Shown one piece after another: positions 1 through 64,000 of a stretch of 64,000 bases of DNA. Source of the DNA: Liolophura sinensis (lineage: Eukaryota > Mollusca > Polyplacophora > Chitonida > Chitonidae); NCBI RefSeq assembly GCF_032854445.1, contig NC_088302.1, positions 56,772,237 to 56,836,236 of the forward strand, read 5' to 3'. The position numbers and the translations under genes were made by a program. Below the pieces are notes generated by a model. That model ran no database searches. It had not been told where the DNA came from and was given only the letters and a program-made list of their open reading frames with translations. Position 1 is the first letter of the stretch. Every line of letters begins with the position of its first letter.

Positions 1-369
1 GTGGAGAGAAAAAGGTGAATGGTTCATGCAGGTTAAAGTCCAGATAGACAAATCTGAGGAGGGTCGCGTGCCAGCGCGTGCTCGCGTCGTCCGGCCAGCA
101 GGTCACGGCATAGCTGGGTCACCTTTCCTGGTTGCCATGGACTGATGCAGACAAACCGTCTACGGAAACTCAGCTGGGTCTGTTCATTTCTCATAAAACT
201 TGAATAAATCGTTCATTGACTAAATTATTAGTCGGCCGAAGATTATACCTTATACCCACTACAGCTGTGTTGTTACATCAAAAAACGTTAATAGAAAATG
301 GGGTCCTGACGTTTTGCGATAGCGTTCCATTATTCTCAGAGAAAATTTGCAGCACTTTCTGAATAAACA
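1..369. other. Unique non-coding sequence, nothing recognised
   Basis: No open frame, RNA gene or repeat could be supported here. The 48-bp array begins to its right. Confidence 0.5.
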
Positions 370-2760
370 ATGCGTTAACAATGTTATGTACGTGACCAGA
401 TACCAATAAACACATTGTTGTCACTGCCTCAACCATTATGTGTGTAACCAGGCACAAAAAAAGACATTGTTGTTTCTACCTCAACCATTATGTGTGTAAA
501 CAGACACCAATAAACACATTGTTGTTTCTACCTCAACCATTATGTGTGTAACCAGACACCATTAAACACATTGTTGTTTCTACATCACCGGATATGTGTG
601 TGTGACAAGATACAAATAATCTGTTGCACCTGTCTAAGCAATTATGTATGAACAGTGGCTAACAAACACACTGTTGTCTACTTCACCAGTTATGTATGAA
701 CAGTGGCCAATAAACACACTGTTGTCTACTTCACCAGTTATGTATGAACAGTGGCCAATAAACACACTGTTGTCTACTTCACCAGTTATGTATGAACAGT
801 GGCCAATAAACACAATGTTGTCTACTTCACCAGTTATGTATGAACAGTGGCCAATAAACACAATGTTGTCTACTCCACCAGCTATGTATGAACAGTGGCC
901 AATAAACACAATGTTGTCTACTTCACCAGTTATGTATGAACAGTGGCCAATAAACACACTGTTGTCTACTCCACCAGTTATGTATGAACAGTGGCCAATA
1001 AACACACTGTTGTCTACTCCACCAGTTAAGTATGAACAGTGGCCAATAAACACGCTGTTGTCTACTTCACCAGTTATGTATGAACAGTGGCCAATTAACA
1101 CACTGTTGTCTACTCCACTAGTTATGGATGAACAGTGGCCAATAAACACACTGTTGTCTACTCCACCAGTTATGTATGAACAGTGGCCAATAAACACACT
1201 GTTGTCTGCTTCACCAGAAAATGTATGAATAGTGGCCAATAAACACACTGTTGTCTACTTCACCAGTTATGTATGAACAGTGGCCAATAAACACAATGTT
1301 GTCTACTCCACCAGTTATGTATGAACAATGGTCAATAAACACACTGTTGTCTACTTCACCAGTTATGAATGAACAGTGGCCAATAAACACACTGTTGTCT
1401 ACTCCACCAGTTATGTATGAACAGTGGCCAATAAACACACTGTTGTCTACTTCACCAGAAAATGTATGAAAAGTGGCCAATAAACACAATGTTGTCTACT
1501 TCACCAGTTATGTATGAACAGTGGCCAATAAACACACTGTTGTCTACTTCACCAGTTATGTATGAACAGTGGCCAGTAAACACAATGTTGTCTACTCCAC
1601 CAGTTATGTATGAACAGTGGCCAATAAACACACTGTTGTCTACTTCAGCAGCTATGTGTGAACAGTTGCCAATAAACACAATGTTGTCTACTTCACCAGT
1701 TATGTATGAACAGTGGCCAATAAACACAATGTTGTCTACTCCACCAGTTATGTATGAACAGTGGCCAATAAACATACTGTAGTCTATTTCACCAGTTATG
1801 TGTGAACAGTGGCCAATAAACACGCTGTTGTCTACTCCACCAGTTATGTGTGAACAGTGGCCAATAAACACAATGTTGTCTACTTCACCAGTTATGTGTG
1901 AACAGTGGTCAATAAACACACTGTTGTCTACTCCACCAGTTATGTGTGAACAGTTGCCGATAAACACACTGTTGTCTACTTCACCAGTTATGTGTGAACA
2001 GTGGCCAGTAAACACACTGTTTTCTACTCCACCAGCTATGTGTGAACAGTGGCCAATAAACACAATGTTGTCTGCTTCACCAGCTATGTATGAACAGTGG
2101 TCAATAAACACACTGTTGTCTACTTCACCAGTTATGTGTGAACAGTGGCCAATAAACACAATGTTGTCTACTTCACCAGTTATGTATGAACAGTGGCCAA
2201 TAAACACACTGTTGTCTACTTCACCAGTTATGTGTGAACAGTGGCCAATAAACACATCGTTGTCTTCTTCACCAGCTATGTGAGAACAGTGGCCAATAAA
2301 CAAACTGTTGTCTACTTCACCAGTTATGTCCAAACAGATATCAATACTTACATTGCTGTCTCTACTTAAACAGTTACCGGTATGTGCGACCAGATTCAAA
2401 TAATCACACTGAAGTTCCACTTCATCAGTTATATGTGACCAGATACCGAACGCGATATTTGCGCTGTTATCATTTCGTCACCAGTTATATGTTGAACAGA
2501 TACCGATATTTACACTGTTGTCTCTACTTCACCAGCTATGTGTGACCAGATACCAAGATTCACACTCTTGTCTCTATTTCACCAGTTATGTGTGACCAAT
2601 TAGCGATATTCACACTTTTCTCTACTTCAGTTATATGTGACCAGATGCCGATATTTACACCTGTCTCTACTTCAGTTATTTGTGACCAGATGCCGATATT
2701 CACATTTGTCTATACTTCACCAGTTATATGTCACCAGATACTAATACACGCACTATTGAT
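370..2760. repeat. 48-bp minisatellite with diverged flanks
   Basis: The core (about 640-2335) repeats a 48-bp unit that begins ATGTATGAACAGTGGCCAAT and continues AAACACACTGTTGTCTACTT. Both ends (370-640 and 2335-2760) are older, diverged units of about 50-54 bp in which CTACCTCAACCATTATGTGT or CACCAGTTATATGTGACCAG recurs. Because 48 is divisible by three and the unit lacks stops in some frames, long open frames appear on both strands (16-residue period, MYEQWPINTLLSTSPV on +). There is no non-repetitive coding flank, so I call it a non-coding minisatellite. Confidence 0.93.
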
Positions 2761-3555
2761 TTACGTCTTTGAAACAAAGTCTCGTTGTTTGCTCAGTTTG
2801 AGAACATTAAAGTTAACGGTCATCATTGTCTGATTTTATGGTCGGTCAAAAATTGCCGGTACACAATCTGATGATGTCGTTTCTTCAATAATGTCGCAAA
2901 TCACCATAAATCGGACAGTAAAGATAACGACAGTTAACAACCAGGATAGATCGTCACTATATTCGACTAGTTCTGCGAAAATAGACGTAGTAAGCGTAGG
3001 AGTAGTAACGATTCCAACGACGACTTACATTCACGATAAACTTGGCGGACCAGTGTGAAAGGTGGGTTGGAAATTCGTCGACATAGTGGCATTCCCAGTT
3101 ACAAAATGGCGGACGATATCGAGTCGACTAGAGCGCTCATTCACGAGCCGACGGTTCGTATTGCTGTGTGTTTTCTGTTTTGTATCGTAAATTACCAAAG
3201 CTGATAATTCATGTGTGAGTTTCTCATTAAGACAAAGACTAAAAACTATGCACGAAATGATTTACATGTATCTTGCGAATGCAAAAGTGCGGAATAAGTT
3301 TGTTTTGATTAATCAATAAAAATTTGGGAGATACCTTTAAGAAAGCTTTACAAAGCCATGTCAACAACAAAGCACTGTTTTCCAATGATATATATGTATA
3401 GAATACTTTTGCAGAACCAGTACGTCCGAATAAATGACACTGGTAACATGAAGGAAAAGATATAAAAATGTTTCAACGATTTGATTATGTGAGCTCCGAG
3501 GCAGACAACTAAAAGAAGAGGAATTCCTTCAAGAAATTCGCAAAGAAATATCTCA
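2761..3555. other. Unique sequence with a possible promoter/first exon
   Basis: The stretch contains a short GC-richer patch (about 3040-3180) with an ATG in good context, listed separately. Nothing else is recognised. Confidence 0.4.
3106..3204 (+). CDS. Candidate 5' exon of an unidentified gene
   Basis: AAAATGGCGGACGATATCGA gives a start codon in strong context (A at -3, G at +4). The open frame of 32 codons begins MADDIESTRALIHEPT and ends at TGA 3202-3204. MAD-type starts after AAAATGGCGG are typical of animal first exons, and the surrounding patch is GC-richer than its flanks. If real, splicing would take place before the stop, for example near the GT after codon 16, but that donor is weak. 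I do not recognise the product and found no following exon, so this stays a candidate. Confidence 0.2.
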   Translation: MADDIESTRALIHEPTVRIAVCFLFCIVNYQS

Positions 3556-3872
3556 CATTTATCAAGCCATTGGTTCTTATACACGCGTAACTACCGCCAT
3601 GTTTACCATCAAACCATTGGTTCTTATACATGTGTCACTACCGCCATGTTTACCATCAAACCATTGGTTCTTACACACGTGTAAATATCGTCATGTTGGC
3701 CATCAAGCCATTGGTTCTTACACGTGTCACTACCGCCATGTTTACCATCAAACCATTGGTTCTTACACACGTGTAAATACCGTCATGTTGGCCATCAAGA
3801 CATTGGTTCTTACACACGTGTAAATACCCTCATGTTGACCATCAAGCCATTGGTTCTTACACACCGTCATGT
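3556..3872. repeat. About 45-bp tandem repeat
   Basis: About seven units of 41-47 bp share the core ACCATCAAACCATTGGTTCT, followed by a variable tail (acacacgtgtaaataccgtcatg or acatgtgtcactaccgccatg). The short open frames across it come from the repeat. Confidence 0.85.
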
Positions 3873-5212
3873 TTACCACATATATAACTGTTTTGAGCAG
3901 AGTTTTTGTCAAGCACCGTGTAAGACACTATTTTCAGCCTGTGAGGAAGCTTTTCCTTTATTTACAAGTCGCCTTTTAGTAAATATAAAATAATTTCAGA
4001 CATTCTGTAATATTTTTTTCCACAGAGCTGTAAACAGTGTTTCTGATATCGGCGAAACTCATTCCAGAATGAAATACGTATCAGTTCGTAATCGCTGACT
4101 TATAACAGCTTCCGTATTACATGTGCCAACATCATTAATTACATCCATGTGTGTTAGTTTTGCATACTAACTTGGTCACTAACGCCACTGGCTTTTGTAG
4201 CAGATAGATTACACACTCATGGACTTTGTTGTGCGGCCGTTGTTGACAAATACGTGTATCAAACACAAAACACTCAAATGAGTGATTTCAGATATAGCCC
4301 ATTTGTAACACACATTGTCATGATAAGCATGGGGTTTCACCTCAAAATACCAAAAACATTCATGCCATTGAAATTGTATAGTTTATTTTAGATACATACC
4401 GAAGTTATGCCTGTATGTTTACATACAGAAGACATATTTGGCCCTAACACGCTGTCGTAACTTGTGTTCTGCATAGCAGACGTAGGTCTATATAAAGACT
4501 TTAGTGTAGTACACATCCATTCAACAATGACCAAAAGAACACAAATATTTGTGCAACTGAACAAAGCGGGGATAATGGCATCGTTGTCCGGTTTCAGATT
4601 TCCGCTAGTTGTGCCCTTGAAACAGAAACAAACGCTCTCTATACATACACTCCTGTCGACAGAGGTGGAGTAAAAACAAAAGCGCCTCAATCGGCAGATA
4701 TATAACCTATAACCCATGGGAGCCCACTGACTGAAGTCAATGTGATCCCTGGCATCCGCTCTCTCAATGACACAATGTCACCAGGCGACCGGAAGGACGC
4801 AACACTTTTCCTAAACTAAATCCTACAGTTTCCTGAACATGAACATGAATGTTTCACTGGACATTGTGTGACAATGTCTTGAATCAGTCTAAAGTGGTTA
4901 AAACCGAATAAAAAGGGCTTGTTTCCTCGTAGGAAACAGCGATTTTTGAACACATAAATCTGTTAGCCTTCTCGGTGCCTTTGTGTCAGACTCTTTCTCC
5001 TTTCTAAACATCATGAAGTACCCGCGTGCACATTAAATGGCGACTTAAGTTTTTCACTGAAGAAATTGTGGTTCAAAATGACGAAATTTCCGCCAAATCT
5101 CAATGCACATCTAACCACAAAAAATTACTTCCTATGTTTTGGTCCACAAAAACACTTTTTATACTGTTGAAAGAGAGAGAGTTTAGGAAGGCGATAGAGG
5201 TAAATCAATATG
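3873..5212. other. Unique AT-rich sequence, no gene recognised
   Basis: Only short open frames are present (under 110 codons). None has a recognisable domain or credible splice context. Confidence 0.4.
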
Positions 5213-5442
5213 TGGATTTATATATCAGTAGGTAGGTTCGTAAATCAGTGGACCGGTTTATAAATCAGTAGGTGGGTATATATATCAGTGAACAGGTTTG
5301 TTTCAGTAGACAGGTTCGTAAATCAGTGAGCGGGTTTATATGTCAGTACGTAGGTTCATAAATGAGTTTGTCGGTTTAGAAATCAGCGGGTCGGTTTATA
5401 AATCAGTGCGCCGGTTTATATATCAGTAGATAGGTTCATTCA
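5213..5442. repeat. Degenerate about 30-bp tandem repeat
   Basis: Imperfect units alternate GGTTCGTAAATCAGT and GGTTTATAAATCAGT with spacers such as AGGTAGG or GAGCGGG. There are about seven or eight units. Confidence 0.75.
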
Positions 5443-5737
5443 GTGGCTGGGAAACGAAATCCCAGCCGTGGAAATAAATTGTGTTTCCAGGGTTAGAAAA
5501 ATTGGATTAATTAGCGATTTGCTGCAGGGGTTATGTACACCCTCGCCTTTTTGTGGTCTGCATTATTTTTGAAGATAAACATTTCGACTTTTGCAGTATA
5601 GGGCGTCACATACACATCTGGGAATTCATTAGTATATCCCCAAAGGAAACCCTTTCTGATGCCAGGGCTTCAAAATCCGTACGTCCCTTAAGGTACCATT
5701 GCTGTGAAGGCGTTGTTGTGTCAAATTTCCTAACATG

Positions 5738-5850
5738 AGAGAGAAGGTCTGACAGCAACCTGCGGATGGCCGTGGATTTCCTCCAGGCTCTGTCCGGCTT
5801 TCTCCCACCATAAACCTGGAAGCCGCCGTATAAGTGAAATATTTCTGAGG
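5738..5850 (+). mobile_element. SINE fragment (molluscan tRNA-type family), 5' truncated
   Basis: The 3' body of the SINE is present: AGAAGGTCTGACAGCAACCT, then CTCCCACCATAA and GCCGCCGTATAAGTGAAATA. The tail is degraded and there is no clear target-site duplication. It matches the body of the full copy at 17321-17575. Confidence 0.75.
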
Positions 5851-6070
5851 ACGTAGAGATGTAGGTTCAAACCCGGTCTTGGACACGGCATTTGTATATT
5901 TCTCCCACTCTCACTGCGTTTGGTGCCTTGGTGACAAAAAGTGATCGACGGCGCTCGTGAGAATGATTACGTCACGCCTTGTCTCCACCAGTATGACGTG
6001 TGTTTATCGTTACGTCACCGAATGTCATCGTCACGGCGAAATGCACTGAACTGTGATGTTTGATCAACTG

Positions 6071-6120
6071 AACTGTGTCCATCCACTTTAATTGGCTCCA
6101 TCCACTTTAATTGGCTCCTG
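6071..6120. repeat. Short 20-bp duplication
   Basis: The unit CCATCCACTTTAATTGGCTC occurs twice in tandem. Confidence 0.7.
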
Positions 6121-6352
6121 TGATTTTACATTGTGATTGTCAACTTTCTAGAACCATAATCATTCATTCATCTTTCTGGGACCGCTTTATCGGCTTACTT
6201 TTTCACTTTTGCGCGAGTTTAGGGAACCATGTGATACTTTCTGCCTTGAAAAACTCGTCTATACTTGTAGTAGTTTTAATCCACCTATAATCAGCACCAC
6301 ACGGCGCCATTTTTACCTGGTAAAGACCACAGTAAGGTACTGACTCGTTTGA

Positions 6353-6652
6353 CTTATTTATTTATTCGGTACTTTACGCCGTACTCATATTTTAATAATA
6401 ATATGAGTTCTCATAATATTTCACTCATACAACGGCATCCAGAATCATGGTGGGAGTAAACTGGGCAGAGCCCGGGGTAACCCACGACAATCCGCAGGTT
6501 TGTGACAGGCCTTCTCACGTACGGCCGAAGAGGAAGCCAGCATAAGCTGGACTTGAACTCACTGTGACCGCATTGGTGAGAGGCTTCTGGGCTAGCGTGT
6601 GCTAACCAACTTATGGGCTAGCGCGCTAATCAACTGAGCCACGGAGGCCCCT
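6353..6652 (-). mobile_element. Full-length tRNA-derived SINE with target-site duplication
   Basis: Read on the - strand it starts with a tRNA-like head (GGGGCCTCCGTGGCTCAGTT, containing an A-box), passes through the conserved body with CCGGGCTCTGCCCAGTTTAC, and ends in an AAATAAATAAGT-type tail. It is flanked by an imperfect 13-bp duplication, CTGACTCGTTTGA (6340-6352) and CTGACTCAATTGA (6653-6665), 11 of 13 matching. The 3' part is interrupted by a small palindrome around CTCATATT...AATATGAG (about 6385-6406). Confidence 0.88.
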
Positions 6653-6665
6653 CTGACTCAATTGA

Positions 6666-7480
6666 TTATTTATTTTAATGATTAGGTATAGTGTAAGCTC
6701 TAAATGATTTAGTATTGGCAAAACGAAAGGAAAAATATTTGTTTTCAAAAACGGTTATGAATTTGATTTTCTCACGTTACGAAAGACGTGTTTATCACGT
6801 CGTCTTCATATCGTTTTGTAAATTGTCTTAAGCTTACTTTTAAGCAGTAAAATGATGGAAGTAACGATGTGTCAATTAATAAAGAACAAGAATTTCCCAC
6901 TTTAAAACATTTCAGCTTTTGCACTTAGCATGTAGTCTTCAGAACGCATATGTCACGAACGTTTGTTGGCCCCTTTACTGTTTTGTGAAAGGTCTAACAC
7001 TTTGAGATTGGTAAAATCTGACTTTATTCTTACTTAATAAAAAGTTCTTTGAATTTCTGCGTGGCCATCCGTTAAACATTAAGAAGACTTTAGGAAATAC
7101 TCTGCAAGGGAAAAGTATAAAGAAGGAACTCCGTTTCCGCCTAGCTTAAAAGTATGACAGCTGACGAATTGTAGCTCAATGGTAGTACATGGAAGCTTGT
7201 TCTCTGACGTAGATTCATATGACAATTAATAAGAGAAAAAAACACTACACAACGTCTGCCAAGAGAATTAGTGTTACCATCTCCCGCCGCGTTCAGAATT
7301 TACACTGATACCGCTTCATGCCCTCAAGGTGCTCGATCTTACCCCTGTGACGTTATGAATCCAAGATTATTTGTCCCGGGGTAATCGAATAACGCTGATC
7401 TTTGAGCGAGTGTGTTTTACTGCAGTCAAACGGGCGTAATTTCCAGCTCGTCAGATCGCCATTTCATCGTCTGCAGACCA
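6666..7480. other. Unique AT-rich sequence, nothing recognised
   Basis: No coding or repeat structure could be supported. Confidence 0.4.
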
Positions 7481-7535
7481 CATGTTGTGAAAATGAACGT
7501 AAATATTGTGGGAAGTGCTGTAAACAATAAAGAGA

Positions 7536-7988
7536 ATGTTTGGCCAGACCCTGGACTCCTCGGCTCATCGCCAGAGTCTTGATTCAACCCTTCTTCCATC
7601 AGCTGACCCCGGCAATGAGTTAGTGGAAAATTTGCAGACACGTGAAACAGACAAAGTCTTCCACAGCAAACAACAACTAAAGAAGAAACGTTTCTGGGAA
7701 TCGCGCATTTATTCAGATTCAGTAGCGATCCGCCCTGATTCTTGTTCTCATTCTTTAAAGAAATCACCAGTTAGGTCGACTTTGAGAAATGCCATCTGTG
7801 AACAGATTTATCTGGAAAAGTTTTACAACGATTCCTCTCAAGGTCCAGGAAGGCAGTTTTACTATCAACCGGAGACGAGGTCCTGTCACGGATGCTGCTT
7901 GTTTGCTGTTTACGATTTATGCGATGACTTTGTGGTCGGTGGTGTTTTTGATGGAAGGGAAATTTGGCAATTATTTACCTCAAAATAG
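7536..7988 (+). CDS. Candidate coding exon, unknown product
   Basis: This is a non-repetitive 150-codon frame in the 8 kb upstream of the FGF gene. Its middle reads like real protein (LKKKRFWESRIYSDSVAIRP, then HSLKKSPVRSTLRNAICEQI) with a balanced, mostly polar composition. An overlapping frame starting at ATG 7493 (MNVNIVGSAVNNKENVWPDP, stop at about 7580) also looks protein-like, so the true start could be there with a 1-nt frame slip, or the frames are chance. The C-terminal part after a possible donor (AAG|GTCCAGG, about 7842) is cysteine-rich and less convincing. No family recognised, and no partner exons found. Confidence 0.22.
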   Translation: MFGQTLDSSAHRQSLDSTLLPSADPGNELVENLQTRETDKVFHSKQQLKKKRFWESRIYSDSVAIRPDSCSHSLKKSPVRSTLRNAICEQIYLEKFYNDSSQGPGRQFYYQPETRSCHGCCLFAVYDLCDDFVVGGVFDGREIWQLFTSK

Positions 7989-7999
7989 ATTAACATAAT

Positions 8000-8720
8000 C
8001 CATGCAGCATTGTACACCATATTAAAAATCGTGACATTCAGAGAGAAGGAATGTTCTGTGACATTGTTAACTGATAACGTGCATGCATGCATATGGATTG
8101 CGTCAGGAATACTCAATACATCTTAGAATCATGGGCATTGTGTCTCTATAATAATTGCCACGCGGGTTTTTTTTTTACACTTACGATAATGGTTATTTTC
8201 CGTGTCAGTTAATAAAATATCCTTGATATATAAGTTGAGCTTCATGATTTAGTGCAATGCCTGTTGTGGCCCGTCGCAGGTTTCCCTGATCGCCTACAAT
8301 CTGATCTTAGTATTCACGATATTTGCAAATCAATCGACATATTGATCCATCTGCAACAGAGATTTGAATTAGTACTTTGGACACAATTAAGAAAATGGGC
8401 CAGAAAAAATGGCGCTTGCTTGTTTTGTTGAAAAGTTTGGCCACGTGACATTTCGAACTTATCAAGTGACGCATGAGAAAAACACATCTCGGTAATAAAT
8501 AATTGAACGTAATACCAGAGCGTGACTAGTTTGTTTAATAAATCTGTCAGGAATAAATTCCTCGCTGTTTTTTAACCGATGTTCTATTGTAATGACCTAT
8601 GAGTTCAGCGCCGTAGTCGCGTGCCTTTGCTCCATTGTACTTCACAAACGTGTCAACCGAAAACAGAGCGTACTGTCTAGTTCTGTGGCCAGTTTTATTG
8701 ACTGAGGCTTATTAGCTGAA
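8000..8720. other. Unique sequence, nothing recognised
   Basis: No supported gene or repeat is present. Confidence 0.4.
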
Positions 8721-8721
8721 C

Positions 8722-8829
<108 letters not shown>

Positions 8830-10480
8830 CCTATGTATGTATATACGAGAGAAAAGAGCACAAATAATTTGTCTATACCCCCACGTCACCTGTACATGAC
8901 TGTAAATTGCTATCGCAATAAGACTAATCCCAGGTGGTCGATGATACAAAGTGAAAAGCGTGGTCAGTAAGTATAGTTCTCGAGTCTTTACATCTGTGTG
9001 ATGTTGAAAACATTGAAACAAATATACTGTGATGGTATAATGAATATGTCGAGGTAGTGGACACCATAATATGTTCAGTCTGTGATAGGTCCTCTGTAAT
9101 ACCACATGGTAGATAAAAGATGCGCTTAGAATGCCAGGTTGAAATTCCGGGCATATTTATTACCACTGACATTTCGCATGACCTACGAGATTTATCGAGG
9201 ATGCGCTTATCGAAAAACTTATCGATTAGATGTGAGAGTATATCTTGTGGGGGGCCGGGGTTTTAAGTTAAACATAAGGTAATCATGTACCAATCAGCCG
9301 GTTTTGTAAGTTATAAAACCATGGAAAAAACGCTGTTCAACTTGACAAGTAGGAGTAGGGAAATACTTAGAGAAAACAAGTCAACATAAGTTGTTATTTC
9401 TTATGTAACAAAACATTGCTTAATAAGGTGAATTTCGGGTATGTTATTGTAACAATTTTCAGCTAAATTAACGATATGAAACATAAATTTAATAAACGAA
9501 CTTTTGATTTAAGTTTAAGGTTGCTTCTTGATCCTGGGCCCAGAATATTTACACCGTACCCGCTCCGTAGTTACTCACTGGAGATTGATGCCCTAAACAC
9601 CAGTATAGTTACACCAATACTGCCTCACCAAAACGTAATGCCCTAAACACAAGTATAGTTACCACAGGCCAGTATTGCATCGCCAGGGTGTCATTCTCTT
9701 TAACACCATAGTTACATCAGTATATATAATCGTTCCGCTCCAAATAAAAGAGGTCCCAGTTTCAAATCCAGCTGTTGCTCTTTTGGCTGGAGCTTCAAGT
9801 TCAAATTTAAATGTGGTCAGAATTCGTTAAACCACTATTATCGCACGATATAGTGGTATTAAATGAATGTTGATCAACGAATAAGTATATCACACAAGGT
9901 GTTGATCTTTTTTGTCAAATGTTAGTATTTTTTGCCACTATTCCTGGCGACTACGCAATAAGAGGGCATGTACACCAATATTCTCCGTTTGAGTTGAGCA
10001 TTGGGGGGTGGGAGTTGGTTATGTGTCTTTTAAGGACCGATCTCCGTATATCAAATGCGTCATGAAGTGCAAATTCCCTAAACACTGACCTTACCCATTT
10101 AAGACGATGTTAATATCAATGACTCAATGCCAGATTTTCTACTCGGTCAGAGGCCGTAACATGTGAGGTAGTACAGTTTATTTGCCCCGCACTTCATGAT
10201 GTAACACGTGTTCGCTAGAATATATTGTTTAGGCAGTGTTTACGCACAGTTACTTATCTTTCACTTACCACTGCGCTTATTGCGTGTTGTTATCAAAACC
10301 GAGTTTGAAGCTCAGTCGGAGATTGAAAAACTAAAATCAACAGGCACACGTGTTACGATAAAACTTGACAGATTTGATTACATCCATTTGTGAATATGCA
10401 TGCTCGTGGGTTTGTGAAATTAGCCGCATCTCGCTGATTGTGATTATCACAAGATGAACGTCTTGAGAGTTGCTTGTTTG
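8830..10480. other. Unique sequence upstream of the FGF gene
   Basis: No gene recognised. At about 9590-9720 a motif like CCCTAAACACCAGTATAGTT recurs two or three times at about 50 bp, a short degenerate repeat. Confidence 0.4.
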
Positions 10481-10488
10481 TGGACGGC

Positions 10489-10496
10489 TATATAAG
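10489..10496 (+). promoter_or_regulatory. Possible TATA box upstream of FGF
   Basis: TATATAAG lies about 550 bp before the proposed FGF start codon, on the same strand. It would imply a 5' UTR of about 0.5 kb. TATA-like strings are common in AT-rich DNA, so this is only a position to test. Confidence 0.18.
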
Positions 10497-11045
10497 GATA
10501 GACACCAGATGTGGGGGTAATCCTGTACATGCCTTCTACCTGATCCGTCCTCCACCCCCTCCCCTCCTCCCTCCCCCAGGGTGTGGGCATGTGTGCCTCC
10601 GTCTATGATCGAATACCGGGGAAACTCCCCGTTAGCATAGCTTCTGGTTAACATCATATGGTAAACAGAAGACAAATTCCTTCAAGTGTACTACTGACTC
10701 AGAATGTAGATTTTCGGCTAAATTCAGGCGGAGTGGAGTTGTGTATAGCTACCGAATACTGAGTGATACATGGTGGTCCCGTGCTAGCGGACTGTGAGTA
10801 ATGGCGGAAGCCAGTCCTCCATGCCAGCTTCTAGAGATGAACAAGACATGAATAATCCCGACAGGAAGCAGTTTATGTAAGACTTTGTACGCCTTGTCTG
10901 ACATCTAGCTATTTCGGCTTTAAAGAGTCGTTCATGTGAGTGCCAGAAGGGAAAAGAGAAGTTATTGTGTAGCTGTCAGCCTCCAGTCGTCACGGGGAAC
11001 GGCACCTCTTGTTAGTCTGATCAGATCAGTGCCGTCGGGTATAAC

Positions 11046-11229
11046 ATGTGTGACGCTCCGGACACCACCGTGGTCCACGTCCCTCCTGGATTTACCGGAC
11101 CAAGCGAATCGGGAAACAAACCGACCTTCTGGGGACCAAGGAAGAGATTGTGCAGCCGAACTGGCTTTAACTTGTGCATAGCCCCAACAGGAAAGGTGTA
11201 TGGCACTTACAAAGAGTCGGACAAAAATG
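11046..11229 (+). CDS. Fibroblast growth factor, coding exon 1
   Basis: FGFs are heparan-sulfate-binding ligands that activate FGF receptor tyrosine kinases. This exon encodes residues 1-61 plus the first base of codon 62. Residues 1-33 are a proline/glycine-rich leader without a hydrophobic signal peptide. From residue 34 the beta-trefoil starts: KRLCSRTGFNLCIAPTGKVY, comparable to the LYC(R/S)xGxxLxIxPxGxVxGTR start of FGF1/2 and FGF9-type proteins. The exon ends AAT-G|GTAAGT, a perfect donor in phase 1. The ATG at 11046 is the first in frame after a stop at 11013-11015 and has A at -3. A further 5' exon joining between 11016 and 11046 is possible. With exons 2 and 3 the protein is 161 residues, close to the 155 of human FGF1/FGF2. 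Lack of a signal peptide plus the NUDT6 neighbour favour an FGF1/2-type assignment. Confidence 0.95.
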
Positions 11230-12440
11230 GTAAGTGGGACATATCTAAGAATAGTGAGGATCTTGCACTGGTTCCTTTCTTTACAATTTCTTCATTTTTT
11301 TGCTATGTATGTTAAGTCAGAGAGCTGACGTCAAGCATTTTACTTTCCGCGCTGCTTGCATCCCTTGCTTTTCCTTCAATGCGTCAGCGGTGTTTTCATT
11401 TTTGGAGATCAATATGGGCGGTAAAGGCACATTCGTAGACAGAGACTTTGCGAATTTACGAGTTTGACCTTGTTGCCAAAATGTATCTAGGTCGCAGTAT
11501 GAGATCTGTTTAGAAGTATTCATTTTATACGCCGCCCAACTGAGGTAATTTTATGTACATTCCTCATAAATTACTGTAATTTGCATTGAGACATTCTGCT
11601 AAATTTTGCACCGTGGAGTTGGCTCAAAACGTAACTTTGACTATCCTCTCAACAGCGCAACCGAAAGAGATTCCCAGACCACTTGGTACAGCTTCAAATG
11701 GTAGTGTAAGTTTGGGCCCTAGAGCCACATACAAGTGGATATACTCTCGTTGGTGTAACACTGGTTGTTCCAAGACAAGCCTTGAGGCCATAGGTTAGCC
11801 GTGTTTGTAAAAGTAGGCAGCGACATCATGTTTAAAACACCGCGGCATGGTTTTACATATAACCATGTTAGTGTGATGGATCTACGAGCACTCAGTTAAC
11901 GTCTCCCAAACATCCAGACTGTTGGCTGCATTCTCATAAACACGGCTTTCGTGTTGAGTTATGGGGAACTGCCTGTACAACACGTTGAAGAAGCTACTAA
12001 CTAATTATGACCAAAGTCCATTAATTACCACCAAGGTCAGCAACAGCCACACAACCCTTAAAGCAATGACAGTTGGTTCTGGTTCACAACAGTCAGTATG
12101 TCGTCAGTACAGCCAGAAATCACAATGCGGTAGTAAAGCATTCCGTTACCTCATGGGAACCTCATGTTCACGCTGATGTTCTCTGACGGCACACATCCTG
12201 CCGCATTTTATACTACCTGGATTCACCGCACTTATATGAGGCAACAGTCAACGTTGAAAAGACAGGATAAGACGGAATCTGGTGCCTTCTTGAAAAACGT
12301 ACATCACCTTGACATTACCCAAGAATCAGTAAACACTCCACCACCGGGCACCTGCATCAATACTCCGCTCTCCCCACCATCACTGTCCTCTCGCTGTTTC
12401 GGCTCCATACGTTATCGCATGCTGCGGCAGACTATGGTTA
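11230..12440 (+). other. Start of FGF intron 1, unique sequence
   Basis: Intron 1 runs from GTAAGT at 11230 to the acceptor TTTCTCAG ending at 21104 (9,875 nt). This first part carries no recognisable coding sequence, and short ORFs here are chance. Confidence 0.6.
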
Positions 12441-12445
12441 CATGT

Positions 12446-12571
12446 CAAGGCGAGTTCTCGCTCGTCAAGGTGCGTTCTCGCTCGTCAAGGCACGTTCGCG
12501 TTTGTCAAGGTGCGTTCTCGCTCGTCAAGGCGCGTTCTTCCTCGTCAAGACGCGTTCTTCCTCGTCAGAGA
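12446..12571. repeat. 20-bp tandem repeat in FGF intron 1
   Basis: About six units of GCGTTCTCGCTCGTCAAGGC with drift to CTTCCTCGTCAAGA. Confidence 0.88.
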
Positions 12572-12574
12572 ATA

Positions 12575-13455
12575 CTTTGCCATCTCACAATCTTTAGGTA
12601 GCAAATCCGTGTCTATTATGAAATTGGCCCTATGTTGACATGCAGCTAACCTTGAGAGCTTGTCCTGGCTAATCACTACACGATTAACCAATGGGGTGAC
12701 CTGATCCAATCAAGCCCTCACTGAATCAGCCACGGCCTTATGCCAGGCACCTATCGCGGTGCGATCCCTTGTATCCGAATTTCTAAGCTCTGTCCGCGTC
12801 GTCACTGCTGTATTTGGTTATATATACTGGTATTTGATTAGTGTTATAAAGTCCCAAAACTTTTCACGTATACCGTAGAATACTTTATAGGGTGACGAAA
12901 ACAGGAGTAAAATGACTCCGTCATGTTATACATGTAGATCAGCATGGCGTCAACACCCATCTGATATACGACGACATTTGCATAGACACCCTCTGACCTA
13001 CTGATCGCCTGACTCAGGATCTGTATTTGAAACAATTATGTAGAATGTCATGGCGTTGCGTTTGAAAGACTTGATATTGCGATTACGGTACTTGAATGTC
13101 AGTCAGTGATGTTTATGCAGTGTAGTGTCTTGAAGCTGTCAGCGACTATATATAAAGGGATTATTTACACATGTACTTCTGCGAAAACTTGTAATCCTAT
13201 CATACAATAGGCTATCGTAAACAAATGATATAATTTGTCTGGCACTCCTATATGATTTGTGCCTGTGAAACTGTCTCAGTTAGGCTAAACAAGATATTCC
13301 TTGTCAACAGTTCTGTCAACAGGTCCCGCGTTCGCTCATTGATTTAAGTCGACAAGTAACTTCGGATACATCTAGGCATCCGAAACAGGTACAAGTGGGC
13401 ATCCGAGACTGGCTGATAATGAAAGTGTAAATAATCCACACTGGGAGCTAACGTT
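12575..13455. other. FGF intron 1, unique sequence
   Basis: Nothing recognised between the 20-bp and 61-bp arrays. Confidence 0.5.
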
Positions 13456-13459
13456 AGTG

Positions 13460-16400
13460 TGTATGTGCAGTTTGTGGGCTCGCCTGCCATCGGTACAAAA
13501 TGAAAGGTGATGAGTCAGTGTGTATGTGCGGTTTGTGGGCTCGTCTAGTGTCAGTACAAACTGAGAGGTGATGAGTCAGTGCGTATGTGCGGTATGTGGG
13601 CTCGCTTTGCTTCAGTACAAACTGAGAGGTGACAAGTCAGTGTGTATGTGCGGTTTGTGGACGCGCCTAGTGTCAGTACTAACAGAGAGGTGACAAGTCA
13701 GTGCGTACGTGCGGTTTGTGGGCTCGCTTTGCTTCAATACAAACTGAGAGGTGATGAGTCAGTGTGTATGTGCGGTTTGTGGGCTCGCTTTCCTCCAGTG
13801 CAAACTGAGAGGTGATGAGTTAGTAAGTATATGCAGTTTGTGGGCTCGCCTAGCATCAATACAAACTAAGAGGTGGTGAGCATGTTCTGTTTTTGGGCTC
13901 GCCTGGTGTCTGTACAAACTGAGAGGTGATGAGCTAGTGTGTATGTGCGGTTTGTGGGCTCGCCTGGTGTCTGTACAAACTGACAGGTGATGAGTCAGTG
14001 TGCATGTGCGGTTTGTGGGCTCGCATGGTGTCATTACAAACTAAGTGGTGACAAGTCAGTGCATATATGCAGTCTGTGGGCTCGCCTGCCATCGGTACAA
14101 AATGAAAGGTGATGAGTCAGTGTGCATGAGCGGTTTGTGGGCTCGCCTGCCATTAGTACAAACTGAGAGGTGATGAGTCAGTGTGTATGTGCGGTTTGTG
14201 GGCTCGCTTTGCTTCAGTACAAACTGAGAGGCGATGAGTCACTGCCTATGTGCGGTTTGTGGGCTCGCTTTCCTTCAGTACAAACTGAGAGGTGATGAGC
14301 CAGTGTGTATGTGCGGTTTGTGGGCTCGCCTGCCATTAGTACAAACTGAGAGGTGACAAGTCAGTGTGTATGTGCGGTTTGTGGGCTCGCTTTGCTTCAG
14401 TACAAACTGAGAAGCGATGAGTCACTGCCTATGTGCGGTTTGTGGGCTCGCTTTGCTTCAGTACAAACTGAGAGGTGATGAGCCAGTGTGTATGTGCGGT
14501 TTGTGGGCTCGCCTGGTGTCTGTACAAACAGAGAGGTGATGAGCCAGTGTGTATGTGCGGTTTGTGGGCTCGCCTGCCATTAGTACAAACTGAGAGGTGA
14601 TGAGCCAGTGTGTGTGTGCGGTTTGTGGACTCGCCTGCCATTAGTACAAACTGAGAGGTGACAAGTCAGTGTGTATGTGCGGTTTGTGGGCTCGCTTTGC
14701 TTCAGTACAAACTGAGAGGTTATGAGTTAGTGAGTATGTGCGGTTTGTGGGCTCGCCTAGTGTCAGTACAAACTGAAAGGTGGTGAGCATGTTCTGTTTT
14801 TGGGCTCGCCTGCTGTCTGTACAAACTGAGAGGTGATGAGCCAGTGTGTATGTGCAGTTTGTGGGCTCGCCTGCCATTAGTACAAACGGAGAGGTTATGA
14901 GCCAGCGTGTATGTGCAGTTTGTGGGCTCGCCTGCCATTAGTACAAACGGAGAGGTTATGAGCCAGCGTGTATGTGCAGTTTGTGGGCTCGCCTGCCATT
15001 AGTACAAACTGAGAGGTGATGAGCCAGTGTGTGTGTGCGGTTTGTGGGCTCGCCTGCCATTAGTACAAACTGAGAGGTGATGAGCCAGCGTGTATGTGCA
15101 GTTTGTGGGCTCACCTGGTGTCTGTACAAACTGAGAGGTGATGAGACAGTGTGTGTGTGCGGTTTGTGGGCTCGCCTGCCATTAGTACAAACTGAGAGGT
15201 GATGAGCCAGTGTGTATGTGCAGTTTGTGGGCTCACCTGCCATTAGTACAAACTGAGAGGTGATGAGCCAGCGTGTATGTGCAGTTTGTGGGCTCGCCTG
15301 CCATTAGTACAAACTGAGAGGTGATGAGCCAGTGTGTATGTGCGGTTTGTGGACTCGCCTGCCATTAGTACAAACTGAGAGGTGACAAGTCAGTGTGTAT
15401 GTGCGGTTTGTGGGCTCGCTTTGCTTCAGTACAAACTGAGAAGCGATGAGTCACTGCCAATGTGCGGTTTGTGGGCTCGCTTTGCTTCAGTACAAACTGA
15501 GAGGTGATGAGCCAGTGTGTATGTGCAGTTTGTGGGCTCACCTGGTGTCTGTACAAACTGAGAGGTGATGAGCCAGTGTGTGCGTGCGGTTTGTGGGCTC
15601 GCCTGCCATTAGTACAAACTGAGAGGTGATGAGCCAGTGTGTATGTGCGGTTTGTGGACTCGCCTGCCATTAGTACAAACTGAGAGGTGACAAGTCAGTG
15701 TGTATGTGCGGTTTGTGGGCTCGCTTTGCTTCAGTACAAACTGAGAAGCGATGAGTCACTGCCTATGTGCGGTTTGTGGGCTCGCTTTGCTTCAGTACAA
15801 ACTGAGAGGTGATGAGCCAGTGTGTATGTGCGGTTTGTGGGCTCGCCTGGTGTCTTTACAAACTGAGAGGTGATGAGCCAGTGTGTATGTGCGGTTTGTG
15901 GGCTCGCCTGCCATTAGTACAAACTGAGAGGTGATGAGCCAGTGTGTGTGTGCGGTTTGTGGGCTCGCCTGCCATTAGTACAAACTGAGAGGTGACAAGT
16001 CAGTGTGTATGTGTGGGTTGTGGGCTCGCTTTGCTTCAGTACAAACTGAGAGGTTATGAGTTAGTGAGTATGTGCAGTTTGTGGGCTCGCCTAGTGTCAG
16101 TACAAACTAAGAGGTGGTGAGCATGTTCTGTTTTTGGGCTCGCCTGGTGTCTGTACAAACAGAGAGGTGATGAGCCAGCGTGTATGTGCAGTTTGTGGGC
16201 TCACCTGCCATTAGTACAAACTGAGAGGTGATGAGCCAGCGTGTATGTGCAGTTTGTGGGCTCGCCTGCCATTAGTACAAACTGAGAGGTGATGAGCCAG
16301 CGTGTATGTGCAGTTTGTGGGCTCGCCTGCCATTAGTACAAACTGAGAGGTGATGAGCCAGCGTGTATGTGCAGTTTGTGGGCTCACCTGGTGTCTGTAC

Positions 16401-16768
16401 AAACTGAGAGGTGATGAGCCAGTTTGTGTGTGCGGTTTGTGGGCTCCCCTGCCATTAGTACAAACTGAGAGGTGATGAGCCAGCGTGTATGTGCAGTTTG
16501 TGGGCTCACCTGCCATTAGTACAAACTGAGAGGTGATGAGCCAGCGTGTATGTGCAGTTTGTGGGCTCACCTGCCATTAGTACAAACTGAGAGGTGATGA
16601 GCCAGCGTGTATGTACAGTTTGTGGGCTCATCTGCCATTAGTACAAACTGAGAGGTGATGAGCCAGCGTGTATGTGCAGTTTGTGGGCTCGCCTGCCATT
16701 AGTACAAACTGTGAGGTGATGAGCCAGCGTGTGTGTGCGGTTTGTGGGCTCGCCTAGCATCAGTAAAA
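13460..16768. repeat. 61-bp minisatellite, about 54 copies, in FGF intron 1
   Basis: The unit is roughly GTGATGAGCCAGTGTGTATG, then TGCGGTTTGTGGGCTCGCCT, then GCCATTAGTACAAACTGAGAG. Variants differ at the second half (GCCATTAGTACAAAC, TTGCTTCAGTACAAAC, GGTGTCTGTACAAAC). Blocks of several units are duplicated: the string GAGAAGCGATGAGTCACTGC recurs at about 14408, 15438 and 15744, the last two 306 bp apart (five units). Open frames on the - strand come from the repeat. Confidence 0.96.
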
Positions 16769-16769
16769 C

Positions 16770-17311
16770 ATATGTAAACCGCAGTAAGACGATGGATTTA
16801 ATATGGTCACATGGCCATGTGACGTAGATGACGACGCGGGCTCGCGCGGATTTGGCCATGACCTCAGCTACAAGCTAAGGCTTCGCTGTTGGCTTTACTT
16901 GTAGCATCGCTGCTCCACTGTATAAATCTAGAAGAAATCAAAATACCAAAAATGTTCATGAAGCTATATTTTGGCATAGCAAGAGAGGTGTGCTAAATAT
17001 CTATTTGGAATGAAATTATTAGGTGACAAGATCTAATAATTCATGGTGGAAAACCAAGCTTGTGTGAAGCCTTGACACGTTTTATGGCTTCCTGTACTAG
17101 TGCATTCATACACAAAATCAGTCTCCTAATAGATTGTAGATAGTTATTAACTATAATTATTTATCTTCATTGAACTGTTTTGGTTAATTTAAGGCATAAA
17201 TTCAACCATATAAATGCGAGATTTACATTTGTTTACTATACTGAATCATATATTACTATGATTAATTAGTTATTATTTTAAACAGTTATGATTCGTAGTA
17301 ATCTAGCGTGT
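16770..17311. other. FGF intron 1, unique AT-rich spacer
   Basis: Nothing recognised between the 61-bp array and the SINE. Confidence 0.5.
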
Positions 17312-17320
17312 ATCACAATG

Positions 17321-17575
17321 GCGGTCTCCGTGGCTCAATTGGTTAGCGCGTGAGCATAATGTGTTGACCCAGGAATCTCTCACCAATGCAGTCGGTGTGA
17401 GTTCAAGTCCAGCTCATGCTGGCGTCCTCTCCGGCCGTACGTGAGAAGGTCTTCCAGCAACCTGCGGCGGGTCGTGGGTTTCCTCAGGACTCTACCCGGT
17501 TTCCTGGCCGCCGCCGTATAAGTGAAATATTCTCGAGTACGGCATAAAAACCCAATGAAATAAATAAATAAATGC
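17321..17575 (+). mobile_element. Full-length tRNA-derived SINE with 9-bp target-site duplication
   Basis: The head GCGGTCTCCGTGGCTCAATT contains an RNA polymerase III A-box (TGGCTCAATTGG), and GAGTTCAAGTCC fits a B-box about 60 nt later. The body continues with AGCAACCTGCGGCGGGTCGT and GCCGCCGTATAAGTGAAATA and ends in AAATAAATAAAT. The duplication ATCACAATG at 17312-17320 and 17576-17584 shows retroposition. It lies in FGF intron 1, in sense orientation. Confidence 0.93.
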
Positions 17576-17584
17576 ATCACAATG

Positions 17585-17784
17585 AAGCAAGAATTGCACA
17601 ATGTAGAAAAGTTATCCACAGTCTATAGAAACGGGCCATTCCACTCTGTCATGTAAATAGGGACGTACAACTCATCAGTTTTACACAGAAGTTTGACTCA
17701 CTAACTTTCTAAGATTGACTGCATTTGATTTATGAATGCAATCATTTTTGGGTCTGTGCTTTATAATTGCAAGATACCGTCAAC
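17585..17784. other. FGF intron 1 spacer
   Basis: Short unique sequence between the SINE and the 36-bp array. Confidence 0.5.
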
Positions 17785-20700
17785 CTGTGACGAGTCGGTT
17801 TCACGCAGGTTACACTGCAAACTAAATCGTGAGTCGCCCTGCAAATTCCAGGCCAAATTAAGTCAGCAGTCGCCATACAAATTACACGCCAAATTAAATC
17901 AAGAGTCGCCATGTAAGTTACACGCAAAATTAAGTCGGCAATCGCCATGCAAATTACACGCCAAATTGCGTCAGGAGTGTTCATGTAACTTACACGCAAA
18001 ATTTCGTCAGGAGTCGCCATGTAAGTTACACGTCAAATTAAGTCAAGAATTGCCATGCAAATTCCAGACCAAATTAAGTCAGGAGTTGCCATGAAGGTTA
18101 CACACCAAATTATGTCAGGAGTGGCCATTAAATTAAATCGGGAGCCGCTATGTAAGTTACACGCCAAATTAAATCAGTGGTCGCTATGTAAGTTAAATGC
18201 CAAAATAAGTCAGGAGTCGCCATATAAGTTACAAGCCAAATTTAGTCAAGAATCGCCATGGAAATTCCAGGCCAAATTAAGTCAGGAGTTGCCATATAAA
18301 TTAAACGCAAATTATGTCAGGAGTCGCCATGTAAATTAAAAGCCAAATTAAGTCAGGAGTCGCCATGTAAGTTAAACGCAAATGATGTAAGGAGTTGCCA
18401 AGTAAGTTGCAAGCCAAATTAAGTCAGGAGTTGCCATGGAAATTACACGCCAAATTAAATCAGGAGTGGCCATGGAAATTCAAGACATAATGATTAAGTC
18501 AGGAGTTGCCATGTAAGTTACACACCAAATTAAGTCAGCAGTTACCATGTAAGTTATGTGAGTTATGTAAGGAGTAAGTTACACGCCAAATTAAATCAGC
18601 GGTCACTATGTAAGTTACACGCCAAATTAAGTCAGGAGTTGCCATGTAAGTTACACGCCAAATTAAATCGGAACCCGCCATGTAAGTTACACACCAAATT
18701 AAATCAGCTGTCGCTATGTAAGTCACATGCCAAAATATGTCAGGAGTCCCCATATAAGTTACACGCCAAATTATGCCAGGAATCGCCATGGAAATTCCAG
18801 GCCAAATTAAGTCAGAAGTTGCCATGCAAATTACATGCAAATTATGTCAGGAATCGCCATGTAAGTTACACGTCAAATTAAGTCAGGAATCGCCATGTAA
18901 GTTAAACGCACATGATGTAAGGAGTCGCCAAGTAAGTTACAAGCCAAATTAAGTCGGGAGTCGCCATGGAAATTACACGCAAATTATGTCAGGAGTCGTC
19001 ATGCCAGTAAAACACCAAATTAAGTCCGGAATGGCCATGCAAGTTACACGCCAAATTAAGTCAGTAGTGGCCATGAAAATTCAAGGCCAAATTAAGTCAG
19101 GAGTTGCCATGTAAGTTACACGTCAAATTAAATCAGCGGTCGCTATGTAATTTACACGCCAAATTAAGTCAGGAATCGCCAAGTAAGTTACAAGACAAAT
19201 TAAGTCAGGAATAGCCATGTAAGTTAAACGCACATGATGTAAGGAGTCGCCAAGAAAGTTACAAGCCAAATTAAGTCGGGAGTCGCCATGGAAATTACAC
19301 GCAAATTATGTCAGGAGTCGTCATGCCAGTAAATCATCAAATTAAGTCCGGAATGGCCATGCAAGTTACACACCAAATTAAGTCAGTAGTGGCCATGGAA
19401 ATTCAAGGCCAAATTAAGTCGGGAGTTGCCATGTAAGTTACACGTCAAATTAAATCAGCGGTCGCTATGTAATTTACACGCCGTCATGCCAGTAAAACAT
19501 CAAATTAAGTCCGGAATGGCCATGCAAGTTACACGCCAAATTAAGTCAGGATTTGCCATGAAAATTCAAGGCCAAATTAAGTCAGGAGTAGCCATGTAAG
19601 TTACACGCCAAATTAAACCGAAAGCCGTCATGTAAGTTACAAGCCAAATTAAATCTGGAGCCACCTTGTAAGTTACACACCAAATTAAGTCAGGAGATGC
19701 CTTGTAAGTTACACACCAAATAAAATCATCGGTCGCTATGTAAGTTACACGCCAAATTAAATCAGGAGCAACCATGTAAGTTACACACCAAATTAAACCA
19801 AGAGCCGCCATGTAAGTTACACGTCAATTTATATCAGCGGTAGCTATGTAAGTTGCACGCCAAATTAAATCAGGAGTCGCCATGTAGGTTACACGCCAAA
19901 TTAAATCGGGAGCAACAATGTAAGTTACACACCAAATTAAATCAGCGGCCGCTATGCAAGTTACACGCCAAATTAAGTCAGGATTTGCCATGTAAGTTAC
20001 ACGCCAAATTAAATCCGGAGTCGCCATGGAAGTTACACGCCAAACTAAATCAGGAGCCACCATGTAAGTTACACACCAAATTAAGCAGGCATCACCATGC
20101 AAGTTACACGCCAAATTAAGTCGGGAGTGGTCATGTAAGTTACACGCCAAATTAAGTCAAGAGTTGCCATGTAAGTTACACGCCAAATTAAATGGGAAGC
20201 CGCCATGTAAGCTACACGAAAAAATAAATCAGCGGCCGCTATGCAAGTTAAACGCTAAATTAAGTCAGGAGTTGCCATGCAAATTACTGCACCAAATTAA
20301 ATCGGGAGCCGCTGTGTAAGTTACAGGCCAAATTAAATCAGCGGTCGCCATACTCCAAATTACGTATGGAGTCGCCATCTAAGGCACACGCCAAATTAAG
20401 TGACAAGTCGCCATGTAACCTACACGCCAAATTAAATCAGGAGTCGCCATGTAACTTACACGCCAAATTAAATCAAGAGTTGCCATGCAAATTACACGCC
20501 AAACTAAGTTATTAGGCTACATGTACCATGCAAGCCAACTAAGTCATGTGTTGTGGTGCAGATGACACGACAAATTAAGTGACGAGTCGCCATACGAGCA
20601 CATGTAACTAGCAAAGCAAAATGAGGTCATAAATCGACATTCAGGTTACACGCCAAATTAACCCGAGTCCTCATGCGTCATACACGAAAAATTAATCGTA

Positions 20701-20890
20701 AGTCGTCATGCACCATACACGCAAATTAAGTTATGTGTCGTGGTACAGATGACACGACAAATTGTGACGAGTCGCCATACGAGTACATGTGCCTAGCAAA
20801 ATGAAGTCATAAATCGACATTCAGGTTACAGCCCAAATTAACCCGAGTCGTCATGCAACATACCCGAAAAATTAATCACGAGTCTGCATT
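17785..20890. repeat. 36-bp minisatellite, about 85 copies, in FGF intron 1
   Basis: The unit is about GTCAGGAGTCGCCATGTAAG followed by TTACACGCCAAATTAA, with many point variants and some 33-35-bp units. Larger duplications lie inside: a block of about 318 bp starting GTTAAACGCACATGATGTAA at 18901 recurs at about 19219, and a block of about 190 bp containing CAGATGACACGACAAATT recurs near 20560 and 20745. On the FGF sense strand many units contain GTAAGT, the consensus 5' splice-site hexamer (see findings). Confidence 0.96.
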
Positions 20891-21104
20891 TATGTTCCGT
20901 ACTGCCTTAAGCCATTAGTCCTCATCTATGCTACTGGCAGGAGCTAGACAACTATCGACTAAATCTCGTCCCCAAGGTAGTATTGATTGGTCATTTTCAT
21001 TGAAGTTTAAATACTAATGCATGTAAAGATATGTATGTGTATGTGAAGATATTGCTGCTAATCAGATGTGCCTGATATACGTGACTTTGTCTTTCCTTTC
21101 TCAG

Positions 21105-21208
21105 CGAACTTGGTCCTGGAAAGTGCGTCTCCTGGAATTGTATCCATCAGAGGAGAGGAGTCCAACCTTTACTTAGGCTTCAACAACAAAGGTCGGCTGG
21201 TAGGGATG
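21105..21208 (+). CDS. Fibroblast growth factor, coding exon 2 (104 nt)
   Basis: This exon encodes the second part of the beta-trefoil, residues 62 (split codon G|CG, Ala) to 96: NLVLESASPGIVSIRGEESN, then LYLGFNNKGRLVGM. The pattern GIVSIRG...S.LYLG.N.KG.L fits the centre of FGF1, FGF2 and FGF9-type proteins. The acceptor is CTTTCTCAG and the donor ATG|GTAAGA. Its 104-nt length with a phase-1 start and phase-0 end is the conserved middle exon of vertebrate FGF genes. The acceptor lies about 210 bp after the end of the 36-bp array, and a 42-bp array begins shortly after the donor. Confidence 0.97.
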
Positions 21209-21254
21209 GTAAGATAATAGTAATGACTTACGGGTGGAAGGCGGTTATGGAAGA

Positions 21255-22025
21255 CGTCAAATAGAGTTACTAGTTAAATATGGATGCCACCATTGTCGTC
21301 AAAATTGAATTACTAGTTAAATATGGATGTGATATGGACGGCGTCAGAATTGAGCAATTAGTTAGAGTCCATAATATGGATATTACGGATGAAGTCTACA
21401 TTAAGTTAATGGATGTTTTGGATATTATCGATGAAGTCAAACTTAAGTTATTGGTTTTTTTGGTTATTACAGACGAAGTCAAAATTAAGTTACTGGTTGT
21501 TTTGGATATTATTGATTATTTCAAAACTGTTACATTGAATATGTTGGATGTAATTGACGAAGTCAAAGTTGAGTTACTGGTTCTTAAGGTTATTAGAGAT
21601 GAAGTCAAACTTAAGTTTTTGGTTGTTTTAGATATTATGGAGGAAGTTAAAATTAAGTTATTGGTTGTTTTAGGTATTATGGAGGAAGTCAAAATTGGGT
21701 TATTGGTTGTTTTGGTTATTATGGACGAAGTCAAAATTAAGCTATTGGTTGGTTTTGGATGTTGAGTTAAAAAATTGAAGAAAAAGATTTAATCAAAGTT
21801 AAGTTATTGGCTGTTTTGTTTATCATGGAAGAAGTAAAAATTATGTTATTGGTTGTTTTGGTTATCATGGACGAAGTCAGAATTATGTTATTGGTTGTTT
21901 TGGTTATTATGGACGAAGTTAAAATTAAGTTATTGCTTGCTTTGGATATTAAGGGCGAAATCAAATTTGAGTCACTGGTTGTTTTGGATATTGTGAGGAA
22001 CATCAGAATTGAATTACTGGAGCTT
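21255..22025. repeat. Degenerate 42-bp repeat in FGF intron 2
   Basis: About 18 units of GTTATTGGTTGTTTTGGTTA plus TTATGGACGAAGTCAAAATTAA, more diverged than the other arrays. Unit length divisible by three and lack of stops give a 161-codon + frame with a 14-residue period and - strand frames. It lies wholly inside intron 2 (21209-23233). Confidence 0.9.
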
Positions 22026-22067
22026 GTTGCTCAAAACTGTATTAAACTTAACCCAGGCTTAAATCTG

Positions 22068-22220
22068 AATTTATTTATTTATTTGATTGGTGTTTTACGC
22101 CGTACTCAAGAATATTTCACTTATACGACGGCGGCCAGCATTATGGTGGAAGGAAACCGGGCAGAGCCCGAGGGAAACCCACGACCATCCGCAGGTTGCT
22201 GGTAGACCTTCCCATTTACG
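22068..22220 (-). mobile_element. SINE fragment, 3' half, in FGF intron 2
   Basis: On the + strand it begins TTATTTATTTATTTGATTGG, continues GTTTTACGCCGTACTCAAGA and GCAGAGCCCGAGGGAAACCC, and stops at about GTAGACCTTCCCATTTAC, so the tRNA head is missing. Same family as 17321-17575, opposite orientation. Confidence 0.88.
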
Positions 22221-23233
22221 AAAGTAGAAAGTAGAAATGTCAACGATATATGAACAAATGGATATTGGTTCCACTCAAGTGTATAGTGTATGACATTTTT
22301 TACTGATATATTTTTGATTTCTTATGAATTATTTTTGTCGATCCAGTATACGGGAAGCGCTTAATATGTTCACCTACTGACAAGTCTATTGCTAGGGTTT
22401 CTACAACCAGTTAGCGGGGTAAGCCCTCTCTCTATCGGTCACATCATCGCCGTGATGTACTAAATAATATACCTAACATAACCCCCAGCTGTTTATTATG
22501 AACCCGGCAGCATTAGGAATGCACTGCCGTATCATCAGCCAAGACTGAACTGTAGGCGGAGGGATTTTGGTAAATTTACACTGGCGATGTCTGTTTACTT
22601 ATGAGAAGCATCACTATATGGGCTTCTGATTTTATAATCAGTCTGGATCGCCTAATGAGTTCTTCACAATGATTAATTAGCGAAGTGTTTAAACTAGCCA
22701 GCGTATATCCGCAATCGGCCTTGGCAGGCCACTTGACTAAGATGTACACAAATGGAAGCTAACGATGCATGTGTTCGATCTTTCCTCGAAATCATTGCTC
22801 GACCAGATGTGGGACGAGCTGCTGCGCCATAAATCACAGGTACGGACGAGGCATCACCGAGCTCTGGCACCCGGCCATAACGTTCTCAACACAGTCTGCC
22901 CTATAGTTTATGTAGTTCCGCAAAATTGCCCTCCCTGTTGACCCGAGTAATGGATCCGTATCCTCCTCCGAGAATCTGACGTCTTGTGCATCCGCGGCAA
23001 AAAGTTAGACGCTAGATACGTGTTATATTTACAGTGAAATTTATTTGCTGGATGTATATAAATATATATTTATATTGCTTTGTAATATCTCTGCATTTGT
23101 GACCTAGTTACAGTTTTTTTGTAGTTTTTACCTCCACGCTTGTTTACAAGGATTTTCGCAGGGCTAAATAAATTTATATATACATATACATTTATTATGA
23201 AAGAGTTTATAAATATTATTTTGAACATTTCAG
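22221..23233 (+). other. Rest of FGF intron 2, unique sequence
   Basis: Intron 2 ends with the acceptor ATTTCAG at 23233. No coding sequence is recognised in this part. Confidence 0.5.
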
Positions 23234-23431
23234 GCAGCTCTGGGGGAAGAGTGTTTATTTGAAGAGAGAATTCTACCGATTATGTACAGCGTCTACTTGT
23301 CACACAAATACGCCGACAAACACTGGTACATCGCCATCAACAGACGGGGCAAAGCCAGGAACGGGAAAAGGACAAGACTGGAGAAGAAATCGAGCCACTT
23401 CTTGCCTCGGGAAATCACGGACGGCGTGTGA
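23234..23431 (+). CDS. Fibroblast growth factor, terminal coding exon
   Basis: This exon encodes residues 97-161 and the stop TGA at 23429-23431. It starts AALGEECLFEERILPIMYSV; joined to exon 2, residues 91-114 satisfy the FGF family signature G-x-L-x-G-x(6)-E-C-x-F-x-E-x(6)-Y. It continues with HKYADKHWYIAINRRGKARN, then GKRTRLEKKSSHFLPREI. WY-A-N--G is the conserved strand, and the dense Arg/Lys cluster corresponds to the heparin-binding loop of FGF1/2. HFLPRE matches the usual H/LFLP ending, after which only a few residues follow, as in FGF1 and FGF2. The frame and all three exon joins are intact, so the gene appears functional. Confidence 0.97.
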   Translation, partial: AALGEECLFEERILPIMYSVYLSHKYADKHWYIAINRRGKARNGKRTRLEKKSSHFLPREITDGV

Positions 23432-24864
23432 GACTTGTGTTACGCCATCAACTTTCAAGTTAAAGGAGACCAATCATCCAGACTATTCAAACGGACTACG
23501 ACCGCCAGATTTGACTGTCGGACTCTTAGTTTTCGCTATATATATCGTGCGTGTTATTTCATTGGTTTAGTTCAGACAGAAGGCTTCACATGGGTAGCAC
23601 CGGTTTTAACCGGTGGTCGAGGCACACTTTATACATTCTACTATACACGGTGTCATATTTTGTAATCATTGCTCCGCCGTTATGTAATAAGGTGATCGCT
23701 TTGCCTGCCTGTTTTACTATAACTGTTACTCTGACACGCATCATGAACTGTCAGATTTGACATGTGGTCTTGGTGTGCGACGCGCTGCTCACATATGTTA
23801 AAGTGACACTGGTAAGACACGCTGCACCTGTAAGCCAACTAGATACAAACACACCATCTGCAAGTCTACACCACTACCACGTTCTGTGGTAAGCTCTAGG
23901 TCAAGGTCAGGTCAAAGGTTAGCCGTAACTAGGAAGGTTTTTTAGTGAATGAAAAGGGCAAACACTTGATCTGACTTCCTACCAAACTTCTGGCTGTTAT
24001 GTCTAATACAGATGACGACCTCGAATCAAACACTCCCGTCAGTTTTGCTCGGTTCCTGTGTACGCCACGGTAACCTTAACAATATAGCATTGCACATTAC
24101 ATGTGTGTGGCAACGAATTTTTTATTTAAAAGACTTCTAATAATAATTTGCTTTAATTATTTTAGATAGTCAAATTTTCACTCGTCTTTCACATCAACAA
24201 AAAAGCATTTGTTATTACCCGTAGTGCCCCAAGGGATATGTTAGTATTGTCTATAGTTGATCTTGAACTTAAACTGCATCTTCAACGACTTCCCTACATA
24301 GGTCAATGCGGTTATAAGCCTCTGTACGATGAAGTCCACTTACATACGTCAGCTTGCATACAGTGTCTTAAGTTACTGTTGGGGTTAACACATGCGCATT
24401 AAATCATCGATTTACACCTGTAGTCTTAAGGGATACACAGTAAGGAACTACAAAGGAAGTTTATGATGTTAAAGGTAATCGAAGATAGTTATGCTAAAGA
24501 TAATGAAAACAAATAATCCTTTTTGTCCATATTTTGTATCTCTTAGGAACGCCTCAATTTTATGCATATGTTCCATCAATCGTCGGAAACCTTCGAAAAT
24601 AAGAGTTCTATAGACGGCTATCGCAGTTCATGTCACAATTGCAGGTTACTTTATATCCACATTAACCGATGGGGCCGTAGGAATACTGTAGTTTAAAGTC
24701 ATCTTTAAGCCCCAAGAAGAAAGCTGGGGATATCCTCTGCATATACGTGCTCCTATATACATGTATGTTCGACATCGCGAAAATTGTACTATGCCGGCAC
24801 TCTACCTGAGGATGCAGAACCTGGAAGCAACGACAATTATCACTAAATGTGCACTGAATACAGA

Positions 24865-24870
24865 AATAAA
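24865..24870 (+). promoter_or_regulatory. First canonical AATAAA downstream of FGF
   Basis: AATAAA lies 1.43 kb after the stop codon. An ATTAAA occurs earlier at 24398-24403. Either could end the FGF transcript. Confidence 0.25.
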
Positions 24871-25544
24871 TCCGCATGTTCTCTATACGGTGTCATTTAC
24901 ACACCGTATCTAAGCTTAGGAAGTTATTAAAATTCTGCAATACTGCATTGTGCAAGTCATCTGTTTACAGCAAAGCAAACCACCTCCTGATTACTCTGGT
25001 GAAACAGGCTAGGGTACAGATCTGTAGTTACAAAGTGTGCATAGGAGGCCGTGTATAATTGTTAAGGTACGTGTAAACCAACTACATGTGTCTAGAAAAG
25101 ATGCTGACCAAACTGTCCAGGCTGCTATGCAGGCCAACGAACTGTATATACCTCTCTCTGCATATATAAACACATGTACAATGTACTTTTTAAGATCCAT
25201 TTATACTAGATCATACATCATACAATCAATGGATTCAGTTGAAACCAATCACGATTGAAACTGTAAAATATTTCCGACCAGGCGAACAATAGAATATGTA
25301 ACAGAGTTATGCTAACTTACGCATACAATTCTCATGGCGTCAAATACAGTTATTTTCACTATAATTTGTTTCTATCGTATATATTTTTACCACACAGGAA
25401 CAATTTACACCGGGCCTTTCCAGTGATCAGGGAACACAATGCAATGTTTCTGTAGCTAAACAGCTTCCCGGCGGACATCCGCGTGTTTGATCTTAAAGCA
25501 CTAAGTCATTTGGTTATCATTTCGTTGGTATTTTTCTACGTAAA

Positions 25545-25740
25545 GAATATTTCACTATTATCCTGGGGGTCAGGTTTGTGAGCGGAGGAAACCGGACGGA
25601 GCCCAAAGGAAACCAGACGGAGCCAAGAGGAAACAATGCACAACTTCTCGTCAGGTACCAGACAACTCCTTGACATAAGGCCACAACCGACATAACGAGG
25701 GCTGGATTCAAACCCTCGTTCGAATGGACCACGAGTCCGT
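25545..25740 (-). mobile_element. Diverged SINE-like fragment
   Basis: AATATTTCACTATTATCCTG, GAGGAAACCGGACGGAGCCC and, further on, TGGATTCAAACCCTCGTTCG resemble the body and a B-box-bearing head of the local SINE family, but with a duplicated central motif and much divergence. There is no target-site duplication. Confidence 0.4.
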
Positions 25741-26261
25741 TAGTGGTTTGACAGGACCTTGTGGATTCCAGTAGTCGGGTGATCAGCAATATATCTGGAA
25801 GGCCAAGTCTGCAAAATGGTTGAACAAGAGCACTGCACACAGTAAATAGGTCTACACTGGTCTTGAAGTGCCAATGAGACGACCGAAATTTCTTCATCAG
25901 TATAAACTGTTAATAGTCTGTTAAACATGATATACCGGATATACCGGATTTGTACAAAATATTTATGAAATGAAAAAAAAAAATCCGAAATGCCGTCATG
26001 ATTATGACTCCTTTTACATACACCTACAGGTTCGCACCTCAGTAACGATCATGACATAACTTCTTAACATTAAACGAAAAAAAAACTCTCGCATCAGTTA
26101 TCCTGTAAATGTATGCAAAAGTTTTTAAGATGCAAGGGTCCAAAGACAGACAAGCCAACAACAGCCCTACCTGTCACGGGTATCCATACTGAGAACCTGT
26201 AATTAGATATGTGATCGGTTGGCCAATGAGAAGGGGAATCCCCTTAAATCACTGGTTTCGA

Positions 26262-26612
26262 AGTGCGTAACACCGGATTGTCAACAGGCCACCAACCCGT
26301 TCCTCAACAGGCTTTGTTACACCAGATGGTCAGTAGGCCACCAAACCGTTCCTCAACAGGCCTTGCTACACCAGTTTGTCAACAGGACACCAAACCGTTC
26401 CTCAACAGGCTTTGTTACACCAGATTGTCCACAGGCACCAAACCGTTCCTCAACAGGCCTTATTACACCAGATTGTCAACAGACCACCAAACCGTTCCTC
26501 AACGCGCCTTACTACACCAGATTGTCAACAGGCCACCAAACCGTTCCTCAACAGGCTTTGTTCCTCCAGATTGTCAACAGGCCACCAAACCGTTCTTCAA
26601 TAGGCTTTGTTA
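26262..26612. repeat. 49-bp tandem repeat, about 7 copies
   Basis: The unit is CAACAGGCCACCAAACCGTT CCTCAACAGGCTTTGTTACA plus CCAGATTGT. The three overlapping + frames across it are repeat artefacts. Confidence 0.95.
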
Positions 26613-26784
26613 AATTCTGATAGTGAATATTACTGAGGATTTTCACGGAAGTCAAAACGAATGTTCTTACTCTACCTATATGAAACTGTCCAGTCCAAGA
26701 AAAGCATAAAACAAACATGGGTTCCCACTTCGATAACAGAAAGATTGGTTTTAAAGCTAATGGCAACACTGGTTCCCCAAGAAA

Positions 26785-26972
26785 TATGCAAAAGAAGAGT
26801 TACAAGCAATGCGCAATAGACGAGCTTACAAGAAATATGCAACAGACGAGCTTTCCGGAAATGTGCAATAGACGGGCTTACAAGAAGTATGCAATAGGCG
26901 AGCTTACAAGACATATGCAATAGACAAGCTTACAAGAAATGTGCAATAGACGAGCTTACAAGACATGTGCAA
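26785..26972. repeat. 26-bp tandem repeat, about 7 copies
   Basis: The unit is ACAAGAAATATGCAATAGAC GAGCTT, with variants in the middle. Confidence 0.9.
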
Positions 26973-27173
26973 TATAGAATGATATACCATGGTAAAATCT
27001 CCATTGACTGAGTGAAACACAACGAGCAGGGGCTGAAGGCACGGCCTCCCAGATAGAAACCAGGTCAAACATATCACTCTATCTGCTTTATCGCTGCTGT
27101 AACGTAAGTTATTATTCTTTTGTCAGAGTTTTTCCATTCATATAGCAGATAACGGTTTCAACAGAAGTTATTC

Positions 27174-27689
27174 ATGAGGGTTCTACTTGGTCGGGCTGTA
27201 TCAGTCAACGGTGGCCACACTGTTTTCATTACCGACTTCACCAATACAGTCTATGATGCAATGGTATGCAGTTCCACAAGGATTTCAGCGCTCTGCAATA
27301 TACCTCTTACTGGCGATGCTTTGACATTCCACGCCGACGTGATAAAACAAACTGTTTGGTACACGAATATCGTTAACAAACATGAGTGTAACTCTTCTTT
27401 CAACCCGACAAGAGCATGTACTCAATTGTTGAAAGATTGTCAGTCGTTCTTTAGTTCGTCTTTCAGTACCTGTCTGGCGCTCTGGAAAAGCCTGGCTGAG
27501 GAAGAGCGAGCGAGATTGGTGTTCAAAAATGTATTCCAACTGAAACTGTGCAAAATGTACAACATCACGGTGCTAACAGCACACGGTGTAACTCTGATGA
27601 TTGCCATACATTACCCACATTATGTTACCTATATCCAGATTGAGCCATCTGATCACTTATATCTTACAAGAGATGCATCTCCACCCTGA
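27174..27689 (+). CDS. Uncharacterised 171-codon ORF, doubtful
   Basis: This is the longest non-repetitive open frame between the two recognised genes. It begins MRVLLGRAVSVNGGHTVFIT. I recognise no domain, signal peptide or repeat. It runs without introns between low-complexity AT-rich flanks and a SINE fragment starts 20 bp after its stop. It may be chance or an intronless relic. Confidence 0.12.
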   Translation: MRVLLGRAVSVNGGHTVFITDFTNTVYDAMVCSSTRISALCNIPLTGDALTFHADVIKQTVWYTNIVNKHECNSSFNPTRACTQLLKDCQSFFSSSFSTCLALWKSLAEEERARLVFKNVFQLKLCKMYNITVLTAHGVTLMIAIHYPHYVTYIQIEPSDHLYLTRDASPP

Positions 27690-27711
27690 AATTACTTCAT
27701 CAATGACACTA

Positions 27712-27796
27712 GACCACCCACCATAATGCTCGCCGCCGTCGTATAAGTGAAATATTCTTGAGTACGGCGTAAAACACCAATCAAATAAATAAATAA
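27712..27796 (+). mobile_element. 5'-truncated SINE with 13-bp target-site duplication
   Basis: Only the 3' end of the family is present: CCACCATAATGCTCGCCGCC, GTATAAGTGAAATATTCTTG, GTAAAACACCAATCAAATAA. The exact duplication ATCAATGACACTA at 27699-27711 and 27797-27809 shows that it inserted already truncated and fairly recently. Confidence 0.9.
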
Positions 27797-27809
27797 ATCA
27801 ATGACACTA

Positions 27810-30200
27810 AACAGGTGTGGCTTCGCGATACCAGGTAAACCAAAAGTAGAACTGTCCAAAACGTGTATCAAGCCAGGAGCAAAATATACAATTTATTGAG
27901 ACCCTGATGTGTCACGGTTTGATTTTTGATCCGAGCTGTTGGGGTACGGTTGGGTAGTAAGATTCCCAATTCGCTTGGCGTGTTAAAGTCCTTTAAGCTC
28001 GAACGGTTCATGACTTGACTATGTGTCATCAATTTTTCACATCATTCTTGAATTATTTTTCGTTGACTAAGATTTGTAGCATTGTGGCTGAGTGATGAAT
28101 TTCTAGGCGTAAAGAAAAGCGTGAAGATTACCCCTCGGGCTGGGCTCACTTCAGTATCTCCAAACATAGCGCTTAGTAGTTGTTAGTCTTCACGGTTTTA
28201 TTTTAATGAATTGTAAACGTCTCTATCTTTGTTTGCTTTTCTCATTCCCGCTTACCTTAACTAGCTGGGGTAAATTAGTGTACAAGGCGCTTTATACCTG
28301 GCGCCAATCTCAGCTCAGGATGTTTATCATAAATTGTGGACATCGTTTGTGCTGTGCATTAGATCTCATTTAGGCGACAAAAGTCTACAGGTATTGCCCT
28401 GACTCGATGATTAAAACAGCAACGGCTCCGACAAATCAGAAAGCGGAAAGCTGTTAATGGCTAACTCCAGAATACAATTGGCGACAAGCATTCCTTTCAT
28501 ACCACAAGTAACAACAGCAATCCAACTTTCCCGCCCCTAAGGAGCTAAGCGAACTGCTAAATTAAACCCTTGGGTTCACAGAGAGAGGCCCAGACTCTAC
28601 ACCCACCCGCCCGTCAGGAGGGATTTACAGTCTCTTGTGTATACAACCCTGACATAACACACATACTGTCCACATCTGAATGACTAGTACAAAGCACAAC
28701 CCACACAGACCCATTAGGTTATGCATATTACCTTCACACTGTATAAAACATAAAGCCCTTTAGTCACAATGGCAATGCCACTCTCAGCCTTGTACTTGTT
28801 AAGTACCTCGGCTGAATTGACGTCTGGCGAATGCATTCAAGATAGATTGTGGTTTAATACGAATGGACCCAATCACGACATTGCCGTGATGTAACACGTA
28901 TAGCTTTACAAATCCCTTCAACATCGACAGCTTTGCCACCCCGAGATTGCCTTCATTGTAGCGCCTCCCACATCTCTCAACAACACTCAAGACAGGCATT
29001 GTCACAGTCTTAGTTTGGATACTAACCAGACAAAAGGTCAACCAACTATCGGCGTGAAATCCACCTGGCGGCGCCCAGATTCCATAAAACATAATGGACC
29101 GTCTTTTGCCCATACGTTTCGTTGACGTTCGTTTGTGGCTAGTGTTGTACAAACACACACGGTTCAATAGGTCCTCCGTAATTAGCGATTATAAACACAA
29201 ACACTAACACTCCCACAACAGTCGCATTTTTATTATCAGATTACTACACATTTTGTTCTACTTGTAATGCATATACACTACATCCACGTTATATTTATTT
29301 ATTTCCTTGATTGGTGTTTTACGCCGTACTCAAGAATATTTTACTTATACCACGTCCGCATTATAAGATATATTAATGAATATATACATGTTGTGGCGAT
29401 TTCTTCACACATGTCCATAAACCGACGGCCATGACTTTTAGAGTATTTTTGCAACCATCTAGATAACAATAAATACGCATCTCATTTTCGGATGGTATTT
29501 AGTACTACTTATTAAATATGTAACTTGTGCAATGTTCCATATCCTCCAGCACGGACTGACAGATCGGTGTCTACGACATACTAATGGATCAAAAAATCAA
29601 ATAGAACTGAGGACATTTTAGGACCTGCTGCCCAATATATGAGAAAATTTGTTGCCTTCCTTTCAATAACAGCGATCGGCATTAAGTCTGTATTACTCTC
29701 GTGTACAGGCACTTTGCACTTCTGTTAGACAAAATAGTTCGGTGACTCCCACTTTGTATTTATTCAATTTTATAATGCAAGAACCGTTTAATTCAATATT
29801 TTTTTGTTCTCACGATGAAAATTATCACTTCATAAACTATTAAAATAATCTGAATGTTTCAATTTATTTGTAAAGAGCTACCTTCATATTCCAAGGTAAC
29901 AACTTTATTAACGTGTACAGCAGTATTAGACCTTTTCGTGAGTGTTTCATGCAGTTCACCCTACAAATACTGATTTTACCTCGTGAATCCTTGCAGTCTT
30001 GTCAATATAGATGCAGATGCACATGTTTTCTGGGTTCATTAAATATAGTCACAATATTCTGTGTACTTATAGCAAATATAATATAGAGTTAATGCTAAAC
30101 TGATGTCGCAGTTCCTCGTCAACGATTGATTCGTTTATCGTAATGTATATTATTGTGTGATGAAAGTCAGGGGTGAAGAAACATGATTTCAGATTATACC
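27810..30200. other. Intergenic sequence between FGF and NUDT6
   Basis: Apart from a short SINE tail at 29293-29370, no gene is recognised. A 122-codon - frame (28799-29167) has no supportable identity. Confidence 0.45.
29293..29370 (-). mobile_element. SINE 3'-end fragment
   Basis: TTTATTTATTTCCTTGATTG followed by GTGTTTTACGCCGTACTCAA on the + strand is the reverse complement of the family tail. Truncated after about 75 bp. Confidence 0.8.
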
Positions 30201-30204
30201 TTAT

Positions 30205-30372
30205 AGTAACCGCCTGCCCTGAGGAGTAACCGCCTACCTTAGAAGTAACCGCCTACCTTAGGAGTAACCACCTATTCAGAGAAGTAACCACATATCCTAC
30301 ATGAGGCTGAAACCGCCTACCCTGAGGAGTTTTCCGCCTATCCTAAATGATGAAGTAACCGCCTACCCTGAG
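30205..30372. repeat. About 20-bp tandem repeat
   Basis: About seven units around GAGTAACCGCCTACCCTGAG with irregular spacers. It lies just downstream of the NUDT6 stop codon. Confidence 0.8.
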
Positions 30373-30438
30373 GCAAAAACAGGTGCTAAACCAAAATGCA
30401 ATCCAATTACTAGTATATGAAAAGGTTGAAAACACTAG

Positions 30439-30444
30439 TTTATT
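30439..30444 (-). promoter_or_regulatory. NUDT6 polyadenylation signal AATAAA
   Basis: On the - strand AATAAA lies 20 nt beyond the NUDT6 stop codon (TGA, 30466-30464). A very short 3' UTR is implied if it is used. Confidence 0.5.
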
Positions 30445-30463
30445 CATGTTGACAATTAATATG

Positions 30464-30798
30464 TCACAAGTGGCACCATTCATCCGGCAGAGGTCGGTGG
30501 AATAAGTAATATGTCAAGCCTTTATGTATAGATTTCATTTTCTCCTGAGTTATGTCTACATTATCAAAGCCTTGTTCACAGCCATACATGATGATCTTGG
30601 CGAGCCGTTTGGTTATGGGTGTAGAAGTGGACTCAAGTAAGGTTTCGGCTGACATCCACTGACATTTGAGGATTTCTGTTTGACAGGGATGGATTTCAAA
30701 GGTCTTTGGCCTCATACGACAAACAACGTATATATCTGACCGTCCAAAAGCACCGGGCTGCTGGTGTTGCTGTCGAAAAGCTAGGACCGACTGGAAAT
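30464..30798 (-). CDS. NUDT6: NUDT6-type Nudix hydrolase, terminal exon
   Basis: This exon encodes the C-terminal 110 residues of a Nudix hydrolase of the NUDT6 (FGF2-antisense, GFG) family. Reading down from 30798: FQSVLAFRQQHQQPGAFGRS, DIYVVCRMRPKTFEIHPCQT, EILKCQWM, then TPITKRLAKIIMYGCEQGFD, and finally GLTYYLFHRPLPDEWCHL. The strings RQQH--PGAFG+SD-Y--CR, C-W(M), TPIT-R-A, GFD--D+T and GL-Y-L-H+-LP are diagnostic of vertebrate NUDT6. The acceptor is a long T-run ending TTTCAG at 30799; the exon begins in phase 1 (G|AT, Asp) and fits the 36978 exon. The frame runs past the Met at 30715 to the acceptor, so that Met is internal. The protein class cleaves nucleoside-diphosphate-linked compounds; the substrate of NUDT6 itself is not well defined. 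Confidence 0.96.
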
Positions 30799-30834
30799 CT
30801 GAAAAAAAAACATTGTCAGATTATACTCAGTTAT

Positions 30835-31091
30835 ACTGAGGAAAAGTCATCACTGGTCATGTCGTTACTGAGGAAAAGTCATTACTGGTCATGTCGTTAC
30901 TGAGGAAAAGTCATCACTGGTCATGTCGTTATCGAGGAAAAGTCATCACTGGGCATGTCGTTACTGAGGAAAAGTCAACACTGGTCATGACGTTACCGAG
31001 GAAAAGTCATCACTGGTCATGTCGTTACCGAAGAAAAGTCAACACTGGTCATGACGTTACCGAGGAAAAGTCATCACTGGTCATGTCGTTT
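30835..31091. repeat. 32-bp tandem repeat, 8 copies, next to the NUDT6 acceptor
   Basis: The unit on + is GAGGAAAAGTCATCACTGGT CATGTCGTTACT. Eight units start 37 bp upstream of the terminal NUDT6 exon (on the - strand). Units 1-3 and 5 keep CTGAGG; the others have TCGAGG, CCGAGG or CCGAAG. Confidence 0.95.
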
Positions 31092-31282
31092 CTCCTACAC
31101 AATGGAAATATATTAATGTTATCTTATTAATCAGAAGGTTTCTCTCCACAGCAAATTTGGTCAACGACATTACCCCAAAACAGAGAACATATGCCAAAGC
31201 GTACAACATATACTCATTTCTTAATGTTTGTTAGAAACAACACGACAAAAACACTCAGTATATAATTACTTTTTTCACAAGC

Positions 31283-31310
31283 TTTCGGAAGTAACTGCTT
31301 CCATCATCAG
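31283..31310 (-). ncRNA. Hammerhead-ribozyme-like core, probably a retroelement relic
   Basis: On the - strand: CTGATGA, then TGGAAG, loop CAGTTA, CTTCC, then GAAA. CTGATGA and GAAA are the two conserved hammerhead core strands, and GGAAG/CTTCC forms a perfect 5-bp stem II with a 6-nt loop. I cannot find a closed stem III or a cleavage site nearby, so activity is unlikely. Penelope-like retroelements are known to carry such motifs, so this may be the end of an old copy. Confidence 0.4.
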
Positions 31311-31319
31311 GTAAGTGGC

Positions 31320-34300
31320 AACTGCCGGTTTCTTTTTTGACTGGGGTTCAGGTCGTGCTCGCAAATATTTTGTCACTTATATGACAGTCTTATGGCAAGA
31401 GTGCCTGGACAAAACCACTTTCCTTTGGCAAATCATTGGCGAACTTTCACTCGTGTGATGTATATATTGGTGGAAAGCAAACAATGTCCAACACACTTCA
31501 TCTAAAGCTACTTAAGGATAAAGAGCTCTAAAAATCGAGGTAGGCATCACAAAATAAACCACTTACAGCTATGCATAAATTTACTTTGATTTATTTTATT
31601 TTAGATTTTTGTGAAAAGAGTTAAAGGCGCTCCAACATTTGAATTCTAAGGCGGGCTTTATAGATCATACTATCAGAGGTTAGAAACTCTGACGTCACAG
31701 GCTGTTTATCCGACTCTAAGCACGACACTGAATGTTTGAATAATGTTCTCTAATATTCCTTCCTTCTGGTGATCAACACGAAAAAATAGTGATGTGACAT
31801 CAGAGTTCGTAGATACCGTCAGTATGCCTCACAGAGCCCACCATGGTATTCAAACATTTGAATAACTTTCAACACTCTTCAAAAAATCTGAAAACATAAA
31901 CGAAAGACTTTTTACGCATAGTTTTCAGTTGTCTCTATGTAGAACCTTACTTCATATTTTAACTTTATTTTACTATAAACAGCAAGAATCTCGACGATCA
32001 CCCGCCCGGGGTTGTTATGCATGGGTAAAAAGAAAATTGCAAGTGATAGCATTATAGATAAATATTCAATTGAAAACTTTTACGTATATCGAAAATCGAG
32101 GTACGCATTTCTATCATTACAAGTATTTTGTATGTCCTTACAGTTCACTGAAGATCTTGAGGATACATGTAATTTGTGTTCTCATTTCCGTGCAGGGATT
32201 GAAATGATAACCACAAGTTCAATGGGAACTCGCCATGCATGCTGTAATAACGTACGTATGGTGGACTCACTGGACAGTTTCAGTATGTGAGTATACGCTG
32301 GATAACAAGCAAAATAACAAGCTGAAAAATTAAGCCAATGTGGAATGGATCAGTGCCAGATAGTAGCAAATAAAAGCTATATAGGTGTGTGTCAGATGGT
32401 ATGATAGATGTGGTGCCGACTGAATGGTAACCACGGCTGAGCAAACAGGTGGGAAATTTAATTATCTTGTTGAGAACAAGGTGGTTCTTGTTTCAAGGGT
32501 AGAGATCTAATGACCTTCAGAGACCCGTTAGGCAGGGAGACAACCTTTAGCTTCTTCGTGAACACTTGGCACTCATGTCTACAGTTAGGAATGTGCCTCT
32601 AATAGCAAAATGTAGCCCAGTATATATTGCTCACGAGCGATAACGCAAATTAAAGCCAGGGAAAAAATGGGACTGGCATCATGCGCAACATACATTGAGA
32701 AAGCATATACAGTTTGGCCTATACCATACAGAGTACACCATGTCTGTAGTCCAGAATGTTTGCCGATGAACTACCTGAATATCCTCTTGATTACTCCCGC
32801 AACACCCCAAATGTCGGTCCCATGGGTGTACAGATTAGTTTGACACTGAAGGCGTAATGTTACTGTAATGCATTATAGTATAAAACCCAAGACAAACCAG
32901 AAGGAATGTATGTAAGAAGCATTAAACGCCTTCACTCGCCATCAATATGTACCACGTGCAAGGGGAATAGTTTGGGAAAGGTAATTGAGTTAAGTTTATG
33001 GATGAGAATTTGTGACTAATCTTTATGAATATGTGTAAATGGTACCTGTGTGGATAAGCCTTCAAAGCTAATAATGGCAATTAAGTATTCAGGCAAATCT
33101 GAACGTGTCTGGGTTGAGCGATCTGTGGGGAGAATGGGGTGGGTATCGTATTACGACAAGGCCCAGCCTGTCAGCGAAGTCTTTGGCTACTCATCTCTGG
33201 AGTATACTATAACATACAGGTACAGACATGAATTGTGATGGTAAGAAATCGGGCATTAGCCCCTCTGTCAGCTCAGGAAGATGGTCCAAGTGTGACGGAT
33301 TATCAGCAGGGGATACATACGCTTACAACCAGAGAAGAGCCACGCACAGCAAAAACTACGCTCTTACAAGCCCGCTACAAGTCACAGCGCCGCTCAGATG
33401 CTTTTTCAGTTGCCCTTTTTTCTCCGCGGTAAACGTGTAACTGTACGCGCTTGACGGAGACAGCTTAAGTACCGTTAGAGTATTGTACTCTTCGCCGTAG
33501 GGCTGTGCTGCGGTATTCTAACAGGTCCTGAAATTCGCTTCTGAAACTGCAGGGAGTCCACTGGGTAAAATAACACCTACTGCAAGACAGAGTAAAAAGT
33601 GCAGGCCGCCGGTGAGAAGCAGCGCAGTAGTAATATCTGTCTTGTGTCAACAAGCACGCGATCATCAATAAGATAACTCGCTGAAGGGCTGGAACTGGGA
33701 TAATTTGCTTGAAGAGGACACTGTAGGGCGCCTCGATTTTAAAATTACTTCAAAACTGAGAGCTGTGGAAATAAATATTTTTTATCCAAAGTATTAATTT
33801 TCAGCACGAACGGGGCCGATGTAAACGATACAACTACGTGCTGTTCGCGTAAGAGAAAAAAACAGGGAACGACAAGTTTGCGCACTTGCAAAAACAGGAA
33901 AAAATTGAAACTGAAGACGTGGTGAAAACTAAAACCTTTTAACGCCGAACTGACTGAGACAACTTTGAACTAAACTACTTCATAGTATTCAAGCTGAGAC
34001 ACATAGACAGGCAGATTAATACACGGTTCATTCATGATAGTTCAAGTTTTTAATCCGTGGTACTGATCCAGCCGTCTACTCAGTCTTCCCGGAAGTATCT
34101 TTTCTCCCATGAGGTCCCGGGTTCGAATACACCATGTGCTAGTTAGTCTCAGGAATTCCAGGCACCTGGCCAGGTGTGCCTCCTTTCTCCACCAATAAAC
34201 ACCACTTAATCCTGCCGTGTTTGTTAAGCACCGATAAATGTATTTGTAACTTGATACAAAATATGTCCGTTTTTGATGAGAATATTTACTGGCATAAATT

Positions 34301-34465
34301 CGATCAGTTTTCTAAAAGTTTTACACGGGACAACGCATGCAATATATTAATGCTGAGAAGGACCCGAAAGATGTGTTTCTCTGCATGTGTAAACTGGCGT
34401 GATTAGGAAGATTCAACATTTTAATGTTGTCTTAAAAGGTCTGCGTGTGTTTAAATGCTACACTT
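31320..34465. other. NUDT6 intron, unique sequence
   Basis: No gene recognised. At about 34085-34200 GGTCCCGGGTTCGAATACAC resembles a tRNA B-box/SINE remnant on the + strand. Confidence 0.4.
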
Positions 34466-34467
34466 TT

Positions 34468-34600
34468 TCTGGAAAAGCCGCGAAAACATATCCACTCTGG
34501 AAAGCCGCGAAAGATATCCACTCTGGAAAGCCGCGAAAACATATCCACTGGAAAGCCGCGAAAACATATTCACTCTGGAAATCGCGAAAACATATCCACT
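34468..34600. repeat. About 27-bp tandem repeat, 5 copies
   Basis: The unit is CTGGAAAGCCGCGAAAACAT ATCCACT, with one 22-bp unit. Short frames across it are artefacts. Confidence 0.9.
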
Positions 34601-34604
34601 AATT

Positions 34605-35525
34605 TTTCGTTTTATACCATGGTATGCTGAATGCCGTGCCAAATAATGCTGAGCATCTGGGCGATCGTCCATTTCAGTTTTCCGGGGCAGTACCGGGTGT
34701 TGCAATATTCCCGCTATTCCACAAATCTAAACACGTCTGACTCATATCTAATTAAATTACAGTTCCACTTGTGGGGTTAAATTCTCCCGTCAGTGTATCA
34801 TGTCCTAAGCGCAAGAAACTTGAGGTGTTGCATTCACTGAGACGATTCTGCTACGGCAATCAGGGGCGTGATAAATGACTCGATGTCAACAAGCAATTTG
34901 CAGATATTCCTGAAGTAAAATCAGTACAGTAAACGGATAAATAAAGACACAAGTCTGGCAAAGGGAGTCCTTTTTAGTTTCGTCAGCGTGGAGATTTTGG
35001 CGGGGAGCCCACCTGGCTTGACAGATCGCCCACGGGCAGGCGACACCCCATGGTGGTAAGGGACTCATTGCCGGAATGTGATACCCCTAGTGCCCATTTA
35101 TCAGTGAGTGTAGCGACAAATACTAACCCATCATAACGCTAATCTCCGGCAAACTCTGCCATCAAAAGGCTATTCAAATTGTCGGCTCACTGATAGCTTG
35201 GAAAAGGAAACCTGATTTGTTCTCGGACAACACAGAGAGTTTATTGCAAGTAGAACTTAGACTACACGTTTCGAGATAGGTCGTGCTCAGTCGATGGGTT
35301 ATCATGTAAGATGGTCCTTAACTCACTCCCCTTGATTATTTGACTTCTGTGCAGATCGACTCTTACAAAGAGTCAGCTAATAACGTGGTCTGACCCTTTT
35401 GGAGACTGGGTGGTCGAATATAATAACGGTACCCAAATGTAGCCATCATTGTATGTTATCCGACATTTACTGGAGACAGCACCATCTTAAGTAGCGACCA
35501 CTATATAACTTTTTTATCCTTTCAT
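34605..35525. other. NUDT6 intron, unique sequence
   Basis: No gene. At 35264-35295 (+) ACACGTTTCGAGATAGGTCG is a degenerate relative of the hammerhead-like motif at 31283. Confidence 0.4.
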
Positions 35526-35527
35526 AC

Positions 35528-35528
35528 A

Positions 35529-35612
<84 letters not shown>
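35528..35612. repeat. (TA)n microsatellite
   Basis: A pure TA run of about 84 bp inside the last NUDT6 intron. Confidence 0.97.
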
Positions 35613-35614
<2 letters not shown>

Positions 35615-35616
<2 letters not shown>

Positions 35617-36975
35617 GTGTGTGGGTGTGGGCGTGGCACGAAACTTAACAAACTGGAGAAAACAAGCAAACTAAGACGAGCGCCGTTCTTTCTCCAAAAA
35701 CAAAGGCCAATCAGAGACGACTTTTGTATAAAAGGGTTTAATTTAGGTTTTAATCCTATACATTTATTCTGTTATCAAGCAATCTTCAGCGGGACACCTA
35801 GTGTAGTAAATCTGATCTAGCTTAGCAATCTCCATGGTCAATCCCTAAAACACGGGCAACACTTCGCTTTCCCTCTGAATGCAATTTTGCGTTGAGGTGT
35901 AGCGATTCTGACTTAAGTTTCACTTACATCGTTACAGTTATCTGGTATCACACGTAGACGTCTGTACCCTGTAACTTCATTCCACAAAGTTAGTGGAAGA
36001 TGGGACTGGAAAGTGTTGATTAATACATACTAAAAAGTCACTGAATCCTTCCCCGCACGCAATGAAGTGGTTGGTACAGAGACGAGACCGGGCGTTGTAC
36101 CACAGGCCGATGACAGTGGCTGTCAATCGGTCTGCCTGTCCGTCTGGCCAGAAACAGGGCACTGAATTATCAGTCATTGCACAGATCTATCAGTATGTCA
36201 GTGTTCTTGAGGATACGCACAGCAGGGCTATTATAAGACGCGGGATAGGATGTGATTACAGACCTCTTTATCAACTTGGACCCGCTTTGGTAGTTGACGA
36301 TTTGGTCGCTTTTGGTGGACCGCAGAGCGGTGGTCCTCTCCAGTTAATGTCATGCAGTCTGACATACAGCTTCCTCAGCCAGTGAGGTCGAGTGTCGTAA
36401 AGTTTTAAGGTGGTATAACATCTCAGGCTACTGATTTACGGCAGATCTCACGTGTTTGGGTTGCTAAGCCACCCGCGTGCGAACGGAAACTGACAGCAAC
36501 CAAATAACCCTAGAGCGTTTAACGCTTATAAAAGTGTTCGACTTCGTTAAATTTGAGCGATTTAACTGTGATGTTATCGCCTAGGATGACGGACTCGTCG
36601 ACCATATCCCGCTCATAAACGCTTCGTTGAGACGCCTCAATATGGCATTTCTGCACCTTAAGCGGCTCATTCAGCGCCCCTTTAGCACGATGTACACGTG
36701 TGCTTTGTCACTCATACTATCCACGTAACGGTTTAACAGCGAGAGTGCGCCCAGAACTCCTGAACACCACCCCTACGCTCACCCCAAAAACATTTTAATT
36801 TTTTTAAACTGAGCTGTAAAGATGCTTCAAGTAACACAGAATTTCCAAATTACTATATATTTTATTTCAAGGTCTGCTATATTTCAACACAGTATGGTTT
36901 TCATTATTAAGTCTATCAGTTATAAATTAAAGGTGATGAGATGACAGGGACTGTGTACAAACGAAGAGAAAACTC
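35615..36975. other. NUDT6 intron, unique sequence
   Basis: Short frames on both strands at 35977-36385 have no recognisable homology and no matching splice phases to NUDT6. Confidence 0.4.
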
Positions 36976-36977
36976 AC

Positions 36978-37025
36978 CAGATTCAATTCCCGTCTCTTCT
37001 AGAACTTCTCTTTTCGCAGTTTCCG
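36978..37025 (-). CDS. NUDT6: NUDT6 Nudix-box exon (48 nt)
   Basis: This micro-exon encodes (A)ETAKREVLEETGIES(G/D). It supplies the second half of the Nudix box (T-A-x-R-E-V-x-E-E-x-G), whose glutamates bind the catalytic metal; vertebrate NUDT6 has the closely similar DTAVREVFEETGIKS. The acceptor is TTGTTATTGCAG (ending 37026) and the donor TCTG|GTGAGT (36977 downward). Phase 1 on both sides gives an uninterrupted TGIES-D-FQSVLAFRQQH join with the terminal exon. The first half of the box (GG...E) must be in an upstream exon, which I did not find at 37026-64000. Confidence 0.93.
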
Positions 37026-37029
37026 CTGC

Positions 37030-37350
37030 AATAACAATGAAAGATGCCGTGAAAAATTGTCGATACTGAGCAATATCTTAAAATAAAAATAATAAAAATC
37101 GTGGAATTGTTGTTTTGTGAATTGAACAATGAAAAAACATTTGGCAAAAGAAAAAACCCGAAGAAATCAGCAGATCAAAATAGAATAGGTATATACCGAG
37201 TTTGAAGATGAATTTGCCTGAGATCATACAAAATCTAGCAATTATCCAGTTTACAGCTGCATGAGTTATCACTGTCAGATTATAACATCAAGTGCCCAAG
37301 CCCGAGGTACAACAGTGGTTATATAGGTGTCTGGCCCCGGGATCTCGAAG
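37030..37350. other. NUDT6 upstream intron, AT-rich
   Basis: No exon could be supported between the Nudix-box exon and the 30-bp array. Confidence 0.45.
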
Positions 37351-37353
37351 CGT

Positions 37354-39282
37354 AAGTCTGAGGTAATAACCAGAAAGTGGCACAAGTCTGAGGTAGTAAA
37401 CATAAAGTGGTACAAGTCTGGGGTAATAACCAAAAAGTGGTACAAGTCTGAGGTAATAACCAGAAAGTGGCACAAGTCTGAGGTAGTAAACATAAAGTGG
37501 CACAAGTCTGGGGTAATAACTATAAAGTGGCACAAGTCTGGGGTAATAACCAGAAAGTGGTACAAGTCTGAGGTAATAACCAGAAAGTGGCACAAGTCTG
37601 GGGTAATAACCAGAAAGTGGCACAAGTCTGAGGTAGTAAACATAAAGTGGCACAAGTCTGAGGTAATAACCAGAAAGTGGCACAAGTCTGAGGTAATAAC
37701 CAGAAAGTGGCACAAGTCTGAGGTAGTAAACATACAGTGGTATAAGTCTGGGGTAATAACCAGAAAGTGGCACAAGTCTGAGGTAGTAAACATAAAGTGG
37801 CACAAGTCTGGGGTAATAACCATAAAGTGGTACAAGTCTGAGGTAATAACCAGAAAGTGGCACAAGTCTGAGGTAATAACCAGAAAGTGGCACAAGTCTG
37901 AGGTAATAACCAGAAAGTGGCACAAGTCTGGGGTAATAACCAGAAAGTGGTACAAGTCTGAGGTAATAACCAGAAAGTGGCACAAGTCTGGGGTAATAAC
38001 CAGAAAGTGGCACAAGTCTGAGGTAATAACCAGAAAGTGGCACAAGTCTGAGGTAATAACCAGAAAGTGGCACAAGTCTGAGGTAGTAAACATAAAGTGG
38101 TACAAGTCTGGGGTAATAACCATAAAGTGGCACAAGTCTGGGGTAATAACCATAAAGTGGTACAAGTCTGAGGTAATAACCAGAAAGTGGCACAAGTCTG
38201 AGGTAATAACCAGAAAGTGGCACAAGTCTGAGGTAGTAAACATAAAGTGGCACAAGTGTCTGAGGTAGTAAACATAAAGTGGTACAAGTCTGGGGTAATA
38301 ACCATAAAGTGGTACAAGTCTGAGGTAATAAACATAAAGTGGCACAAGTCTGAGAGAGTAAACATAAAGTGGTACAAGTCTGGGGTAATAACCATAAAGT
38401 GGTACAAGTCTGGGGTAATAACCAGAAAGTGGCACAAGTCTGAGGTAATAACCAGAAAGTGGCACAAGTCTGAGGTAGTAAACATAAAGTAGTACAAGTC
38501 TGGGGTAATAACCAGAAAGTGGTACAAGTCTGAGGTAATAACCATAAAGTGGCACAAGTCTGAGGTAATAACCAGAAAGTGGCACAAGTCTGGGGTAATA
38601 ACCAGAAAGTGGTACAAGTCTGAGGTAATAACCAGAAAGTGGTACAAGTCTGGGGTAATAACCAGAAAGTGGCACAAGTCTGAGGTAATAACCAGAAAGT
38701 GGCACAAGTCTGGGGTAATAACCAGAAAGTGGCACAAGTCTGAGGTAGTAAACATAAAGTGGTACAAGTCTGGGGTAATAACCATAAAGTGGCACAAGTC
38801 TGAGAGAGTAAACATAAAGTGGTACAAGTCTGGGGTAATAACCAGAAAGTGGCACAAGTCTGAGGTAATAACCAGAAAGTGGCACAAGTCTGAGGTAATA
38901 AACATAAAGTGGTACAAGTCTGGGGTAATAACCAAAAAGTGGTACAAGTCTGAGGTAATAACCAGAAAGTGGCACAAGTCTGAGGTAATAACCAGAAAGT
39001 GGCACAAGTCTGAGGTAGTAAACATAAAGTGGCACAAGTCTGAGGTAGTAAACATAAAGTGGTACAAGTCTGGGGTAATAACAATAAAGTGGTACAAGTC
39101 TGAGGTAATAACCATAAAGTGGCACAAGTCTGAGAGAGTAAACATAAAGTGGTACAAGTCTGGGGTAATAACCATAAAGTGGTACAAGTCTGAGGTAATA
39201 ACCAGAAAGTGGCACAAGTCTGAGGTAGTGAACATAAAGTGGCACTAGTCTGAGGTCATAAACATAAAGTGGCACAAGTCAA
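37354..39282. repeat. 30-bp minisatellite, about 64 copies
   Basis: The unit is AGTCTGAGGTAATAACCAGA AAGTGGCACA; a second common form has AGGTAGTAAACATAAAGTGG TAC. The array is highly homogeneous. All three - strand frames and one + frame are stop-free for long stretches (up to 666 codons on -, 313 on +). A 2-bp insertion (CACAAGTGTCTGAGG) at about 38257 shifts the phase. It most likely lies in a NUDT6 intron or just upstream of known exons. Confidence 0.97.
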
Positions 39283-39331
39283 ATTGTGTTAAAGTGTGGT
39301 TACATACGGGCATTCATAAGACGAATCAGAG

Positions 39332-39580
39332 TGAGTGAGTGCTTGGGGTTTAACGTCGTACTTGACAATTTTTCAGTAATATGAAGAAGAAGGAATCCTT
39401 AGGGTGTATGTAATGTGCCTCCTTGTTGCAGGACGTATTTCCACCGCTCTTTTATCTAGTGCTGCTTCATTGAGACGACTTAACGAATGCAAGTAAGCCG
39501 CCTTGTCAAAGCCATTATACGGATACGGGTCAACCAGTCGTTGCACTATCCCCTTCATGCTATCACGAATCGGAAGTTGA
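39332..39580 (-). mobile_element. Second SINE-like repeat family, body fragment
   Basis: GAGTGAGTGCTTGGGGTTTA, ACGTCGTACTTGACAATTTT, CAGTAATATGAAG and AATGTGCCTCCTTGTTGCAG form a sequence that I know as a common dispersed repeat in bivalve and gastropod genomes. Orientation is inferred from the related head at 52580-52690. The 99-codon - frame over it is not a gene. Confidence 0.5.
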
Positions 39581-39729
39581 ATGAATAAGATTTTATTACT
39601 CTGGATAACAGTCTGTCTGCGACAGTCCTGACACCTTTCACGAGCCACTGGACTGATCCTATACTGATTCATTCTTAGGGTCTGAGAAACGCCTGAGACT
39701 TGTCAGTTGGACTTAATATGTTACTTACT

Positions 39730-39770
39730 GTCTTGAAAAAAAAAAACAAAAAAAAAAAAACAAAACAAAA
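39730..39770. repeat. A-rich low-complexity run
   Basis: Runs of 10-12 A separated by single C. Confidence 0.9.
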
Positions 39771-41300
39771 GAGATACCCCAGGTATTGAAGTCAATGGGC
39801 TTCACAAATGTACAGCAGAAAGAAATGTTTGAGTTCATACATGTACCCAGCGGAGCACAATTAAGGAAATCAACAATGATTAGTACTGTCCAAAAATAAT
39901 CGGTTGAACTTACCTTTTGTCTGGGTTATGGTAGAATGTGTTGTGTTACTACAGGAGATTATTCTGCGATAGCAACTGATTATTTTGCTAAATATAACAC
40001 ACATACTCTATCAATTAAACATAAAGATTGCATTAGACTAACAGGAAATTGTGTGGAATAAATATGACCAGTATGGTACAATACCAGAATACATTCTAAC
40101 CTCACTCAGGAACAGACTTTCTGTTCAAAGTAACAAATTATTTTTAGAGTGTAGTTACGCAGAAATATAGACAAATATGTTTATGTCAATATCCAACGTT
40201 CTTTTGTTTAACACAGATATATGGTCATGGTGGTTACTGTCCGGGAATATCAGAAGTTGTTATCCATTATGATTCTACTGTGTGTCATAAGATTGTGTGA
40301 TTAGCTTTACTCCTTCTGATGACCAGGGAGAGGGGTGAGTGTGGTGGTGGGGCGGAGTCTCGATAATTTGTGGGTTAGTGCTAAACTAAACACATAAATG
40401 GTTATCCACATTCCTCAGAGTAACGCACTGACAACACCGGCGATAAACTGCCAGTTAGCCAGGTTTTCTTACTCAGGGCTCTGTTTGTTCTAGCCTACGT
40501 GTGTAGCTTAAGTCATTCATGTTCTCCTCTACTCAGTCAGGGCAATGATAAAATTTGCCGGGCGACCCAGGGCGAGCGAAGTATGCCCCATAAAGAACAC
40601 ACCGGTTCATTCACAAAGACAAGACACCTACATACCGCCATAACGGTCATTTAACCTTAGCAGGTTAAAGCGCATCTGGAAGTATCATACAGAACTGTTA
40701 AAACTGTGTGGCAAATAGGCACATCCATTAAGTGGCACGTAAAGCCGCGCGTTTAAGACCGATTCACCATTTAAACGTTAGATAACAGTTGATGTGCGTG
40801 TACATACAACTGTCGATAAACAAGTATTAGAAAAGGAGCCCGTTGTTAGATTCCATAAAATATTAAAACTTCGCACAAGTGTTTCGGCTATAACGCTTTT
40901 CTATCGTCCTCGTATAAGGGCAAATTATCCATCCCTGACGCTGTTCATACCAACATGACAACCACCAAGATAAGCCACTTTACACATAGGTCTATTTATC
41001 GAGTGGTAGCTGTCATCGTTGTCGAAGGTTGGAAACCGCAGATGACTCACAACCAGCAAATAGCGGAATATTAAGTAAGCTGGACATCGAGTCTGTAACA
41101 TGTTTATGATTAGCTATATACGGTTTAACGTCAGACTGGTAGTATTTCGGTCATAGCCGGGCGTGAACATGTCAGAACCAGAAGCAGTTATGGCTTTCGA
41201 CAGAAGATTTTCAACGGACAAAATCTTAAATAAAAGGAAAGAAAAACACTTTTAAAATTACAAACACATACATCATTTGTAATTTGAAAATGAAATTAAA
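39771..41300. other. Unique sequence, no gene recognised
   Basis: At about 40870-40915 (+) TTCGCACAAGTGTTTCGGCT ATAACGC is another degenerate hammerhead-like or Penelope-type end motif on the - strand. Nothing else. Confidence 0.4.
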
Positions 41301-41430
41301 TATAATTTGCCAAATATCCTGAAGGGTCCACAAGTCTTAGGTTACACCTATACAGCAGGCATAGACAGCCGAGACCCTCCTCATTTCACCCCATGGGGAG
41401 AGACGCCACTGGGACAGTGTGTTACCAAAC

Positions 41431-41884
41431 AGGACACAGACCCCCATTACAACTTCCGTTTTTCAGTAGGGACGATTGTAGTTCTGTGTATTTTAGGGTG
41501 TAAAGTCTTTTTTTGCTGCCAGCCTGCCGTTTTTGGTGTACAAGTGCATGCTTGGTATCAAAATGATGGAAATTGTCTAATCTTTGGGCAGGTATGAGTT
41601 TTAATGGTGAAAGTTTGAAATTCTGGGCGAGAGGACACAAGGAGACAGGTGGTGATGAGGCTGCGAGTGACGTCCCCTTGGCGTTGCTAGGCACCCCTCC
41701 CAGCTGCCGGCATGTAAAGGTCCAGATTTTGACGGTCAACCTATGTCAAGATTTTTACAGCTTCTTTCTCTCAGGCTGGGCCAGGTATGCACCAAAGCTT
41801 ATTGGCCTCGGAATGTTTGGGACTGAGCTACAGCGCTAAACGTTAACATTGTCGCTTATGGAAAACTAATGGGGGTCTGTGGCC
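41431..41884. repeat. 454-bp direct repeat, left copy, with terminal inverted repeats
   Basis: This is nearly identical to 44336-44789: I see only two compensating 1-nt indels in homopolymers and no substitution. The unit begins (A)GGACACAGACCCCCATTA and ends TAATGGGGGTCTGTGGCC, so its ends form an 18-bp inverted repeat with one mismatch. The 105-codon frames inside are the same in both copies and not recognisable. Confidence 0.95.
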
Positions 41885-44335
41885 TGATCTGTCCACTTGT
41901 GCCAAAACATGTAATATGTCACTGTGTGCTCAGATTTCGCAGCAGCCTGATAATATTTGGTGGGTACATCTGCGATGTGGTTTGCATTGACATGGAACTT
42001 GATTGAGCAGTTTTAAAGCTTTTTAATTCTATATTTTCCCCACATATCCATTTTGTCTAAAAATCGGCTAAAACGCTCTGTGGTCAAGGGTAGTACAGGA
42101 GTATAAACAGACTGGAACAAACACAGACAATGTTTCATTGTTCCTGGTTTTTAAAATGTCTCTTTTGGGGCTGACATTTGATAAATAATGCAAAATTTGA
42201 GTGCTGCGAGTGAAATTGGAGTATGTGGCTGATAGATAGGGTGGTGTGATTAAGGATGGTCAATAAGGCCTTGCATCACATATAAGGGCCCAGCCTCACA
42301 CAGGTCGATAAAAACACATCAGCAGATTAATTTACTTGGCTAGAGTAGTAGAGAGGGCCAGTGTGCATTTAATTTACAAACCAAGTCAGGTTCCTCCCAT
42401 GTGTGCCACCACACACTAGGTAAATGTGCTTCAAATCATCCTGCAGGTCACAAAACATTAAAAACAGGCATCTCTGCTGGAACACTGTCTGCTGTTTTGG
42501 GCATAGACTTGAAGTGGACAAGGTAAATTTTCCTCTTTAAACTTAAAAATAAACCACTGTAGGCATGTAGTTTTCATTGCATGTGTATATTCATTCCTCT
42601 GACAAGTTACATGTGCACTCACACAGTATGTGTGGCGTTGGAACAAAAATGATCAATTTCAAGTTTCTAGCATTACATGTGAGTGTGATCTGTTGGAATA
42701 TTGCCCTTGTGAAAATGAGTCTCTGCCCCACCAGGTGTCTGTTTTTCCACCAGAACATAGTACGCTGTTCCTGCGACATCTCAAGGAGTTTTTGTTTTAG
42801 TATCTGGCCCAGTGTGGCATCCACCTCCCTGGGCAACTGGGATTTTTTTTATGTTTCCAATGTCCTCACACACAAGTTAGAAATTAGACAGCTACATATG
42901 TCTTTCACATCCTAGTTTAATACCTATTGAGCTTTTGTCTTGGTTTCCCTCTTTAGATCTTGTCTCCCAAACATGGCGTCAGTGAACTTTGCCTGGTTTA
43001 TGCATATATTGAACTGGGATCTACCTAGGTGAGTGGGGTCTGCTAGCCGTTCAGCTTCCTCAAAGGCCTGACCATTCGGATGCAGTCTTCCACTCCCTTG
43101 GCCGACCTAGAATCCCCGTCATTGGTCCGGTACTACACCATGACACATACCCCTCCAGCCCCCCCCCCCCCCCCCCCCCCCCCAACCGGGGAAACGTCAG
43201 AGGTTTCTCATATATGTACGGACAGTTTGAATGTCCATTCCTCATGCCCACCCAGGAACACCCAGTGTGGAACCTGATTACGGATGTAATTTCTCACTGA
43301 TTATTTGAGGATTTCTGTGTTGTTACAGGTTAAAAAGTATAGCTTTTCCCCTCTTCTTGGGTCCCTTCAACATGTCTTGGGAGGGTTGCCTTGCTGACTG
43401 TCTGAATGACCAATGTGCATGTACTGTGTGGCTTTATTTTTGTAAGTGGCAAATTCATATTTCTCCCCTCTACTTATCTCTTGTAGATGCCAGTGTCACA
43501 CTTTGGTGTTTGTTATGTGGAAAGTACTAATTTAGTCTGAGGCAACAACACAGGTGGTGGGATTCTTTTGCACTGTGAGTTGAGGTAAGCCAGCCAACCA
43601 ATGGCAGCCATGGGGGAGACGGGAAAGGGGGGTAGTGGGGGGGGGGGGAGTGGGTGATCTTTTAAAGGGTTTTATCATGTGAATCACTATGTAAAAGGGA
43701 TACTAGTCTTTTCTTTAGCCCTATCCATGGAAACTCTGCCTATGAGCATTTCTATATCAATTTGGATGCATATGTTTACTTTGATGGTGATCAAAATGTA
43801 CTTTTCTGGAATTTTGAAACTCCGCTTTGCTACCCACCTGTATCACTTTAAGTCAAATTTTGCACAAAGTTGCTAAAAGGTATGTCCTATATTTTGTAAG
43901 TGAATTGTCAGATAAATTACCTGTCTTTTGGTATATATTTTGACACTTTTGGCTTTTAAGTATTTTCTTAACACTGCTGTAAACAAGAAAATCTACTTGA
44001 AAATCCATAATTTTCTAAATGTTTGTCAATGGAAAATGTAAAATACTTTGTCATTGGAATTTTTTTATTTTTCTTGCAGATATACATACCAGCTTTCCAA
44101 AACATTTGACCTGGTTAAGATATTTTGAACGGTATGTGCACTACAGAGCTTTGAACTTCGTGCTTGAGGACGGACAAACAGACACATTTCCAAGATAGGG
44201 GTACCCCAAGTTAAATTCCTCCTACTCAAAAGTTTTTGCATGTATCAAGCTGTAACTTTATGTGTGAGGTTTAGAGGTAGTAAGCATTATGTGGTGCAAA
44301 AATTATTGATTTTAAAAAAAGTTGGCTGGTGTGAT
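41885..44335. mobile_element. 2.45-kb region between the 454-bp repeats, possible non-autonomous element
   Basis: With its two flanking 454-bp repeats this makes a 3,359-bp unit. The sequence outside is CCAAACA on the left and AACACAC on the right, sharing a 3-4-bp AAC(A) that could be a target-site duplication. I recognise no reverse transcriptase, integrase or transposase. It contains a C-run (about 43159-43183) and a G-run (about 43640). The layout resembles an LTR element, but the repeats do not start TG or end CA and I see no primer-binding site or polypurine tract. Confidence 0.4.
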
Positions 44336-44789
44336 AGGACACAGACCCCCATTACAACTTCCGTTTTTCAGTAGGGACGATTGTAGTTCTGTGTATTTTA
44401 GGGTGTAAGTCTTTTTTTGCTGCCAGCCTGCCGTTTTTGGTGTACAAGTGCATGCTTGGTATCAAAATGATGGAAATTGTCTAATCTTTGGGCAGGTATG
44501 AGTTTTAATGGTGAAAGTTTGAAATTCTGGGCGAGAGGACACAAGGAGACAGGTGGTGATGAGGCTGCGAGTGACGTCCCCTTGGCGTTGCTAGGCACCC
44601 CTCCCAGCTGCCGGCATGTAAAGGTCCAGATTTTGACGGTCAACCTATGTCAAGATTTTTTACAGCTTCTTTCTCTCAGGCTGGGCCAGGTATGCACCAA
44701 AGCTTATTGGCCTCGGAATGTTTGGGACTGAGCTACAGCGCTAAACGTTAACATTGTCGCTTATGGAAAACTAATGGGGGTCTGTGGCC
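44336..44789. repeat. 454-bp direct repeat, right copy
   Basis: Same orientation and same length as 41431-41884, with the same 18-bp terminal inverted repeats. The left-side neighbour is TGTGAT and the right-side neighbour AACACACAAG, different from the other copy, so the repeat ends are sharply defined. Confidence 0.95.
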
Positions 44790-46980
44790 AACACACAAGA
44801 CGACAAATCTCCCACACAGCTACTTTTCTAATGGACACCTTGGTGCAGATCTCCCGCCATCATTACTATAACTTTCTTGACTTTTCATTACCATTTCACG
44901 TTCTGAACTTGCCGTGCCTGGAATCGAACTGCCGCCAAACTGAGAAGCGCATACCTGATTTTATATTAAAACGTAGAGTTGTTGTGGAAAGTGTTACAGG
45001 TTACGAGAGCCCTGAAGCACAATTTACACAACTCCATGTCAAACATGAAAGGAAATGCCATGATACGGTTTGTTGGCATGTACATGTACATCAAAAGATA
45101 AGCTCATGTGTATAATGGGTAGAGCCGTGTGAGAGACGACCGTCCGTGTGAGGTGAGTTAAGCCGCAGGCACGTACACTATCGCCCCTGATCATCATCGC
45201 TGATCATGACCCTGGTTTGTACTCGGTTAGTACTAGTGATAACAACATCACAAGATATGCAAAAGGTGGATGTTAGCACAACAAGCCCATAACTAAAGGA
45301 AGTGAAATAAAAAATAATCCCCGGTTTCCCTTTTTAAATTCCAATTTTGTCTCTGTTGTTGTATGTTTTTCTTCTTGTTATGTTTATCTTAATATCAACA
45401 TAAAAAAATGCAGATACCATCATAAAAAATACCCCTGCATTGTATTTTCGGTCATTAACATAAAGACAACACAAAATGCTGCAAAAAAGCCTTTTCGTTT
45501 GGTAGAGAGGAAATCTTGGTGCAGGTCTGCCGCCACCCACGGAATGAATCAGTTCCGGACACCCAGACCGCTCAACAGTAGCCTAAGGCCATCCACTAGG
45601 GGCCACTTTTGATCCTTTGTGAGACTGGTAGCTGAGTATATACAAACTAAAACTCCGCCCCAGTGTTGCCAACATACAATACTTAAAACTACACATAAAA
45701 TTCATCAAAGCTAGTTATTTGAGAGTCCCACCGAGATTGTACACCGCAAAGGTCGGGCTAGTCTGGCGCTAGGCGCACAATAGAGGGCCAGAAACTTTTA
45801 CCTGTGCCTACTTCAAAGACACTACACCTGTAAATTGGAACTCTTGTAGCGCTTTTATTCGCAGCATGTTCCTTTCAGTACACGTCAAATAGCCTGGGTC
45901 AAGGGAGCCGGTTTCAGGGCTACATTATCCACTTAATTGCTAAGAAAAGGAAGAGAGCGTGCCTCATTATGAGTTTGGGACGGGCCTCTACACAAGCCCG
46001 AATCCCTCTTCATTAAGGCTCATAACACAGGCAGCCCATGTACGGAGAGGGGCGAATCAGAATCAGCGCGCCGCTAACCCCACATCCGCAGCGACAAAGG
46101 GACAGATAGCAATACATATCAGGGTGTTAATTGGTACATATCGCCCCCGGCTTACCACACAGGTACTTGATGCTTTAAATATCTCAGACGACACCAAAGA
46201 TTACTCTTTGCGTATATCATATTTTAGTAAACATATAAAGCATAGAAATGTATATAACTAAATTTGTTAGAAACGCTCGCGCTCACAATCTTGCAAAGCT
46301 CAGAAACCTCCACTTTTCATGGTGTTCCGTTTGCAGAAAAAGGCCTGGCTGTATGCCACTTAGATTATAAATCTGTATGTATATTGAAAATATTTATGTC
46401 TAGAAAGAAATAAATTAACTAGTTTAACGAGTTAACTATCTATTTCACTACTCCATCGGCCTATATACAAATAACTTCCTCAAAAAATTACACTCCACCG
46501 TAACTTTTTTTGGAAAAGCTTGGTGAATTGAAGGTTGATTTTCCAAATTGTTTCAGTCAGCCATATTACCACACTTCTACATCTCGCTTTCTCATCCATG
46601 AGAACAAGAGCATAGCCCTGCGTATAGGAGATATGTTATATTTTGTCAGGCCATTCTCCACGTTCCACTGCTCTGAACTTATCCTAGGCCTAACTATGGG
46701 AACAATTCCCGAGACTTTTTCAGACCCGCAATACGAAACTCCGACTGAATGTGAAAAAATGTACATAGAACAGAACGTATGTAAAACTGTAACTAGCTCC
46801 TCAGTGAAAAGCTCCTCCGTTTCGCAGGTTTCAACCAGTGAGCTGTTATAAAAGGTAGCATCATCCTTTACAGATATACAACAGAAGGTTATTTCCTTCA
46901 CATTGAATAATACAACACTACTCTCACATCCACATATATAATTACACATGTAGAGCATCAAAGTGACACCACAGAATATT
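44790..46980. other. Unique sequence, no gene recognised
   Basis: The frames at 44774-45115, 45959-46261 and 46510-46851 (+) show no domain and no repeat. They are left unassigned. Confidence 0.4.
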
Positions 46981-46984
46981 CACA

Positions 46985-47545
46985 AATGCAGAACTATACC
47001 TTTACCGTACTATGATAACAGAGCTATACCTTTAGATTGCAGCTTCCAGACGGATTGATACCATTAGAATAATATTCACATAGAATTATTCCTTTAGAAT
47101 AATATCTACATAGAATTACACATTTAGAATATTATCCACACAGAGTTATACCTATAGAATAATATCTACATAGAATTATAACTTTAGAATATTATCCACA
47201 CAGAGTTATACCTATAGAATAATATCTACATAGAATTATAACTTTAGAATATTATTCACACAGCATTATACCTTTAGAATATTATCCACATAGAATTATA
47301 GCTTTGGAATATTATCCACATAGAATTATAACTTTAGAATATTATTCACACAGCATTATACCTTTAGAATATTATCCACATAGAATTATAGTTTTGGAAT
47401 ATTATAAAATAACACATTTAGAATAATTTCCACACGGAATTATACATTTAGAGTAATATCCACACGGAATTATACATTTAGAGTAATATTCACATATAAC
47501 TATACTTTTAGACTAATAACCACATGGAATTATACCTATAGAATA
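46985..47545. repeat. 30-bp AT-rich tandem repeat, about 18 copies
   Basis: The unit is TTAGAATATTATCCACATAG AATTATACCT, with two alternating forms (AATAATATCTACATAG and AATATTATCCACACAG). Confidence 0.93.
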
Positions 47546-47549
47546 TTAT

Positions 47550-50500
47550 CCACATATTATCCAAAGATGTCGTTTCCACGCATTTTTTTATCAGTGACAA
47601 TAAAAATCTGTCTCTGATAGAGGAGTTTCACAGACAGTGCGACTTTATACAGCCCATCTACTTTGGAATGCTGTGCATGTGAATCTTTTATACCAATACA
47701 AATGGCTTCTCCGACATCCAGTTATATTTTCTGATATTATTTTTTCTCATAGCCTGGTAATGAATCCATGTCCAATGATATTTAACCCAAAGCTTTGAAG
47801 AAGCTCAAAAAAAGTTGAATAAGAATACAAAAACGCAAACAACAGGCTAAGCAGACATTCTCGTTTCTACATTAGCTTGCCTCACACTTTAGAGTGGATA
47901 TTAATGTTGCTAATCACGTTTGCTATTTACTGGCCGGAAGGGTATACGTCCTGAACAATTGTAATCACTAAGAATTACACCTGTACATGTCTACACATAA
48001 AATATCTGATTCTCCTTAATAGTCCTACCCAATTTTTTTGTCCTCGCGAAGCACAGAAAAATCGCTGCGATTTTATTCTAAACAAATAATAGTCAATTAG
48101 CTGTGCAGAAAATACTGCCAGGTAGTCACAGTTGTGATCAGAACGTCTGAAGATTTGAACGAATGTCTGGTTCAGGTTAGACGGCGGAGAACCCCGGTAA
48201 GGGCTCTTACAAACAGGGTTCAAAGGAATGCCGACGAATTTCTCCCCGGTGATCCGTTATGGAGTGGGACAAGACATGGCGTCTGCAATTATCACCTGGG
48301 TCGATTAGCACCGATCAACGGTCAGCGAGAGGCGTCAAGCATCGCACCTCTCGTCTCGTGCAGTGCTCCGTGGGGTGGAGACCGACAAGTCGGCCTCTCC
48401 CCACACAGACAACCTGTTATCTTAGGCATGTGGGTGATAACTGTATTGGTAAACTGTCGTCCGTCACTATCAATAGCGGACGACAGCAGGCGTATGTACA
48501 CAGCTTTGATGTTTTCACATATCACACGTCTACGAGACACGTCCATCGATCAGACCTCTTTACTCCGCCTGCATTTTGGAACACATGCACAAACCACTAA
48601 GCACATCTTTAGACGTATATTAGTTCGGCTGCTAGATTACCATATCAAGAAAGTTGACCTAAGTCACTGGTTACAATGACATCTCTGACATTGCCGTTTG
48701 ATGCAGACAGAAAGATCTGGTACAATGAGAATGATCAGGGTCGATGATATGATACGATAATGACCTTCCCATATAATCCCACAAATACAGGATAAGAAAA
48801 GGCAAATGTAAAACATGTCGGAAAAATAAAACCACGGGCGTTGTGAACTACATGTAAACAGCCATATATTGTCACAGTTTTAGCATGAAAGTGTCTTTCA
48901 AGATCGGGAAAATCACTACAATTAAGAATATGAAGTGTCGGTTTACAATACATTCGACAATGAATTTCGCATGAAAATGTAACCCAAAATCTTTACGTCA
49001 AATGGAATCCACGAAGTTTTGGTATTATTTTGGCAGTCAACTGAAGACAATCCGGCAGACGCATTTTCAATTTTCAAGTAGCATATCACCCATGTTGCAA
49101 GCAAACCTCAAAACACTTTTGTAAAATCAATAAAACTCTCAGAATAAGGAAAAATGGGCAAGTTTGTCGTGGACGAAATTTTTGGTTATTTATTGTACTT
49201 ATAAGCAGAAGAGAAAGGCCATGCTAATACAGCGTCCGTGTATAGTAATAAAGGAAATGTAATACAAAGATTCTGTTTCAATTACTATCCGATCAAAGAA
49301 GAAATATTAAGAATTAAATATGAGTGAATAATTCATCAGACGGGAATAATTACCTGCACGTGTGGACGGACAGTACCATTTTAATTTCATGTTAGTTTAG
49401 TAAATATGACACAGTATAAAACAGTGTTTTGTAAGTGTTCTGTCATAAACATGGAATATTGGTTTGATAAAAAATTAAAGAAGTATGTTTTAAGTATATG
49501 ACATATATGTGAAGAGCCCAGTAAATTCCTGGAGGGTACTTCACACGAGGTCTCTGAGCACACAAAAATATGCTCGCGATCACAGACATTTTTTCTTTCA
49601 AGAGAAATGCATGTTAATAGTGTCATGTCAATCAGCCAAAATGTTAATTTTTTTCCTTTGTACCAACACGTCGCTGGCAAAAATACTCTGTGCCATAATG
49701 TCACTGGAGAAAATATCGCATGATGAAAATTAAATAGCGCCATGTTAGTCATATGAACCGTAAATATAAACCAACAAATTGAGATTAACAAAATAAAACA
49801 GAATAAAAAGAAACACTGAATCAAGGGAAATACAAAAATTATTCGTTAGGTTTTTTATGTGATCCCCGTAGTTATTCTTTCTTTTCTGTAAAAGCACAAA
49901 TGTAATTTTATTGTGTAAATTCAGTCTACGAGCTGATGTAAACTAAATTTTTGTCAGGTAAGGAACCAAATTTGAACTTAACGAAGTTTCGCAGAACACT
50001 ATACACTATACTCTGACTTCTATTTTCAATGTCCTCACAAAAAAGGAACGTCAATGGACGCCGTTTTATAACAAGTAATGTATAATTTTATGTCACACAA
50101 CACAAAAACATACCAGGTCTTTACTGTTGTGTTACTATATATTTACAACAAACATTATGAAAAACATCCAAGGAATAACGGCTGACTGCTGTGTTTATTA
50201 AGGGACCATTAGCAACTGGATGTTGCGTTCACAGGCATTTTGTCGCTAAATGACCGGTATTTGTGAAGACGTTGATTAGGCAGTTGGCATTAGAGCCGTG
50301 CCTGGAGCACGTGGGAAGAAGTGGAGAGGCGGATGTTTTGAGGCCCTCTGGATTAGTGGGTATTGAATCTACACATACACCTTGGCTGGGGACATTGGCA
50401 ATGATTCTCACCGGCCCAGCTTCGCCACACCGTCCATTAAAATCTATTTAGCAAATACCTGTATCCTTTATTGCAAAAGTTATCGGTCGTAAACAGTGCC

Positions 50501-51600
50501 GTTGTCATGTACAGGGGTCTCTTTTGAAATCTAAAATCAACAAAGAATATAATTTTTCGCGGCTTCCCGTCTCAACTGTGTTGTTTTCAAACAGTTCGCA
50601 GCTCGGGCTGTGTTGACTTTCTCAGGCGAGATGTTTCTCCAAGACAGCCGCACTTTGAGAGAGTTAAATCAAAGACAGTCCTGCGACTCGACCGGCAAAT
50701 CGTCTTAAATCCTGATCAGTGCGAACTGTCTGCTTTCGAGTAACTCTCGCCCGCAAAGGTCACGGAGAGGTTGTTATTAGCCTGCCTCTGGGCGCACTTT
50801 GTCAGGACAAACAGTGCGGGTTGATACAATACACAAGCCCTCTGTTGACACGGCAGCTTTAGAGGTTGAGTCGCCGCGATCTAGTCTTGACTTAACTGCT
50901 TGGGAATAATTAGCAGCAACATGGTGAGAGAACAGCTCTTGACTAGCGCAGAGGACTCGGGGAGGGGCTCCACTGCCCCACGCTTAACACCGTCGCTGGG
51001 GCACCCACCTATCTCTATTACGGCGTGTAAGTGTAGTTTAAGCATAACAAATAAACAATCCTTTAATTGTTGTAGAAAGTGAGAATTCAATTTCACACTT
51101 GACTAATGGTGCAATGTGATGTATTCCTGGACTTCACTTTTATCCCAGAGGTGAAAAAGGTTATCCCTACAACATGTTAGGCTAGACGCTTCCACATATA
51201 CCGAAACATAGCCATCTAGTTAAAATAGATAAATCAACATTTGTAAAACGGCCCATTTTCTCCTCGGCTCAGGTTTTGACACGAGGTGGAGGGAAGACCT
51301 TTATTCCATTCGACAAGCCCTGTAATTTTACCCGAGTGTTGTATTATTACAGTTATAATGGTTATGGTCGTGAACTCCTCATCGTGCCATCCACATGCAC
51401 ACCTGGGTCGCCGTGTACTTAGTTTATAAACACCAGACCTTTCAGGGAAGACATGGATCTGTCCACAATGGCCAGAACCTGCTAGCTTATGAAACGGACT
51501 GAGATTCCAGGTCAAACTGAGTAGAGAAGAAAAGTGAAAGATGCCAAAGTGTTAACGTTACACAAAGCAGGAAGGACAATAAGGAAGGGTCAGACTTTCA
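47550..51600. other. Unique sequence, no gene recognised
   Basis: A GC-richer segment at about 48130-48600 carries a 181-codon + frame (MIRTSEDLNECLVQVRRRRT...), but competing frames on both strands and absence of any known domain leave it unassigned. Other frames are short. Confidence 0.35.
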
Positions 51601-51609
51601 CTAGACTTT

Positions 51610-52180
51610 GACCATATACCACCTATACATTCACAACATCAGAACCATCGACTGGGACGATATATCACCTATATATTCACGATATCAGGGAACAGTTTCA
51701 CAAAGATATCGCACATGCACGATAATCGCACATTTAGGACAATGGTACGGTAACAGTGACGTACAAAACATCATACGACAAATGTACGCAAAAAATGCCG
51801 TGCGCCGCTTTGTGAAACTGGGCCCGGCACTTCAGACTGGGAAAGCGATGTATCGCCTATATATTCACGGCATCAGAGCTTCAGACTGGGACGATATGTC
51901 ACCTATGTAATCATGACATCAAAACTTCAGACTGGAACTATATGTCACTTATATATTCACGATATCAGAACCTCAGACTAGGACGATATATTACCTTTAT
52001 ATTCACGACATCAGAAATTCAGACTTGGACGATATGTTACCTTTGTATTCACGATATCAGAAATTCAGACTTGGACGATATGTTACCTTTGTATTCACGA
52101 TATCAGAAATTCAGACTTGGACGATATGTTACCTTTGTATTCATGATATCAGAACTTCAGAAAGGGACGATATATGACTT
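51610..52180. repeat. 46-bp tandem repeat interrupted by a small inverted-repeat element
   Basis: The unit is CAGACTTGGACGATATGTTA CCTTTGTATTCACGATATCA GAAATT, about nine copies. Units 51910-52160 are the most uniform. A foreign insert sits between units at 51690-51830. Confidence 0.92.
51693..51820. mobile_element. MITE-like insertion with 13-bp terminal inverted repeats
   Basis: It starts CAGTTTCACAAAG and ends CTTTGTGAAACTG, exact inverted repeats bounding about 128 bp unrelated to the surrounding array. No clear target-site duplication: flanks are CAGGGAA on the left and GGCCCGG on the right. Confidence 0.7.
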
Positions 52181-52184
52181 TTAT

Positions 52185-52575
52185 TTACACGTTGTTTGTT
52201 CAATTGAGAAAATTTTTTAAAACAAGGAAACTGCGGTAGCCTTTCCTGACCACATCGTAACCAGTGATTCCAAAAGTGGAAGAAATGTCTCTCTTCTGAC
52301 ACATACTGTCATTTGGTTGTATGTTGCAAACGCAAATAATAGCTTAAGCCTAAAGCAAACAAAATATTATTAAATCTGGAGATTAATTCTGGGTTTTCCA
52401 GCAAACGAGGAGTTATTAGGCGTGTGTGTACACATTCTGTAGCTTCTTATGGCAGGTTGAGTCCATGCCGCAAAAAGTGCTGCCGTCAAGCAAGTATCAG
52501 GCTGAGGACAGCAGACTGGACCCTCCGTCCTGTCTCAGTATACTTACATCAGTTTGATCAATACCGTATCTTTGT
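52185..52575. other. Unique sequence, nothing recognised
   Basis: No gene or repeat could be supported. Confidence 0.4.
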
Positions 52576-52579
52576 TCTA

Positions 52580-52690
52580 ACCTCACAGTGCTGAGCACTA
52601 AGCGGAACTGCCACAAGTACCATTTTTAAAGTCTTTGGTATAACCCGACCCGGGTTTGATCCGGGGATCTCCTGACCGCGAGACGGATGC
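52580..52690 (-). mobile_element. tRNA-like head of the second SINE family
   Basis: AAGTCTTTGGTATAACCCGA, CCCGGGTTTGATCCGGGGAT and CTCCTGACCGCGAGACGG look like a tRNA-derived sequence in inverse orientation. I associate it with the same dispersed repeat as 39332-39580. It is too divergent and unfolded to be a tRNA gene. Confidence 0.4.
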
Positions 52691-52969
52691 TAAACGGATG
52701 CTAAAGACGGACGCTACTGATACCGTTATGGTTTCAATAGCAGGTAAGACAAGATTATTAGAAAGTTCGGTTCAATCAGAGAAGGATTGCCAAAGGAATC
52801 AGATGCTGTAATGTGATTGTTATACGTGCATACGCGTGTGCATATAAGCATACAAGCTCTGGCTATCTTGACGTTTATTGTGGTATTAAGGAGTTTTTAA
52901 ACTCGAAGGAACAAAAAATCCATTAACTGAACGATATGACCGTTAATAGGACTGGTGTCAACATAAGCA

Positions 52970-55140
52970 CACATTGGCAATTCAAGAACAAGCCGGAGGA
53001 ATCTTCCAATCCATGACAAGATGGAGAAATCCTGCGATTCAAGCACAAGATGGAGGAATCCTCCGATTCAAGAACAAATGTAGGAATTCTGCAATTGAAG
53101 CACAGAGTGGAGTAATCGTGCAATTCAAGAACAAGGTGGAGAAATCCTGCAATTTAAGAACAAAGTGGAGAAGTCATTCAAATCAAGAACAGAGTGAAGG
53201 AATCCTCAAAATCAAGGTGGATCGTGCAATTCAAGTACAAGGTGCAGGGATCGTCCACTTCAAGCACAAAGTGGAGGGATCGTGCTATTCAAGCACAAAA
53301 TTGAGGTATCATGCAATTCGAGCGCAAAATGGAACCATCCTCTAAATCAAGAACGAGGTGGAGGAATCCTGCAATTCAAGCACAACGTGGAGGAATCTTG
53401 CAATCTGAAAACAAGATGGTGGAATCCTGTGATTCAGACACAATGCAGAGCTACTCTTCATTTCAAGAAATGGGGCAAAATCCTGCAATTCACGTGTAAT
53501 CATGCGATTCAAGAACAAGTCAGATGAATCCTGCAATTTAAGCACAACGTGGAGGAATCCCACAATTCAAGCACAAGGGGGAATCCTGCAATTTAAGCCT
53601 AAGAAGGGCGAATCCTGCAATTCAAGCACAAGAAATGGGAATCCCACAATCTAACAGAAGGTGGAGGAATCCCACCATTCAAGCAGAAGGTGAAGGAACC
53701 CAACACTTCAAGCACAAGAAGGGGGAAACCTGCAATTCAAGTACAAGAAGGGGGAATCCTGCAATTTAACCACAAAAAGGGGAAATCCGGCAATTCAAAC
53801 AGAAGGTGGAGGAATCCCACAATTCAAGCAGAAGGTGGAGGAATACTGCAATTCAAGCAGAAGGTGGAGGAATCCCACAATTCAACCAGAAGGTGGAGGG
53901 ATCCCACAATTCAACCAGAAGGTGGAGGAATCCTGCAATTCAGGAACAAGAAGAGGGAATCCTGCAATTCAAGTACATGAAGGAGGAATCTTACAATTCA
54001 AGGAGAAGGTGCAGGAATCAGACAATTCAAGCACAAGAAGGGCGAATCCCACAATTCAAGCACAAGAAGGGCGAATCCCGCAATTCAAGCACAAGAAGGG
54101 GGAATCTTACAATTCAAGGAGAAGGTGCAGGAATCAGACAATTCAAGCACAAGAAGGAGAATCCTGCAATTCAAGCACAAGAAGGGGGAATCCTGCAATT
54201 CAAGGAGAAGGTGGAGGAATTCTGCAATTCAAGAACAAGAAGAGGGAATCCCACAATTCAAGCACAAAATGAGGGAATCCGGCAATTCTAGCACAAGAAG
54301 GGGGAATCCCACAATTCAATCAGAAGGTGGAGGAATCCCACAATTCAAGCACAAGAAGAGGAATCCTGCAATTCAAGCACAAAAAGAAGTAATCCTGCAA
54401 TTGAAGCACAAGGTGGGGGAATTACCCAATCCAAGCACAAGGTGCTGGAAATACCCCATCGAAGCACATGGTGTAGCAATTACCCAATCCAAGCACAAGG
54501 TCCAGAAATTACCCAATCCAAGCACAAGGTGCAGGAATTGCCCAATCCAAGCACAAGGTGCAGGAATTATCCAATCCATGCACAAGGTGCAGGAATTGCC
54601 CAATCCATGCACAAGGTGCTTGAATTGCCCAATCCAAGCACAAGGTGCAGGAATTGCCCAATCCAAGCACAAGGTGCAGGAATTATCCAATCCATGCACA
54701 AGGTGCAGGAATTGCCCAATCCAAGCACAAGGTGCAGGAATTGCCCAATTCAAGCACAAGGTGCAGGAATTGCCCAATCCAAGCACAAGTGCAGGAATTG
54801 CCCAATCCAAGCACAAGGTGCAGGAATTATCCAATCCAAGCACAAGGTGCAGGAATTATCCAATCCAAGCACAAGGTGCAGGAATTGCCCAATCCAAGCA
54901 CAAGGCGCAGGAATTGCCCAATCCAAGCACAAAGTGCAGGATTTGCCCAATCCAAGCACAAGGTGCAGGAATTATCCAATCCAAGCACAAGGTGCAGGAA
55001 TTATCCAATCCAAGCACAAGGTGCAGGAATTGCCCAATCCAAGCACAAGGTGCAGGAATTATCCAATCCATGCACAAGGTGCAGGAATTACCCTATCCAA
55101 ACACATGGTGGAAGAATCCTGTAACTCAAGAAATCCTGGC
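52970..55140. repeat. 29-bp minisatellite, about 73 copies, two subfamilies
   Basis: The left part (52970-54410) uses diverged units like GTGGAGGAATCCTGCAATTC AAGCACAAG. The right part (54410-55110) uses uniform units GTGCAGGAATTGCCCAATCC AAGCACAAG. The unit is not divisible by three but has no stop in any + frame, so a 29-residue super-period arises and frames up to 339 codons overlap in all three + phases. Confidence 0.96.
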
Positions 55141-55144
55141 TTAA

Positions 55145-57430
55145 AATGAGCTTGAAGTCTTTAAAACGGTACATTTTTCTTAAATATGTCATTATCAGGC
55201 CATGAAAACCTTTGTGAAATTACATTGCTATGAAAAATTATCAGGCGAACGATACAACTCAAAATCATTTCTTTTCTTGAAGGACACACGAAATGGTACT
55301 GTAAAACAAAGAATATGGTTTTAAAAGATTAGCGTCCAGATTCAGGTACTTGTTCTAATGATAAAGATTATAACCTATTTAAACAGTATATTATAGGGAG
55401 GGCCTCTGAGAAACGCAATTATGACTTTAAATCCACCAAAAACAAAAGATTTACTACCCCAGAAGGCCGCCCGGTAAAGTTCAGCGTGAGACGTCATAGA
55501 TGGCCAACCCAAGTCCAGCTGGCTTATATAACCTGGGATTTCGTTTCGAAACGATGTCATTTTCGAGATGGATTCTCGCTACACCGAAGCAAATATACTG
55601 TCGTATCACTTTGAGCCCATAGTGGACAACTTTGAAGTTCCGATCAGGACACTGACATCTCTGGCCAGATTTCAGATTCCGCGTTATTAGACGTTCAATT
55701 TGAACCTTGTCGAGACATTTCCAACCGCACTGGCAACACGGACTGGCAATTAAGCTTTAGCTTTTTCAGCTGTAACACTGTAGGCCTACATTAGCAGATT
55801 TAATATTTGGGCTACTATTCTTTTCGTTTATCCGCCTCAAAAAATATCACTCTGTTTCCCGAGTGATTTTAAATTCATACCCATATGCGATGACAACTGC
55901 CGGCATATGTTATTGTCGGCATTCGGAATAAGCTATGCCAGTTAGGGGCCTATAATCGTGTACAATATAAATGCATGTACGATGTGGACTTCGGCGTTAG
56001 TTTACTGAGATTTGTTATTTATCAGTTTTCAATACGGTTAATTTTATAGACACTGTGTGCAGGTGTCGATGTGGAAATTGTCCAGAGGTGCCAAGGGAAT
56101 TGGAAAGTCTGCGTTGTGTAGAAGTTAGTGAGGTTGGGAGGAAAGCCTTGGAGAAGGGCCAATTATCGTGTATATGTTAACATCGGGGGGTTCGGGCAAA
56201 TTGTCTCAGTAAATACGTCCTGGGTTGTGTCTGTCATAGTGGTGACTACGGTGGGTAAAGCTTCAGGTTTTAGTCTCATGCGGCACCCATATTAGCCAAA
56301 TCTTTCGAGTTCATCTGTATTCCGCGCGTAGCTTTCTGCTGGAAAATGTACAGAGCAGATACGGCTGTGTTTGGTGGGTATAAAACCCTTCCGTCTTGTG
56401 CTGTGAATCCACGCTTTATTAAGACCCCAATCGTCTGAAAACTTGAAGAAACTAACTCAGCGGTTCTTCGACGAACCATTTTTACAACCTTATGCAGAAC
56501 AGTAAATTATTTCGTGGAGAAAATCGATATGCTTGTTGTTATTTTTGTGTCTTTCTTAACACTGAACTAATTGGCAAAGCTCGTAAGGTTGGACTTGTAC
56601 GACGTAATCGGCGGAGACTACCGAGCGTTTGCCAAAAGAAATGCATAAACCGTGGCTCATTATGTTGTGATTTTAATGCCATATTACTCAGATTAATGTC
56701 TTTTTTTCAATATTTTTTACACTCAATTTAACAATATATCGGATGGGCATAAAAAAAATGGGCCGTACTTTGACACTCAATATCTCCAAAACCCTCTTAC
56801 GTCAGCCTCTACAAATTTACACACTCAAAAGCCATTATGTCCTAAGTATACAGACCAAATTTCAATTTCATCCTTTAAGATTTCTGTTCATGGGACCAAA
56901 ATCAAAACAGAGTCAAAAACGCATGTTCCGGACATTTCAAAATGATGTTTTACCTTGTTCGACTTGAAAAGGTGACCAATTCCTTGTCCGCCGCAGACAA
57001 AACCATATTGATTCAGCAAAACTTGTGCCTATCTGGCAGAATGGTTTCCCTGACACTAGAGCCAGGCAATTTTTCCAGACGACACTTGATTCACGCGTGT
57101 CACACAGGTACAGCGCGCGCTCTACTCATGACACCTGACAGGTGATGCAATATGGGTCTCTGGAACGTGCGTTTTTTTGAGGCTATGTTTTCATTTTAAC
57201 CCTGTGTACAGACTACTTAGGCTATGACCTTGAAAATTGGTCAGTATATTTTAAATATCATGCCATTTGAACGTCTAAAGTTTGAAACAGTTTGAACTAA
57301 GGATAATGGAGCAATGCAGCATCAAAGTACGGCCCATTTTTTATGCCCACCCGATATACAGGGGTAGCTAATTATGAATAAATAACCAATCTGGACACTA
57401 ATCATTTAAGCAAAATGAAGAAAGATATTC
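55145..57430. other. Unique sequence, no gene recognised
   Basis: Short frames only. GGGCATAAAAAAAATGGGCC at about 56744 and GGCCCATTTTTTATGCCCAC at about 57331 form long inverted ends, noted under findings. Confidence 0.4.
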
Positions 57431-57440
57431 AAACAATTTT

Positions 57441-57583
57441 CCGTACGTGCGAAGGTCTGTCAACAGCCTGCGGATGGTCGTGGGCTGTGCCCGGTTTCCT
57501 CCCACCATAATGCTGGCCGCCGTCGTATAAGTGAATTATTCTTGAGTACGGTGTAAAACACCAATCAAATAAATAAATCAATA
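57441..57583 (+). mobile_element. 5'-truncated SINE with 10-bp target-site duplication
   Basis: The body CCGTACGTGCGAAGGTCTGT, CAGCCTGCGGATGGTCGTGG and GCCGCCGTCGTATAAGTGAA and the tail CAATCAAATAAATAAATCAA are present; the tRNA head is missing. The exact repeat AAACAATTTT (57431-57440 and 57584-57593) flanks it. Confidence 0.9.
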
Positions 57584-57593
57584 AAACAATTTT

Positions 57594-58030
57594 TATTTTC
57601 ATTTTTGAAGTGGCCTATATTTAATATTTCTTAACAACCCCTCTATTTTATGCATATTTTCCTTCAATGATCGGAAATATTCGAAAAAAACGTCACCGAT
57701 GAAAATACTGGGAACGTGGGAACAGCTTAGAGCCCCCAATTCGGGCATTTGTCTAGTATAAAGTTGTTTTGACAGCTGTCATTGTTAACGTGACCACAGC
57801 ATGATACATAATTTTCGGACTTAATAATAGCGCCTTACGAAAACTGTAGTTTAAAGGTACTTTTACACCCAAAGAAGTAAGCTGAGAAGGTTTATATGAA
57901 AAACATACAATTCAACCACCATGACAGAGGAATACTACAACATAAAGACATAAAAACCTAGTGTTTCATGATTAATTTAAATGTGTGTATGATCAGTTAT
58001 AGTATGACGGTTTAATAAATAATAAGGTCC
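57594..58030. other. Unique sequence, nothing recognised
   Basis: Spacer between the SINE and the 59-bp array. Confidence 0.4.
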
Positions 58031-58034
58031 TTCG

Positions 58035-60220
58035 TAAAGGCGGGAAGTCGGTTGGGGCACTTTGTAACGAAGTAAAGTGTGATAAGTACATTGTAACCAC
58101 AGGAAGTCGGTTGGGGCACTTTGTATTGAAGTGAAGTGAGATAGGTACATTGTACCGACAGGAAGTCGGTTGGGGCACTTTGTAACGAAGTAAAGTGTGA
58201 TAAGTACATTGTAACGACAGGAAGTCGGTTGGGGCACTTTGTATTGAAGTGAAGTGAGATAGGTACATTGTAACGACAGGAAGTCGGTTGGGGCACTTTG
58301 TAACGAAGTGAAGTGTGATAGGTACATTGTAACCACAGGAAGTCGGTTGGGGCACTTTGTAACGAAGTAAAGTGTGATAAGTACATTGTAACCACAGGAA
58401 GTCGGTTGGGGCACTTTGTATTGAAGTGAAGTGAGATAGGTACATTGTAACCACAGGAAGTCGGTTTTGGGCACTTTGTAACGAAGTAAAGTGTGATAAG
58501 TACATTGTAACGACAGGAAGTCGGTTGGGGAACTTTGTAATGAAGTAAAGTGTGATAGGTACATTGTAACGATAGAAGTCGGTTGGGGCACTTTGTAATG
58601 AAGTAAAGTGTGATAGGTACATTGTTACCACAGGAAGTCGGATGGGGCACTTTGTAACGAAGTAAAGTGTGATAAGTACATTGTAACCACAGGAAGTCGG
58701 TTGGGGCACTTTGTATTGAAGTGAAGTGAGATAGGTACATTGTAACCACAGGAAGTCGGTTGGGGAACTTTGTAACGAAGTAAAGTGTGATAAGTACATT
58801 GTAACGACAGGAAGTCGGTTTGGGCACTTTGTATTGAAGTGAAGGGAGATAGGTACATTGTAACGACAGGAAGTCGGTTTGGGCACTTTGTAACGAAGTA
58901 AAGTGTGATAAGTACATTGTAACGGCAGGAAGTCGGTTGGGGCACTTTGTATTGAAGTGAAGTGAGATAGGTACATTGTAACCACAGGAAGTCGGTTTTG
59001 GGCACTTTGTAACGAAGTAAAGTGTGATAAGTACATTGTAACCACAGGAAGTCGGTTGGGGCACTTTGTAACGAAGTGAGGTGAGATAAGTACATTGTAA
59101 GGACAGGAAGTCGGATGGGGCACTTTGTAACGAAGTAAAGTGTGATAAGTACATTGTAATGACAGGGAGTCGGTTGAGGCACTTTGTAACGAAGTGAAGT
59201 GTGATAAGTACATTGTAACGACAGGAAGTCGGTTCGGGCACTTTGTAACGAAGTAAAGTGTGGTAAGTACATTGTAACGACAGGAAGTCGGTTCGGACAC
59301 TTTGTATTGAAGTGAAGTGAGATAGGTACATTGTAACGATAGAAGTCGGTTGGGGGCACTTTGTAACGAAGTAAAGTGTGATAGGTACATTTTAACGACA
59401 GGAAGTCGGTTCGGGCACTTTGTAACGAAGTGAAGTGTGATAAGTACATTGTAACCACAGGAAATCGGTTGGGGCACTTTGTAACGAAGTAAAGTGTGAT
59501 AAGTACATTGTAACCACAGGAAGTCGGTTCGGGCACTTTGTAACGAAGTGAAGTGTGATAAGTACATTGTAATGACAGGAAGTCGGTTGGGGAACTTTGT
59601 AACGAAGTGAAGTGTGATAGGTACATTGTAACGATAGAAGTCGGTTGGGGCACTTTGTAACGAAGTAAAGTGTGATAAGTACATTGTAACGACAGGAAGT
59701 CGGTTGGGGAACTTTGTAACGAAGTGAAGTGTGATAAGTACATTGTAACGACAGGAAGTCGGTTGGGGCACTTTGTAACGAAGTAAAGTGTGATAAGTAC
59801 ATTGTAACGACAGGAAGTCGGTTGGGGCACTTTGTAACGAAGTAAAGTGTGATAGGTACATTGTATCGACAGGAAGTCGGTTTGGGTACTTTGTAACGAA
59901 GTACAGTGTGATAGGTACATTGTAACGATAGAAGTCGGTTGGGGGGCACTTTGTAACGAAGTGAAGTGTGATAAGTACATTGTAACGACAGGAAGTCGGT
60001 TGGGGAACTTTGTAACGAAGTAAAGTGTGACAGGTACATTGTAACGACAGGATGTCGGTTGGGGCACTTTGTGACGAAATAAGGTGTGATAGGTACTGTG
60101 AAACAGGGAGTCAGCTGGGTACTTTGTGACGAAATTTAGTCTGTTAGGTACTTTGTAACAGGGAGTCAGTTGGGTACTTTGTAACGAAATTTAGTTTGTT
60201 AGGTACTTTCTAATTACAGG
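58035..60220. repeat. 59-bp minisatellite, about 37 copies
   Basis: The unit on + is AACGAAGTAAAGTGTGATAA GTACATTGTAACGACAGGAA GTCGGTTGGGGCACTTTGT. A second form has ATTGAAGTGAAGTGAGATAG GTAC. The right end (60060-60220) is degenerate and shortened. All three - frames are stop-free over long spans (up to 622 codons), a repeat artefact. Confidence 0.97.
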
Positions 60221-60224
60221 AAGT

Positions 60225-61205
60225 CGACACCCTTTGCTTTTTCACATTTTCCCTCACAGAAGTCATCTCGTAATGGCTGCATATAAGAGAAGACAGAGAC
60301 GTGAAGTGTAATACATTTTAAGTACATGTATCACAGGAATCCATTAAGGTGAAGTTTAATGAGAGATACTGCAACGTTCTGTTCTCAGGACACTGTCCAC
60401 AGATGTCCAGTTATACGCAGATCCCAAGGTTTGATAGGAAGGTAACCTCGCGCTCTGTCCCGTGTGCCTCTTTGGTCTGATGAACAACGTCTATTTCTAC
60501 ATTTCTGGGATGTTTCGTGAGGACATCCACCTGTCGGCGACCTCCTACCCACGGAATCGAACAGTCCAGTTTGTGGTAGCCTTAGGCAACGGCGCGAGCG
60601 TTCCTTTGAAGTTTTGGGCCCCTTCACATTTACACCACACGACCACAGATAACAGTTTTTTAATTGATAGATCCGACAATAAACCCCTCGAAATGATTCA
60701 CGGCTGTTGAATAATTCATACATGTGTTATCTTCCATACAACCTACTATGATCGATGTGTTCTTGACCTGGCCTGGTGTGGGAGCCAATAGTGCTCGCTA
60801 AATCATTGCCTATAACGATAAACACTAATCACCGGTAGTGAAAACGCCCCAGGAAACAATGTATCTGTCTGCACAGAAAACAAGAAACATTGATGAGAAA
60901 GCATTAGGGATACATAATCTGATTGTTGATGGACTGCCCTCTGATGTGTGTGGTCAGATCATCAGTGGTATGTCGGCTAAATCTGTATCAATGGCTCATC
61001 TCAACCCTCACGATGCTTGGTAAATTCTAACTATTTGTTACCACCCAGGCCGTCCTTTCTACCACACTGTAACAATGTATATATGGATTTAAAGCAACTG
61101 TCAGATGCGTATGCATAAATATACCTCTCTCCAATAAAACGTAAATGTGATTCAATACCATCATATCTGAAAAGATATAAAATACAGTATTTTCTTCTCA
61201 TTTTA
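60225..61205. other. Mostly unique sequence, no gene recognised
   Basis: Frames at 60462-60710 (+), 60385-60723 (-) and 60838-61023 (+) have no recognisable domain. The stretch CACGGAATCGAACAGTCCAG (60551) looks like an inverse tRNA/SINE B-box remnant. Confidence 0.35.
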
Positions 61206-61209
61206 CCTA

Positions 61210-61450
61210 TTTTGGTCTCTATACAATACAATACTATGTCACGCTAAAATATCCTACCGCTTGTATAAAATCGGCATAGCACTGGCCGATTTGGGTCACT
61301 GTACAATAAAATACTTTGTCACCCTAAAATATCCTACCGCTTCTATAAAATCGGCATAACACTGGCCGATTTGGGTCACTATACAATACAATACAACGTC
61401 ACCCTACAATATCCTACCACTTGTACACTGGCATAACACTGGCCGATTTT
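61210..61450. repeat. 80-bp tandem repeat, 3 copies
   Basis: TATCCTACCGCTT recurs at about 61249, 61329 and (as TATCCTACCACTT) 61409, each followed by AATCGGCATARCACTGGCCG. The last unit is partly deleted. Confidence 0.92.
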
Positions 61451-61734
61451 AAAAAGGGAATGACACACAGATTTCACCCTAAAATCGGTTCACAAATTTG
61501 ACGCAGTCTAGTTCAGATTGTCAACAATGGACATTGTGATCGACAGACAATGTTAGCTTAGTGTTTACTACATAGATGTCCAAAGTGCTTCACACCAAAA
61601 ATGAGACACATAATCGAATAGTGGCTATGGAGGCACAGAGTACTTGTCAACGCAGTCTACGGTCAAAGCACGCACATGTTACATGGACAAAATGATACAA
61701 CAGAACAAAGTCTTATGACGCAGAAGTTGGTAAG

Positions 61735-61965
61735 CTTCACTCTGTCTGCAACAAACTGGACACTTGCTACTATATGGCTACGGGTTCAAATCCAGCCCCT
61801 CAGTGCTATGGCGACAGTGACGGCTTTAAGTCAGAAAGTTGACGAAGGCCGGAGCTTTAATCTGGGTACCACTGTTTCCTCCACCCATAAGTCTGGCCGC
61901 CGACGAATAAGTGGACAATTCTTTGGTACATCAATCAATAAAACATCAGTCAAATAAATAAGTAA
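61735..61965 (+). mobile_element. Diverged SINE of the main family
   Basis: GGCTACGGGTTCAAATCCAG carries a B-box; the body includes GTTTCCTCCACCCATAAGTC and GGCCGCCGACGAATAAGTGG and the tail AAATAAATAAGTAAAA. It is older than the other copies. Confidence 0.65.
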
Positions 61966-61969
61966 AAAC

Positions 61970-63650
61970 ATGTGGTTTGCTAAAGCAATGGTAGGCCAAT
62001 GTAGTGGATTTAGTGTAAAATATAGAAATGTGAGGTATAGATTTTACAGCAAAAACCCTTGTCTGAAAACCTATCAACCTTCACAGCTCTTGCAAAGACT
62101 CCTACATCCCACTGCTATTTCCTAAAAAACATGTAAAAGAACGGATTTTTATGGTTAACATGGTCAGAAGTCATGGTAAGTGTAAAGCAGTGTATAAAGC
62201 GTCAACTCTAGGGACAGATTAAGTCATAAATGTAGCATCCTAACGTTAAGAGTATTAAATTAAACAGCAGCCTGGTCCACATGTAGACCAACACTCAATA
62301 ATGACTTACGCAAAACTAACAGAAGTCTCAATATAACTTCACCAATGACAGGTATAAAATTCATCCCCATATTTCATATTCAAAAGTTTTTTCTTCAAGA
62401 AACTCTTTTGCAATGCGACGTAAAGGTACACTTTATCAAAGCGTACAATGCTATCAGATATTCCACGTAAAAGAAATTCAATCTGTCCTGGTAACGGCTA
62501 ACGGTTAACGGCAAGGGTATACACTTACAACACCTTTGTGCCATGAATATACGATGAGTTAACATCGACAAGGAAGAATGGTTCTAGCAGAAACCCTAAT
62601 CCCTGGTGCCTAAAACCACGGATAACCTAACCTTTAAAACCTGAAGATTAATCAGTTACAAAGCGTTTTTATTGTTCACTGCTCAATTCACGGCGGTACA
62701 CAGATAGGGTTAACGGTTTTGCTTATGTCCTTGGAAATACAGGCGAGTGGAATAATAGAAACTATAATGTCAGTCAAAGCTGTTGATTGGCTCTTTGACA
62801 AATGACAGGTGGAACACGTGTTAAGTCCGTGCATCATTACACACTCGAATGTTAAAACATATCGGTGATGATATGACCTTATAAAAGTCACAAGGCTTTG
62901 GGTGTAAATTACACTCCCCAGATTAACTGCTATTTTAAGCTAATCATTCATAAATTAACAGTCTATTTACCTGGATCTCACAATGAATAAGGCCATATCC
63001 CCCTCCCCTGCCCCCGCACCCCTCGCTTATCCAGGGAACTTCGCACGTGCACCTGTATGAGGACTTGTTCCAATAATACTGTGGACCATGTTTTTAAACT
63101 TGGATGAATTTTAAGCCGTGACTTAGATAGACAAGGATATAGACCAGATTCCGCACGGGTAATAAACACTTGAGGGTTCACCTTACCATTCAGTGTCCTG
63201 GCCAGATTCCAGCAGAATCTATTTGGGTGTAGTTAGAGTTTAATGAAGCCAGATAAGTGAGAACCAGCAAAGCATGAAACTATAGTACCACGTGCTTCAG
63301 AATGCCATCAAGGTCGAGCTTTGCTGTGTCTAGGCATCCATCCTTGAACAGTGATTTAGGGCATATTTCACTTGTTCTAGCAGGTCTATGAATTGCCACT
63401 TTTTGTTTATTTGTTTTATTTATTCAGCTGGTAGGTATTAGGGGGCTTAAAAAGCAAGGTACAGTTTTTTATCAGGCAATAGTCAAACACGTTCATGCAG
63501 TCACAATACAGCCTCATATAAGGCCAGTTCTCATGGCGATATTAGTAATACAAATTGTGGCTTGGGCTGCAACGTGTCAACAGCCATGTCAATTCCAAAT
63601 CGTGTGATCTAAAACATGTGCTCTGTGACCTGTATGAGAGTGTCTGTTCA
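61970..63650. other. Unique sequence, no gene recognised
   Basis: Only short featureless frames. No NUDT6 5' exon could be found here. Confidence 0.4.
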
Positions 63651-63654
63651 GTAC

Positions 63655-64000
63655 TCATTATGCTGTGTGCACTTCGTGAAACGACCATCTGGCAGTTCCG
63701 TACACCTTGCGCTAGGAATGCTCCGTGAATCGACCATCTGTGAGTTCCATACACCTTGCGCTACAAGTGATTCGTGAAAAGTGCACCTGACAGTTACGTA
63801 CATCTTACGCTGCGAGCGCTTCGGGAAATGTGCAACTGACAGTTCCGTACACCTTACGCTGCGAGCGCTTCAGAAAACAAGCACCTAGCAGTTCCGAACA
63901 CCTTTCGCTGCGAGTGCTTCGTGAAGCAAACAACCCGGACCATTCGTTCACCTTATGCTGCGAGTGCTTCGTGCAACGACCATCTGGCAGTTCCGTACAC
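63655..64000. repeat. About 49-bp tandem repeat running off the window
   Basis: The unit is about CGACCATCTGGCAGTTCCGT ACACCTTGCGCTGCGAGTGC TTCGTGAAA, seven copies, continuing past the right edge. Confidence 0.9.

Follow-up and report, generated by a model that had tools for sequence, protein, structure and literature searches.

In vertebrates, Nudt6 and Fgf2 are reported to be syntenic throughout (available text of PMC6070626), and the two form a sense-antisense pair in which >400 nt of the FGF2 3' UTR are complementary to the mRNA of NUDT6 (excerpted text of PMC3899992). No linkage of FGF and NUDT6 outside the vertebrates is reported in the literature searched, which leaves out most subscription journals. 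The orthology of protostome FGFs is still unsettled because the FGF domain is short. Lophotrochozoan FGF genes could not be placed clearly in one study, as its accessible portion has it (PMC3420111), and synteny was expected to help with an annelid FGF case (PMC8224027, in the sections available). A conserved neighbour such as NUDT6 supplies evidence on FGF orthology that is independent of the tree.

The window considered here, i.e. the whole 64-kb stretch of DNA that was analysed, comes from the chiton Liolophura sinensis and contains an FGF gene and the C-terminal exons of a NUDT6 gene. The features of the locus are as follows.

11046-11229, + strand: FGF coding exon 1, 184 nt, ending in phase 1, with a leaderless N-terminus (tblastn to human FGF1/FGF2; leader check)
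21105-21208, + strand: FGF coding exon 2, 104 nt, AG/GT, phase 1 to 0
23234-23431, + strand: FGF coding exon 3 including the stop codon (tblastn E 2.2e-11 to FGF1 in a search of the window)
23432-30463, no strand: intergenic stretch of 7,032 nt, without credible Pfam matches among ORFs (at least 45 aa) outside tandem repeats
30439-30444, - strand: AATAAA poly(A) signal, separated from the NUDT6 stop by 19 nt
30798-30464, - strand: NUDT6 last coding exon, 335 nt (Haliotis NUDT6 match, PDB 3h95, splice site and frame)
37025-36978, - strand: NUDT6 Nudix-box exon, 48 nt, phase 1-1, xETAKREVLEETGIES (E 0.004 in a profile search of 3,199 window ORFs)

The FGF coding sequence starts with the ATG at 11046, preceded by an in-frame stop at 11013, and the stop of its third exon ends at 23431 on the + strand, where the original prediction had placed it. 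Exon 2 was absent from that prediction; among 419 splice-consistent candidates, the four that rank highest all span 21105-21208, with mean scores of 56-68 vs 15.5 for the first unrelated candidate. All four splice sites are GT/AG. The joined coding sequence translates into 161 aa, identical at 161/161 positions to the annotated 'fibroblast growth factor 9-like [Liolophura sinensis]' (P0011), an entry that gives a name only and is silent on neighbours and linkage; this protein was the sole match at E 0.001 when the chiton FGF was used as a query (1 of 15 candidates). Residues 33-153 cover positions 3-124 of the 124 in the Pfam FGF profile (PF00167, the beta-trefoil core) with E 5.4e-34. FGF1 and others have three coding exons, the middle one of 104 nt, and the chiton gene, with exons of 184, 104 and 198 nt, shares this layout; intron 1 is 9,875 nt, so large introns occur at this locus. 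The N-terminus is short and lacks a hydrophobic leader, with a best 9-residue hydropathy mean of 0.88 vs 0.77 for FGF1 and 3.3 for the FGF10 leader. Leaderless FGFs exist outside FGF1/2, so a short leaderless N-terminus is not specific to that subfamily.

The two - strand exons have AG/GT/AG flanks, and their frame is open to the stop at 30464, the end that had been predicted. Among solved structures they match human NUDT6 (3h95) with E 2.8e-42, the next best Nudix protein standing at 1.3e-10, and every informatively named match in two protein searches is a NUDT6. The last exon is 46% identical to human NUDT6 over 110 aa (E 1.8e-32 against the window) and 65% identical to Haliotis NUDT6 over 110 aa, while the REUXEEXGU half of the Nudix box is present as REVLEETGI in exon 37025-36978. 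The chiton exons are firmly identified as the C-terminal half of NUDT6 (126-127 residues). A better match to some other Nudix family, which would have told against the original prediction, is excluded among solved structures and the named matches of the two protein searches. The predicted poly(A) signal 20 nt past the stop was also recovered, its AATAAA beginning at 30444.

The two genes are immediate neighbours and converge tail to tail with stops 7,032 nt apart, in agreement with the predicted orientation and 7.0-kb spacing. A Pfam scan of all 410 listed window ORFs of at least 45 aa with <40% tandem overlap (147 + 136 + 132, five counted twice) gave credible matches to FGF, NUDIX (E 0.0072) and THAP alone; weaker matches, including GPW_gp25 (0.0027), DUF6419 (0.0087), DnaT (0.01) and Oleosin (0.014), were taken as chance. 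The window is gene-poor, and a tRNA scan of it was empty. On the + strand of the intergenic stretch, a motif scan detected AATAAA at 24865, 27784, 27788, 27792 and 29468; the first of these, and an ATTAAA from 24398, lie soon past the FGF stop. Transcript overlap is probably not the default state in the chiton, because the NUDT6 poly(A) signal lies so close to its stop. The earlier caution on overlap is thus borne out by the short NUDT6 3' end and by the + strand poly(A)-like motifs.

From this one invertebrate genome, we favour, with moderate confidence, the explanation that the FGF-NUDT6 adjacency was inherited from the bilaterian ancestor and is the same linkage as that of vertebrate FGF2 and NUDT6. 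The identities of both genes (for NUDT6, of its C-terminal half), a relative orientation like that of the vertebrate pair, the synteny of that pair throughout vertebrates, the low random-order probability of the arrangement, an ordinary divergence of the NUDT6 exon and an FGF that is leaderless like FGF1 all argue for it. The points on the other side are the FGF9-like similarity and name, an FGF8/18 position in the tree, the absence of a third shared neighbour and an N-terminal half of NUDT6 that was not found in the window, together with the strong rearrangement of chiton chromosomes described in the available part of PMC12005716.

The identity of the chiton FGF is highest to FGF9 (41%), as against 36% to FGF2, 35% to FGF1 and 31-33% to FGF8/18, and its best natural match in the PDB is FGF9 (1g82, 96 bits), ahead of FGF1 (1rml, 84.2) and FGF2 (1bla, 81.7); the score of a designed consensus FGF is 97.6 bits. 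In a maximum likelihood tree of 20 sequences (19 human paralogs and the chiton protein), the chiton sequence joins FGF8/18 with moderate support (79.6 SH-aLRT / 85 UFBoot; AU p 0.908), a grouping that may possibly be due to long-branch attraction, identity being just 31-33%. Nine constrained placements were compared, and FGF3 alone is rejected at 0.05 by the AU test. The FGF1/2 placement is not the best tree, with AU p 0.375 and deltaL 1.5, and FGF9/16/20 has AU p 0.195 and deltaL 7.9. Three further settings (17, 15 and 15 sequences), in which FGF1/2, FGF9/16/20 and FGF8/18 alone were compared, rejected none of the three placements, with AU p of 0.32, 0.23 and 0.37 for FGF1/2 and of 0.13, 0.18 and 0.18 for FGF9/16/20.

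These results bear on a possible, though rather unlikely, alternative in which the ancestral linkage holds but the chiton FGF belongs to FGF9/16/20 or another class, the ancestor having had two adjacent FGF genes near NUDT6, FGF1/2 and one more, of which the chiton retained one at this position and vertebrates the other. The FGF9 similarity speaks for it, as do published trees in which a Lottia FGF groups with FGF9/16/20 genes of lophophorates (PMC8224027, in the sections available) and in which both FGF9/16/20 and FGF8/17/18 occur in lophophorates (PMC8180254, likewise), and FGF9/16/20 is likelier than FGF1/2 under WAG, one of the three further settings. It is less likely in the other two and has the lower AU p in the full tree, however, and the short leaderless N-terminus also counts against it; moreover, the alternative requires one more tandem pair in the ancestor, and the sequence offers no evidence of it. 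The proposal that NUDT6 provides a synteny anchor for FGF orthology is reasonable but not conclusive: the similarity is FGF9-like, the best tree is FGF8/18, FGF1/2 and FGF9/16/20 both stand unrejected, and an ancestral FGF tandem cluster beside NUDT6 would give the same picture.

It is improbable that rearrangement in the chiton lineage brought the two genes together by chance, in which case their adjacency would be uninformative on the ancestor. Chiton genomes are strongly rearranged, the pair was singled out post hoc, and none of the vertebrate neighbours Spata5, Spry1 and Bbs12 (names from the accessible text of PMC6070626) was recognised by Pfam among the 410 window ORFs, so that no third neighbour in common was found. 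Against this, the random-order probability of a convergent FGF-NUDT6 adjacency, itself a post hoc figure, is about 1.8e-5 for each FGF gene in a set of 28,010 genes, and 1.8e-5 to 1.4e-4 for an assumed 1 to 8 FGF genes.

The longer relatives all carry a WKFPGG motif (10/10), and the N-terminal domain PF18290 is annotated or present in them. Profiles and tblastn did not find this N-terminal half in the 27 kb upstream of the Nudix-box exon on either strand, nor was the WKFPGG/N-terminal exon found in the 64-kb window, among the matches listed, by a - strand motif scan, tblastn and a splice-aware scan. N-terminal profiles run on 3,199 ORFs from the two strands gave scattered weak matches (best E 0.34), and tblastn of both strands with 10 relatives gave a best N-terminal match of E 0.76; as a control, the C-terminal profile recovered both known exons in the same 3,199-ORF scan. 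One weak match, an ORF near 46754-46641 (-), came up repeatedly (E 1.2 to 2.4) but has no WKFPGG. The N-terminal part may lie beyond window position 64000. It is very improbable that the - strand exons are a 5'-truncated NUDT6 duplicate with the complete gene elsewhere, since, although the N-terminal exon was not found, a 1.9-kb tandem array begins 329 bp upstream of the Nudix-box exon and two protein searches listed no named L. sinensis NUDT6 (most database proteins being nameless), the exons have an open frame, canonical splice sites and a poly(A) signal, the locus has large introns, a relative (P0001) has the same exon at 92% identity, and the human-to-tip distance of 1.75 is within the range of six named molluscs (1.75 to 2.06), so that the exon does not look decayed.

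On the favoured explanation, that of inherited linkage, chiton and vertebrates would both have kept the adjacency from the bilaterian ancestor, and the chiton FGF would, by position, descend from the FGF1/2-side gene despite its FGF9-like sequence. It would be a ligand that lacks a classical leader and its neighbour a Nudix hydrolase, and the two would not be sense-antisense RNAs by default; vertebrates would have put an already existing neighbourhood to use for 3' overlap and mutual RNA regulation only later. The full reading, in which the convergent pair predates the protostome-deuterostome split, the mollusc 'FGF9-like' gene (perhaps along with further spiralian 'FGF9/16/20' genes) is an FGF1/2 ortholog and linkage came before the antisense role, is offered only tentatively. 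If true, the FGF2/NUDT6 neighbourhood predates the antisense relation, which would have been built on a gene order already in place, and the old pairing could help to match invertebrate FGFs to their vertebrate counterparts.

Compared with described genes, the Lottia and lophophorate FGF9/16/20 genes, whose class is assigned by tree only in the available text of PMC8224027 and PMC8180254, perhaps belong to the same spiralian non-FGF8 class as the chiton FGF. New at this locus are an FGF that is nearest FGF9 by similarity and on the FGF8/18 side in the tree, a NUDT6 N-terminal half not found upstream and a NUDT6 poly(A) signal close to the stop. The chiton pair resembles the vertebrate FGF2-NUDT6 (GFG, FGF antisense) locus in that the same two families are adjacent and convergent (PMC3899992, PMC2254637 and PMC6070626, in their available portions), in the relative orientation given for the sense-antisense pair in PMC3899992, and in that the C-terminal NUDT6 exons face the FGF 3' end. 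Unlike the vertebrate pair, the chiton genes have stops 7,032 nt apart and a poly(A) signal 20 nt past the NUDT6 stop.

The window holds an FGF gene on the + strand and the C-terminal part of a NUDT6 gene on the - strand, in convergent orientation and with 7,032 nt between their stop codons. The original prediction, that the two genes lie tail to tail as FGF2 and NUDT6 do in vertebrates, thus describes a real and well-defined arrangement, consisting of the following exons:

11046-11229, + strand: FGF exon 1, 184 nt
21105-21208, + strand: FGF exon 2, 104 nt
23234-23431, + strand: FGF exon 3, 198 nt
37025-36978, - strand: NUDT6 Nudix exon, 48 nt, with the latter half of the Nudix box (REVLEETGI)
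30798-30464, - strand: NUDT6 C-terminal exon, 335 nt

When joined, the + strand exons encode 161 residues, all of which match 'fibroblast growth factor 9-like [Liolophura sinensis]' at NCBI from end to end, and the Pfam FGF family spans the entire core of the protein (E 5.4e-34). The middle exon, absent from the original prediction, is clearly the best of the 419 candidates that are splice-consistent and lie between the two outer ones. The ATG is preceded, at a distance of 33 nt, by an in-frame stop, and the N-terminus lacks a hydrophobic leader, as does that of FGF1; other leaderless FGFs exist.

The 126 residues encoded by the joined - strand exons match human NUDT6 (PDB 3h95) with an E value of 2.8e-42, against 1.3e-10 for the next-best PDB match, Nudix hydrolase 7, so that among solved structures another Nudix family is rejected. 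In two protein database searches at E 0.001, 10 of 14 and 12 of 112 candidates passed; all informatively named matches are NUDT6, the rest being unnamed, 'hypothetical' or generic Nudix. The NUDT6 exon shares 64% identity with abalone, 61% with Sinanodonta and 45% with human NUDT6. The human-to-tip distance of the chiton exon in a weakly supported tree is 1.75, compared with 1.75 to 2.06 in six named molluscs, which argues against decay. Two annotated Sinanodonta woodiana genes (ACJMK2_030871 and ACJMK2_030889), whose contigs have equal length, have C-terminal NUDT6 exons that appear near-identical by eye; part of the gene may have been duplicated, or the pair may be an artefact of annotation or assembly.

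The N-terminal half of NUDT6 presents a more complicated picture. The WKFPGG motif is invariant in all ten longer relatives, within a strongly conserved region, but searches of the - strand and of both strands found no corresponding exon, either in the 26,975 bases that precede the gene's exon at 37025 or in the rest of the window; the profile method used in one of them recovers both C-terminal exons. Searches covering approximately 70-224 aa and 172-546 aa, in which only part of the proteins carry names, returned no L. sinensis protein named NUDT6. This is either a truncated NUDT6 copy or a gene whose intron exceeds 27 kb and which annotation missed or merged; we favour the latter, since the splice sites are intact, a poly(A) signal is present and divergence is normal.

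L. sinensis is a chiton (class Polyplacophora, Mollusca), whose genome was first published as L. japonica (PMC11068029) and renamed by correction (PMC12441733). The window is 41% G+C, contains zero N, and has tandem arrays over 18,467 of its 64,000 bases (about 29%); some of the large ones contain chance open frames as long as 705 codons between stops. Two of the six large arrays fall within FGF intron 1, and another lies upstream of the Nudix exon of NUDT6, starting 329 bp from it. The large arrays and an interspersed repeat are as follows:

642-2329, 13456-16769, 17831-20509, 37354-39280, 53526-55110, 58043-60209: large tandem arrays
5741-5853, 6415-6516, 17443-17541, 22101-22211, 27717-27766, 57483-57550, both strands: short interspersed repeat

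Copies of the interspersed repeat, perhaps a SINE, are 80-88% identical to the reference copy at 5741-5853; one lies in FGF intron 2 and one between FGF and NUDT6. A direct repeat pair (41431-41884 and 44336-44789; 455 columns, 99.6% identical, 2.9 kb apart) perhaps represents the LTRs of a young non-autonomous element, or the product of a recent duplication at this locus. A THAP-domain remnant at 56295-56456 (- strand; Pfam E 3e-7, profile positions 18-62) probably derives from a transposase or THAP gene that has decayed, since stop codons interrupt the adjacent upstream sequence, which by eye looks like the beginning of the domain.

Between FGF and NUDT6, no strong Pfam match was found in ORFs of at least 45 aa outside tandem repeats; besides FGF and NUDIX, the best weak matches in scans covering the interval had E values of 0.0087 and 0.014. 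Given the 28,010 genes reported in PMC11068029 and assuming one to eight FGF genes, the chance that NUDT6 is the convergent 3' neighbour of an FGF is 1.8e-5 to 1.4e-4, a post hoc figure that assumes random gene order. The vertebrate block Spry1, Spata5, Nudt6, Fgf2 and Bbs12 is described as syntenically conserved (PMC6070626), and no further members were recognised in the window. The FGF-NUDT6 linkage is likely ancestral, on the basis of one invertebrate genome.

The class of the chiton FGF is harder to assign. Identity is highest to FGF9 (41%), followed by FGF16 and FGF20 (40%), FGF5 (39%), FGF2 (36%) and FGF1 (35%), and among natural proteins in the PDB, FGF9 also gives the best match. The best likelihood tree, in which eleven of the human sequences were unverified, joins the chiton protein to FGF8/18 (SH-aLRT/UFBoot 79.6/85, AU 0.908), with the FGF1/2 placement 1.5 log units lower (AU 0.375) and FGF9/16/20 7.9 log units lower (AU 0.195); FGF3 alone was rejected among nine placements tested. 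Three further tree settings gave no decision, FGF9/16/20 being slightly more likely than FGF1/2 in one. This fits the accounts in the cited literature, where lophotrochozoan FGFs could not be clearly placed (PMC3420111), lophophorate FGF9/16/20 and FGF8/17/18 are named (PMC8180254), and a limpet FGF groups with those lophophorate genes, synteny being expected to help with an annelid FGF (PMC8224027). Linkage therefore carries more weight here, and it argues for FGF1/2. An ancestral tandem pair near NUDT6, comprising FGF1/2 and a second FGF, would explain linkage and sequence similarity jointly.

In vertebrates, NUDT6 mRNA is reported to share more than 400 nt of complementarity with the FGF2 3' UTR, and each of the two RNAs to rise when the other is knocked down (PMC3899992). 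In the chiton, an AATAAA starts at the 20th nt past the NUDT6 stop, and the + strand past the FGF stop contains ATTAAA from 24398 (1.0 kb) and AATAAA from 24865 (1.4 kb). Longer NUDT6 3' ends are possible, given nine further - strand AATAAA motifs between 29909 and 24126. However, overlap at the first chiton NUDT6 signal would need a 7-kb FGF 3' UTR. We infer that the gene neighbourhood came first, with antisense regulation arising later in vertebrates.
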